Of a DNA stretch of 64,000 bases, positions 1 through 64,000 are shown in pieces (positions within the stretch are counted from its first letter, which is position 1; each line of letters begins with the position of its first letter). The stretch is from Cliona cf. orientalis (taxonomy: Eukaryota; Porifera; Demospongiae; Clionaida; Clionaidae): NCBI GenBank assembly GCA_963930775.1, contig OZ005690.1:10752411-10816410 (forward strand), in the 5' to 3' direction. The position numbers and the translations under genes are program-made. The notes under the pieces were generated by a model. It saw only the letters and a program-made list of their open reading frames with translations, searched no databases and had not been told where the DNA came from.

Positions 1-999
1 GTCAATGCACACATACAGACAAACACTCCACTTGACCTGGTAAGCTCTAACTGTGTCACAACTTCAACATCAAAATCAGAGAAAGCTTCAGCCAGTAATG
101 AATTAACTGTTGGGCTTGGGGCTGGATTGGGTCTCCTTCTGGTTGTAGTGTGTGTGGGATCAATACTTACCAATGTGCTTCTCGTAAAGCGTTTACTAAA
201 GGAGAATGATCAAGGCACTAAGGTGAAAATTTCATCAACAAATCAGTAAGTAGATAACAATTTCTATAAAACTGACTATCTCTTCTTTCCTTTTTAAGCC
301 TTCTTACCTCGTCTTTAAACCTATTGATGTTACATATTAAAAGGAATTTTCAATATCGATATTGACATTCCTTTAATCATGGTATCCCCCACATAGTCAC
401 TGTGGTGGAACCCCTATAGCTATTCCAGACACCATTGGGCAGCTTAAAGTCCATGCCCTGATTAAAGGAGCGAGATATCCTCATTTCAGTGTTAGTTTTG
501 TATACTTAGCTAGGACCATACATAGTATCCTGACTGAGGGAGATGTCCTTATTTCAGGGGTATCTTTATAGAAGGATTCCACTGTATACCATAAATCATG
601 ATATACTTTTATAGAGTGTTCGATGAAGATGATTCTGATCATGATGAGCGCTTGGTTGGTAACCCCATCTACAATGACTCCCTACCTGGGGCGAGTGAAA
701 ATACTGAGAGGGAAAGCTACAACGTTCTTCGCCATAACGTTGGAACAATGCAACAAGGAGTGATTCCTATGGGAGGATATGAAATAATCAGTAATCTTCC
801 CAACAGACCGAACATCAATGGAGGCAGTGCAATGCTACAGGGAGATGATGCATCCGCGTATGCTAAACTTGGAGCTGATGGTGTAGCAGTTGGTGAAACT
901 GAAATTACTGATGAAGGTGTGAATGCTGGAGTTGAAGAAAATAAGTTGCCGATGAAATCACCTTATGCTAACATTTTTGAGATAAGTCCTGGCGATTAA
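1..999 (+). CDS. SRCR-Ig-FN3 receptor, class A tail, 3' end only
   Basis: Only the last two exons lie in the window: 1-245 and 615-999, joined in phase 2 with a GTAAGT donor and an AG acceptor. The first encodes the end of an FN3 domain ([13 protein letters not shown]), a glycine/leucine-rich transmembrane helix beginning [10 protein letters not shown], and a basic KRLLKE stop-transfer segment. The second encodes the long class A cytoplasmic tail: acidic DEDDSDHDE, an NPIY motif, then YNVL, YEII, YAKL and YANI, ending EISPGD. Both exons are open and closely match the complete paralogue at 17069-19840. The extracellular part (SRCR, two Ig-like domains) lies upstream of the window. A surface receptor role is inferred from the architecture; ligand and partners are unknown. 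Confidence 0.85.
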
Positions 1000-1498
1000 G
1001 AATAGGTCTAGATCTGGCAGAAACACTATAATTATGTAAATTGTAATAATTATCATACGCCTCTGTACCCGTTAGTGTAGCCACTATAACAGCTCTGCAG
1101 AATTATCATGATAATAATTATTATTAGGCAGGTGAGATTATTCAATTTGTAAGTAGGTTTAATAATAATTGATATGGTCATTTCTATTATCGTAATGTGC
1201 TTATTTGCTTATTAACCATCACAGTTGTTAGATAGCTGCTATCAATATCATCAATAACTCTTACGATCACAGCTAGTCTTAATTAATAATTATTATAGAT
1301 TGAATCATTCATAGCTATTTACTAGCTACTGAGCCTTGTTTCCTAGGTATTAAGCAGGTATTATTATTCCATATCATCCTTCCCATGGGGTAATACGTTC
1401 GATATGAAGATATCCGAGTCATACTTCCTTCAGGGGGGCACTATCACAGTAGAGATCTTGCATAGCAACAGTAGCTAGCTAAGTGTAACAGTGGAGTA
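1000..1498. other. 3' flank of class A gene
   Basis: No ORF of note. The first 150 bases resemble the 3' flank after the other class A genes (near 19850, 29845 and 59860), including the stretch around CTCTGCAGAA. The rest is simple AT-rich sequence. Confidence 0.5.
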
Positions 1499-1764
1499 GG
1501 AACCAGGGGGGCCAGGGGGCCACTGGTCCCCCCAATATTTCAGAAGGGGGGGGGGGGATAATCAGGCTTGATACAAAACCCTTGTGTATGTTTCCTTCCG
1601 ATTTTCATCATGATATCAGACTTTCTTCGTAAAAGTCTGGTTTAAATTACTAAAATATTACTTCTACAAAAGAATAATTGTGGTCACAAAATTCAGTAAT
1701 CAAAGCCACACCCACAACCTGTATCGGTGGCCCCTGCAACACACGATTGCTTCCTACTCCACTG
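1499..1764. mobile_element. MITE with CAG...CTG ends
   Basis: Inverted ends CAGTGGAGTAGGAA at the left and TTCCTACTCCACTG at the right, flanked by TGTAA on both sides (1494-1498 and 1765-1769). About 266 bp with no coding capacity and a long G run near 1545. CAG-type termini with a short duplication suggest a non-autonomous hAT-like element; the family is not certain. Confidence 0.6.
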
Positions 1765-1769
1765 TGTAA

Positions 1770-3046
1770 AATGCACTTCTCAGCAGTTCAAGTGAACTTG
1801 ACAAATTGTACTGGGGCTTGAGCATAGGTTGAATGGACACACACATAGGAGAACACATTTACAGCAGCAGACTCAGAACAGACATTGACACCACCACAAG
1901 TATAGGTCGCTTGCATTATGTAAACAATTATTGGGAGGAGCTATCTGATTCTCTAACTAGTGCACACCTCCTGTCTGTTCTATGCAGCTGGCTGCATGCA
2001 GCTGCATGTTTTTGTCTCGTGAACCAGACAATTGCAATTGCTGCCCCCTGCTTGCAGCTAAATGTCAAGATCACGTCTATAGTAGTACAATAATTATAGT
2101 ACGCACACAAGACAGAGCAGAAGTAGTTATTAAATGTAAAAAACATACCAGTACTGATGACGAAAGTTCCTATGCATCGATCTGTGCCAGAAATGGCTAT
2201 GCACTAAACCTTAATTTTTTGATATCCCAATGTGCATGCATAAACCGGCCTGATTGCATCATTGCACCCACCACTGGCAGTGATAAATAATGATTGTGTA
2301 TTTTTGTTGCCGCCTACCTAGCTACTATAGCCTGTCAGATGCAAGATCAGATGGTTACTTATATGCCAGTGGCGTAGCCAGGGTATGGCAGTGTGTGGCT
2401 CTCGCCACACCAATCTTTACAAGATTATTAATTTCCTTTTGAGCTTGTGAACAATGTTAATTCCATGCAGCTCCTAAATATTAAGTTTAGCATCACCCCC
2501 CACTATTTGACATACTTTAGCCACACCAATATGTTCATGGGCTAGCTACGCCCCTGCTTACGCACTATCTATAATGTCGTAGAATATAGTACCTATATAT
2601 GCATTCTATTTGATATGATGTTTTATCTGGTGTATGGATAGCCTCGTCCTGGCCCGGTACAAGGCTAATGTATGGATTGACGTCTTTAAATAATTTTTTG
2701 TGTGTGTATGTGTGTTTGTGGATCTATAAGTGCATGTGTGCACATACTCATGCATGCGTTTACGTGACCAGTGAGTGTGTTCACGTATCATGGGATCTTG
2801 CACAATTTACACAAATTTTGTCTATCAATACAAAACATAAGGAATTTCATGATGTTTTCAAAATCAATTTCTATCATTATTAAAATTGATTCACAAGTCG
2901 TACAATTTTTATGCAGCAATCTGTAACTCGATATAATATATATACTATAGAATAACTTTTTTTTTAAATATCTATAGCCAACTGACTTGCTATTATGGTA
3001 GCTAGTCTTGGTTTATTTCTACGAATGTCACTCACTTCTTTATAAC
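1770..3046. other. Intergenic, tail-to-tail, with one small MITE
   Basis: I see no gene. Short ORFs around 1833-2290 and 2606-2883 are low-complexity or overlap each other on both strands. The region separates the plus-strand class A gene from the minus-strand locus starting at 3047. Confidence 0.5.
2367..2556. mobile_element. Small hAT-like MITE
   Basis: Starts CAGTGGCGTAGCCAGGG and ends GGCTAGCTACGCCCCTG, imperfect inverted repeats of the GGCGTAGC type common in hAT-derived MITEs. About 190 bp, noncoding. Target duplication not clear. Confidence 0.5.
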
Positions 3047-5340
3047 CTATATGGCAGCTGCATCTCCTCTAGATCTGGATGTGGTGGCTACATTAGTGCT
3101 AGCGGTGATCCTTCGTTGTGGAGTGCGTTGCATGGAGATATTATAAATGGGGTTGGCCACCATGTCATACTCTTCAGTGACTCTATAAGATTATAATTAA
3201 TATAAAATATAGAGAGGATAATACTGCATGGCTTATTAACAGCAATGGGAAAGAATGTATTGATTATTGTGTGAAAATATTGTACCTGTTTATGTTCTCT
3301 TGAGTTGCAGAATCACGCTTTAAACAGTTTGTACAAGGTGTTGTCTTACTGACTTTGAGTCCCACTAGTATAGATACTAATAGCAGTAGAGAACAGATGC
3401 CTAAACCAACTCCCAATCCAACGATCAAACCATTAGGATCTTGAACTGATTTGGTTATTATTGTGACAGGCTTCTTGGATTTTGTTGTTGAAGTTGCGAC
3501 ACAGTTTGAGCTTATCAGATCAAGTGAAGTGTTTGTCTGTATGTGTGCATTGACACAGCACTGGTATGCCGTGCCTGGTAGTAATCCACTGACCTGGACC
3601 CTAGTGGCACTCGTACTTATGTTGGATACTCTTACTTCATGGATTGATATCTGCCCATGATCAGATAGCAATGATGTTGTACATGATAAGTCATAGCCAC
3701 TGATGTTTTTATCACTGGGATTGGGATTAGACTGCTGCTCAGACCACTGGATCTTCATGATCACTGAAGTTGAAGTTGACTCTGCTGTCACAGAGATGCC
3801 TTGTGGTAATTGAGAGTTGTTCCCTTCCTGTAGCTGTGCGCTGCGTGTTGCTTCATGCCATTGGTCGTCAATACACACCTCCACAAGTCCTCTATGACCA
3901 TTAATAGTTTTGTTGTTGATTCTGAATTCTAAATCTCTGCAAACTAAATAAATACAGATTATTGAGGTATAGCGTATACCACAACTTTGAGCTAGCTTGC
4001 TTTGTAGTTACCTTGTACGTATAAACTCTCGTTCATGCTTCCCCTGGAGTTTTTTTACTTCACATGTGTAATTCCCGGCTGCTTCTGATGACTTGTCAAT
4101 AATCCTCAACCAGCTCTCATAAGTAGCACTAATTGTGTTAGTGATGATCTGTGAGTAATTGTAAGTTCCTCCTTCATTGGGAACAATTATTTGCGCATTA
4201 TCCTTGTACCAAGTTACATCTGTAGCTGGTCCACCAATTGACGTACATATGATAGTTTGATATACTCTATCATACTTAATCGATGTGTTAGAAATATTTC
4301 CTGTCAAAATTGTGAAGCACATGCACAAGTTTAAGATCTTATATTACATGATAATTGCTAGAATCTGATATAGTTAGTATGATTTCTACATACCTCCATC
4401 TTCAGGACTATGATAAACGCCGGCATAGAGATGGTGAGTGATATTTTCCCTGTCCATCATCTCACAGTGGTAGATCCCTCTAGGTAACTCAGCACTTTTC
4501 GAAAGGTTCAATCCCACAGTTTGGTTTCCAAGTGATTGAGTGTTAGTTGTTGATATTTTTGATCCATTTGGTAAGAACCAGCTTCCAGGAATATTGAACT
4601 CATCAATGCAACAATTTTCTCTATCTGTTGAACAAAACAGTGCCGCATTATTCTCTTGAATGCTATTTACTGTAATCAAAGTGTTATTGCTTTCTTGGTT
4701 GGGACCATACTCTAGTTTGACTCCTAAAACATATAAAGATAATAATAATAATATTAGCTATAGCTATTACCTTTACGTAAGCATTGTACACCAGCATTCT
4801 CTTCACCTTCAAACAAGTGAATTGCACAGTTGTGGTGAGGCAGACAATCCAATAAGTTGCTCTCTGATCCATTGCATCCCACATCATCCAGAGCAAAGAA
4901 CAAAAGTGCACTAGGACCATACCAATCAGGAGCTCGAGCTGACGGCTTGGTATCAATTATAGGTTCAGCATCTGATATAATAATATTATTATTGTGATGC
5001 TCATGGAACATTTTCCATAACATTTAATTTATGAAATACATACCTTGTTCTGAAAGTCCAAGTTGTCTGCACACAACAGCAGCATCATTTTCATCCCAGG
5101 CATCATCACAGACTCTCCCCCACTGCTGGTTTCTACAGACCTCCACTCTTCCCTCTCGATAATGCCTACCTCCACTCAAACGAACATCACCATCTTCACA
5201 AACTAAAGGCAAGCTTGCTAGCAATTTTGACTAAAATTTAATCACTACATACCTTGATCTGATGAGTGGATGATAATGATCCATGTAAGTAGGGATATCG
5301 ATGATCTATACACATGCAGAATACCCACAAGTATTGTAAA

Positions 5341-5385
5341 CAGTGCATGAACTATGTTGTAAAGTGAAAGGACTACTGAATATAT
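5341..5385 (+). promoter_or_regulatory. Cluster upstream element, inverted relative to its gene
   Basis: Contains AAAGTGAAAGGACTACTGAA, the block found upstream of other receptor genes in this cluster. Here it reads on the plus strand although the adjacent gene is on the minus strand. Part of an inverted segment running to about 5604. Confidence 0.6.
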
Positions 5386-5567
5386 CAAACCCATGCAACA
5401 ATAATTTTGGCAAACAGTTTTCAATACAGTAACGCTATGATTAGCTTTTAATTGCTAGAGAAACCAAAATTTAATCATGATATCACTCATTAACATGATA
5501 TGTAGCTACAAGCGGATTGAACTGTTTTTCATGCTCTTGAAATAAAGGGACCGGTCTTAGAGAGTCA

Positions 5568-5645
5568 CTAAAACCATCTATAAAATTGCAATGAATCTAC
5601 TATCTATTGATAGTAGATTCATTGCAATTTTATAGATGGTTTTAG
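5568..5645. repeat. Perfect 37-bp palindrome made of a signal-peptide start
   Basis: Left arm 5568-5604, 4-nt spacer, right arm 5609-5645; all 37 bases pair. Each arm contains GCAATGAATCTACTATC, the start-codon context and first codons (MNLLS) of a receptor signal peptide, so the same exon start is present on both strands. Confidence 0.9.
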
Positions 5646-5938
5646 TAAGAGCTAAATAAATTAACTATCAAAAAAATCATGCTTGCTTGCTTTAGTTTCC
5701 CAACTTCATTGGTCTTCTTTTGTTGTTGGTTCAACTTTCACTGTTTGGGAGAACTGAGAAGAGAACTGTATCTCTGCATGGAATCACCAGCATGAACAAC
5801 TTTATGACTTGGTACATGCATCCTAGACTTTCAGTTTTTCAATTCTGGTACCTGGAATGCGTTAATTACACTGAATGTTTCATGTGAAATCTACATCATG
5901 AACACAAAATTACAATAAGGCTAGCATATTGCACAATG
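5646..5938. other. Intergenic spacer
   Basis: No ORF or repeat recognised between the receptor locus and the 3' end of the kinase-kelch locus. Confidence 0.4.
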
Positions 5939-6053
5939 TCAGTAAATTACAGTTCCAAACTCAACTAAATCATCAGTGATCAGCCCTCCTACAACCATCA
6001 GTTGGTTGTCAGGGAGGACAGCTGATAAACACCGACTCCTCGGTATTGTCATG

Positions 6054-7452
6054 CAGTCTACACTAAGACCACCGGAAGTCCATATACGTACAATACATTT
6101 TAATGTCAACGCGCGGTTTGCATGGCGCCTATGGGGGTTAATGATATGCATGCCATACACGTGGGGTCAAAAATAATGCATGTCTATGTACAACGGTATC
6201 TTCTAGTGTGAGTTAGCTATCGTTCTATCTAAAGTACCATTGTAAAGAAGAAGAGCTGAGCTTCACATTGATACCAAGAACAAGACTAAGCGTGCCGAGA
6301 TGACCGATGTAGACATGAACCAGTTTTCAGCCGCGTATGGCTGATGGCATCTTTGAATTCGGGGCAAATCTGTAACACTCACACCAGCGCTAGGGGACTT
6401 GGTCCACTAGTAGGTAAGTACCAGAGCAGTTACTCCGCTGAATCCCGAGTCTTCCAGGGTCACTCAGCCACCACGAGCGCTCTTTGAAAATCTAAAATAA
6501 TTTATCACTTTAGCCTGTTCTATTTTCTTGATAGTAGCTAGCTAGACTGTCAACTAAAGAAAATACTGAACTTTAGCTACTAAATTAGCTATGTTATAGC
6601 TACCAACTCTTCGTCTTGAGTACTTTCTTCGTGACAGTTCAACTCGCTCGTCCATTTCTTGATCTTTTCTGGCTGAATGGAACTTTGAATTCGGGGCAAA
6701 TCTGTAACACTCATTCCAGAACGAGAAATGAGGCATCCTCGATGTCTATACCATGGTGGCAGTGCAGAGGAGGTTGGACACGATCACGTGCGCACAAAAA
6801 GTGGGCGTGTTGCCCCATATATAACACTGTACAAAACGTAAGTCACGATCTAAAGCCTTGACGACAGTTTTAAATGTGAAAGCAAGTTGAAATCCATGAG
6901 AAAAGAAGATCCAGCGCCATACCCCGCCCGTCCACCCCTCACACTTCTTGCAAATCGAGAAAACTCGTTCCTCAGAATGGCAACATCAAAAACAGTATTT
7001 GTCGATTGCAGTCAGCTTCTTTCGCTGTTATAACATTAGATCTACACGATTCGTCTCCGTTTCAGCTTCAGATTTGGCCATAGTTCACAAACGCAAACAT
7101 TTGAGCTACCAGCTACACTCGCAAATGGCATTCTTGAACGCGCGCGTGGCAGCATAATTGCATACCAAGGTCATGTGACTATGGCGTAAATATGCGTCAT
7201 GTCCAACCTCCTCTGGTGGCAGTGTATAGCAGTAGCGTGGAACAGAACCGCTCGAGGCGCTTCGAGAAACGAGCCTTCGAAAACGAGAAAAATTCATTCT
7301 GTCCTGGGTAGGGCGCGGTACACGGATAGATATACGGACGTATACGAGATTATTGCGTGTACCCGCGTAATACGTACGCGCGCGTGCGTAATCATACGCA
7401 GGAAAACATCATTTCCGTTTTGCCATTAAACGGTAGGTCTTAGTGTAGACTG
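6054..7452. mobile_element. TIR element inserted in the kelch gene
   Basis: Terminal inverted repeats CAGTCTACACTAAGACC (6054-6070) and its complement (7436-7452), 17 of 17, flanked by CATG on both sides (6050-6053 and 7453-7456). 1399 bp, no transposase ORF. It holds two copies of a ~30-bp block beginning CTTTGAATTCGGGG (6351 and 6682) and a nested second element. The 4-bp palindromic target duplication does not point me to one superfamily. Confidence 0.85.
6765..7215. mobile_element. Nested MITE with 9-bp target duplication
   Basis: Inverted ends CAGAGGAGGTTGGACA (6765-6780) and complement (7200-7215), 16 of 16, flanked by a perfect 9-bp repeat GTGGCAGTG (6756-6764 and 7216-7224). 451 bp, noncoding. 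A 9-bp duplication is characteristic of Mutator-like elements. It is nested in the older 6054-7452 element, so it is the younger insertion. Confidence 0.85.
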
Positions 7453-9655
7453 CATGTGACTGATGACTTCCCAGGAGTTAGTGGTTGGCTGGTACATATG
7501 AACAGCTGTGGTGGGTATGTCCTCTGAATCCATCCCACCAATTGCCAGCAGTCGACCATGAAGACTCACAGCAGTGGAGACCTCTAAAGGGAGGTCAGCA
7601 ACTCTGTTCCATGGGCTACCTTTGTTGGATCGCGTTAGTGTACTCACAAAACGCTCTCCTAGCGACTTGGTGCTGGTGAGTGAACTTAATGAACAAAAGT
7701 ACACTGAATTTATAGCTTCTTCATTTCTGTTGCATCCCCCCAGCAGATAGACCAGATCACCACAGAGTGCTATTGATGATCCTACCAATGGTAGAGGTAG
7801 ATCAGCAGCAGTGTGCCACTCTCGAATCTCAGTGTTTAGCACTTCAACTGTATTTTTGGCTTTTTCTTTATTATAAACTCCCCCTGCTACTATCAGAGTA
7901 GTTCCGGTGCACAGTGCAGACACACCATAACGTTTAGTTGGCATTGGTGGGAATTTCTCAGTCCACCTCTTACCACTGCGTTCACCAGTCAGACTGAACA
8001 GCTTGTTGGTATTCTTTTCGTTGATATCATATCCTCCAACTGTAGTCAGTAGACCATCAATGATTACCAGAGCAAATCCATTGTATGGAACAGATATAGA
8101 TACGTAATAATGTGAGAGACCAGCTGGAACTTGATATGTCGTAGGCATATACATCATTATTGAAACCATAGTTGCAATATACTGTATTGTTGTATACAAC
8201 GGCATCAGAAGATCTAAACATTTCACATGGAGGCTTCTCTCCACCTCTCCACCTCAGTTTGAAGTCAGTTCTGCTCACTGGTTCAGCCTTGGCCCCGCCA
8301 TCTTTCCCCTGTACCTGACTTCTCAGCACTCTAACTTCTTCTTCAAGTTCTGTGTTTCGTTCGCCAAAATCAGCTATCAGTCTCTCACTCTCTTCCAGCT
8401 GCTGGTTCACTCGTCCCAGCTCCCTCTCTTTTTCTTGGATTGCTTGCTGTTTCTCTCTCTCTAGCTGCTGGATTTGTCGATTGTGTTGCTGATTCTTTTC
8501 TTGAACTGTTCGGTCCTTTTCCTGTTCTATCTGTTGCTTGTCTCTCTCTAGCTGCTGATTCTGTTGCTGAATTTGTTGAATCTGCTGAGTAAGCTCTTCT
8601 CTACATTGTCTCAGTTGCTGTTCTTTTTCTGCTATAGTTGCATCTTTTTTATCTATGACATGTCGAAGTTGCTCATATTCTCCCTCCTTGCCTCTGCTGC
8701 CTTTCACTCTCTCACTGGCATTCTTGTATTTAGCTGTTTCTTTCAGAGCTGCTAGTCTTTCACAGAGCTGCTGAGCTGAGGGGCGTTCACCATCGGCATC
8801 CGATTTGAGACAGTCGAGGGCAATTGATAGGAGAGGATGGTTTGAATCAACTCGACTAATGTGGTTTTGTCGTCGTTCTATTTCTAGTACACTCATCTTG
8901 ATTGGCCTAGGGTAGTGAGGATCATTAATAGTCATTAGTCGATCTCCTGGTTTGGGGAATTCTCGTGTCAGTGTCTGGACTGCGATGACACCAAATGAGA
9001 AGCAGTCGATCTTCTCTGTGTACACTGGTTTGTCTTGAACAGCTTCTGGAGGCATGTAGACATCAGTACCGGGACACATGGTATTGGTGAAGCGAGTTGG
9101 TTGAGGATTTAGATCGCCCAGCCTTGCCATTCCAAAGTCGGTCAATTTTGCTCTAATGTTGCCGATAAGCAACACATTGTTGCTGGAGAGATCTCTGTGG
9201 ATGATGCCATTGGAGTGGAGAAATGATAGCGCTCGACTTATATCGTGGCAGATGTTGACTTGGATGTGGTAGGAGATCGGCTGTGGGGAGCTTTCCAGTA
9301 AGTGGGTCAGGCTATCATCCATCAGCTCCATTAGTAGAGCTGGGAGGCGTGTTTCGGGGTCTTGGTGGGTGCCCAGGTATTGGACAATGTTAGGGTGCCG
9401 TACGGTGCTCAAGAACTCACACTCTAGTTGAAACCTGCTGATTGGTAGCCTGTGCTCTCTGTGAGGGGCTATTTGATGCAGTGCAGTTGGATCGAATAGA
9501 GTTGGGTGGATGATTTTAGCAGCACAGAGGAGGTCGTCACACTCTGCCTTGCAGACTGATCCATATGATCCAATACCGAGGGTTTGGTCTTTCAGAAGAA
9601 CGATAGTTTTGAAGCCAATCTTCCTGTCTCCCTGCTGCTGCTGTTCTCCAGCCAT

Positions 9656-9955
9656 ATTAACTTAATCTAGCTCAGTAGCTACAATACTCCCAGTATAGAT
9701 ACGCAGTAGCCAACGCCCATGTCCATGTCACATGATCTGTATCCCTTTACGCACGCGCACGGGATAAATGTTGTATTGCAAGGATCTAGGGGAGAACTAT
9801 ATCTCTGACAGATGCTTCATGTATCATATATCAACATTGAACTCTTGTCATCCCTTAATGAATCTACCTCTTTCATGCTTTAATACTTGGATTCCTTTGA
9901 AGCGGTTGCAGAGGCCACACCCCTTGGCAAAGCAAGCAGCTCCACTGAACTATTA
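9656..9955. other. Upstream region of the kinase-kelch gene
   Basis: Presumed promoter side of the minus-strand kinase gene. No conserved element recognised; a GC-rich CACGCGCACG stretch lies near 9752. Confidence 0.3.
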
Positions 9956-10287
9956 ACGCAGTGTCTACTGAGCCGGTACCGGAACTCGACTTGACTACCT
10001 TAAAGAGCCGGCATAGACAAATGCGCATGCGCACTTGCGGCCTGCGCGAGATGAAAAGGGTTACGTCATTGGGTCCCACCCCCTTCACGCAGCGCATTGC
10101 ACAAGAGTATTATAAACAACACCACCAAATAAAGCACACCACATCATCAACAAAGGAAGTCAGAGCTAGAGAAGGTTGGATACCATGTGTCTGTCTGTTT
10201 TGCCATGGCTTGAGTAATACAACATGGATATTCACGCCAGGAGGGAGTTTCCAGAGGTACGTGCACTCATCTTTAATACTAAGGTTA

Positions 10288-10646
10288 TGCACCTGTCAAT
10301 AGTATATAAATATTATATGCCCCAGTATTCCCCTCCCGCTCCAAGTAGGGGCATACTAGGAAATTTGACATAATTTGATCATTTCAATTGCCCCAGGGTC
10401 GGAGCAATATTTGAAGTCAAATCCCCTATTCAGTACCTAGTGTATCCTAGGGGAACATAGGGGATTTGATTGCATTCATGCTCCTTCTGTTATGACGTGG
10501 CAATCATAGTCTCGTGAGCCACACCCTCTAATTTACGAATAAAATCAAATGCCCCACCCTATGTCCAGCTTCTCCTGTAAAATCCCCTTGGTACCCCTTG
10601 GTTTTGCACGGGAGGGGGATAGTGGGGCATACCGTTGACAGGTGCA
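10288..10646. mobile_element. MITE, TGCACCTGTCAA family, copy 1
   Basis: Ends TGCACCTGTCAAT and complement ...TTGACAGGTGCA, flanked by TTA on both sides (10285-10287, 10647-10649). Interior has GGGGCAT-type motifs. A second copy lies at 55586-55924. Confidence 0.75.
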
Positions 10647-11675
10647 TTAGTGGGGGTAGGTGGAGGTGCAGATAATTTCTACAGTAGCAGTGTCATCAGG
10701 TTTTGCAAATTGTATGCCTAGTTGAACAATTACATGAATCAATGATGGCGGTGTAATGTACTTGAATACATCCAAGTGTTGGGGTAATTTCGTATGCGGG
10801 GCAACTTTATTATCCTCGTTATTTCTGCTACATAACGCGTGTAATCGCTGCGCTTCCAGGCATCCTATATAGCTACCAATAGCTAGTAGGTATACTGCCG
10901 GCTTATTTCATAGATGCTCGCATTGTGGAACAGGGGATACGAGGATACGGAATTGCCCCGCGTACGAAATTACCCCTGTTTACCTTACATGTACTTGAAT
11001 ACATCCAAGTACCATTGCTGACCACTTTAGGTATATACTCTTGAGTTGGGTTATAATTGTACACATCTTCATGAATGTGTATGTGTATGTGTGCATACGT
11101 GTACCTTACATTTTGTTATTTTAGTATAATTGGCTATTCAGAATATTTGTCCTTAATAAACAGTTATGTTACTTTAATGCACCTTCCATAAACAATCACT
11201 GAAGTTAAGGTTTATATTATGAAATTCCTCTTCACGCAGGACATATTTGGCAAAGAGTGAACATCAAAGTGACTATTTTCTATCCTATACTGTTTTTACC
11301 TTATTTTGTGTATCTGTATGGATATTTTCGTTTCCGCTAACAATATATTTCCAGACTGGGATTTTTGACGATCATTGCTAGTCACAGTTACCTTTGCATG
11401 TGATGAGAGCAACTCATCAAGGTCATCACTCCATAGGTACCGTTCCTTTGAAATCTCTTGACACAGTGACATGCCAGTAATTATAACTACCTATCCAATC
11501 CGGCAATCAGTATAAATTTATTAAAGTATGGTAAGTTCCACGTTTAATAACAGTGTACTAAATGTGTGCACAGGGAGAGCTGGATATTGGTGTGCAGGCT
11601 GCACTGCAGAAACAACGTGTAGGCCAAGGGAAGAAGTCGTAACTCAGTGGCGGTGGCAACAGCGCTAGTAGCGGC

Positions 11676-12694
11676 TTAAGGTACCATTTAATTGCGTGGG
11701 CGTGAGCGTCAGGAATGGCTAATTCAATTAGCGAATCGTGAAGGGGCGTGGCCGAAGAGGCCATACGAGTGCTTTTGGTCGAAGGTGGGCGTGTCCAGAA
11801 TCGGCCAGGGATGATTATGCGCGTGTAATTAGCGACCGGAAGTGGCCCCTGAAGAAAAGGCCGGTAATTGCCCACATCAAAGCAAGATCAAAGCATTCTT
11901 TCTTAACTATTAACCGCAACGACAAAAAAAAAAAAAAAAAAAAAAAAGCTTATTAGGCCTAATTAAGCGTGTGGGCGTGTTCCTGGCACTGTGTGGAGTG
12001 TGTGCGTGTGCGTTAATGCAGGTTTTATTGCTTCCGATTGGGCGTGGCTTCACGGGCCAGTGCTTGGACATCGGCGCCTGGGACTTGGCCTCGGCGATAG
12101 GTGGGCGTGTCCCGGAAGCGGTGGTGACCTTTGAACCCCGCGAGGAGGCTTTGGGGGCGTGGCAGGAGGTCAAAGGTGAGGCCATGTCTGTTAATGAGGC
12201 ACTGTACGGCGGTGCGATCGAGGGGCCTGTACGGCTGGACGGAAGCTGACGATGGTTTGAAGCGGATGTGGTTGCGATGACGTGTCGTTACTCCGCCCAC
12301 ACAGGAAATGAGGTGAGCTCTTGCGTGGGCGGTGTGGCAGAACGGCCTCCAAGTGTTTGTGTGTGTTTTGGCCTTGAGGAAGCTGTGTGTTTTAATTGGG
12401 ATTGATTGTGGGCTTCCGGTGGACATCCGGTGGTTAGTAGGCACTTGATTGAGAATGGTGGTCCTTGGGGAACAGGGTGGGGCTGTTTTGGGCGTGGCCT
12501 GGCCCCTCCCTTCCGGCTCGGCTTCCGGTCCATGGAGGATATTAAACGAACACTTCCGGCTCTAGCAGCCACACCCCTGAGACCTGTGCAATTAAAAGGG
12601 CGTGGTTACACAACATGCACCTCACTAATGACTTTGATGTGGTTTAGGTGTCATATCCCCCACCTCACGCCCACGCAATTTAATGGTACCTTAA
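11676..12694. mobile_element. GC-rich nested element with TTAA ends
   Basis: Begins TTAAGGTACCATTTAATTGC and ends with a near-perfect complement (about 29 of 30). The outer TTAA on both sides could be the piggyBac-type target duplication. The interior is strikingly GC-rich for this window, with about a dozen GGGCGTG boxes in either orientation and several CCGGAAG motifs. No protein domain is recognised in the short overlapping ORFs. Confidence 0.65.
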
Positions 12695-13063
12695 CCCTTC
12701 TCGGATTGGCTGGCTAGTGGGCGCTGCGCCACGTGAAGCTCGAAGCGGGTGGGACCTAATGACGTAACCGTTTAAACTTAGTCCGGTCAGGTTGCAAGTG
12801 CGCATGCGCATTTGTCTATGCCGGCTCTTTAAGGTAGTCAAATCGAGTTCCGGTACCGGCTCAGTAGACACTGCGTTTAATTAATCTTGAGAACTTCATT
12901 ATTTATGTAAATCACATGTAGCTAGCTACCTAGCAAGGTCACTACACGAATAACAGGACTCTTTGAATACGTACATGAATTAATAATTTGCAGTAAAATG
13001 TTTATTTTTCCTTCAAATTAGTAGTAGCTAACAAAATTATTCCAGTAACTGTTTCCAGCTAGC

Positions 13064-15342
13064 TCAGTGACTTGCTATTGGAGTATCACTGACAGCTACT
13101 TGATGTCTTGGCTTATTTCCATTGAGATCAGTCACTTCTTCATAGATTATAGCAGCCGTATCTCTTCTGGTTGTGATTGTAATAGTAGCGTTGGTGCCAG
13201 TGGAATATGTTTTCCTCCCTTGTTGAGGAGTGTGTTGCATTGAGATATTGTAGATGGGATTTTCTACCACATCATAATCTTCAGTGGCTCTGTAAAAATT
13301 AAAGAGAAAATAATTATTTTACAGCATGGCTTCACTGCAATAGGAAATATTATTGCGCATGTGGGTGGATTAATAATAATACTCATCATACCGTTTTGTG
13401 TCCCCTGGCAATGTAGAGTCGTGTTGGAAATAGGTTGAGCATGTTTTACTGACTACGAGTCCTACTAGCGCTAGCATACTGACTACTGATACTAATAGCA
13501 GTAGAGAGGAGAGTCCTAGACCACTCCCCAGTCCGATGATCAAACCATTGATAGGCTCTTGAACAGACGTGGTTGTACCTGTAGTCTTGACACATTTTGA
13601 GCTTATCAGATCAAGAGGAGTGTTTATCTGTATGTGTGCATTGACACAGCACTGGTATGCTGTGCCTGGTAGTAATCCACTGACCTGGACCCTAGTGGTA
13701 CTTGTACTAATGTTGGGTACTCTCACTTCATGGATCTGCCTGTGATCAGATAGTGACGATGTTGATGTTGCACAAAGTACGCTATATCCGCTGATGTTTT
13801 TATCATTGGGAATGGACTGCTCAATGGGGGACCAAATTATTATCATTGAAGTAGAATTTTTTTGGACGGAGATGTTTTGTGGTGATGGAGAGTTGTTTGT
13901 TATTTTTGCTGTTACTTTGTGCCACTGATCATCAATACACACCTCCACTGTGTTGATATTTCCTTCATCACCACTGCTGGCATTGTAAACTCTGAACTCC
14001 ATATCTCTGCACACTGAACATTATTGTGTACGTAATAATAATTTTGCCTTTGTGCACATAGTATTTTCCATGCATGCATACTGTGATACTATTATTGAGC
14101 TGTCTGTGAAAACATTTAAGCATGAACTAGAAGGTTTCTGAATTTTGATAAATTCAGTATAATTACATTTATGCATAATGCATATGGTTACCTTGTAGGT
14201 ATAAACTCTCGTTCATGCCTCCCCTGGAGTTTGTTATGCTACATGTGTAATTCCCGGCTGCTTCTGATGACTTATCAACAATTTTCAACCTGTTCTCATA
14301 AGTAGCACTAGTTGCGTTTATGATTATCTGTGAGTATTCATAAAAATCTTCCATGGTCAATCTGATATTTACGTTGTCCTTTGACCAAGTAACATCTGTG
14401 GCTGGTCCACCAGTTGATGTACAGGTGATGATTTGACTTGTTCTGTCATACTGAACAGACACGTTAGTCACACTTCCTATCATTAAGGGAATAAAATGTT
14501 AAGTTATGAATCAGTTTTTCACATGTTAAGTTATGAATCATATGGTTATAATAGTTGTTGGTACAATAATCATCATTTTTAGCACACACATATACCTTCA
14601 TCTTCAGGATAAATGCCAGCATAGAGGTGGTGAGTGATATTATCTCTATCCATCATCTCACAATGGTAGATCCCACTAGGCAAATCAGTATTATTTATAA
14701 GATTTAGCCCAATAGATTGGTTTCCAGTTATTGATGCTATCTCAGAACCGTTTGGTAGGAACCAATATCCGGATGGTTTCTTTAAGGACACTGCATATCT
14801 CAAAAATATTACCTTTACGTAAGCATTGTACACCAGCATTCTCTGTACCTTTGTCATTACTGGTACCACAGTTGTGCTGAGGCAGACAATCTAATAAGTT
14901 GCTCTCTGATCCATTGCATCCCACATCATCCAGAGCAAAGAACGAAAGTGTACTAGGACCATACCACTCTGGAGTTGACCAGCCGTCAATCGCTTTAGCA
15001 CCTGATATTATTGTAATGCTCACACGCCATACACATTAACATTATTAATACACCTTCTTCTGAAAGTCCCAGTTGCCCGCACACAACAGCAGCATCATTT
15101 TCATCCCATTCATCATCACAGCTCTCCCCCACTGCTGGTTTCTACAGACCTCCACTCTTCCCTCTCGATAATGCCTACCTCCACTCAAACGAACATCACC
15201 ATCTTCACAAGCTTCTGAAGTTACACAGATCCTAGTTAAGAAGTTAAGATTCATTAGTTAGCTATATTATACCTGCTCTGGATCCATCAAGATTCCACAA
15301 TATCATAATGAGTACTATTATTAAGAGTAAATAATTTGTCAT
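13064..15342 (-). pseudogene. SRCR-Ig-FN3 receptor, class B, frameshifted with half an Ig1
   Basis: Minus-strand exons: tail 13064-13289 (NPIY and IIYEEV), FN3-transmembrane 13392-14013, Ig2 14192-14476, remnant of Ig1 14596-14790, SRCR half 2 14813-15001, SRCR half 1 15054-15214, signal peptide 15273-15342 (an unusual leader starting MTNYLLLIIVL). SRCR half 1 is 161 nt; one base is missing in the run encoding GRVCDD, which shifts the frame. Ig1 lacks its first half, including the first cysteine; only 22 nt separate its remnant from the SRCR exon, too short for a normal intron. FN3 and Ig2 remain open. Pseudogene is the simplest reading, though transcripts starting downstream are possible. 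Confidence 0.75.
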
Positions 15343-17068
15343 GATTCCAAACTTGACAACTCTGAGATATCAAAATATTTATGGCTATATCTCTGAGACT
15401 CAATTTCTATAAAACAAAGTGCAATTGACCTCCCAGTGAAGGCACTTTCATGGAGGGCCGTTAATGATAGTTTTGAGAAGTTTCAGGTAACAATTTGTAG
15501 GAAAAGCCTTATTTTTGTTTCTGAGCAGCTGCCGCGACTGGTTCTAGCATGGTCTACACGTTTATTGCTTTGATGATTTATTACAGTAGCTTATTAAGTG
15601 CACACTATAATTTATAGGCGTTAATTATTATTATTAAAGCGACAATTAATGTCAAATCACTGAGAAAAATGTTTCGTGACGTAATTTCTACTTGACTTTC
15701 CTATTAGTCTACACTGTAGGAGGTTGCATGCTTCACTTTCAGTGATAACAGTGACATAGATGTAACACTAACAGTAATATTATTGAACTCAATCAGCTCA
15801 TGTGACCAGTTAAAGGTAATTCCTATGAGTTTATAATCCCCTTGTGGTTTGGAATCGATGCCCCTTCAACACTTGTGGGTTGTTTATTTTTGTACATAAT
15901 TTGTACTATACAATACAATGTCATGATAATTATATTATTATTGTGGATGTGTATTATACCATGCTAAAACATGTACGTTACACATTAAGTGTCCTGATTA
16001 TGGAATGCTATAGATGATAATATATACTAATTAATGGCTAGTATAGTCTAAGATATCCTCATTGATTGTAGCCTTATGTGCATGTGTTACCAGTTGTTGC
16101 CCTTTTGGGTAAAGGTAGTTTCGAATTCATATGAAACTTAATTTTCAATCTTCTTACACTTTTAGTTGTGGCTTTCTACGATTATAATATTGTTGTTCTT
16201 TTGACCATTTGGGTGACTCTCTAATCTTATGATATTACCCCAAACCTATCACCTTTCATGAATGTTTAAAACCGTGACATGCAGTGACATATTTTCAATC
16301 TTCTTATATTACTTTTAGCCATGGTTTTTTACAACCATATAATATTGCTGTTCTTTTGATCATTTGGGTGCCTCTCTAATCTAAGACTTATGATATTACC
16401 CCAAACCTATCACCTTTCATGAATGTTCAAAACCGTGACATGCAGTGACATAGTGCTATGGCTATATAAAATAGGCCCACAGTGAATATCATTAATTTTT
16501 GTGCAGGCACTATAGTTAGCTAGATACAATGCCATACTTTCGTAATGTCGTATACTGTTCATTCATATTACATGCATTATGTACTGAATGTTGCTATTAT
16601 ACCCATATAATACACTGACATAATAATAGTGCATGCATGCATATACTATGCATTTTGTATTGCGTACATACACATAATATTATATTAATGATGTATATAT
16701 ACGTAGCATACCAATGGGAATGAGTAAACACAGTGCAGGGTAAAGTGAAAGGACTACTGAATCAGTCTAAGCCAGTAATTTGGCACATAGTATATATTAT
16801 GGTGTAATCATAACTATAAAGTGAATGTGCCTCTTTGTTTTCTATACAGTGAAGCTGTGATTATTCGTGAGCTTTCTGCTACATAAAATGTATCTTTAGA
16901 GAAACAGAACTGGGAGTTAAAATAGCACATATCTAGCCAATCATAACAATACAGCAGTGATTGCCTTACATAATTATTCTTTTATGCTGTGTATAGATAA
17001 TAATACTATTTGAGATCTTAGACTCAGCTCACTGTCACTGATCAGAAGCATTCCTGTTTGAAATAGCA
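15343..17068. other. Divergent intergenic region, one copy of a segmental duplication
   Basis: Head-to-head spacer between the class B locus at 15342 and the class A gene at 17069. From about 15430 it matches 54120-57140 over most of its length, apart from insertions in that copy. No ORF recognised. An internal direct repeat (ATATTTTCAATCTTCTTA...CATGCAGTGACAT) occurs at about 16140-16290 and again at about 16290-16450. Confidence 0.6.
16719..16765 (+). promoter_or_regulatory. Conserved upstream element of class A gene
   Basis: ATGAGTAAACACAGTGCAGG followed by AAAGTGAAAGGACTACTGAA. The same pair of blocks occurs about 240-450 bp upstream of the ATG of other plus-strand receptor genes and, mirrored, upstream of minus-strand ones. 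Regulatory role inferred from conservation and position. Confidence 0.55.
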
Positions 17069-19840
17069 ATGAACCTACAGTCAATAGCTCTATTTAATTC
17101 GTGGATATTGATCCTTATCATCCAGTCATCAGATCAAGGTATGCCTGCAGCATTTAAATTTAGTTTAATTGCTAACATGTATGCTCCATATTATATAGCT
17201 TGTGAAGATGGTGATGTTCGCTTGAGTGGAGGTAGGCATTATCGAGAGGGAAGGGTGGAGGTCTGTAGAAACCAGCAGTGGGGGAGAGTCTGTGATGATG
17301 CCTGGGATGAAAATGATGCTGCTGTTGTGTGCAGACAACTGGGACTTTCAGAAGAAGGTATTTCAAAATTAGTAGATTATAATAATATATGTTCCATAAG
17401 CATCACAATATCAGGTACTGAAGCAATTAATACAAGGCACACAACTCCAGATTGGTATGGTCCTAGTACACTTTCATTTTTTGCTCTGGATGATGTAGGA
17501 TGCAATGGATCAGAGAGCAACTTATTAGATTGCCTGCCTAAGCATAACTGTGGTGAACGTATGAGCAACGGTATAGATCTCGAGAATGCTGGTGTACAAT
17601 GCTTACGTAAAGGTATGGATGGTTATAAATAATTATCATTATAATACTAATAATCAGCAACAGCTGATAAAAATTTGATTACGGGCCATTTTAGGAGTCA
17701 AATTAGAGTATGGACCCAATCAAGAAAGCAATAATACTTTAATCACACAAGAGGATGACAAGGTGCTATTTTGTTCAACTGATAGAGAAAATTGTTGCAA
17801 TGATGAGTTTGATATTCCTGGAAGCTGGTTTTTACCAAATGGATCAAAAATATCAACTAACACTCAATTAATCAATATTGCTTTGGGAAACCAAACTGTG
17901 GGATTGAATGTTAGTCCTAATTTACCCAGTGGGATCTACCACTGTGAGATGATGGACAGGGACAATGTCACTCACCACCTCTATGCTGGCATTTACCCTG
18001 AAGATGAAGGTATGTGCTAATATAATATTATTATTATTATTATTACTATTGTAACAACAATAGCCGCAAATATTAATGGTTCTGTTCATTGGACTAATAG
18101 GACATGTAACTAACATATCTGTTCAGTATGATAGAACAAGTCAAACCATCACCTGTACATCAAGTGGTGGACCAGCCACAGGTGTTACTTGGTCAAAGAA
18201 CAATATCAGATTAAGTACAGCTTCCAATGAAGATCTTTATGAACACTCACAGATTATCATGAACACAACTAGTGCTACTTATGAAAACAGGTTGAGGATT
18301 TTAGACAAGTCATCAGAAGCAGCCGGGACTTACACATGTGAAGTCACAAATCCCAGGGGAAGCATAAATGGGAGTTTATACATACAAGGTAACTATTATG
18401 CAAAAGACAGCTGCTGTAATCATTATTATGAAAAATTCAGTATGCAGAGATTTGGAACTCAGGATCAACAACAAAAGTGATGTCCATGGGAGTACTGTGG
18501 AGATGTGTATTGATGACCAATGGCATGAAGCAAAACTTAGCATGCTTCTAGAAAACTACTCTCAACCACTACAAGACATCTCTGTCATGATAGCAGATTC
18601 AAATTCAGTGATGATAAAATGGTCTGGGCAGCAGTCTAGTCCCAATAATAATAAAAACACCAGTGGATACGACTTATCATGCACAGCATCATCACTCTCT
18701 GATCACGGACAGATCCATGAAGTGAGAGTATCCAACATTAGCACAAGTACCACTAGGGTCCAGGTCAGTGGATTACTACCAGGCACGGCATACCAGTGCT
18801 GTGTCAATGCACACATACAGACAAACACTCCACTTGATCTGATAAGCTCAAACTGTGTTACAGTTTCAACATCAATTGCAAAATCCAAGGAAGTTAGTAG
18901 CTTCAGTGACTCTTTTGAATTAGCTACTGGCCTTGGGGCTGGACTTGGTCTCCTGCTGATTTTAGTGTGTATGGGATCAATGCTTATCAATATGTTTCTC
19001 ATCAAGCGTTTACTAAAGGAGAAAGATCGAGGTACTAACTTAAAGATGAAATTTTCATCAACAAATCAGTAAGTAGATAATGATTTCTATACAGAACTGG
19101 TAACCTCTTCCGTCCTCTCTAAGCCTTCTTCCTTATCTTTAAATCTATTGATGTTAGCTACATGTTTAAAAGGTTTATAGATATCTATATTGACATTTCT
19201 TTGATCACAGTATCCCCCAATAGCTATATATACCTAGTATTGGAACCCCTCTATTCCAAATATCCTTATAGGGCAGCTTAAAGTATATGCCCTGATTTAA
19301 ATTTAAAGGATATGTCCTCATTTCAGTGATAGTTTGATAGTATACTTAGCTAGGACCATGCATAGTGTCGTGAGATGTCCCCAATTTAGGAGCGTCCCCT
19401 AATAGGCTTTAGAGGGATTCCACTATCAACCATGATATTTTTACAGAGTGTCTGATGAAGATGATTCTGATCATGATGAGCACTTGGTTGGTAACCCCAT
19501 CTATGGTGACTCCTTGCCTGGGGCGAGCGAAAACACTGAAACCCCTGAGAGAGAAAGCTACGACGTTCTTCGCCATAACACTGGGGCAATGCAACGGGGA
19601 GTGATTCCTATGGGAGCATATGAAACAATCAATAATCTTCCCAACAGAGCCAGCAGCAATGGAGACAGTGTACTGCTACAGGGAGATGACGCATCTGTGT
19701 ATGCTAAACTTGGAGCTGAGGGTGTAGCAGTTGGTGAAATTGAAGTTGTTAATGAAGGTGTGAATGCTGGAGTTGAAGAAAACGAGTTGTCAATGAGATC
19801 ACCATATGCTAACATTTTTGAGATAAGTCCTAGCGATTAA
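17069..19840 (+). CDS. SRCR-Ig-Ig-FN3-TM receptor, class A tail, complete
   Basis: Exons 17069-17138, 17199-17357, 17415-17612, 17695-18009, 18101-18388, 18441-19068 and 19447-19840 splice with GT-AG ends into 2052 nt (683 aa). Signal peptide about 1-23 (MNLQSIALFNSWILILII). SRCR about 24-143 with the six canonical group-A cysteines (VCDD, VVCRQLG, VGCNG, LLDC, HNC, GVQC) plus two extra (ACEDG, VEVC). Ig1 about 144-248 (CSTD...SWFLP...YHCEM), Ig2 about 249-344 (CTSSGG...VTWS...YTCEV), then a short SRCR-like stub and FN3 ([15 protein letters not shown]). Transmembrane helix about 507-531. The tail has tyrosines near 572 (NPIY), 591 (YDVL), 611 (YETI), 638 (SVYAKL) and 673 (SPYANI); the last two fit an ITIM pattern. 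Type I surface receptor; ligand unknown. Best reference copy for the family in this window. Confidence 0.9.
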
Positions 19841-21196
19841 GAATAGGTTCAGAAAAAAAAACCTGAGATACAAATTATGTTAATTGTAACAATTATGCCT
19901 CTATACCCTTTAGTGTGGCCACATACTGTAACAATTAACTCTGCAGAATTGTCATGATAATAATATTAATATTGGTGACATTACTCAGTTTGTAAGCAAA
20001 TTTAAGTGACTCTTGATTTTAGTAACCTCATTTAATTTATCATTGATAGGATCATTGCCATTATCGTATTCTCATTATAGACTAGTTCCTTCTCCTGGAG
20101 ATGATAAATATTGTAGTATAACTGTTTCTGTTTGAATATCGATCATCTCAAGCAACTCATGCAGTTACGCTACTATGATACCCTATACCATTGTGATAAT
20201 ACAATAATATAGGTACGATACCTCTATGTTAGTAAATTGAGGCTTGAAAGCTAATAATATACTCAGTCTCTGTATATATACATTAGTTAATAAGTTAGAA
20301 AAACTATCTATGTGTTTTTGCAAAGTATGATCAGTGCTGATGTTATTTTGAGAATTGAAAGTGAAAAAACAGTTATAATAATAATGCATGGGTTCAGTGA
20401 CCAGACAGAGAGAGATCGTGACTGTGTAGGCATAATTACTATGAGTAGGTATACTGTAGATGGTACCATCTGGCCACAGGAGCCACATCTCATGATCACT
20501 GGCTTAATACCGAAAATTTGGGGGGATTAGAGAGTTTCACCCTAATGTTAAAAAAAACAAGCAACACTCATCTAATCTGTGGCTACTCGGAAAGCTGCAT
20601 GGGACTTTTTTGTATGTGCATGGCTACAGTGAATTTAAAAATTCATGGAAACTGCATTTACCCAAAAGATTGAAATTACAAACAATAGGTATAGCTACTC
20701 TAATTAGCTACGTAGCCGCTATCTCACAGATCAAATCATGCTTCCTCTCCCACGAGTTCTTGAAGATAGGAGCTGATGATGATATTTTAGTCCTAACTCT
20801 CAACAATTAAACTAGTAAAAAACGCTAAATGAAACTCTCTCAAATTATCGCACACTAGCTCTGTCTGAGCAAAAAATGAGGCCGAAGTTCACGTATCACG
20901 TGACCGGTATTAATGGGTCCATCTGGTTATTTAATTATTAATTTAAACATGCTGTCTGAGTCTGGCCAAATACACTGTTATATGTGCAGCCTTACTACGA
21001 TGGGGAATCACATGTAGCTTAGCTTCCTATAGCGAGGTCACTACACTAATTATGAAACCATATAATTATTTCACATTCTGCTTTAATGTACATTCTAGTA
21101 ATTTTTGCAACAAACTTAATGTTAATTATCTACTCTTCCTTCAAGTTAGTAGTAGCTAACAAAGCTATTGCAGTAGCTGTACTATTTCCAGCTAGC
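19841..21196. other. 3' flank of class A gene with relic tail exon
   Basis: About 600 bp here recur after the class A genes at 29840 and 59857 (blocks TTCTCCTGGAGATGATAAA and GGTTCAGTGACCAGACAGAG). At 20766 the words GAGCTGATGATGAT mark a truncated remnant of the tail end seen intact in the gene ending at 48523. No complete gene. Confidence 0.6.
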
Positions 21197-21474
21197 TCAG
21201 TGACTTGCTATTGGAGTATCACTGACAGCTACTTGCTGTCTTGGTTTATTTCCACCGAGACCAGTCACTTCTTCATAAGTTACATTAGCCGTGTCTCCTC
21301 TGGTTGTGGTTGTAACAGTAGCCTTGGTGCCAGTGGGACATGTTATTGTCCGTTATTGTGGAGTGTGTTGCATGGAGATGTTGTAAATGGGGTTGGCTAC
21401 CAAGTCATACTCTTCAGTGATGCTATAATATAAGAAAGAGAGAGAATAATAATATTATCATAATTTATAATTAA

Positions 21475-21559
21475 CCGATAGTCCAATTGCTGACCCTTGT
21501 TGTGGAGTGGAGATATTGTAAATGGGGCTAACTACCAAGTCGTACTCTTCAGTGACTCT
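21475..21559 (-). other. Alternative terminal exon 7a of the class B locus
   Basis: After the acceptor ACATGCAG it reads VTEEYDLV, then SPIY where others have NPxY, then NISTPQQGSAIG and soon a stop. It sits between the transmembrane exon and the longer tail exon and starts in the same phase, so it could serve as a substitute last exon. Confidence 0.6.
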
Positions 21560-21975
21560 GCATGTAAGAAAGAGAGAAATAACGAATAACTATTGGAAGG
21601 TTTAGAGAAGAAGGAAGCAGCACGCGTTGTAGCCAGTTTTGTAGAGATCGTTATCTACTTACTGATTTGTTGATGAAATTTTCACCTTAGTGCTTCGATC
21701 TTTCTCCTTTAGTAAACGCTTTATGAGGAATATGTTGATTAGTATTGATCCCATGCTCACTACAATCAGCAGGAGACCCAGTCCAGCCCCAAATCCAGCA
21801 GCTAAGTCAAAAGAGTCACCACAGCTACTCATTTTATCAGATTTTGATGTTGAAACTGTGACACAATTGGAGCTTATCAGATCAAATGGAGTGTTTCTCT
21901 GTATGTGTGCATTGACACAGCACTGGTATGCCGTGCCTGGTAGTAATCCACTGACCTGGGCCCTAGCGGTACTTG

Positions 21976-24107
21976 TACGGTGGCCCTGGAGGTCACGCGT
22001 CATTCCAGTTTGGCTCCTCCTACCTCCGTGCGTCGTCATGCCAGTTCCTGTCCTCCCACCTCCGTCACTCCAGTTCTGCATTGGTCGTCATGCCAGTTAC
22101 TGTCCTCCGTCACGCCAGTTCCTGTCTTCGCACCTCCGTCACTCCAGTCGCTGTGTTCGAATCTCCATCATTCCAGTACTTCTCAGTCCTCACTCCAGTG
22201 ACCTACCCTCGTCAGTCGGCACGCCAGTTGCTGTCCTCCATCATTCCAGTGAGGGGCTGTCCTCGACTTGAACTCGTGCCTTTGCACCCTGAACCCCTAA
22301 TTTTACACCGCTCATAACACTAATGAAGATGAAAATCTTGTTGTTCTAATACTTTTACTGATGACCAGTGTCTGGTCTAGCTACACAGGGATGTCGGATG
22401 ATCCTGAGGTTGATAGCTGTGAGTCAACTACTCTATGGCAAGTGTATGAATGTTGCTAGTGACTCCCCGAATTGCAACTCACTGGTGCCAGTGTATAGGC
22501 TTGGCAGTCTAGTGCACTATTTGAACCTGACTATCATGAGTATGCTGGGATCATATCCCTTGGGGCTGTTGGGGCACTGCTTCAGACTAAGCCCAATCAC
22601 GGTATAGGGAACGACTACACGCTAGGTCTGAATCCTGTATGAACCCCTGGCAAACTAATGTCATATTCCAGGGTATGACAAATTATTCCTTTCTCCTGGT
22701 CCTATGTGTGATGATCGTATTTAGCTAGTGAGTCGAGGGTGCTACTAGAGGACAAACTAATTAAGTCATTGCAATGTGATCATGACAGCTATTGCACACT
22801 GTAAGTAAGCTAATAATATTGTAACAGAATACTGATTCCAGTGTCATACCCTGGAATACGACATTAGTTTTGCCAGGGGTTTGTACATGATTCAGACCTC
22901 TCCTCAACTCCGACACAATCATGACTTTCCATCCCACTATCTGTACCCTTTCTCATCTTCCTTCTTTTTCTGTAAGCGTCGTTCCCATCTGGAACTGTTT
23001 ACACCCTGATGTTGTATCATCCTCTCCTCCTATTTTTAAGCATTTGTTGAAATTATTGCCTGTAATTTAAGTTTTATTCTCTTTCACCACTTGCTTGTAT
23101 ATTCTCACTGCTTATGTTTTTGGGCAGCCTTAATATTAGCCTTTTTGGCTAGGTGGCTTGTCCTGATGTATACTGTATTCTTGTACATTGAACTTGTGTA
23201 AAGAAAAAAGCCCAATCAGGATATAGTGAACGCCGGGCTGCTAGCTATAGGGGTGAGGGGTGAAAAATGATGGCTGAATGATGGACAAGTTGTTCTTGAT
23301 ATGATAACACAAAGCTGTCTTCTGTTTTCTCTTTGTGGAGAGAGTTGACCGGTTTAGATGAGCAGGTGGTCATAACTGTCACTCCAGTTCTCGGTAACCA
23401 AACCGTTGGATAGCTTCCAGCTTTTGGGAGTGGATTGCAAAGTGAGGGTCCCACAAAGGAGCGCAGTAGTCCAGTGTAGGCAACACCAGAAATTTGTAGA
23501 GCTGGGTTAAGACTTAGTCTGAAGCAGGGCCCCAACAGTCCCGAGTTGATGACCCAGGCATACTCATGATAGTCTTCAAATAGTGCACTTGACTGCCAAG
23601 CCTATACACTGGCACCAGTGGGTTGCAATTCGGGGAGTCACTAGCAACATTCATACACTTGCCATAGAGTAGTCTAGCTGACTCACTATCAACCTCAGGA
23701 TCATCCCTGTGTAGCTAGACCAGACACTGGTCATCAGTAAAAGTATTCAGAACAACAAGATTTTCATCTTCATTAGTGTTATGAGGGGTTCAGGGTGCAA
23801 AGGCACGAGGTTCAAGTCGAGGACAGCCCCTCACTGGAATGATGGAGGACAGCAACTGGCGTGACGACTGACGAGGGTAGGTCACTGGAGTGAGGACTGA
23901 GAAGTACTGGAATGATGGAGATTCGAACACAGCGACTGGAGTGACGGAGGTGCGAAGACAGGAACTGGCGTGACGGAGTACAGCAACTGGCATGACGACC
24001 AATGCAGAACTGGAGTGACGGAGGTGGGAGGACAGGAACTGGCATGACGACGCACGGAGGTAGGAGGAGCCAAACTGGAATGACGCGTGACCTCCAGGGC
24101 CACCGTA
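21976..24107. mobile_element. 2.1-kb foldback element in FN3 exon
   Basis: Begins TACGGTGGCCCTGGAGGTCA and ends with its complement; inverted similarity extends about 600 bp into each side. Target repeat TACTTG (21970-21975 and 24108-24113), confirmed by the uninterrupted FN3 exons of paralogues; a slightly imperfect 8-bp duplication is also possible. The outer arms contain tandem ~35-40-bp units of the form CACTCCAGT...CCTCCGT. The spacer holds another small inverted repeat (about 22637-22680 and 22841-22884). No transposase seen. Confidence 0.85.
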
Positions 24108-24856
24108 TACTTGTGCTAATGTTGGATACTCTCACTTCATGGATCTGCCGGTAATCAGATAGCGATGATGCTGTGCATGATAAGTCGTATTCACTGATAA
24201 TTTTATCATTGGGACTAGACTGCTGCCCAGACCATTTTATCGTCACTGAAGTTGAATCTGCTATCACGACAGAGATATCTTGTAGTGGTTGAGAGTTGTT
24301 TGCTACAAGCATGCTACGTTTTACTTCATGCCATTGGTCACCAATGCATATCTCTACTGTACTTCCGTGGACATCACTTTTGTTGTTGATCCTGAGCTCC
24401 AAATCTCTGCATACTGAACATAATGGCTTTCACAACATTAATTTTAGTATTGTATCAAATTGTGTACATTGGCATGGTTTTATTACCCCTTAATAGCAAG
24501 GGACATACTCTTATAAATTTACCGCTATTTGAATTCTGAAATTATAAAAAGAAGTTAGGCTGAGTCCGGTCGTAAGGATTTACTATCAGCTGTTTTATGC
24601 TCATTACCTTGTATGTATAAAGTCCCATTTATGCCTCCCCTGGGGTTTGTGACTTGACATGTGTAGTTCCCGGCTACTTCTGATGACTTGTCAACAATTC
24701 TCAACCTGTTCTCATAAGTAGCACTAGTTGTGTTTATGATGATCTGTGAGTGTTCATAAAGACCTCCCATAGTAAATCTGATATTAATATTATTATTTTT
24801 TGACCAAGTAACATCTGTGGCTGGTCCACCAGTTGATGTACAAGTGATGGTTTGAC

Positions 24857-24917
24857 TTGTTCTGTCATACTGAACAGATACGTTAGTCTAACGTATCTGT
24901 TCAGTATGACAGAACAA
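24857..24917. repeat. Perfect 30-bp palindrome in Ig2 exon
   Basis: Arms 24857-24886 and 24888-24917 with a single spacer base. One arm is the normal beginning of the Ig2 exon, the other an inverted copy inserted directly before it. Confidence 0.9.
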
Positions 24918-26187
24918 TAATAGTCACATTTCCTATTGAGTTAACATCAAATAATAATATTATATTATAATTATAAACAGCTCAGAGTCTTTGACTATAA
25001 TGTATTTTTACCTTCATTTACAGGGTAAATGCCAGCATAGAGGTGATGAGTGACGTTTTCCCTGTCTATCATCTCACACTGTGGTAAATTCCTCTAGGCA
25101 ATTCAGCACCATTCATAATGTTCAATCCCACCGTTTGGTTTCCCAAAACAGTATCGAGGAGTGATTGAGAGTTAGTTGTTGCTAATGATATTTTTGACCC
25201 ATTTGGTAAGAACCAGCTTCCAGGAATATTGAACTCATTACTTTCTCTATCGGTTGAGCAAGAAAGCACTTTTTCATCCTCTTGTGTGCCATTCACTGTA
25301 ATTAAAGTGTTATTGCTCTCTTGGCTGGGTCCATACTCTAGTTTGACTCCTAAAACAATTAATACTTTATAGCTGTACTTGTTATTAATCAGGAAACAAT
25401 AAAAATCACCCATACCTTTACGCAAGCATTGTACACCAGCATTCTCTTCACCTATGTTTTGGATACAGTTGTGCTGAGGCAGGCAATCTAATAATTTGCT
25501 CTCTGATCCATTGCATCCCACATCATCAAGAGCAAAAAACGAAAGAGTACTAGGACCATACCACTCTGGAGTTGACTGCTTTTCAGTAATCGCTTCAGCA
25601 CCTGATATTGTTATACTCATGGAACATGCATCAAAAATAATAAATCATAAGCTAATTGAGAATGAACCTTCTGACAGTTCCAGTTGTCTGCACACAACAG
25701 CAGCATCATTTTCATCCCATTCATCATCACAGATTCTCCCCCACTGCTGATTTCTACAGACCTCCACTCTTCCCTCTCGATAATGCCTACCTCCACTCAA
25801 GCGAACATCGCCATCTTCACAAGCTGAAATAAGAAAGCTACATGCACACTAGCAAAATACTGGATTCTGCAGGTATACCTTGATTTGATGGCTGGAAAAT
25901 GATCACTATCCAAACAAGAGCTACTGACAGTTGGCTCATTGTAATATCAAGGATGATTCACAGGATGACTTGATATCAGTCAGAACATGAAATAAAGCAA
26001 TGATATATTAACTAATTTTAACACTCCAAGTTCAATCTGCTTGTAGCTATCGTGTTAATGGGTGGACATAATTCAGCTTCTCTAGTAATTAAAAGCTAAT
26101 CATATCTATAGCTTTACTGTATCGAAAAGTATAATATAATAGTTATGATTATGCTGTTATACAATAATATTATGCCAATGGCTTTGA

Positions 26188-26240
26188 CTATCCTTTCACT
26201 TTACAATATATAGCTGTACTGTGTTTACTCACTGGCGGTA
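26188..26240 (-). promoter_or_regulatory. Upstream element of class B gene
   Basis: Complement of GTAAACACAGTACAGC...TTGTAAAGTGAAAGGATAGT; matches the plus-strand copies upstream of class A genes. Confidence 0.5.
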
Positions 26241-26639
26241 TGCTGTTAAAACCATGATCACCCCTGTCTTATCATGTATGTAGAATGCACGATCATAGCT
26301 ACATAGAAAGAATCATGATTCCATGATAGTAGTATTGATTTATTGTTTAAATAGGCTGCTACAGCATGTGACATGCTCCATAATAATAATTATTATTACG
26401 CTCGTACATACATGGCTGACAATAACACTATAACTGTATGAGCATAATAATATAGTAATGTAATATACTTAGCTAATCATAGTACTTTCTTGACAATGTC
26501 ATACTATAAGCCAACATTTAATACTTCATGCGTTAGCTACAGTGTTATGCTAAGACTTATAGTGTATGCATAGTGCATGATGTGTATCTATGGTACAGGG
26601 AATCGAATACACCGTACACAATTGCAACACATACCTGGT

Positions 26640-26694
26640 CCAATGAGTAAACAGAGTGCAGGTATGTTGTAAAGTGAAAGGAGTACTGAATCAA
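26640..26694 (+). promoter_or_regulatory. Upstream element of class A gene
   Basis: CAATGAGTAAACAGAGTGCAG then AAAGTGAAAGGAGTACTGAA, about 400 bp before the ATG at 27054. Confidence 0.55.
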
Positions 26695-27053
26695 TACTAT
26701 AGCTAATTTGGCACACAGTAGCTTCTAGTGTAATCATAACTGTAAAGTGAATGTACCTCTTTATTTTTTTATACAGTGAAGCTGTGAATCGTCTAAATTT
26801 TTGTGAGCTGCTACGTACGTAAATGTATATTCAGAGAAACGGAATCACTCATCAACACAGTAGCTCGATCAATACCAGCAGATTGAATCGAAGTGTATCA
26901 TAATGGGAGTTAAAACAACTAGCTAATCAAAATAATAATAATTAATACAGTAGTCATTGGCTTTTCTTTTATGCTGTGATATATATATATATACAATTTG
27001 AAATCTTAGACTCAGCTCAGTCACTGATCAGAAGTATCCAGTTCGAAATCGCT

Positions 27054-29839
27054 ATGAATTTACTGTCAATAGCTCTATTTAAGTGGATATTGATCTTTAT
27101 CATCCAGCCATCAGATCAAGGCATGCCTGCATGCAGTGTTTAACGTCAGTCAAAATTGCTAATGTGTATGATCTTGTTTTAGCTTGTGAAGATGGTGATG
27201 TCCGCTTGAGTGGAGGTGGGCATTATCGAGAGGGAAGAGTGGAGGTCTGTAGAAACCAGCAGTGGGGGAGAGTCTGTGATGATGAATGGGATGAAAATGA
27301 TGCTGCTGTTGTGTGCAGGAAACTTGGACTTTCAGAAGAAGGTATATACATTCTCAACTTACATTGTCAAGCTATGTGTTCAATAAATTAATAATACAAT
27401 ACATTATTTTATCAGGTGCTAAAGCAGTTGAAAAATCAAATCAAATATTTGGTACTAATGCCTCTTTACCATTTCTTTTGGATGATGTGGGATGCAGTGG
27501 ATCAGAGACAAACTTATTAAATTGTCTACCTCAACATAATTGTCATTTAACTGATCAAGAGGATGCTGGTGTGCAATGCTTACGTAAAGGTATGAATTTT
27601 ATAATTATTCAGCATTTTTTTTAAATTTGCATCACCTTCAAAGTCACTTCACTTTGAGTTGCATGACTTCAGGAGTCAAACTAGAACGAGGTAGCAATGA
27701 AATAAGCAACAACACTCTACTCACTGTGGACAACACTGGAGTGGTATTACTCAGTTCGACTGATAGAGAAAATTGTTGCACTGATGAGATCAACATTACA
27801 GGAAATTGGTTCCTACCAAATGGGTCAAACATTATAACATTAGGAACCAATATTCAGTCCCTCTCCATTGCTTTGGGAAACCAAACTGTGGGACTGAACA
27901 TAACGAACAGTGCCGACTTTCCTACTGGAATTTATCACTGTGAGATGATGGACAGGGAAGATGTCACTCACCACCTCTATGCTGGAATTTACCCTGAAGA
28001 TGAAGGTATGTTCTAATAATAGCTACTAGCTAACATTCAGAGACTAACAATAATACTATTATAGCTGAAGAGCTAGTGCTAATTATGTATGACTTAATGT
28101 AAACTCAATAGGAAATGTGTCAAACATATCTATTGAGTATGATAGAACAAGTCAAACCATCACCTGTACATCAACTGGTGGACCAGCCACAGATGTTACT
28201 TGGTCAAAGGACAACGTAAATATCAGATTGACTATGGGAGGTCTTTATGAGCACTCACAGATCATCATAAACACAACTAGTGCTACTTATGAGAACAGGT
28301 TGAGGATTGTTGACAAGTCGTCAGAAGCAGCCGGGAATTACATATGTGAAATCACAAACTCCAGGGGAGGCATGAATGGGAGTTTATACATACAAGGTAA
28401 TTATTATGCATGAAGACAGCTGCTGTAATCATTATTATGAAAAATTCAGTATGCAGAGATCTGGAACTCAGGGTCAACAACAAAAGTGATGTTCACAGGA
28501 GTACTGTGGAGATGTGTATTAATGACCAATGGCATGAAGTAAAACGTAGCATGCTTGTAGCAAACAATTCTCAACCACTACAAGATATATCTGTCATGAT
28601 AGCAGATTCAACTTCTGAATCAGTGATGCTAGAGTGGTCTGGGAAGCCCAGTGATAAAAGTATCAGTGGGTATGATTTATCATGCATAACATCATCACTA
28701 ACTAATTACGGGCAGATCCATGAAGTGAGAGTATCCAACATTAGTACAAGTACTACTATGGTTCAGATTAGTGGATTACTACCAGGCACGGCATACCAGT
28801 GCTGTGTCAATGCACACATACAGACAAACACTCCACTTGACCTGATAAGCTTCAATTGTGTCGCAACTTCAACAACAAAATCCAAGACAGTTCCTAACTG
28901 TGGTGCTTTAGCCATTGGGCTTGGGGCTGGACTGGGTCTCCTACTGATTTTAGTGTGTGTGGGATCAATACTTGTCAACATGTTTCTCGTAAAGCGTTTA
29001 CTGAAGGAGAAAGATCGAGGCACTAACTTAAAGGTGAAATTTTCATCAACAAATCGGTAAGTGGATAATGATATCTACAGAACTGGCTATCTCTTCCTTC
29101 CTCTCTAAGCCTTTTTCCTCATCCTTAAACCTATTGATGTTACATGTTTAAAAGATTCACAGAAATTTCAATATCAATATTGACTTTCCTTTGATCACTG
29201 TTACTGCATGTCAGTATCCCCTAATAGCTACATACAGTGACACAGTGGTGCAACCACTCTGTTCCAGACACCCTTGTGGCAGCTTAAAGTGCAATGATTA
29301 GCTACCCTGATTAAAGGAGGTGTCCTCATTTCTGAATCAGTGATAATTTTGTATACTTAGCTAGGACCATGCTTGATAGCGTCCTGATTAAGGGAGATGT
29401 CCTTATTTCAGGGGTATAGGCTTATAGAGGACCTGTCTATCATAAATATTTTTATAGAGTGTTTGATGAAGATGATTCTGATCATGATGAGCGCTTGGTT
29501 GGTAATCCCATCTACAGTGACTCCCTGCCTGGGGCGAGCGAAAACACTGAAACCACTGAGAGCGAAAGCTACGACGTTCTTCGCCACAACATTGGAGCAA
29601 TGCAACAGGGAGTGATTCCTATGGGAGCATATGAAACAATCAGTAATCTTCCCAACAGAGCCAACAGCAATGGAGGCAGTGCAATGCTACAGGGAGATGA
29701 TGCATCCGCATATGCTAAACTTGGAGCTGAGGGTGTAACAGTTGGTGAAATTGAAATTACTGATGAAGGTGTGAATCCTGGAGTTGAAGAAAATGAGTTG
29801 TCAATGAGATCACCATATGCTAACATTTTGTCCTTGTGA
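27054..29839 (+). CDS. SRCR-Ig-Ig-FN3-TM receptor, class A tail, complete
   Basis: Exons 27054-27120, 27183-27341, 27416-27589, 27673-28005, 28112-28396, 28450-29056 and 29458-29839 give 2007 nt (668 aa) without interruption. Signal peptide [21 protein letters not shown] with a shortened second half lacking the usual PDWYGPS segment. Ig1 and Ig2 keep both cysteines and the tryptophan. FN3 reads [10 protein letters not shown]; the helix starts [16 protein letters not shown]. Tail: NPIY, SYDVL, AYETI, SAYAKL and SPYANI, ending ILSL rather than EISPGD. The first intron starts with GC instead of GT (CAAG then GCATGC), a tolerated rare donor. Divergent partner of the disrupted class B locus ending at 25939. 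Same inferred role as the gene at 17069. Confidence 0.88.
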
Positions 29840-30455
29840 TTAAGCATAGGTCCAGAGACAGGAACACTATGTGAATTGTAATAATTCTTATGCCTCTATA
29901 CCCTTTAGTGTAGCCACTGTAACAATTTAATAGCTCTGCAGAACTATCATGATAATAACATTATTGGTGAGATTACTCAGTTTGTAAGCAAATTTAAGTA
30001 AATTTTAATAACCTCATTTAATTTATCATTGATAGGATCATTACCATTATCATATCTCATAGACTAGTTCCTTCTCCTGGAGATGATAAACATTGTAGTA
30101 TAACTGTTTCTGTTTGAATATCGATCATCTCAAGCAACTCATGCAGTTACGTTAATACCCTATACCATTGCGATAATACAATAATATAGGTACGATACCT
30201 CTATGTTAGTAAATTGAGACTTGAAAGCTAATAATATATTATTCAGTCTCTGTATATATACATTAGTTAATAAGTTAGAAAAACAGGCTATGTGTTTTTG
30301 CAAAGTATGATCAGTGCTGATGTTATTTTGGGAATTGAAAATGAAAAACAGTAATTATAATAATAACGGGTTCAGTGACCAGACAGAGAGAGATTGTGAC
30401 TGTGTAGGCATAATTACTATGAGTAGGTATAGCTACTGTAGACTGTACCATCTGG
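29840..30455. other. 3' flank of class A gene
   Basis: Closely matches 19845-20460 and 59860-60560. Ends at the Penelope-like insertion; CTGTACCATCTGG at 30443-30455 is the left target duplicate. Confidence 0.6.
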
Positions 30456-30700
30456 GTGTAGAAAAAGATCTGTGTGCTAGCTGTGCAAGTAATGGCAAAT
30501 AGCGGTGACTTAATTTCAATACATCAATTCAATATTCATCGAAGCTTTTCTATGCAAGTGATGTACTTCATCAGGATGAACAAAAAAAAAAAGAAATCAC
30601 CACTAGCTTAAATAGAAGGAGAGGAAAAACGGAGTGAGACAGAAAACTGATAACAGCAAGAAAACATGACTCCAGTACAAGAAAAACAGAGACAAAAAAT

Positions 30701-31456
30701 ATGTTAGGGCTACCTAGTCAACGTTTGTCGCTTCCAAAGAAGAAGACGCTGTTTGAAGATCAGCAGTCCAAAGCTGACGAAATTCTTCAATCCGCTATGA
30801 TTTCTCTTCTGGACCTCCGGATTTCGGAAACTTCCAGGAAGTTGTCTGAGAGTTTGGCTCAGAAGGCGTCTTTAGAAAGGGATTTTCTGAAAGTCTTACA
30901 AGACTCTCGAGATGCCCAGCTAAAGCTGCTGCCAGAGGAGGATGCAGATAGTATGGCTATCATCAACCAAAGGCATTCCCTTAACATCCGCAGTTTCTAT
31001 AGCCAGCTGGCTATTGCTCGGGAAAATGCTTTCCTCCGCGCAAAAAAGGAAGCTGACAAAAAAGCCAAGAAGCAGGATGCTGATGCTTCCATGGACACTG
31101 CTCCAGAAGTAAGGGTGGTCGACATTCTCGATGCGCGCCTGAAACAACTCGGACTGATTGGAAGAAAGTCTCGGTCTGACAGTCCTGGTCCTTCCAGTCG
31201 TTCGTCCAGGAGTAGGAGCAGATCTTCGGATGTATCATCTACCAGCACACGCTCTGGCTCTCGCTCCTCACGTAGCTCCTCCCGCAGCTCCAGAGGCCGT
31301 TCAGCTCACTCTAAGCGTAATAAGAAGAGCAATGCCGCTAATGAAAAGAAGAAGAGGAAGTCTGTTCGTTTCGACAGTACAGTGTCAAAAAACGGAGATG
31401 CTCCCACTTCATCACGTCCAAAAAACAGAAGAGGAAAAGGCAGAGGAAGCCGATAA
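30701..31456 (+). CDS. Penelope-like element ORF1, SR-rich
   Basis: 251 aa. The N-terminal ~130 residues are charged and predicted helical (ARENAFLRAKKEADKKAKKQ). Residues about 160-215 are an Arg/Ser-rich low-complexity tract (SRSRSRSSDVSSTSTRSGSR), followed by a Lys-rich patch (NEKKKRKSVRF) and a GKGRGSR end. Looks like a nucleic-acid-binding accessory protein. The ATG lies just inside the left inverted arm. It precedes the RT ORF by 17 nt, in a different frame. Function inferred only from composition and position. Confidence 0.65.
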   Translation: MLGLPSQRLSLPKKKTLFEDQQSKADEILQSAMISLLDLRISETSRKLSESLAQKASLERDFLKVLQDSRDAQLKLLPEEDADSMAIINQRHSLNIRSFYSQLAIARENAFLRAKKEADKKAKKQDADASMDTAPEVRVVDILDARLKQLGLIGRKSRSDSPGPSSRSSRSRSRSSDVSSTSTRSGSRSSRSSSRSSRGRSAHSKRNKKSNAANEKKKRKSVRFDSTVSKNGDAPTSSRPKNRRGKGRGSR

Positions 31457-31473
31457 CTCCTCAGGATCGTGGT

Positions 31474-33262
31474 GTGGTGGGTTTCATACGTTGTTTAAAT
31501 AAATTGTTGTTGTTACCCATTCCTTTATTTTGTCTCCGTTTCCTGTCCCCTAAGATTCATAATTATTCTAATTATGTACTCAATGACTCAGAGCGTTTTT
31601 TACTTTCCTTAGGTCTTAATTTCAGGCCTACTCCCCGTATTCTTTCTAATCATGTTCTTTGTAAACAATTTGATGATTTCGTTAGGTCTGTACGCACCAA
31701 GCTTTTTTTTCGTGATTTTACTTGTATTAATAGTCACCCACATCAATACAGTAAGTTATGTGTCAAGTCGGAGTGGACTCCTCCATTGGCTCCCCCTTGG
31801 ATTGAGATCCCACTCTCGGCCATTAGGCTTGAATTATGTTCCTTACGTCATCATCTAAATCCCAATTTTTCCTCAAATTTATCTCGCTCTGATTTTTCTG
31901 TTTTATGTAAGCTCCGTTCCGTAAAGGGTATCAGAATTCTAGCAGCAGACAAAAATCTGGGTCCGACCATCGTGACCGAATCCTGGTACAGAAATGAAGT
32001 CTCTCGCCTTCTAAGTGACGATGTCTTCTACAAACAAGTTGATACCGTGCCATTTGCTGCCATGGGGAGGGCTCTATCATCAATCTTAGAGAGGTATGGT
32101 CAGTCACTTGGGGAGAAGCTTAAGCTGTATATTATTCAGTTTGCTGATAACCATACTCCGGCTCATTTTAAGATTCTTCCGAAGGTGCATAAGTGCCCCT
32201 TGGTTGGTAGGCCTATTGTTGCTTCCACCAGTTACTTGACAACGCCCGCTTCTCGCTTTATTGATTGTACACTTTCTCCTTGCCTTCCCTCTCTGCCTTC
32301 ATATATCAAGGACTCCTCGGATCTAATCCGGCAACTGAGCTGCCTTAATGTTCCCCCCGAAAGTTTTCTAGTTACTGCAGATGTGTCATCTTTATATACT
32401 AACATTCCTATCAAGGATTGTTTAACTGCTATAGATTTATTCTGCAGATCTAAGGGGTGTGAGTTTACAGCTTTGATCACGGAACTGTCCAGATTTGTCC
32501 TCAACAATAACTACTTTGAGGCAGACGGTGTTTTATACCACCAGCAATGGGGTATGGCCATGGGTACTCCTATGGCCGTTTCTGCTGCTGTCATCTATTT
32601 AGCCAGGCTAGAAGAGCCCCTACTAACATCTAGCCATCTCATCTTCTATAAGAGATATATAGATGACATCTTTTTTATTTGGAGTGGTACTTTGTCTGAG
32701 CTTGACTCCTTCCTTCTTAAACTCAACAATTTAGCCCCTACTATTAAGCTTTCCTGGGATATCTCCAAAGAGAGAGCAGTTTTTTTTGGATATGGTCATC
32801 TTCAAGGACCAAGATGTCCCTACAAAACTTGTCACCAAGCCTTTTCAAAAGCCTCTCAATAGGTACTTGTATATACCTTTTAACTCCTACCATCCTAGCC
32901 ATTCAAAGAGGAGCTTCATAAAAGCCGAGCTTATCAGGTACGTGAGGCTGTCTTCTAAGTTATCGGATTTCCTGGCAATTAAAAACAAATTCTTCAATAG
33001 GCTGCGTAATAGGGGGTATCCGAATTGGTTTTTATCGGACGTTTTCTCTGAAGTCCGCTTTGACTTGCGCTGGAACTACCTTTCAGAAAAGAAAGAGAAG
33101 GCCAAAGTTTCAAGTCATAATTTGTTTTTTAAAACCTTTAAGAACCCTCTGTTCAATAATGTTCATTTGAGAAATTTGTTTTTATATCATCTAGGCCATG
33201 ACTTTGATATTACCATTTGTTATAAGGCTACACCCAATCTGGCTAAATTTGTTGGTTGTTGA
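31474..33262 (+). pseudogene. Penelope-like reverse transcriptase, one frameshift
   Basis: First frame 31474-32862: DKNLGPTIV, LPKVHK, VGRPIVAS, ADVSSLYTNIP, WGMAMGTPMAV and YKRYIDDIFF (YIDD at residues 395-398), i.e. the RT palm with both catalytic aspartates. The frame then slips at an eight-T run (32780-32787). The following frame, open to 33262, carries the thumb-like segment (FNSYHPSHSKRS, NRGYPNWF). One T too many explains it and may be a mutation or a sequencing error. The protein ends shortly after YKATPNLAKFVGC, with no GIY-YIG domain. Reverse transcription of the element RNA is the expected role. Confidence 0.78.
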
Positions 33263-33265
33263 ATT

Positions 33266-33303
33266 TTAGGGCTACCTAGTCAACGTTGACTAGGTAGCCC
33301 TAA
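33266..33303. repeat. Perfect palindrome at right arm junction
   Basis: 38 bp centred on CAACGTTG with no spacer; formed by a direct and an inverted copy of TTAGGGCTACCTAGTCAACG meeting head to head. Confidence 0.9.
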
Positions 33304-33560
33304 CATATTTTTTGTCTCTGTTTTTCTTGTACTGGAGTCATGTTTTCTTGCTGTTATCAGTTTTCTGTCTCACTCCGTTTTTCCTCTCCTTCTATTTAAG
33401 CTAGTGGTGATTTCTTTTTTGTTCATCCTGATGAAGTGCATCACTTGCACAGAAAAGCTTCGATGAATATTGAATTGATGTATTGAAATTAAGTCACCGC
33501 TATTTGCCATTACTTGCACAGCTAGCACACAGATCTTTTTCTACACTCTGTACCATCTGG

Positions 33561-34170
33561 CCACAGGAGCCACATCTCATGATCACTGGCATGACTATAA
33601 AATTAATACCGAAAATTTGGGGGATTAGAGAGTTTCACCCTAATGTTAAAAAAAAACTAGCAACACTCATCTAATCTGTGGCTACTCGGAAAGCTGCATG
33701 GGACTTTTTTGTATGTGCATGGCTACAGTGAATTGAAAAATTCATGGAAACTGCATTTACCCAAAAGAATCGAAAAGTGGCATAAACATTACTATAGGTA
33801 TAGCTACCTTAATTCCATGGCCACTATATCTCATAGATCAAATCATGCTAGCAATCCCCTTCCTCTAGCTCCCATGAGTTCTTAAAGACAGGAGCTGATG
33901 ATGATGCTTCTGTGTATGCTACACTGGGGGCTGTGGGTACTGGTCAGTGAAATACTGGACAGGATGTGACATTTGGAGTTATATATTATATAGCAATGAA
34001 TCATATGTAGCTTAGCTTCCTATTATAGCGAGGTCACTACACTAATTACAAAACCAAATAATTATTTCGAATTCTACATTTGCAACAAATTTAACATTGA
34101 TTATCTACTCTTCCTTAAGTTAGTAGTAGCTAACAAAGCTATAGCAGTAGCTGTACTATTTCCAGCTATC
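33561..34170. other. Intergenic with relic tail exon
   Basis: Continues the 3' flank interrupted by the retroelement. At 33898-33950 it encodes TGADDDASVYATLGAVG and a stop, matching the end of the gene at 48523, but has no surrounding exon. Confidence 0.6.
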
Positions 34171-36593
34171 TCAGTAACTTGCTATTGGAGTATCACTGAC
34201 AGCTACTTGCTGTCTTGGTTTATTTCCACCGAGACCAGTCACTTCTTCATAAGTTACAGTAGCCATGTCTCCTCTGGTTGTAACAGTAGTGTTGATGTCA
34301 GTGGTACATGTTATTGTCAGTTGTTGAGGAGTGTGTTGCATGGAAATGTTGTAGATAGGGTTGGCTACCAAGTCATACTCTTCAGTGACACTGTATAAGA
34401 AAGAAAGAGAATAATAATATTATTATAACATTACTTAACCTAGTCCAATGGCCGACCCTTGTTTTTGAGTGGAGATATTGTAAACGGGGTTAGCTGCCAA
34501 GTCATACTCTTCAGTGACTCTGCATTAAGAAAGAGAAAAATAACGAATAACTATTGGAAGACTTAGAGAGGAAGGAAGCAGCACACATAGTAGCCAGTTC
34601 TGCCGAGATCGTTATCTACTTACTGATTTGTTGATGAAATTTTCACCTTAGTGCTTCGATCTTTCTCCTTTAGTAAACGCTTAATAAGAAACATATTGAT
34701 AAGTATTGATCCCACGCACACTACAACCAGCAGGAGATCAAGTCCTGCCCCAAGCCCAACAGTTAAATCACCACAGTTAGGAACTGTCTCGGATTTTGTT
34801 GTTGAAGTTGTGACGCAATTAGAGCTTATCAGATCAAGTGGAGTATTTGTCTGTATGTATGCATTGACACAGCACTGGTATGCCGTGCCTGGTAGTAATC
34901 CACTGACCTGGACCCTAGTGGTACTTGTACTAATGTTGGATACTCTCACTTCATGGATCTGCCTGTGATTAGATAGCGATGATGTTGTGCATGATAAGTA
35001 GTATCCATTGATATCTTCATTATTGAGACTAGACTGCTGCCCAGACCATTTTATCATCACTGAATTTGAATCTACTATCACGATAGAGATGTCTTGTAGT
35101 GGCTGAGAATTGTTGGCTATAAGCATGCTACGTTTTATTTCATGCCATTGGTCATCAATGCACATTTCCACATTACTTCTGTGAACATCACTTTTGTTGT
35201 TGATCCTGAGCTCCAGATCTCTGCATACTAAATATTAATTATTATTGATTGCAGCTATCTTTTGCATAATAGTTACCTTGTATGTATAAACTCCCGTTCA
35301 TGCCTCCCCTGGAGTTTGTTATGCTACATGTATAAGTCCCGGCTGCTTCTGATGACTTATCAACAATCCTCAACCTGTTCTCATAAGTAGCACTAGTTGT
35401 ATCTATGATGATCTGTGAGTGTTCATAAAGATCTTCCACGCTCAATCTGATATTCACATTGTCTTTTGACCAAGTAACATCTGTGGCTGGTCCACCAGTT
35501 GATATACAGGTGATGGTTCGACTTGTTCTATCATACTGAATAGATACATTAGTCACATTTCCTAAATAAATGAGTTCATATCAAATATATAAACAGCTCA
35601 GAGTCTTTGACTATAACAATAGTATATTGCAGACAATTTTTAGCGGGACATACCTTCATTTTCGAGGTAGATGCCAGCATAGAGGTGGTGAGTGTTATTA
35701 TTCCTATCCATCATTTCACAGTGGTAAATTCCTCTAGGTAACTCAGCACTGTTCGTAATGTTCAATCCCACAAGTTGGTTTCCCAAAGCAGTATACAGTG
35801 ATGGAGTGTTAGTTGTTGCTGATGATATTTTTGACCCATTTGGTAAGAACCAGCTTCCAGGAATATTGAACTCGTCATTTTTTCTATCAGTTGAACAAAA
35901 AAGCATCGCTCGTGTGCCATAATTCATTGCACGAATTAAAGTATTATTGGTTTCTTGGTTGGGTCCATACTCTAATTTGACTCCTAAAAATAGGCCAGTA
36001 AATTTAAAACATTTAATTTTTATCACTTGCTTTTAGTCCTTTCATAATATACCTTTACGTAAGCATTGTACACCAGCATTATCTGTACCTCTGCTCATAC
36101 CACAGTTGTGCCGAGGCAGACAATCTAATAAGTTGCTCTCTGATCCATTGCATCCCACATCATCCAGAGCAAAGAACAAAAGTGTACTAGGACCATACAA
36201 ATCTGGAGCTGACTGTGTATCAGTTATTGCTTCAGCACCTGATAATGTGATGCTCATGGAACACACCATAATGTAATCTACTAATAATAGCTTCAATACC
36301 TTCTTCTGAAAGCCCAAGTTGCCTGCAAACAACAGCAGCATCATTTACACCCCATTCATCATCACAGACTCTCCCCCACTGCTGATTTCTACAGACCTCC
36401 ACTCTTCCCTCTCGATAAATTAAATGCCTACCTCCACTCAAGCGAATATCACCATCTTCACAAGCTGAAATAAGATAGCTACACACTAGTAAAGTACCGA
36501 TCCAGAAAAAAAATTAATTTCTGCAGGCATACCTTGATTTGATGGCTGGATAATGATCAATATCCACACAAGAGCTACTGATAGTCGGCTCAT
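34171..36593 (-). CDS. SRCR-Ig-Ig-FN3-TM receptor, class B tail, complete
   Basis: Minus-strand exons 36593-36533, 36464-36300, 36238-36053, 35983-35654, 35561-35277, 35227-34624 and 34390-34171 splice to 1851 nt (616 aa). Leader [20 protein letters not shown] half 1 carries two extra residues (RHLIYREG). Ig1 and Ig2 have intact C-W-C cores; FN3 reads [15 protein letters not shown]; the helix starts [13 protein letters not shown] and contains an acidic residue. Tail: [14 protein letters not shown], then VTYEEV (ITIM-like), ending PIASY. An alternative terminal exon at 34435-34519 would replace this tail with one containing only NPVY. Head to head with the plus-strand locus at 38171. Type I receptor with a short signalling tail, inferred. 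Confidence 0.88.
34435..34519 (-). other. Alternative terminal exon 7a, class B
   Basis: Acceptor TGCAG, then [27 protein letters not shown] and TAA; phase fits the transmembrane exon ending at 34624. Shorter than the main tail and without YEEV. Use is predicted, not shown. Confidence 0.65.
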
Positions 36594-36689
36594 TGCAATA
36601 TCAAGGATGATTCACGGACCGTCAGTCAAAGATCTCTTCAAGATGACTTGATATTAATCAGAGCATGAAGTATAAAGCAGCTATTATTA

Positions 36690-37122
36690 GGCCACTCCAA
36701 ATGAGAACGTAGTTTCCCGTCCACCGCCCGCCTCTCTCTGATGCTACCGCTTCATTTGACCATTATGTCCATTATTTATGGTTGTAGCTAGCTAGGAGCA
36801 GTACTGCTTCATGAATTTGAAGCTAGCAACCCACGGTGATGTGTGTACTTACCTTGCTTTCATGATAATAATGCCCCTACTTGTCAAGGTGCTGCTATCA
36901 GCGCGCGCTAGCTAGCTAGCGGTAGCGCTGGCTAGGCCTAGCGCCTATAGGGCTAGCATCGTCTCCTTGTATGCACGTGCACAGTTGTGGGGTCAAGAAT
37001 TTTAATTATATTCATTGTGCTCATAATGATATTCATAATAATGGTTAATGGTAATGGGCGCCCGCCCGCATGTAAAATGCAGGAAGCCAGGACGGGAAAC
37101 TATATTCCCATTTGGAGTGGCC
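36690..37122. mobile_element. MITE with GGCCACTCC ends
   Basis: Ends GGCCACTCCAAATG...AGTTTCCCGTCC and complement, target repeat TTA (36687-36689 and 37123-37125). 433 bp, noncoding; PIF/Harbinger-like target. The related intergenic region near 26020 lacks it. Confidence 0.8.
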
Positions 37123-37281
37123 TTAACACTCCAGGTTCAATCTGCTTGTAGCTATCATGTTAATGAATGGACATAATTCAGCTTTTCTAGCAATTAAAAG
37201 CTAATCATAGCTTTACTTTTACAGTATCAAAAAGTATAATAGTTATGATTATGCTATATACAGTATACCAAATTATTGGCT

Positions 37282-37334
37282 TTGACTATCCTTTCACTTT
37301 ACAATATAGCTGTACTGTGTTTACTCACTGGCGG
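37282..37334 (-). promoter_or_regulatory. Upstream element of class B gene
   Basis: Inverted copy of the GTAAACACAGTACAGC / AAAGTGAAAGGATAGT pair, about 700 bp upstream of the ATG at 36593 (MITE between). Confidence 0.5.
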
Positions 37335-37717
37335 TATATGCTGTTAAAGTCACGATCACCCCTGTCTTATCATGTATGTAGAATGCACGATTATAGCTAC
37401 GTAGAAAGGATAATGTGTGTTGTTGATTCCATGATAGTAGTACTGATTTGTTGCTTAAATACACTGCTACAGCATGTGACATGCTCTATATTATTACATT
37501 TGTGCATGCATGGCTGACAATAATACTATAACTGTATGAGCATATAGTTATGTAATATACTTATAGCTAATCATAGTACTTTCTTTACTACAAACCAATG
37601 TTTAATACTTTATGCATTACAGTGTTATGCTAAGACTTATATAGTGTATGCATAGTAGTGCATGATGTGTATCTATGGTACAGGAAATTGAATACGCCGT
37701 ACACAACACATACCTGG

Positions 37718-37772
37718 TCCAATGAATAAACAGTGTTCAGGTATGTTATAAAGTGAAAGGACTACTGAATCA
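37718..37772 (+). promoter_or_regulatory. Upstream element of plus-strand locus
   Basis: CAATGAATAAACAGTGTTCAG then AAAGTGAAAGGACTACTGAA, about 400 bp before the ATG at 38171. Confidence 0.5.
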
Positions 37773-38170
37773 GTAAAAGCTACTAGTATATTATACTATA
37801 GCTAATTTGGCACACAGTTGCTAACAGTGTAATCATAACTGTAAAGTGAATGTATTATACCTCCATGTTTTTTTATACAGTGAAGCTGTGAATCGTCTAA
37901 ATTTTTGTGAGCTGCTTGCTACGTAAATGTATATATTCAGAGAAACGGAATCACTCATCAACACAGTAGCTCAATATCAGCAGATTGAATCAAAGTGTAT
38001 CATAATGGGAGTTAAAACAACTAGCTAATCATAACAATAATATTATCAATACAGTAGTCATTGGCTTTTCTTTTATGCTGTGATATATAATAGTACATAG
38101 TATACTATTTGAAATCTTAGACTCAGTTCAGTCAATGATCAGATTCTGAAGTATCCAGTTCGAAATCGCT

Positions 38171-41100
38171 ATGAACCTACTATCAATAGCTCTATTTATG
38201 TGGATATTGATTCTTATCATCCAGCCATCAGATCAAGGTATGCCTGCAGTCTGCTGTTTAACTTTGGTCAAAATTGCTAACGTGACACTGTCACATGATG
38301 ATCTTGTTTTAGTTTGTGAAGATGGTGATATTCGCTTGAGTGGAGGTAGGCATTATCGAGAGGGAAGAGTGGAGGTCTGTAGAAACCAGCAGTGGGGGAG
38401 AGTCTGTGATGATGAATGGGATGAAAATGATGCTGCTGTTGTATGCAGGCAACTGGGACTTTCAGAAGAAGGTAGACCTATTTCAAAAATAAATTCCATG
38501 AGCATCATAATAATCTTTATTATCAGGTGCTGAAGCAATAATTAATGGGCATGAGTCAACTCCAGATTGGTATACTCCTAGTACACTTTTGTTTTTTGCT
38601 CTTGATGATGTGGGATGCAATGGATCAGAGAGCAACATATTAGATTGTCGGCCTCAGCACAACTGTGCACGTGGTGAGAATAGTGCAGAAGACGCTGGTG
38701 TACATTGCTTACGTAAAGGTATGGATGACCAGATTATTATACTAGAAAGATGATAATCATCATGCGGGGCGAGCCTTCGCTCATGGCACGATCAGGTGTT
38801 ACTGTATTAAACATTTAAATTTTAAGTGACTGCAAACTCTACCACCCTTAGGCTACTGTATGCCATTTAGATGCCACTCTAGCCCAGTAGCAGTGCCAAT
38901 TAAAGCACACAGAACAGTAGTAGTTTCAGGCTCTTGTCTGAGATCATGGCACAATTCTTGCCTATCTAGCCGCGGTTACAGTTCAATTCTTTTTGTGCCA
39001 TGATCTCAGTACAGTAGTTGGTCAAGCATCCAAACTGGAGCAGTTAGCACAGGCTCTCTGTCTGATCACAGCATCATTCTTTATATACGTCATTTTAGCT
39101 ATCTCTTACTGCGAGTCTATGGCTCCAACTCAACATGAACAAGTGACTCTGGTCGTATGCTGCTCAATAGTTAGTCTCGTGGAGCCAGACCCCTATGCGC
39201 GGGGAGGGTCTGGCTCCGCGAGACTACTCGATAGTGTGCTCAATGAAGCAGTCTTTGAGCCCACGCTAGCGCACTGCAGTCAGTCAGCGCGAGCACCATG
39301 GCTAACGATTCTGGCGTGCCGAGCCTAGCTTCATTCCTCTGCATAAATGACGACCTTTAGAGAGGTCACGATCTAACATTAATACGCGCGCTAAATCATT
39401 CATAGTGATGATGTAATGCACAAGCATATTGCGCATGCGCTATGAGCACGTGGACGACGTATCGCTACATACATACATAGATACATACATACATAGGTAC
39501 AGCGAATTCGCCATATGTTACTCTTGTATTCGGGGCTCGCTCAGGCTCGCCCCGAATTAATAAATTCATTATGGGTCAATTATTTTAGGAGTCAAACTGG
39601 AGTATGATCACAAGCAAAAAAGCAATAACACTTTAATTACAGCGAATGGCACACAAGAGGAAGAAAAGGTGCTATTTTGTTCAACTGATAAAGAAAATTT
39701 TAATGATGAGTTCAGTGTTCCTGGAAGCTGGTTCTTACCAAATGAGACAAAAATATCTACAAAACCTATGAATCAATCACTTCATATTATAGTGGGAAGC
39801 GAAACTGTGGGATTGAACATTACAAATAATGCTGAGTTACCTAGTGGGATCTACCACTGTGAGATGATGGACAGAGATAATGTCACTCACCACCTCTACG
39901 CTGGCATTTACACTGAAGATGAAGGTATAATAAAATTAATATAATATTTAGCTCAATGTCGACGTCATACATTGAGCTAAAAATGATACTATTATGGCCT
40001 AATGGTTAGATACATGCATGGTTTGTGAAGCTTGTCAATGATGTGAATTTAATAATATAGGAAATGTGACTAACGTATCTGTTCAGTATGATAGAACAAG
40101 TCAAACCATCACCTGTACATCAACTGGTGGACCAGCCACAGATGTTACTTGGTCAAAAGATAACGTAAATATCAGATTGACTATGGGAGGTCTTTATGAA
40201 CACTCACAGATCATCATAAATACAACTAGTGCTACTTATGAGAACAGGCTGAGGATTGTTGACAAGTCATCAGAAGCAGCCGGGAATTACACCTGTAGCA
40301 TAGCAAACTCCAGGGGAGGTATGAATGGGAGTTTATACATACAAGGTAATTATTCACTGGACCAAAAGTAAGATTTTCTTTATGTCGTGCTTACCAAAAC
40401 ATGAGCTTTCCGACACTTGTTTGGTAGAGGATAGGGCAGAGTTTTTGTAAAATAAATGAAATGTGTAGAAAATTTTGCCCTATCCTACATATTTCCTACA
40501 TACATGAAATCTGATTTTTTTATTTAGTGATTATGCATAAGGTAGCTGTCACGATTGAATTCATCAAAATTCAGAAACGTTCTATATTATACATTAATTT
40601 TTTTCACAGACAGCTCACGGCATGCATGCATGTAAAGTATTATGTGTGCAAGGGCAAAATTATTATTATGTACACAATAATGTTCAGTGTGCAGAGATAT
40701 GAAGTTCAGAGTTAACATTGCCAGCAGTGGTGATGAAGGAAATGTCAACACAGTGGAGGTGTGTATTGACGATCAGTGGCACAAAGCAACAGCAAAAAAT
40801 TAATAATAAACAATTCTCCATCACCACAAAACATCTCTGTCCAAAAAAATTTTATTTCAATGATAATAATTTGGTCCCATGCTGAGCAGTCTATTCCCAA
40901 CGATAAAAACATTAGTGAATATAGCGTACTTTGTATAACTTATTGTTGCTGATACTGTAACAGAGATTGTTTCAACAGAAGCTGCATATGTTACAAAATT
41001 TACAGATCTTGAGGGAGAGTTTACACCAACAAGAAATGAATTTGCATCAAGTCATCATGATTGCTCATGTGCTGGACTAGGAATTGGCCTAGGTGTAGCT

Positions 41101-41516
41101 TGTCTACTTAGCCTACTGGTGGGATCAATAGTGGGATTCATAGTTAGTAAGACAATGTCATGCACAAACTGTTTAAAGCATGACTCTACAACACAAGGAA
41201 ACACAAAAAGGTGCGATATTATTTCACACAATAATCAGTCCATTCTTTCTCATTGAGCCATGTGTGGCATTTATTTATTCTCTCTTTCTTATTATGCAGC
41301 ATCACTAAAGAGTATAATTTGGAGGCCAACCCCACTTATAATAATATCTCTATGCAATGCACCCCACAACAAGGGATGATTACCACTAGCACTACTGTAG
41401 CTACCACAGCCAGAGAAGATGCAGCTGCTGCAGACTATGAAGAAGTGAGTAACATTCATGATAATAATATGCCAAGTACTCCCATAACAGCAAGTCAGTC
41501 GGCTACAGACGTTTGA
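38171..41516 (+). pseudogene. SRCR-Ig-FN3 receptor with class B-like tail, FN3 deleted
   Basis: Exons 38171-38237, 38313-38471, 38527-38718, 39589-39924 and 40061-40345 are open (leader, SRCR, Ig1, Ig2). The FN3 exon starts at 40688 but stops at about 40803 after a small insertion in an A-rich run. Most of the FN3 core (IHEVRV to NTPLDL in paralogues) is absent: sequence jumps from VLCIT directly to a juxtamembrane segment (DTVTEIVSTEAA). The helix ([12 protein letters not shown]) and end exon 41300-41516 follow: NPTY in place of NPIY and DYEEV, a class B-like tail on the plus strand. A composite insertion (about 38762-39556) enlarges the third intron. Likely non-functional as a receptor; a soluble SRCR-Ig product is conceivable. 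Confidence 0.75.
38762..39556. mobile_element. Composite inverted-repeat insertion in intron
   Basis: Bounded by CGGGGCGAGCCT and GGCTCGCCCCG, absent from the same intron of paralogues. Internal hairpins: AGATCATGGCACAATTCTTG pairing with ...GTGCCATGATCTCA (about 38940-39009), and TAGTCTCG(T)GGAGCCAGACCC with its complement (39172-39226). Exact ends and target duplication unclear. Confidence 0.55.
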
Positions 41517-42264
41517 AGAAAAGTTAATATACTGATAGAAAGGAGTTACAGATAACAATTGCTGCATAAAAATTGTATGATTAAATTTTGTGAATCAGCT
41601 AGTATTAATGATTTTGAAAACAGCATGAAATTTCTTGTTTTGTGTAGCATGTGGTAAAGCATGCTAACTATAATTACTCCCAGTTCTTAATCAGTATGCT
41701 TGTAGCTATCGTATTAATGAGTGATTCAGTTTCTTAAAGCTAATCAAGGCTTTAGTACTGTATAGAAAACTATAATAATGGTTATTAATATGATTACGTA
41801 TATTATTATTATGCTGTATGAATTACTATCGGCTTTGGCTGATTCAATAACCCTTTCACTTTACAACATACCGGGTAGCTGCACTGTCACAGTGTTTACT
41901 CATTGATATGTTGCAATTGTGTACACCACCCTGTACCTTTCATACAGAATACACTAAACGCACGCATGGAACCGTGTTATAGTATACATGTGTTCAAAAT
42001 CATTTTTTGTTTGTGAGAGCATCCAATCGACAGTCATGCACAGACAGACATAATACAATGTCATGTTTGAATACTGCATACCAGTAAGATTCTTTCCATT
42101 TAAACATGGAGCAATAAGAAAAGCGAATAAGTCTAATCCTAAAAGCCTCTGCCAGTGGAAGGTGATATAGAATTTCAGCTGTCCCTACTGTAATAATAAT
42201 ATTTCTGGTAAATTTTCCATTACATATTATTATGGAAAATATCCTCCACAGCTAGTGCAGTGTA
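41517..42264. other. Intergenic with orphan upstream region
   Basis: From about 41690 to 41915 the sequence resembles the upstream region of minus-strand class B genes (element complement at 41840-41910), but no class B gene lies beneath it. No ORF. Confidence 0.55.
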
Positions 42265-43543
42265 TGGCATTCCAACACTGACAAAATTGGCAAGCTCAAA
42301 TATATGGTCAAACTTGAGTCAGATATATGGTCAAACTCAAATATGTGGTCAAATTGTTGCCTATATATGGTCAAAGCCAAATATATGGTCAAATTTTATA
42401 TGATCAAACTCAAATACATGGTCAAACGAAAGTTATGGTCATTTTTCCCATATATGGTCAAACATGCAGCAAATATATGGTCAAAATTTAAGAAAATCCC
42501 CTTACATAATAGTCACGGATATGACGTATCTATTAGTTAATTGGACCGACGTGACGTCAACAGAATCCGCGTTCGCGAATAAAATTCGCGATCGCGCGCA
42601 CAAACGTACACTCACGATCCTTACCTTATGTAGTCTCGTTCACGGACCCACTCCCTTTAGGGCGGAGTCTGGGGACTTGACCATTTCCTACGTGGGAGGG
42701 CTGGTGCACGAGACTAGGTACAATCGGATATAATTTGTATTAAAGCAGTATGGTAAGCATGAATGAAACTACTAGGTAGCTATTCATGTTCTATAATATA
42801 TCCTTCTGTACCTGGTGTGTCTCAACTTAGTCTCGAAACCAGACCGCTCCCACCGCAGCGTTCAGGATGAACGCGCGTTCATCCAGAAAGAACTGAACGC
42901 TGCGGTGGGAGCGGTCTGGTTTCGAGACTAGTCTTACCTGGGCTAGCCTTATCCCCAGGCACTCTCTCGATCTCCCAGTATTTATTATGAAAGATAGAGA
43001 GGGCCTGGGGACACGGCTAGCTCAGCTAATTTCATTCATACTTACCTTATAATGTCCGATTGTACCTATATAGTCCCGCGCGCCAGCCCTACGAAGTAGG
43101 GATTGTAGCGCGAGCGAGATGGCCAAATCCCCAGACTCCGCCCCAGAGGGGGCGGGTCCATGAACGAGACTACATAGCGGGTAAAGGATCGTTTGTGCGG
43201 GCGATCGCGAATTTTATTCGCAAACGCGGATTCTGGCTGTGATTCTGTTGACGTCACGTCGGTCCAATTAACTAATAGATACGTCATATCCGTGACTATT
43301 ATGTAAGGGGATCTTCTTGAATTTTGACCATATATTTGCTTCATGTTTGACCATATATGGGGGAAATGACCATAACTTTTGTTTAACCATATATTTGAGT
43401 TTGATCATATAAAATTTGACCATATATTTGGCTTTAACCATATATAGGCAACATTTTGACCACATATTTGAGTTTGACCATATATCTGACTCAAGTTTGA
43501 CCATATATTTGAGCTTGCCAATTTTGTCAGTGTTGGAATGCCA
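42265..43543. mobile_element. Foldback element with satellite arms, TA target
   Basis: Ends TGGCATTCCAACACTGAC and complement, flanked by TA (42263-42264, 43544-43545), as in Tc1/mariner-type insertions. Inverted arms run about 500 bp. The outer part of each arm is a tandem array of units like ATATATGGTCAAAC; inner parts contain GACGTGACGTCAAC and a TAGTCTCG...CGAGACTA block. The spacer contains a separate perfect hairpin (42828-42930). No transposase. Confidence 0.75.
42828..42930. repeat. Perfect 37-bp hairpin with nested palindrome
   Basis: Arms 42828-42864 and 42894-42930 pair fully, beginning TAGTCTCGAAACCAGACC. The 29-nt loop itself contains the perfect palindrome GGATGAACGCGCGTTCATCC. 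Confidence 0.9.
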
Positions 43544-43740
43544 TAGCAGTGGCTGTCCCATGCAGCTAGTCCCCATGCAAATAATCATTCCAGTGTTTTC
43601 AACAGCACTGCCAGTAGAGTCAACCAATCAGATTCTCTAGCCCACTGCTTCCTGTCCTCGGCAACAAGTTTGTGATTCCATTACAATCATTACATCATTC
43701 CTTTTTTACATAAGTATTGTGCTGCAGTTCATGGTCATAG

Positions 43741-44103
43741 CAGGAGCATATGAGCCGCCCGAAGGGCGGGGAAGGAGCGTCCGACTACCGTAGGGTTGGC
43801 TGTACTATGTGTTAGGCGAAGTCCTTAAGGCTACACTTCCTTATTTGGAACGTGCAGCTGGTGTGGTGCATAGCAGGTTACTTTTGTACAAGCCACACTG
43901 TACTAGCTAATTGACTTAGTCTGTAGTGTGGTTGTAGACTGTGTACTACGGGCGGTGCTATCACTATGGAGCTTAACCAATGGAAATACCCTGCAGCTGG
44001 CCACTCCATATAAGGTCAAGCATTGCTAATGAACTTCGCCTAACACATCTGACACGCAGTCGGACGCTCCTTCGCCGCCCTTCGGGCGGCTCATATGCTC
44101 CTG
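43741..44103. mobile_element. hAT-like MITE
   Basis: Inverted ends CAGGAGCATATGAGCCGCCC and complement, target repeat GTCATAG (43734-43740, 44104-44110). 363 bp. Each end carries a further small hairpin CCGCCC-GAA-GGGCGG. Confidence 0.8.
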
Positions 44104-44554
44104 GTCATAGTAATTATAATAATAATATTATATTGGTGTGTAGAAAGAAAAACGTTGATGATTCCATGATATGTGTGCAGTACTCACTACAGCATTTGAA
44201 CATGCACTATACTATGTTCATGCAGGCATGCATGAGTTACTGATCATAATAATATAATTGTCATAATAATATAATTATACTATTAAATTTTGTTCTACTT
44301 ACAGACTGAGTACTTATACACTCGCATAATAGTTTAACAAACCAATGTTTGGACTACATGCATGCACTGTCATTTAACACTCATTCCAGGGTTGAACAAC
44401 AGCAGCTGCCACCCCATGTGCTAAGTCTTATGTATAACTCTACTGCTTCCCCATAAGGGGGAATGAGTGATTGGTAGTACTGCAGGAGCCACTCCCCCAT
44501 TAGTGCCAAACAGCCATGGGGCCGCACGGCCCCAGCAAATAATAATGCAGCCAC

Positions 44555-45010
44555 AATACAGTCAATACAGCAATACAGCCAATACAGCCAATACAGCCAA
44601 TACAGCCAATACACAATATTATTGATATTCAGCACATTGCCAGCCAGCAACATAACATTGTACTACTTTTAGAATATAGTTGTAACAAATACTGTGATCT
44701 GATTGGACACTCAGAGGTCTCTATTTCTCATAGAGACCTACAAGTTTTCATAGAGACCTACAAGTTCTCATAGAGACCTACAAGTTTCATAGAGACCTAC
44801 AAGTATAGCCAAGGGCAAAGAAAGATGCATACTGCAACAGTAGCCTAGTCCTCAGGTCAACTACCACGTAGAGACCTCGTCCAATGGTCTCTACGCTTTT
44901 AAGAGACCCTCAGGCCCTTAGTAGCACCCTCGCTTCGCTCGGGATGCTACAGCCTCGGGTCTTCGGGTCTCTTAAAATGCGTAGAGACCTTGGATTTGGT
45001 CTCTAACTAT
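44555..45010. repeat. Minisatellites and foldback tract
   Basis: AATACAGCC repeated several times at about 44564-44612; four ~20-bp units of CATAGAGACCTACAAGT at about 44728-44804; then inverted GGTCTCTACGCTTTTAAGAG / CTTAAAATGCGTAGAGACC arms (about 44875-45000) around a TAGCA...TGCTA hairpin. No gene. Confidence 0.7.
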
Positions 45011-45843
45011 TATATAGGAACCCGTTTGCATGAGCATTCATGAAGGCAATATAATATAGATACAGCTATGCTTGCATAGAACTGGGAGTGTATGTCAGCG
45101 ACATCCCCAGAGTGGCCAAGAGAAACAAAATAAACAAATAAATAATAAAAGAATGGGGGAGTGAGTGCAATGCCCCTGCAGTTGTCACGCCCGAAGGCGG
45201 AGAATAAGAAACATAAATCAGAAAAGAGATAAACAAATAAAATACTAGTGTATACTACTTGTCAACTCACCCGCATCCAAGTCCTAGTAATCATGAGATC
45301 ATGGGTGGGTGGGCTGGGGAAGAAGATTCAAAAATTCACTCACTGCACAGTATATCTCACTCAGTAGTAGCACGAGGCGGTTATGGTGCCACGCATGCGC
45401 AGCAGTCCTTGACTGACTCCACCTTGTTACCGCCTACCACGGGAGTGGCCCCTTCCAGTACGTGTTAACTGTATCTAAAGATACTTTAAATACTATGCTA
45501 AGCACATGCATAATTATAATATTATTATAGCAGTGTGCATAATATTATGTATTTATGATAAGGATATTATATGCCGTACATAGCATAGGTACCTGGTCCA
45601 ATGAGTAAACACTATGCAGGTATGATGTAAAGTGAAAGGACTACTGAATTGTTTAGCACACAGAGTAACCATAACCATGATTAAAAGTGAATGTATACTC
45701 AGAAAAACAGAATAATAATTAAACACGATAGCCACAAGCAGATTGAACTGGGAGTTAAAACAGTATGTAGCCAATGACATAGTGATTTACGCTGTGTTGT
45801 ATCTAATCAGCTTGTCAGTCACAGAACTATCTGTGAAATTGCA
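45011..45843. other. Upstream region of receptor gene
   Basis: No supported ORF. Contains the conserved upstream element at about 45597-45650. Confidence 0.45.
45597..45650 (+). promoter_or_regulatory. Upstream element of receptor gene
   Basis: CCAATGAGTAAACACTATGC then AAAGTGAAAGGACTACTGAA, about 200 bp before the ATG at 45844. Confidence 0.55.
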
Positions 45844-48523
45844 ATGAACCTACTGTCAATAGCTCTACTTGTATGGATGATTATCATTATCGTCCAATCA
45901 TCAGATCAAGGTATATAACATGCAGTGACTAAAATTAGTCAGATACTTTGCTAGCATGCATCTTGTTTCAGCGGCTTGTGAAGATGGTGATGTTCGCTTG
46001 AGTGGAGGTAGGCATTATCGAGAGGGAAGAGTGGAGGTCTGTAGAAACCAGCAGTGGGGGAGAGTCTGTGATGATGCCTGGGATGAAAATGATGCTACTG
46101 TTGTGTGCAGGCAACTTGGACTTTCAGGAGAAGGTACTATTCTAAAAATGTTAACATTTAAGGCATGTTCCATAAGCTTCATAATATCAGGTGCTGAAAC
46201 TATTAATACAAAGCAGTATGGTCCTAGTACACTATCACTCTTTGCTCTGGATGATGTGGGATGCAATGGATCAGAGAGCAACTTATTAGATTGTCTGCCT
46301 CACCACAACTGTGGTATGGATAGAGGTACAGAAAATGCTGGTGTGCAGTGCTTACGCAGAGGTATGGATGAACAAGTTTTATCATTTCCTGCATATATTT
46401 ACAAGTTCATAATTAGGTGTCGAACTAGAGTATGGATCCGACCAAGAAAGAAATAATACTTTGATCACTGTGATAGCGAATGGCACACAAGAGGAAGACA
46501 ATGTGCTTTCTTGTTTAACAGATAGAAAAAATTGTTGTATTGACGAGTTCAATATTTCTGGAAGCTGGTTCTTGCCAAATGGATCAAATATGCTAAATAA
46601 TGATCAATCACTCCATATTACTTTGGGGAACCAAACTGTGGGATTGAGTCTTAGTCCTGACTTGCCTAGTGGGATCTATCATTGTGAGATGAATGACAGG
46701 GACAATATCACTCACCACCTCTATGCTGGCATTTACCCTGAAGATGAAGGTACGTGTATGCTAAAAATGATGATTATTGTACCCAAATTTAATAGCTAAC
46801 TGCATGATTCATAACTTAAGCTTGATATGAATTTAATGACAGGAAATGTGACTAACGTATCTGTTGAGTATGATAGAACAAGTCAAACCATCACCTGTAC
46901 ATCAACTGGTGGACCAGCCACAGATGTTACTTGGTCAAAGGATAACATTAATATCAGATTGACTATGGGAGGTCTTTATGAACACTCACAGATCATCATA
47001 AACGCAACTAGTGCTACTTATGAGAACAGGTTGAGGATTGTTGACAAGTCATCAGAAGCAGCCGGGAATTACACATGTAGCATAACAAACTCCAGGGGAG
47101 GCATGAACGAGAGTTTATACATACAAGGTAACTATTATGCATAAAAGTAGCTCTACTGAATTTATCAAAATTCAGAAACCTTCTACATTAAGTTTTTCAC
47201 AGACAGCTCGATAACAGTATACTTAATTATCACTGTATGCATGCATGTAACGTATTATGTGTGAAGGGCAAAATTATTATTACGTACACAATAATGTTCA
47301 GTGTGCAGAGATATGGAGTTCAGAATCATCAATGCCAGCAGTGGTGATGAAGGAAATGTTAACACAGTGGAGGTGTGTATTGACGATCAGTGGCACAAAG
47401 CAACAACAAAAATAACGAACAACTCTCCATCGCCACAAAACATCTCCGTCCAAGAAAATTCCACTTCAATGATAATAATTTGGTCCCCCATTGAGCAGTC
47501 CATTCCCAGTGATAATAATACCATAAATGGATATGATTTATCATGCATAACATCATCACTATCTGATTACGGGCAGATCCACGAAGTGAGAGTACCCAAC
47601 ATTAGCACAAGTACCACTAGGGTCCAGGTCAGTGGATTACTACCAGGCACGGCATACCAGTGCTGTGTCAATGCACACATACAGACAAACACTCCTCTTG
47701 ATCTGATAACCACAAACTGTGTCAATGTCTCAACAAAACCTGTTGTTGTTTCTGATACTGTAACAGAGATTATGTCAACAGAAGCTGCACATGTCACAAA
47801 CTTTACAGATCTTGAGGGAGTGTTTACATCAACAAGAAGTGAATTTGCATTGAATCATCATGATTGCTCATCTCTTGGACTAGGAATTGGCCTAGGTGTA
47901 GCTTGTCTGCTACTGATGGGATCAATAGTCATCAACATAATATTTCTTACGATGCATTTAAAGAATAATGCTACGAAATCTATCTTCAAACCTTCTTGTA
48001 TAAACAAGTAAGTGCTTACTGTATAATATTATTGTAGCTTGTGTTATGATATTATTATGTTTATGCTGAAACTATAGCTATATCCACCTCAAGCCATAGC
48101 TATTTTTCCATTTTGTTTGCACTACAGCAGACTATAAATTTTTATAAGAAGTATAAATAATTCATTTCCTCCATAATTTATTCGAAGACTCAGTCTGATA
48201 AACACATTTATTGCAGATTGTATGAGGAAAGTGATTCTGAACACGATGAGCATTTGGTCAGTAACCCCATCTATGGTGATGCCCTGCCTGGGGAAAGTGA
48301 AGACAGAGCTAGTGAGGGAGAAAATTATGACGTTCTTCATCGTGATGTGCAAACGGCAGAGGGAGTAGCTCCAACTGGAATAATATACGAAGTGATCAGC
48401 AACCTTCAGCCCAGTCAGTCTAACAGAGCCTGTGATGGAGATACCAAAACTCTGAGCACAGGAGCTGATGATGATGATGCTTCTGTGTATGCTAAACTGG
48501 GGGCTGTGGGCATTGATCAGTGA
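45844..48523 (+). CDS. SRCR-Ig-Ig-FN3-TM receptor, class A' tail, complete
   Basis: Exons 45844-45910, 45972-46133, 46191-46361, 46417-46749, 46843-47127, 47302-48007 and 48217-48523 give 2031 nt (676 aa). Leader [21 protein letters not shown] half 2 is short (no PDWYG). Ig1 and Ig2 are intact. Exon 6 has a longer juxtamembrane stalk than 17069-19840, rich in Thr/Ser/Glu (DTVTEIMSTEAAHV), and a distinct helix [15 protein letters not shown]. The tail is a shortened class A: DSEHDEHL, NPIY, YDVL, IIYEVI (a full ITIM pattern), SVYAKL, ending AVGIDQ; the SPYANI motif is absent. No divergent partner gene remains, only an orphan upstream region near 41700-41915. Confidence 0.88.
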
Positions 48524-49023
48524 AACTGTGGTTCAGGAGAGGATGTGACGTTTGGAGTTATAGTGATGAGTAGGTAGAATGTATATAGCAAAGTTCACAT
48601 TAAACATCATGTTAACAGTATCTGTTACTGTACATGTCATGCAACTTCATGACATTGTTATAAAACACGATACATACACCAAAATTATGGGACACACTTA
48701 TACACGCATTAAATTTTGTAATATATGCATGTAGCAGCAATAATATATTATTAAATATTGTATAAAATGTTACAGGTATCAATAGTGTTCAATTGATAAT
48801 CTTAAATTTGTGTGAGTCAGATGTAGCTTCCTAGCTAAGTTACTACTGTAACACTAATAACGAAACCAAAATTAATTATTTCACATACTGTCTAAGACCC
48901 TTAGAATACAATTAACCTATTCTTCCTTCAAGTTAGTAGTATAGCTAATAAATTAATTAAATTTTATTGCAGTATTTGTTTGATTCCCAGGTGGCTCAGT
49001 GACTTGCTATAATTGGAGTACTA
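48524..49023. other. Tail-to-tail spacer
   Basis: 3' flanks of two convergent receptor genes; no ORF or repeat of note. Confidence 0.4.
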
Positions 49024-52000
49024 TCACTGACAGCTACTTGTAGTCTTAATTGGCTTATTTCCACCAAGATCAGTCACTTCTTCATAGATTATGGCAGCAG
49101 CATCTCCTCTGGCTGTGGTAGCTACAGCAGTGCTAGTAGTAATTGTTCCTTGTTGTGGAGTGGAGGTATCATAAATGGGATTGGCCACAAAGTCATGCTC
49201 TTCAGTGACTCTGTATAAAAAGAGAGAAAAGGATATTAACACAACAAGACTAAACCTAGTCCAATGGCCGACCCTCGTTGTAGAGTGGAGATATTGTACC
49301 AATTCATACTCTTTAGCAACTCTGTATAAGGAAGAGAGAGAATAATATTATTACTTAACTATAATGATTTAACTGCCATGGGAAATCTTATATATACGTA
49401 CTGTAATTACTATAGCCTAAGGCTGCTGTAGCTAGTGCAAACATCAAGGAAATTTAAAGTAGCTATGCCTTGAAGGGGATACCTTCATGACATTGCCATA
49501 ATACAAGCTACAGCTAGTAAATACTTACTCATTTGTACAAGAAGGTTTGAAGGTAGATTTCCTAGCATTGTTCTTTAAACACACTGTAAGAAATATTATG
49601 TTGATGACTATTACTCCAATCAGTAGCAGACAAGCTACACCTAGGCCAATTCCTAATCCAATAGCTGAGCAACCGGGATGATTTGACACGATTTCTGTTC
49701 TTATTGGTATAACCTCCTTTTCTGTTGATATTGTGGAAAATGTATTAAACTCTGATTCTGTTGACACAAATTCTGAGTCTGTACCAGTAACAGTAATGGT
49801 TGAAGTTGCTACACAGTTTGAGCTTATCAGATCAAGAGGAGTGTTTGTCTGTATGTGTGCATTGACACAGCACTGGTATGCCATGCCTGGTAGTAATCCA
49901 TTGACCTGGACCCTAGTGGTACTTGTACTAATATTGGGTACTCTCACTTCATGGATCTGCCCGTGATCAGATAGCAATGATGTTGTGCATGATAAGTCAT
50001 ATCTACTGATATTTTTATCATTGGGCTGCCCAGACCACTCCAACATCACTGATTCAGAAGTTGAGTCTACTATGATAGAAATGTCTTGTAGTGATCGAGA
50101 GTTATTTACTACTTTGGCAGATGTTGTTTCATGCCATTGGTCATCAATACACACCTCTACAGTACTTTCCTGGACATCACTTTTGTTGTTGATCCTAAGC
50201 TCCAGATCTCTGCATACTGAAATTTTAATATTATTGATTACAGCTGTTTTTATGCATAATAATTGTTACCTTGTATGTATAAACTCCCATTCATGCCTCC
50301 CCTGGAGTTTGTGAATTGACATGTGTAATTCCCGGCTGCTTCTGATGACTTATTTAAAATCCTCAACCTGTTCTCATAAGTAGCACTAGTTGTGTTTATG
50401 ATGATCTGTGAGTGTTCATAAAGATCTCCCATAGTCAATCTGATATTTACATTGTCCTTTGACCAAGTAACATCTGTGGCTGGTCCACCAGTTGATGTAC
50501 AGGTGATGGTTTGACTTGTTCTGTCATACTGAACGGATACGTTAATCACATTTCCTATTAAATTTACAGTCCAATGAACAGTTAATTAAAATTACGGCTA
50601 TTATTTGCTACTATAATGAATGCACAGGAGTGCAAAACCCTCACCGCTACACGCATGCATGACTCATGCACATGTAGTAGCTAGGATATCTCAATGTGTA
50701 ATATAAGGAGTATTGAACTAGATACATACTACCATAATAATATGGTAGTATGTATCTAGTTCAATGCCCTGCACCTGAGGTACTCCAGTTTCTTCAGAGT
50801 CAGTGCATGATATAGGCTAGGGGGAAGGCACCTGCCTATATGTCACTATAATAACTGAAAGCCTCTATGACTACTTAAACTCAATTATGCACTTGAGAGC
50901 CTCTGCCTGTTTACACTGTCACTGCATTGACAACTGACCAGAATGGCAACCACAGCTGCACACTATTATACCACTGGTAACGTGACCATTCTTCCTTGAT
51001 GCCTGATAATCCTCAGATGCGTACTTTCTCTCAGACGACCCTTACCATACGGACGGACAAACAAACGGACGGACGGACGGACGGACGGACAAACGGACGG
51101 ACGGACGGACAAAAATCGCCAAACGATTGCAGTAACCCTCCGCCTACGCTTTGCGGCGAGGGTTAATAATAACCTATTAGCACATACCTTCATCTTCAGG
51201 GTAAATGCCAGCATAGAGGTGGTGAGTGACATTTTCCCTGTCCATCATCTCACAGTGATAGATCCCACTAGGTAATTCAGGACTGATATTCAATCCCACA
51301 ATTTGATTTCCCAAGGTAATATGGAGTGATTGTGATATTATTTTTGACCCATTAGCTAAGAACCAGCTTCCAGGAATATTGAACTCATCAACACAACAAT
51401 TTTCTCTGTCAGTTGAACAAGAAAGCACATTATCTTCCTCTTGTGTGCCATTCGCTATTACAGTGATCAAAGTGTTATTGCTTTCTTGGTTATATCCATA
51501 CTCTAGTTTGACTCCTAATTATGAGCTTAAGTTGTAAATTTATGCAGGAAACAATAAAAATTGTTCATCCATACCTCTACGTAAGCATTGTACACCAGCA
51601 TTTTCTCTGCCTCTATCCATACCACAGTTGTACATGTGCTGAGGCAGACAATCTAATAAGTTGCTCTCTGATCCACTGCAGCCCACATCATCCAGAGCAA
51701 AGAATGAAAGTGTACTAGGACCATACCAATCTGGAGCTGACTGTGCATCAATTGCTTCAGCACCTGATATTTTGATGCTCATCGAATATGCCATAGTCTA
51801 TACTAATATTTTGAAATACCTTCTTCTGAAAGTCCCAGTTGCCTGCACGCAACAGCAGCATCATTTTCATCCCAGGCGTCATCACAGACTCTCCCCCACT
51901 GCTGGTTTCTACAGACCTCCACTCTTCCCTCTCGATAATGCCTACCTCCACTCAAGCGAACATCACCATCTTCACAAGCTGAAATAAGAAAGCTATACAC

Positions 52001-52109
52001 ACTAGCAAAGTATCAGTTCGGACTAAAATTTAATTTCTGTAGGCATACCTTGATTTGATGGCTGGATAATGATCAATATCCATACAAGAGCTACCGACAT
52101 TTGGCTCAT
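49024..52109 (-). CDS. SRCR-Ig-Ig-FN3-TM receptor, class B tail, complete
   Basis: Minus-strand exons 52109-52049, 51978-51820, 51763-51575, 51514-51188, 50554-50270, 50216-49529 and 49210-49024 give 1896 nt (631 aa). Leader [20 protein letters not shown] keeps all canonical cysteines, with an extra MYNC in the second half. Ig1 (CSTD...SWFLA...YHCEM), Ig2 and FN3 ([10 protein letters not shown]) are open. A long Ser/Thr/Glu stalk ([16 protein letters not shown]) precedes the helix [15 protein letters not shown]. Tail: NPIY and IIYEEV, ending TTSSCQ. The 633-nt intron between Ig2 and Ig1 contains a palindrome (50712-50765) and a GGAC tetranucleotide tract. The short alternative tail exon found in other class B genes is decayed here, having lost its NPxY codons (about 49255-49325). 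Confidence 0.88.
50712..50765. repeat. Perfect 25-bp palindrome in intron
   Basis: Arms 50712-50736 and 50741-50765, beginning ATTGAACTAGATACATACTA, 4-nt spacer. Confidence 0.9.
51050..51112. repeat. GGAC microsatellite
   Basis: Repeated GGAC units with a few ACAA interruptions inside a receptor intron. Confidence 0.9.
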
Positions 52110-54119
52110 TGTGATATCAAGGATGATTCCTAGCTGACTCTTTAGATCCCTTCAAGATGACTTGATATCAGTCAGAACACAAAGTAAAGCAAGTCACTGT
52201 TTCTACCCAATAGTTTATTACCTCAATTTCATTTCTACATAACAAAGTCACTGGAAACTCACTGATTGCTGTGTAAGTTTTTCAGTAAGCAGAGTGAATG
52301 CATGCAGAGGAGGATAAATTACTCTTAGTGAATTTAGTTAATTTAATACTTACATGTATGCATTAACTAATGTTCCAGAAATGTAGCTAATTAAGTTGTT
52401 TATACAGTTAGGAATCTGAAATATTTAGACAATGATATTTCCTCATACTAATGGTTAATGATTTAGAAAGGAGGCATGAAACCGAGACAATTATCGTCCT
52501 TAATTACTACAATGAATAATTTCAATTTTGAAAAATGTACGCTTTTCTGGTAAAGGTCGTCAATTGCTCATTACACATTATGTAAATGCTAGTTTCTTAC
52601 GTTAAATTGTGTAAAAATTAACAGTGACATATTATATTTTGTACTCCATGGCATGTTCAATGGGAATTGATCAGTGAAACTCTGGAGAGGATGTGATGTT
52701 TGGAGTTAGCGATGAGTAGGTAGAATAATATATGAATAGCAAAGTCAACATTAATTATAACCGATGATCATGTTAGTAGTACATTTTATGTGATGAAACA
52801 CAATAATTATTATTATCAACCAATACTAAGACTCACTTATATACCGTATACACACAATGTCATTAGTTTTGTATCATTAAAGGCAACAATACCGTATAAT
52901 CTGGTTAATAAGCGCATGCGCTTATAGCGGTAAACGGAACGACAGTATGCGCTTAATAAAGGATATGCGCTTGTATGGCACATAGCCACGCCCACAAACG
53001 TTTGGGCACGTGATGGATGCGAGGCCCGCACCGCTCGCGCTAGTGCAGTGCTAGCTGGCTCGATCGATCGAGTGCTTTAGCGTTTACAGTTGCCGCTCAA
53101 GACGACCAGTGCTGGCGATTTGTCTGAAACTCGATCTTCTTCCATGATATGGCCATCATTTCTCCAAAGATATCTGGACTCCACATACTTTCCAGCCGGT
53201 CAAGGTCAGGTTCATAGAACGCCACGCCTATTAATAGCGATTTCCAACCTCTAAAATTAGCGGTGTTTTAAAGATAGTAGAATCTCGACTTGAATCGTGA
53301 GGTACTAGCTCCTCCAAGACCTTGCTTTAAAAGCGTGATGATAGGCGATCATTATGGCGTTTGTTTCGCGAAAATCGGTCAAGTAGTTTAGGAGTTACGC
53401 GCGTGCAAAATTTCATTCCGCGAAAATGCCATACAAAACATATGGGAATAAAATTCTTCCAAAAAATACATTGCGTTTGCGGCACCGCCCATATGACCAC
53501 CTAAATTTGATTTCCGCGAGAGCGTAAGCTACGCTGGGATCATTTGACCGATCCTGGGCAAATCGGAGGTGCTGATTTCGAATTTGGTGACTATTCTTGG
53601 CCAAAATGCACGTATGTACCACTATAAGGGCTAAAACAAGAATAGAGATAGCAAAATAAGCTATAACCAACGCGTATTTACTCGTATCACAGGCGGGCGT
53701 TATCTTGGGAAAGCAAAGCCGATCCGCTCACAGCAGTATTATTTCGATTAATGAGCTTCACAACTCCGGAAACATAATAGAAGAGTGTGGTGATGGAATC
53801 ATAGGGCAAATTTTTGATAGCCATAGTTCGTGGGCATTTATCTCAGCCGACCATTACCAGTTCAGCCGCAAGCAATCTGAAGGTCCCTTAGTAAGGATAA
53901 GAGCTGGTGTGTTTAAATCACTATTTGAGCATGTTCAAAGAAGATTTAGCTAGAGCCTAGGCTATAATTTACATGACATAATTCATCCATCTTTGATATA
54001 GCTACAGTGCTTCAAGGCAAGAGAGCAAATTTTTTGAACTTCTATTTTTTGAGGTTAAATGAGCTTCACTATGCTTAATAACATCTACAGATATCATAAA
54101 AATCACTTTTATCGTCTTT
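52110..54119. other. Intergenic with element remnant
   Basis: 52661-52735 matches the 3' flank after the gene ending at 48523 (TGATCAGTGAAACT, GATGTTTGGAGTTAG), a relic gene end. 52890-53240 is an inverted relative of the element at 54749-55197. 53240-54119 is not recognised; it holds only an ~80-codon ORF (53705-53953, +) with no domain I know. Confidence 0.5.
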
Positions 54120-54748
54120 TTGCACGCTAGAATCAGTTGCGGCAGCTGCTCGGGAACAAAAACAAGGCTTTTCCCACAAATTGTTACCTGAAACTTCTCA
54201 AAACTATCATTAACGGCCCTCGAGCTCCATGAAAGCGTGGTCTACACGTTTATTGCTTTGATGATTTATTACAGTAGTTTATTAAGTGCACACTATAATT
54301 TATAGGCGTTAATTAAGCGACAATTAATGTCAAATCATTGAGAAAAATGTTTTGTAATGTAATTTCTACTTGACTTTCCTATTAGTCTACACTGTAGGAG
54401 GTTGCATGCTTCACTTTCAGTGATAACAGTGACATAGATGTAACACTAACAGTAATATTATTGAACTCAATCAGCTCACATGACCGGTTAAAGGTAATTC
54501 CTATGAGTCTATAATCCCCTAGTGGTTTGGAATCGATGCCCCTTCAACACTTGTGGGTTGTTTATTATTATACATAATTTGTACTATATACAATACAATG
54601 TCATAATGTTATTGTGGATGTGTATTATACCATGCTAAAACATGTACGTTACACATTAAGTGTCCTGATTATGGCATGCTATAGATGATATATTAATTAA
54701 TGGCTATAGTATATAGAGTAGTCTAAGATATCCTCATTAATTGTAGCC

Positions 54749-55197
54749 ATACCGTAAACTCTGGTTATTAAGCGCACCTCGCTATTAAGCGCACATTGTT
54801 TATTAAGCGCATGCCCTCTTCTTGTCATAAGCTATTGTTTATTAAGCGCATGCGCTTAATAGGCGTGGCGTTCTATGAATCTGACCTTGACCGGCTGGAA
54901 AGTATTGGGAGTCAGGTATCTTTGGAGAAATGATGGCCACGAATAACGTTATCATGCAAGAAGATCGACAAATCGCAAGCACTCGTCATCTTGAGCGGCA
55001 ACTGTAAATGCTAAAGTGCTCGATCGATCGAGCGCTAGCGCTAGCGGGCCTCGCATCCATCACGTGCCCAAACGTTTGTGGGCGTACGCGTGGTTATGTG
55101 CCATATAAGCGCATATCTTTTATTAAGCGCATACTGCAGCTGGCATTCCGTTTACCGCTATAAGCGCATGCGCTTATTAACCAGAGTCTACGGTATT
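54749..55197. mobile_element. MITE rich in AAGCGCATGCGCTT motifs
   Basis: Ends ATACCGTAAACTCTGGTTAT and the imperfect complement AACCAGAGTCTACGGTAT. Many internal GCGCATGCGC / TTAAGCGCA motifs in both orientations. Absent from the paralogous site near 16075. A truncated inverted relative lies at 52890-53240. Confidence 0.75.
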
Positions 55198-55585
55198 ATA
55201 TATATGTGTGTTACCAGTTGTTGCCCTTTTGGGTAAAGGTAGTTTCGAATTCATATGAAACTTAATTTTCAATCTTTTATAGCCGTGGCTTTTTACAATC
55301 ATAATTATTGTTGTTCTTTTGACCATTTGGGTGACTCTCTAATCTTATGATATTATTACTCCAAACCTATCACCTTTCATGAATGTTCAAAACCATGACA
55401 TGCAGTGACATAGTGCTATAGCTATATAAAATAGGCCCACAGTGAATATCATTAATTTTTGTGCACGCACTATAGTTATAGCTAGATACATTGCCATACT
55501 AGTACTTTCGTAATGTCGTATACTGTTCGTTCATATTACATGCATACTGAATGTTGCTATTATACCCATAATACCATAATTATAA

Positions 55586-55924
55586 TGCACCAGTCAATGG
55601 TATGCCCCACCACCCCTACATGCATGGGGCAAATATGGGGACAATGTAGGAGATATGCAAAATCAAGCCTGCCCTAGGCTAGGGGTGGGGCATTGTCACG
55701 CCCAAAAATCAAGTGCTAATCAATAAACTTGAAGCTAATACAGTGGGCGAAGGTCAAGAAGTAAGCCAGCTGGCGACAAAGAATAGAATATGTGGGGGCT
55801 TTGCATAACTTGAAGTGCCCCAGGGGTGGGGACTTACTGAAATTCGAAAGGAACAATCCCCACCTTGCCCCACATCGGCCCCATGTATACGTAGGGGTAG
55901 TGGGGCATACCATTGACAGGTGCA
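55586..55924. mobile_element. MITE, TGCACCTGTCAA family, copy 2
   Basis: Ends TGCACCAGTCAATGGTATGC and complement ...CCATTGACAGGTGCA, target TAA (55583-55585 and 55925-55927). Empty site in the paralogous region near 16615. Same family as 10288-10646. Confidence 0.8.
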
Positions 55925-56027
55925 TAATAATAATAGTGCATGCATGCATGCATATACTATGCATTTGTATTGCGTACATACACATAATATATTAATGATG
56001 TATATATATATTATGTAGCATACCATG

Positions 56028-56462
56028 GCAATGAGTAAACACAGTGCAAAGTAAACACAGGAAAAAATCTTCACAACACAACTGTTGCATTACTTAATTC
56101 ACAATCATTTTGGGAACATTGTAAACTCTTCACAACGGTTGTAATTCCAAAATGCATCAAATTACAACAAAAGCACAACATTAGGGTAGTTAATGAATCA
56201 TTATTAATGGTTATATACCTAATTTCACAACCGTTGCACAACAGGTTCACAACCGTTGTGTTTAATAACACAATACTTTTGCAACGACCCAACATTTAGG
56301 CCAAAACACAACCGTTGCAAGCGGCGCGGTACAATCTTTGTCGTACCTTGATGTTGTGAAAGTACTGTGATTAGACCTAATTCACAACAAATTACAAGGA
56401 ATCTGCAACAATTGTGTTGTGAAGATTTTTTCCTGTGAAAGTGAAAGGACTACTGAATCAGT
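56028..56462 (+). promoter_or_regulatory. Upstream element split by a MITE
   Basis: The two conserved blocks (ATGAGTAAACACAGTGC and AAAGTGAAAGGACTACTGAA), about 10 bp apart at 16719-16765, are here separated by the 382-bp element at 56056-56437. Confidence 0.65.
56056..56437. mobile_element. MITE, CACAGGAAAAAATC family, copy 1
   Basis: Ends CACAGGAAAAAATCTTCACA and complement, internal ACAACGGTTGT/ACAACCGTTG words, target AAA on both sides. The paralogous region at 16740 is empty. Confidence 0.85.
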
Positions 56463-56672
56463 CTAAGCCAATAATTTGGTACACAGTATATATTATGGTG
56501 TAATCATAACTATAAAGTGAATGTGCCTCTTTGTTTTCCATACAGTGAAGCTGTGATTATTCGTGAGCTTTCTACTACATAAAATATATATTTAGAGAAA
56601 CGGAACTGGGAGTTAAAATAGCAAATATCTAGCCAATCATAACAATACAGTAGTGATTGCCTTACATAATTA

Positions 56673-57058
56673 CACAGGAAAAAATCTCCACAACACAACT
56701 GTTGCATTACTTAATTCACAATCATTTTGGGAACATTGTAAACTCTTCACAACGGTTGTAATTCCAAAATGCATCAAATTACAACAAAAGCACAACATTA
56801 GGGTAGTTAATGAATCATTATTAATGGTTATTAGTAGTTTATACCTTATTTCACAACCGTTGCACAACAGGTTCACAACCGTTGTGTTTAATAACACAAT
56901 GCTTTTGCAACGACCCAACATTTAGGCCAAAACACAACCGTTGCAAGCGGTACAATCTTTGTTGTACCATGATGTTGTGAAAGTATTGTGATTAGACCGA
57001 ATTCACAACAAATTACAAGGAATCTGCAACAGTTGTGTTGTGAAGATTTTTTCCTGTG
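56673..57058. mobile_element. MITE, CACAGGAAAAAATC family, copy 2
   Basis: Nearly identical to copy 1, 236 bp further on, target TTA (56670-56672, 57059-57061). Empty site in the paralogue near 16974. Confidence 0.85.
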
Positions 57059-57142
57059 TTATTCTTTTATGCTGTGTAGATATTTGAGATCTTATACTCA
57101 GCTCACTGTCACTGATTAGAAGCATTCCAGTTTGAAATAGCA

Positions 57143-59856
57143 ATGAACCTACAGTCAATAGCTCTATTTAATTCGTGGATATTGATCCTTATCATCCAGT
57201 CATCAGATCAAGGTATGCCTGCAGTGTTTAAATTTAGCTTAATGCTGAACGTGTATGCTCTATATATAGCTTGTGCATGAAGATGGTGATATTCGTTTAA
57301 GTGGAGGTAGGCATTATCGAGAGGGAAGAGTGGAGGTCTGTAGAAACCAGCAGTGGGGGAGAGTCTGTGATGATGCCTGGGATGAAAATGATGCTGCTGT
57401 TGCATGCAGGCAACTTGGACTTTCGGAAGAAGGTATCAAAATTCAGTGTTAATATTGCATGTTCTACAATATCTGATTCAGGTGCTGAAGCAATAATTAA
57501 TATTATGGAGTCAGCTCCAGATCTAGATCCTAGTACACTTTCGTTCTTTGCTCTGGATGATGTGGGATGCAATGGATCAGAGAGAAACTTATTAGATTGT
57601 CTGCCTAAGCACAACTGTATTACAACAGCAGGTGAAGAGATATTGCTGGCGTACAGTGCTTACGTAAAGGTATGGAAGATCAAATTAACAGCAGCTGATA
57701 AAAATTACGTGTTTTCACTGGCCTGTTTTAGGAGTTAAACTAGAGTATGGACCCATCCAAGAAAGCAATAACACTTTGATCACAGTGAATGCCACACAAG
57801 AGGGTAATGCTGCACTATTTTGCTCAACTGATAGAGAAAAATGTTGTGTTAAAGAGTTCAATATACCTGGAAGCTGGTTCTTACCTAATGGATCAAAGAT
57901 ATCATCATCATCAACTAACACATCACTTTATAATATTGCTTTGGGAGACCAAACTGTGGGATTGAATATTAGTCCTGACTTACCTAGGGGGCTTTACCAC
58001 TGTGAGATGATGGACAGAGATAACATGACTCACCACCTCTATGCTGGTATTTACCTTGAAGATGAAGGTACTATGCAGTACATGCTAAAAATAATAATAG
58101 CTAATGTATTATTAGCCAAAGGGCTGTTAATTGATAAGAACTTAATATTCTAGGAAAAGTGACTAACGTATCTGTTAAGTATGACAGAACAAGTCAAACC
58201 ATCACCTGTACATCAACTGGTGGACCAGCCACAGATGTTACTTGGTCAAAAGACAACATAAATATCAGATTTACTATGGGAGGTATTTATGAACACTCAC
58301 AGATCATCATAAACACAACTAGTGCTACTTATGAGAACAGGTTGAGAATTGTTGATAAGTCATCAGAAGCAGCCGGGACCTACACATGTCAAGTCATAAA
58401 CTCCAGGGGAAGTGTGAATGGGAATTTATATATATAAGGTAACTATTATGCAAAAGACAGCTGTAATCAATAATTATTATTATGAAAATTCAGTATGCAG
58501 AGATCTAGAACTCAGGATTAACAACAAAAGTGATGTCCATAGAAGTATTGTGGAGGTGTGCATCAATGACCAATGGCATGAAGCAAAACGTAGCATGCTT
58601 GTAGCAAACAGCTCTCAACCACTACAAGACATCTCTGTCATGATAGCAGATTCAACTTCAGTGATGATAAAATGGTCTGGGAAGCAGTCTAGTCCCAATG
58701 ATAAAAATATCAGTGGATATGATTTATCATGCACAGCATCATCACTATCTGATCACGGGCAGATCCATGAAGTGAGAGTACCCAACATTAGCACAAGTAC
58801 CACTAGGGTCCAGGTCAGTGGATTACTACCAGGCACAGCATACCAGTGCTGTGTCAATGCACACATACAGACAAACACTCCACTTGACCTGATAAGCTCC
58901 AATTGTGTCACAATGTCAACAACAAAATCCGAGAAAGTTTGTAGCTGTGGTGACTCTTTTGAATTAGCTGCTGGACTTGGGGCTGGACTTGGTCTCCTAC
59001 TGATTGTAGTATGTGTGGGATCAATACTTATCAACATGTTTCTCGTAAAGCGTTTACTAAAGGAGAAAGATCAAGGCACTAACTTAAAGGTGTTAACAAA
59101 TCAGTAAGTAGATAACAAATATATAGAACTGACTAGCTATCTCTTCCTTCCTCTCTAAGCATTAAGTCTTTCATTATCTTTAAACCTATTGATGTTACAT
59201 TAATATCGACATTGATATTCTTTTGATCACGGTATCCCCTAATAGCTGCATATAGTGACACAGTGATCTAACCACTCTATTCCAGACACCCCTGTGGCAG
59301 CTTAAAGTGCAATGAATAAAGGAGCTAGGTGTCCTCATTAATTTTCAGTGATAGTTTTTATATACTTAGCTATAGGAGCATGCATAGTATCCTGATTGAG
59401 GGAGATGCCCTTATTTCAGGGGTAGGGATTCCACTGTACACCATAAATCATGATTATTATATTTTTATAGAGTGCTAGCTTGATGAAGATGATTCTGATC
59501 ACGATGAGCGCTTGGTTGGCAACCCCATCTACGGTGACTCCTTACCTGGGGCGAATGAAAACACTGAAACCACTGAGAGAGAAAGCTACGACGTTCTTCG
59601 CCATAACATTGGAGCAATGCAACAGGGAGTGATTCCTATGGGAGCGTATGAAACAATCAGTAATCTTCCCAATAGAGCCAGCGGCGAAAGAGATAGTCCA
59701 GTGCTACAGGGAGATGATGCATCCGCGTATGCTAAACTTGAAGCTGAGGGTGTAGCAGTTGGTGAAATTGAAATTGCTGATGAAGGTGTGAATCCTGGAG
59801 TTGAAGAAAATGAGTTGTCAATGAGATCACCGTATGCTAACATTTTGTCCTTGTGA
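57143..59856 (+). pseudogene. SRCR-Ig-FN3 receptor, class A, multiply frameshifted
   Basis: Closest relative is the intact gene at 17069 (same leader MNLQSIALFNSWILIL). Exon equivalents: 57143-57212, 57270-57432, 57482-57669, 57732-58067, 58154-58440, 58494-59103, 59471-59856. Lesions: four extra bases (CATG) near the start of SRCR half 1; two extra bases near the end of SRCR half 2; CAA to TAA at the last codon of Ig2; four extra bases (CTAG) at the start of the tail. The rest of each exon is open, with tail motifs NPIY, YDVL, YETI, YAKL and YANI. An alternative acceptor just after the CATG insertion could rescue SRCR half 1, but not the other lesions. Decay postdates the duplication. Confidence 0.8.
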
Positions 59857-61326
59857 TTAAGAATAGGTCCAGATACAGGAACACTATGTGAATTAATTGT
59901 AATAATTATTATGCCTCTATACCCTTTAGTGTAGCCACCGTAACAATTTAATATCTCTGCAGAACTATCATGATAATAACATTATTGGTAAGATTACTCA
60001 GTTTGTAAGCAAATTTAAGTGAATTTTAATAACCTCATTTAAGTTTATCATTGATAGGATCATTGCCATTATCATGAATTATGTTTATTAACCATCACAG
60101 TTATTAGATAGCCATTGTCAATATCATTAGTAGCTAGCTTTACCGTCAATCAGAGCTAGTCATATAGATTCATAGTCTAAGACTAGTTACTTCTCCTGGA
60201 GATGATAAACATTGCAGTATACTGTTTCTGTTTGAATATCGATCATCTCAAGCAACTCATGCAGTTACGTTAATACCCTATACCGTTGTGATAATACAAT
60301 AATATAGGTACGATACCTCTATGTTAGTAAATTGAGATTTGAAAGCTAATAATTATACTCAGTCTCTATATATATACATTAGTTAATAAGTTAGAAAAAC
60401 AGGCTATGTGTTTTTGCAAAGTATATGATCAGTGCTGATGTTATTTTGGAAATTGAAAGTGAAAAACAGTTATTATAATAATAATGGGTTCAGTGACCAG
60501 ACAGAGAGAGATTGTGACTGTGTAGGCATAATTACTTTGAGTAGGTATACTGTAGACGGTACCATCTGGCCATAGGAGCCGCGTCTCACTGGCATGACTA
60601 TAAAATTAATACCGAAAATTTGCGGGGAATGTTTGAAAAAACAAGCAACACTGTAGTTACTTGGAAAGCTGCATGGGACTTTTTTGAATGACATTGTGCA
60701 TGGCTACAGTGAATTGAAAAATTCATGGAAACTGCATTTACCCAAAAGAATCGAAAAGTGGCATAAACATTACTATAGGTATAGCTACCCTAATTCCATA
60801 GCCACTATATCTCACAGATCAAATCATGCTAGCAATCCCCTTCCTCTCCCACGAGTTCTGAAAGACAGGAGCTGATGATGATTCTTCTGTGTATGCTAAA
60901 CTGGGGGCTGTGGGCACTGATTAGTGAAACACTGGAGATCGAGAATGTGATGTTTGGAGTTAGCAATGAGTCAGTAGAATGTATTATAAAATTAATACTG
61001 GTAGCTAAAACATCACGTTAGCAGTACATGTAATGTGATAAAACATTACAATACCCAATACTGGGACACACCCACATTAATTTGGTATCTTTAATAGCAA
61101 TAATTATTGTGCAAAATGATACAGGTATCCATGGCGTATACTTGAATCTATATATAGAACTTCATTATTAATTTTGTATGAATCACATGTAGCTAGCTAC
61201 TTAGCGAGGTCACTACACTAATTATGAAACCAGTAATTATTCCACTTAATATTAATCATCTACTCTTTCTTCGGGTTAGTAGTAGCTAACAAAGTTATTG
61301 CAGTAACTGTATTGTTTCCAGCTAGC
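59857..61326. other. 3' flank of class A locus with relic tail exon
   Basis: Same ~600-bp flank as after 19840 and 29839. Relic at 60865-60925 encodes TGADDDSSVYAKLGAVGTD then stop. No complete gene. Confidence 0.6.
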
Positions 61327-63758
61327 TCAGTGACTTGCTATTGGAGTATCACTGACAGCTACTTGATGTCTTGGTTTATTTCCATCGAGACCAGTCACTT
61401 CATAGGATACAGCAGCTGTGTCTCCTCTGGCTGTGGTTGTAACAGTAGGGTTGGTGCCAGTGGGACATGTTATTGTCCGTTGTTGAGGAGTGTGTTGCAT
61501 GGAAATGTTGTAGATGGGATTGGCTACCAAGTCATACTCTTCAGTGACGCTGTGTAAAAAAGAGAGGGAATAATAATAATATTATTACTATATTATTACT
61601 TAATCTAGTCCAATAGCTGACCCTTGTTGTGGAGTGGAGATATTGTAAACGGGGTTAGCTACCACGTCATACTCTTCAGTGACTCTGCATGTAAGAAAGA
61701 GAGAAATAACGAATAACTATTGGAATGCTTACTGAGAGGAAGGAAGCGGCACAAGTATAGTAGCCAGCTCTGTAGAGATTATTATCTACTTACTGATTTG
61801 TTGATGAAAATTTCACTTTAGTGCCTCGATCTTTCTCCTAATTAAGTAAACACTTTACAAGAAATATGTTGATTAGTATTGATCCCACGCACACTACAAT
61901 GAGTAGTCCATACCCAAGTCCGGCAGCTAATTCAAAAGAGTCACCACAGCTACTAACTTTATCAGATTTTGATGTTGAAACTGTGACACAATTGGAGCTT
62001 ATCAGATCAAGTGGAGTGTTTGTCTGTATGTGTGCATTGACACAGCACTGGTATGACGTGCCTGGTAGTAATCCACTGACCTGGACCCTAGTGGTACTTG
62101 TACTAATGTTGGGTACTCTCACTTCATGGATCTGCCCGTGATCAGATAGAGATGATGTTGTGCATGTTAAGTCATATCTACTGATGTTTTCATCATTTTC
62201 ATCATTGCTGCCCAGACCATTTTATCATCACTGAATGTGAATCTGCTATCATGACAGAGATGTCTTGTAGTGGTTGAGAATTGTTTACTAAAAGCATGCT
62301 ACGTTTTACTTCATGCCATTGGTCATCAATGCATATCTCCAGAGTACTCCCGTGGACATCACTTTTGTTCTTGATCCTGAGCTCCATATCTCTGCATACT
62401 ATATTATTATTGCTTATACAGCTATCATTAATTTTGCATAATAGTTAGTTACCTTGTATGTATAAATTCCCATTTACGCCTCCCCTGGGGTTTGTGACTT
62501 CACATGTGTAATTCCCGGCTACTTCTGATGACTTGTCAACAATTCTCAACCTGTTCTCATAAGTAGCACTAGTTGTGTTTATGATGATCTGTGAGTGTTC
62601 ATAAAGATCTCCCATAGTCAATCTGATATTTACGTTGTCCTTTGACCAAGTAACATCTGTGGCTGGTCCACCAGTTGATGTACAGGTGATGGTTTGACTT
62701 GTTCTGTCATACTGAACAGTTACATTAGTCACATGTCCTATTGAATTCACATCAAATATATAAAAAGCTCAGAGTCTTTGACTATATAATCAATTAGGAT
62801 ATACCTTCATCTTCAGGGTAAATATACCAGCATAGAGATGGTGAGTGATGTTTTCCCTATCCATCATCTCACAGTGGTAAATTCCACTAGGTAATTCAGC
62901 ACTATCCGTAATGTTCAATCCCACAGTTTGGCTCCCCAACACAATGTGGAGTGGTTGAGTGTTAGTTGATATTTTTGACCCATTTGGCAAGAACCAGCTT
63001 CCAGGAATATTGAACTCATCAATGCAACAATTTTCTCTATCGGTTGAACAAAACAGTGCTGCATTATTCCCTTGAATGCCATTCACTGTAATTAAAGTGT
63101 TATTGCTTTCTTGGTTGGGTCCATACTCTACTCTGACTCCTATAAAATTTAAAAACAGCCCAGTGAGAAAATGTAATGAATTTTATCAGCCGCTAAAATT
63201 TTGATCTTCATCCATACCTTTACGTAAGCACTGTACGCCAGCATTCTCTTCACCTGCTCTCATAATATCACAGTTGTGGTGAGGCAGACAATCTAATAAG
63301 TTGCTCTCTGATCCATTGCATCCCACATCATCCAGTGCAAAAAATGAAAGTGTACTAGGACCATACCACTCTGGAGTTGACTGCTTTGTATTAATTACTT
63401 CAGCACCTGAATCAGATATTGTAGAACATGCATAAAAATTATATTAACGTTAACACTGAATTGTGATACCTTCTTCTGAAAGTCCAAGTTGTCTGCACAC
63501 AACAGTGGAGTCATTAATATCCCAGGCATCACAGCAGACTCTCCCCCACTGCTGGTTTCTACAGACCTCCACTCTTCCCTCTCGATAATGCCTACCTCCA
63601 CTCAAGCGGACATCACCATCTTCACAAGCTGAAACAAGAAAGCTATACACACTAGCAAAATACTGGTGCAGAATAAAATTTAATTCTGCAGGTATACCTT
63701 GATTTGATGGCTGGATAATGACCACTATCCATACAAGAACTACTGACAGTTGGTTCAT
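61327..63758 (-). pseudogene. SRCR-Ig-FN3 receptor, class B, decayed; stop after membrane helix
   Basis: Minus-strand exons: leader 63698-63758 (MNQLSVVLVWIVVII), SRCR 63470-63628 and 63218-63406, Ig1 62805-63139, Ig2 62453-62737, FN3-transmembrane 61794-62398, alternative tail 7a 61600-61684, tail 7b 61327-61549. Ig1 has two extra bases in its last strand (AGI then frame shift). The FN3 exon is out of frame around GQQ, near 62195-62215, where several bases are lost and a GATGAA-type repeat gained. An in-frame TAG follows the helix where paralogues read KRLLKE. In tail 7b one Glu of YEEV is missing. SRCR and Ig2 are intact. Pseudogene most likely. Confidence 0.78.
61600..61684 (-). other. Alternative terminal exon 7a, class B
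   Basis: Reads [27 protein letters not shown] and TAA after the acceptor ATGCAG; same position and phase as at 34435-34519. Confidence 0.65.
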
Positions 63759-64000
63759 TGCAATATCAAGGATGATTCATAGACAGTCAAATTTGATATC
63801 AGTCAGAGCATGAAGTCTTGAAGGCAATGATATTAACACTCCAAGTTCAACCTGCTTGTAGCTATCGTGTTAATGAGTGGACATAATTCAGCTTCTCTAG
63901 TAATTAAAAGCTAATCATATCTATAGCTTTACTGTATCGAAAAGTATAATATAATAGTTATGATTATGCTGTTATACAATATGCCAAATTATTATTGGCT
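63759..64000. other. Upstream region of class B locus
   Basis: Matches the upstream sequence of the class B loci at 25940 and 37125 (CTGCTTGTAGCTATCGTGTT and following). Cut by the window end before the conserved element. Confidence 0.55.

Follow-up and report, generated by a model that had tools for sequence, protein, structure and literature searches.

Sponges reject foreign tissue, and we are aware of no settled receptor system at the cell surface for this rejection. A cluster of receptor genes in Cliona cf. orientalis bears on this open question: what kind of receptor system does the cluster encode? Paired receptors with balancing tails are, to our knowledge, found mainly in vertebrates. 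The initial annotation counted thirteen loci in the 64,000-nt stretch of DNA analysed here (the window). On recount, the window contains 12 copies of a seven-exon receptor gene and two short tail-exon fragments. The copies end in two kinds of cytoplasmic tail, A and B, and are arranged as follows.

1..999, + strand: c1, 3′ part of a tail-A copy (end of exon 6; exon 7 at 615-999)
left of the window, + strand: c1 exons 1-5, with one stop in exon 4
3047..5202, − strand: c2, tail B; exons 2-7 found, no start codon found, frameshift late in exon 5
3182-3047, − strand: tail-B exon of c2
13064..15211, − strand: c3, tail-B pseudogene; exon 2 lacks one base, exon 4 lacks its 5′ part, no exon 1 found
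about 13290-13064, − strand: tail-B exon of c3
15212..17068: c3/c4 intergenic region, counted from c3 exon 2; head-to-head pair
17069..19840, + strand: c4, open tail-A receptor, 683 aa
17069-17138, 17199-17357, 17415-17612, 17695-18009, 18101-18388, 18441-19068 and 19447-19840, + strand: exons of c4
21197..25939, − strand: c5, tail-B pseudogene; an insert of ~2.1 kb interrupts exon 6
about 21557-21458 (7a) and about 21421-21200 (7b), − strand: two tail-B exons of c5
25940..27053: c5/c6 intergenic region; head-to-head pair; homologous to those of c7/c8, c12/cR1 and cR2/cR3
27054..29839, + strand: c6, open tail-A receptor, 668 aa; openness requires a GC donor at exon 1
33861..33947, + strand: c9-type tail-exon fragment downstream of c6
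34171..36593, − strand: c7, open tail-B receptor, 616 aa
34390-34171 (7b) and about 34519-34435 (alternative 7a), − strand: tail exons of c7
36594..38170: c7/c8 intergenic region; head-to-head pair
38171..41516, + strand: c8, broken; exon 6 damaged, ~870 bases between exons 3 and 4
41300-41516, + strand: tail-B-like exon of c8, the sole + strand copy with such an exon
45844..48523, + strand: c9, open receptor, 676 aa, outside any head-to-head pair
48217-48523, + strand: divergent tail A of c9
49024..52109, − strand: c10, open tail-B receptor, 631 aa; tail exon at 49210-49024
52110..57142: c10/c11 intergenic region; head-to-head pair; enlarged; matches that of c3/c4 in pieces
57143..59860, + strand: c11, tail-A pseudogene; exons 2 and 7 carry 4-base insertions, exon 5 has a stop at its end
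60865..60921, + strand: c9-type tail-exon fragment downstream of c11
61327..63758, − strand: c12, tail-B pseudogene; exons 4 and 6 frameshifted
61549-61327 (7b) and about 61683-61624 (7a), − strand: tail exons of c12

When the window was extended by 70 kb on each side, 18 copies were found over 103 kb (−27.3 to +75.8 kb in window coordinates). Six of them lie in the flanking DNA, and no further copies were present beyond these limits in the 70 kb fetched per side. Ten of the 18 copies are open (five with tail A and five with tail B) and eight are broken. The five copies annotated as open in the window (c4, c6, c7, c9 and c10) are intact across all seven exons, and the lesions in the copies annotated as broken do differ from copy to copy. 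The one copy annotated as partial, c1, is partial in the window and runs on leftward outside it with its stop in exon 4. The c4 model gives seven exons as annotated, and the copies are homologous to one another far beyond chance (exon 6 has the best non-self tblastn match, E 9e-110). The numbers of broken and open copies, with the tail motifs described below, support the idea of a rapidly turning-over cluster of type I receptors whose tails carry tyrosine motifs. The initial annotation was largely right yet incomplete: gene plan, turnover and tyrosine tails stood, but it erred in the copy number and missed the second tail, a half-SRCR stub, the pairing of the genes and the six outer copies.

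By exon product, the gene encodes in order a signal peptide, an SRCR domain, a weak Ig domain, an Ig domain, a putative half-SRCR stub followed by FN3, a membrane span and a tail. As predicted, the protein at 17069-19840 is exactly 683 aa from seven exons with GT..AG introns. Five exon borders have the expected phase 1, and the exon 6/7 border has phase 2. The proposed SRCR-Ig-Ig-FN3 order was confirmed in c4 for three domains above their Pfam cut-offs: a member of the SRCR superfamily at residues 34-139 (E 2.6e-21, 76.2 bits against 26.1), the second Ig, a member of the Ig superfamily (ig, E 2.4e-8, 34.6 bits against 21.8), and FN3 (fn3, E 8.8e-8). The first Ig is weak. It had no Pfam match in c4 up to E 1, matched Ig_4 in three of nine copies (best E 0.0018) and had no significant match in profile comparison with the second Ig. 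An NCAM1 chain reached E 2.7e-5 with its best stretch at the first Ig; no single stretch passes alone. For the stub before FN3, all 10 real stubs ranked within the top 13 of 1010 against the exon-2 profile, and one shuffle outranked five of the 10; the stub is likely, though weakly so, half an SRCR. No Sushi domain was detected when c4 was scanned against Pfam up to E 5, and no charged residue was seen in the membrane span by inspection.

The two tails differ in motifs and in strand. Tail A has NPIY and four YxxL/I and is present on eight copies, all on the + strand. Tail B (61-76 aa) has NPIY and mostly YDLV and YEEV and is present on 10 copies, nine on the − strand and one on the + strand. 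When the 217-Mb genome was searched at E up to 10 with every first-look candidate scored, 10 full tail-B and eight tail-A places were obtained, and neither tail matched outside the cluster. A relative is located at C10:4974501-4976308. The annotated YxxL/I tails proved real: the five standard A tails tested have four YxxL/I/V each, against about one in shuffles (p 0.0025-0.0085). NPxY was present in 11 of 11 tails tested, and a search for ITAM spacing gave none in the same number. The ITIM-like motif [SIVLT]xYxx[LIV] occurs twice in each of six A tails (shuffle p 0.021-0.036) and once each in four of five open B tails, where it is not above shuffles (p 0.12-0.37). A division into activating members (with an ITAM or charged span) and opposing inhibitory members (with an ITIM), as in paired receptors, was not found. 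Because there is no ITAM and no charged span residue, and because both tails carry ITIM-like motifs, opposite signal signs are not indicated. A candidate SHP-like phosphatase gene with SH2, SH2 and PTP in order is located at C8:9936138-9938107.

Sixteen of the 18 copies form eight head-to-head pairs, spaced by ~0.9-1.9 kb (5 kb in one pair). The intergenic DNA of four pairs is 91-96% identical without gaps (about 80-90% by BLAST), that of the two left pairs is ~80% identical in two pieces, and those of c3/c4 and c10/c11 are 84-96% identical piecewise. The motif CCTGGTCCAATGA[GA]TAAACA occurs in six of the eight pairs and AATGA[GA]TAAACA in all eight. Because the eight pairs have homologous intergenic DNA, the pair is the unit of duplication. 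For some A genes, introns 5 and 6 reach the same similarity as the intergenic DNA; therefore, the intergenic likeness does not demonstrate constraint. Moreover, duplication of one ancestral pair accounts for the linkage between tail and strand, so that the linkage by itself is no proof of function. In compact genomes, closely spaced head-to-head genes may be common. The 96% identity between some intergenic regions might also be expected if alternative haplotypes had been placed end to end and inverted in the assembly. This artefact is extremely improbable: identity between partner exons spans 57% to 99% (the exon 6 values include damaged c5 and c8), lesions differ among copies, and all copies lie within one 14.8-Mb contig.

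Pairs of adjacent membrane-receptor genes that vary as pairs are described for the fester family and fester co-receptor (FF/FcoR) of Botryllus, where YxxI/L/V tails occur on FcoR and where such variation was called new when reported (PMC12065747, in the part considered here). Our eight pairs with homologous intergenic DNA are likewise encoded and duplicated as adjacent pairs. Thus, the A and B proteins of one pair might be obligate heterodimers forming one receptor, as proposed for FF/FcoR, whose genes are co-expressed and vary in content pairwise (PMC12065747, same part). We consider this unlikely. Both partners here are tyrosine-tailed and share one ectodomain plan, and seven of the eight pairs have only one open member; in this haplotype, both are open only in cR2/cR3. 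The Botryllus ectodomain combines Ig and Sushi, in contrast to SRCR-Ig-Ig-FN3 on both partners here, and no signalling domain is known in fester or uncle fester, unlike the tyrosine-tailed partners here. The count of seven pairs with exactly one open member was dropped as evidence, because its probability under random placement is 0.09.

Next to the pairing stands the relation between ectodomains and tails. Tail labels change 7, 6, 7, 6 and 5 times on five poorly resolved exon-block trees (exon 4 without c3 and cL2, 16 of 18 copies; exon 6 front without c5 and c8, back without c5), no fewer than with shuffled labels: the shares of 300 shuffles at or below the observed changes were 0.90, 0.84, 0.94, 0.81 and 0.32. 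The ectodomain exons thus appear mixed among A and B genes as if the tail labels were shuffled. Similar ectodomains joined to different cytoplasmic tails, a feature of paired receptors, are therefore seen here in the exon-block trees and the two tails. In sliding windows, cR2 and cR3 share ~410 bp spanning exon 2, intron 2 and exon 3 at 95-100%, with flanks at 56-75%. This tract looks conversion-like, and in vertebrate paired receptors partner similarity can be maintained by gene conversion (PMC2832619, in part). A constant resemblance between partners was rejected, cR2/cR3 and, weakly, exon 3 being the exceptions: permutation p values for exons 2-6 (uncorrected; exon 4 with six of eight pairs) were 0.10, 0.02, 0.99, 0.80 and 0.88.

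By exon, pooled dN/dS among the 10 open copies ranges from 0.27 to 0.52. For the tails it is 0.42-0.54 (five A, with c1 included and c9 excluded; five B). The open copies are under purifying selection. Of the 20-codon windows, only two lie above 1, with 1.08 where exon 3 begins and 1.86 in the gap-rich stalk; we did not accept them as proof of diversifying selection. Eight broken copies and the transposon-like insert in c5 could suggest a decaying cluster of little present function; ten open copies, five with each tail, with dN/dS well below 1 including the tails, make this very improbable. Values below 1 in every exon also agree with a tandem array of ordinary adhesion or pattern receptors, with tails for sorting and adhesion signalling and a head-to-head layout arising by accident of duplication. 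Partners are in general no more alike than non-partners, and in a sponge and a sea urchin SRCR genes have undergone heavy tandem duplication, pairing being unmentioned in the part of that report considered (PMC10855680). We regard such an array as a serious, if rather doubtful, explanation: two distinct tails are each kept in five of the 10 open copies despite ectodomain exons mixed between them.

We found no description of the SRCR-Ig-Ig-FN3 architecture or of the paired two-tail arrangement in the open-access papers searched. The claim of an undescribed family holds to that extent, although sponge SRCR genes are "sometimes" joined with FN3 or Ig domains (PMC6208332, in part). The sponge SRCR superfamily resembles our cluster in its tandem clusters, with 296 genes in one sponge (PMC10855680); a two-tail paired layout is not described in the parts of these two sources considered. 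By analogy, vertebrate CEACAM proteins also carry similar ectodomains on different tyrosine tails (PMC2832619, in part). Compared with vertebrate paired receptors, the cluster here has no ITAM, an SRCR and FN3 ectodomain and a head-to-head unit. KIR and SIRP are further vertebrate paired receptors. In Hydractinia Alr we know of neither SRCR nor head-to-head two-tail pairing. Alr is similar in being a large linked family of Ig membrane proteins, with 41 members, acting in allorecognition (PMC11999971, in part). Mammalian FCRLS combines Ig and SRCR in one immune protein; it differs in having no transmembrane segment, a type B SRCR in last position and a single gene adjoining CD5L (PMC7940838, in part).

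Our preferred reading, held with modest confidence, is that the cluster encodes paired receptors that duplicate as head-to-head pairs and have two phosphotyrosine outputs; the best reading is that they evolved apart from those of vertebrates. The missing ITAM, the pooled dN/dS below 1 and the broken member in seven of the eight pairs count against it. The unit would be a − strand tail-B gene and a + strand tail-A gene, and a two-way promoter shared by the two may lie in the DNA between them. Each gene is predicted to encode a type I membrane protein, built outside the membrane on one common plan (SRCR, weak Ig, Ig, half-SRCR stub and FN3), and swapping of outer-part exons among A and B genes would place both tails behind similar binding faces. 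Ligand binding or clustering would cause tyrosine phosphorylation. Tail A (NPxY and four YxxL/I, two ITIM-like) and tail B (NPxY and one or two motifs of the YDLV/YEEV type) may then recruit different SH2/PTB proteins. Tail A could plausibly recruit an SHP-like phosphatase, candidates for which are present in the genome. One contact would thus give two outputs, weighed by the cell.

Immune, allorecognition and adhesion roles may all be candidates. More tentatively, we raise the possibility of an independent paired-receptor system in an early-branching animal, in which head-to-head pairs are co-expressed from one two-way promoter, read the same contacts through two phosphotyrosine tails, trade ectodomains and discriminate self from non-self or symbiont from pathogen. 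If the paired-receptor reading holds, the principle of a single binding face feeding two outputs evolved independently on an SRCR-Ig-Ig-FN3 scaffold, and the locus offers defined genes, tails and intergenic regions for testing.

The established features of the receptor cluster are its gene anatomy, the pairing of its copies, two kinds of cytoplasmic tail, exchange of ectodomain parts and constraint. Gene models were built from homology and splice sites alone, on one assembled haplotype. The reference copy, c4, has the following structure.

Reference copy c4
17069-19840, + strand: seven exons, introns all GT..AG, 683 aa
Exon 1: signal peptide (by inspection)
Exons 2 and 3: SRCR
Exon 4: weak Ig
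Exon 5: clear Ig
Exon 6: short SRCR-like stub, FN3, stalk and membrane span
Exon 7: tail

The exon borders are in phase 1 at five positions and in phase 2 at the last. SRCR, ig and fn3 in c4 all exceed the Pfam cut-offs, and fn3 was detected by Pfam in all eight exon-6 translations supplied. Exon 4 shows, by inspection, a C..W..YxC Ig-like pattern. It matched Ig_4 in three of nine copies (best E 0.0018) and NCAM1 once, the latter without any stretch that passed alone; a comparison of exon 4 with exon 5 by hhalign gave a probability of 1%.

When the exons were used as BLAST queries, 12 copies (c1-c12) were found in the window instead of the thirteen counted in the initial annotation, which had correctly described five copies there as open and one as partial. 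The search was extended by 70 kb along the contig in each direction (204 kb in all). This region contains 18 copies, from -27.3 to +75.8 kb in window coordinates, and no further copies were found in its remainder. Copies to the left and right of the window are named cL1-cL3 and cR1-cR3. The order and strands are cL1-, cL2+, cL3-, c1+, c2-, c3-, c4+, c5-, c6+, c7-, c8+, c9+, c10-, c11+, c12-, cR1+, cR2-, cR3+. Ten of the 18 copies are open (cL1, cL3, c4, c6, c7, c9, c10, cR1, cR2 and cR3; 613-683 aa), a GC donor being required once in c6 and once in cR2. Copy c1 has a lone stop, in exon 4, and the other seven non-open copies have frameshifts, stops, lost exons or inserts. Three further elements were observed in the window.

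Other elements in the window
~21977-24107: insert of ~2.1 kb interrupting exon 6 of c5; a near-identical peptide lies at its ends in opposite orientation (ORF list), like a transposon with inverted ends
7426-9661, - strand: open frames that encode a protein kinase domain and then Kelch repeats and probably belong to a single gene, the two parts being separated by an intron or a change of frame
30638-33262, + strand: long open frames between c6 and a c9-type tail-exon fragment that look, by their motifs, like a Penelope-like reverse transcriptase; the two frames scanned matched nothing in Pfam at 1e-3

Exon 7 of c4 was unmatched in all six minus-strand copies in the window. Reading downstream of exon 6 in these copies, we found a different last exon, of which the c7 version ends ...TYEEVTGL. 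With the c2-type last exon as the query, this exon was present in c2, c3, c5, c7, c10 and c12, and in c8 on the plus strand. We call the c4 type tail A and the other tail B, and the genes A and B genes. In the whole genome, tail A has eight copies, every one on the plus strand, and tail B has ten full places, nine on the minus strand and c8 on the plus strand (9/0 versus 1/8, Fisher p 0.0004, the duplicated copies not being independent). Neither tail was matched beyond the cluster in the whole genome at E up to 10, a search that strongly diverged forms might escape. Because LVxNPIY near the membrane is common to both, tails A and B may have descended from one exon. Four additional short tail-B copies adjoin c5, c7, c12 and cR2, which possess two terminal exons, the short one being 7a and the long one 7b. 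The tail of c7 might be selected by splicing, since its exons 7a and 7b have acceptors of the same phase. Fragments of a c9-type tail exon were also observed, as if A genes had formerly possessed a second terminal exon.

Fragments of c9-type tail exon
33861-33947, + strand: downstream of c6
60865-60921, + strand: downstream of c11
68729-68791, + strand: downstream of cR1, right of the window

NPIY and four YxxL/I motifs occur in every standard A tail examined, five in number (c4, c6, cR1, cR3 and c1), against about one YxxL/I in shuffled tails (p 0.0025-0.0085); the divergent A tail of c9 has three (p 0.045). All 11 tails tested carry NPxY (p 0.004-0.024). Each of the five open B tails (61-76 aa) has one or two YxxL/I/V motifs, not above shuffles (p 0.09-0.38), and these tails vary: the first tyrosine is missing in c10, and YEEV is replaced by YKEV in cL3 and YEEA in cR2. 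Six A tails carry two ITIM-like motifs apiece (p 0.021-0.036), and four of the five open B tails carry one (shuffle p 0.12-0.37). No ITAM was found among the tails examined. These motif results support the idea that tails A and B are different docking sets, and do not support a division into activating and inhibitory tails.

Sixteen of the 18 copies form eight head-to-head pairs, with the minus-strand copy on the left (cL1/cL2, cL3/c1, c3/c4, c5/c6, c7/c8, c10/c11, c12/cR1 and cR2/cR3); c2 and c9 are unpaired. Seven pairs combine B on the minus strand with A on the plus strand, and c7/c8 combines B with B-like. The start-to-start gap is 0.9-1.6 kb in six pairs, 5.0 kb in c10/c11 and less than 1.9 kb in c3/c4, where exon 1 of c3 was not found. 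The intergenic DNA of four pairs shows 91-96% identity with gaps left out (~80-90% by BLAST), and the intergenic stretches of the other pairs contain related blocks. Because these stretches are homologous across pairs, the divergent pair is, as judged from the sequence, the duplicating unit. In the A genes c4, c6, cR1 and cR3, identity is 50-86% for introns 2-4, 81-100% for intron 5 and 78-95% for intron 6. Constraint on the intergenic DNA is therefore not clear, since introns 5 and 6 reach like identity. The motif CCTGGTCCAATGA[GA]TAAACA occurs in six of the eight intergenic stretches, and AATGA[GA]TAAACA in all eight; we take their elements to be a CCAAT box and a forkhead-like element. We infer a promoter common to both pair members. 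Exactly one member is open in seven of eight pairs (chance probability 0.09, a hint only).

Trees were made for five exon blocks, and changes of tail label on them were compared with 300 shuffles of the labels.

Tail-label changes on exon-block trees (block, copies: changes; shuffled mean; share of shuffles needing no more changes)
Exons 2+3, 18 copies: 7; 6.3; 0.90
Exon 4, 16 copies: 6; 5.5; 0.84
Exon 5, 18 copies: 7; 6.1; 0.94
Front of exon 6, 16 copies: 6; 5.6; 0.81
Back of exon 6, 17 copies: 5; 5.9; 0.32

Because the changes match those of shuffled labels, ectodomain type appears to be independent of tail type, a conclusion weakened by the forks, which are mostly poorly supported. Five B copies (cL1, cL3, c2, c3 and c8) cluster on the back-of-exon-6 tree, and the membrane part is thus linked to some extent with the tail. 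The 10 open copies have a dS of 0.11 in exon 2 versus 0.59 in exon 4; thus, parts of the gene have different histories. In cR2/cR3, a tract of ~410 bp across exons 2 and 3 with the intervening intron 2 is 95-100% identical, against 56-75% in its flanks. Partners showed no general excess likeness over non-partners (p 0.10, 0.02, 0.99, 0.80 and 0.88 for exons 2-6).

Constraint acts on the open copies. The dN/dS values are 0.35, 0.51, 0.27, 0.52 and 0.44 for exons 2-6, 0.54 for tail A and 0.42 for tail B; inside exon 6 they are 0.29 (stub), 0.35 (FN3), 1.00 (stalk) and 0.49 (span). Two 20-codon windows exceed 1, at 1.08 (exon 3 start) and 1.86 (gap-rich stalk). No pervasive diversifying selection was seen by exon or across the 20-codon windows.

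The search for relatives gave at least 109 matches (a lower bound, with 65 of 1373 candidates scored). Among them, the best whole relative outside the cluster is C10:4974501-4976308 (minus strand; C numbers are contigs of the same genome), with identities of 59% (SRCR), 48% (Ig), 54% (Ig) and 40% (FN3 region). It is a single diverged gene that keeps the SRCR-Ig-Ig-FN3 order, and perhaps resembles the family founder. The matches also include Ig-Ig-FN3 and Ig-stub on C13 and three Ig on C15. For candidate signalling partners, SH2 gave 103 matches in the genome with all 126 candidates scored, and tyrosine phosphatase gave at least 186 with 150 of 373 scored. At C8:9936138-9938107 (plus strand), two SH2 and then one phosphatase lie on one strand, in the order of SHP phosphatases; one SH2 covers 45 of 77 positions, and the phosphatase reads through two stops, perhaps introns. 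C4 has comparable neighbourhoods at about 7.45 and 7.51 Mb (7445030-7451017 and 7505653-7513694, minus strand). These loci are SHP-like candidates by position, not assembled genes.

SRCR expansions in sponges, and SRCR-with-Ig or SRCR-with-FN3 genes, are already described (PMC10855680, PMC6208332); no description of this arrangement turned up in searches of an open-access library. The layout is like that of the Botryllus FF/FcoR pairs, but the domains are different. The authors of PMC12065747 knew of no earlier description of haplotype variation in gene pairs. The cluster would work like paired receptors, but we do not place it among them because it has no opposed ITAM/ITIM members.

We propose that a two-way promoter would place both receptors of a pair in one cell. 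Ligand binding would fall to the SRCR, the weak Ig and the loops of variable length in these domains, and the tails would be phosphorylated by Src-type kinases. An SHP-like phosphatase would be among the broader range of SH2 proteins recruited by tail A, and YEEV binders among the smaller range recruited by tail B.
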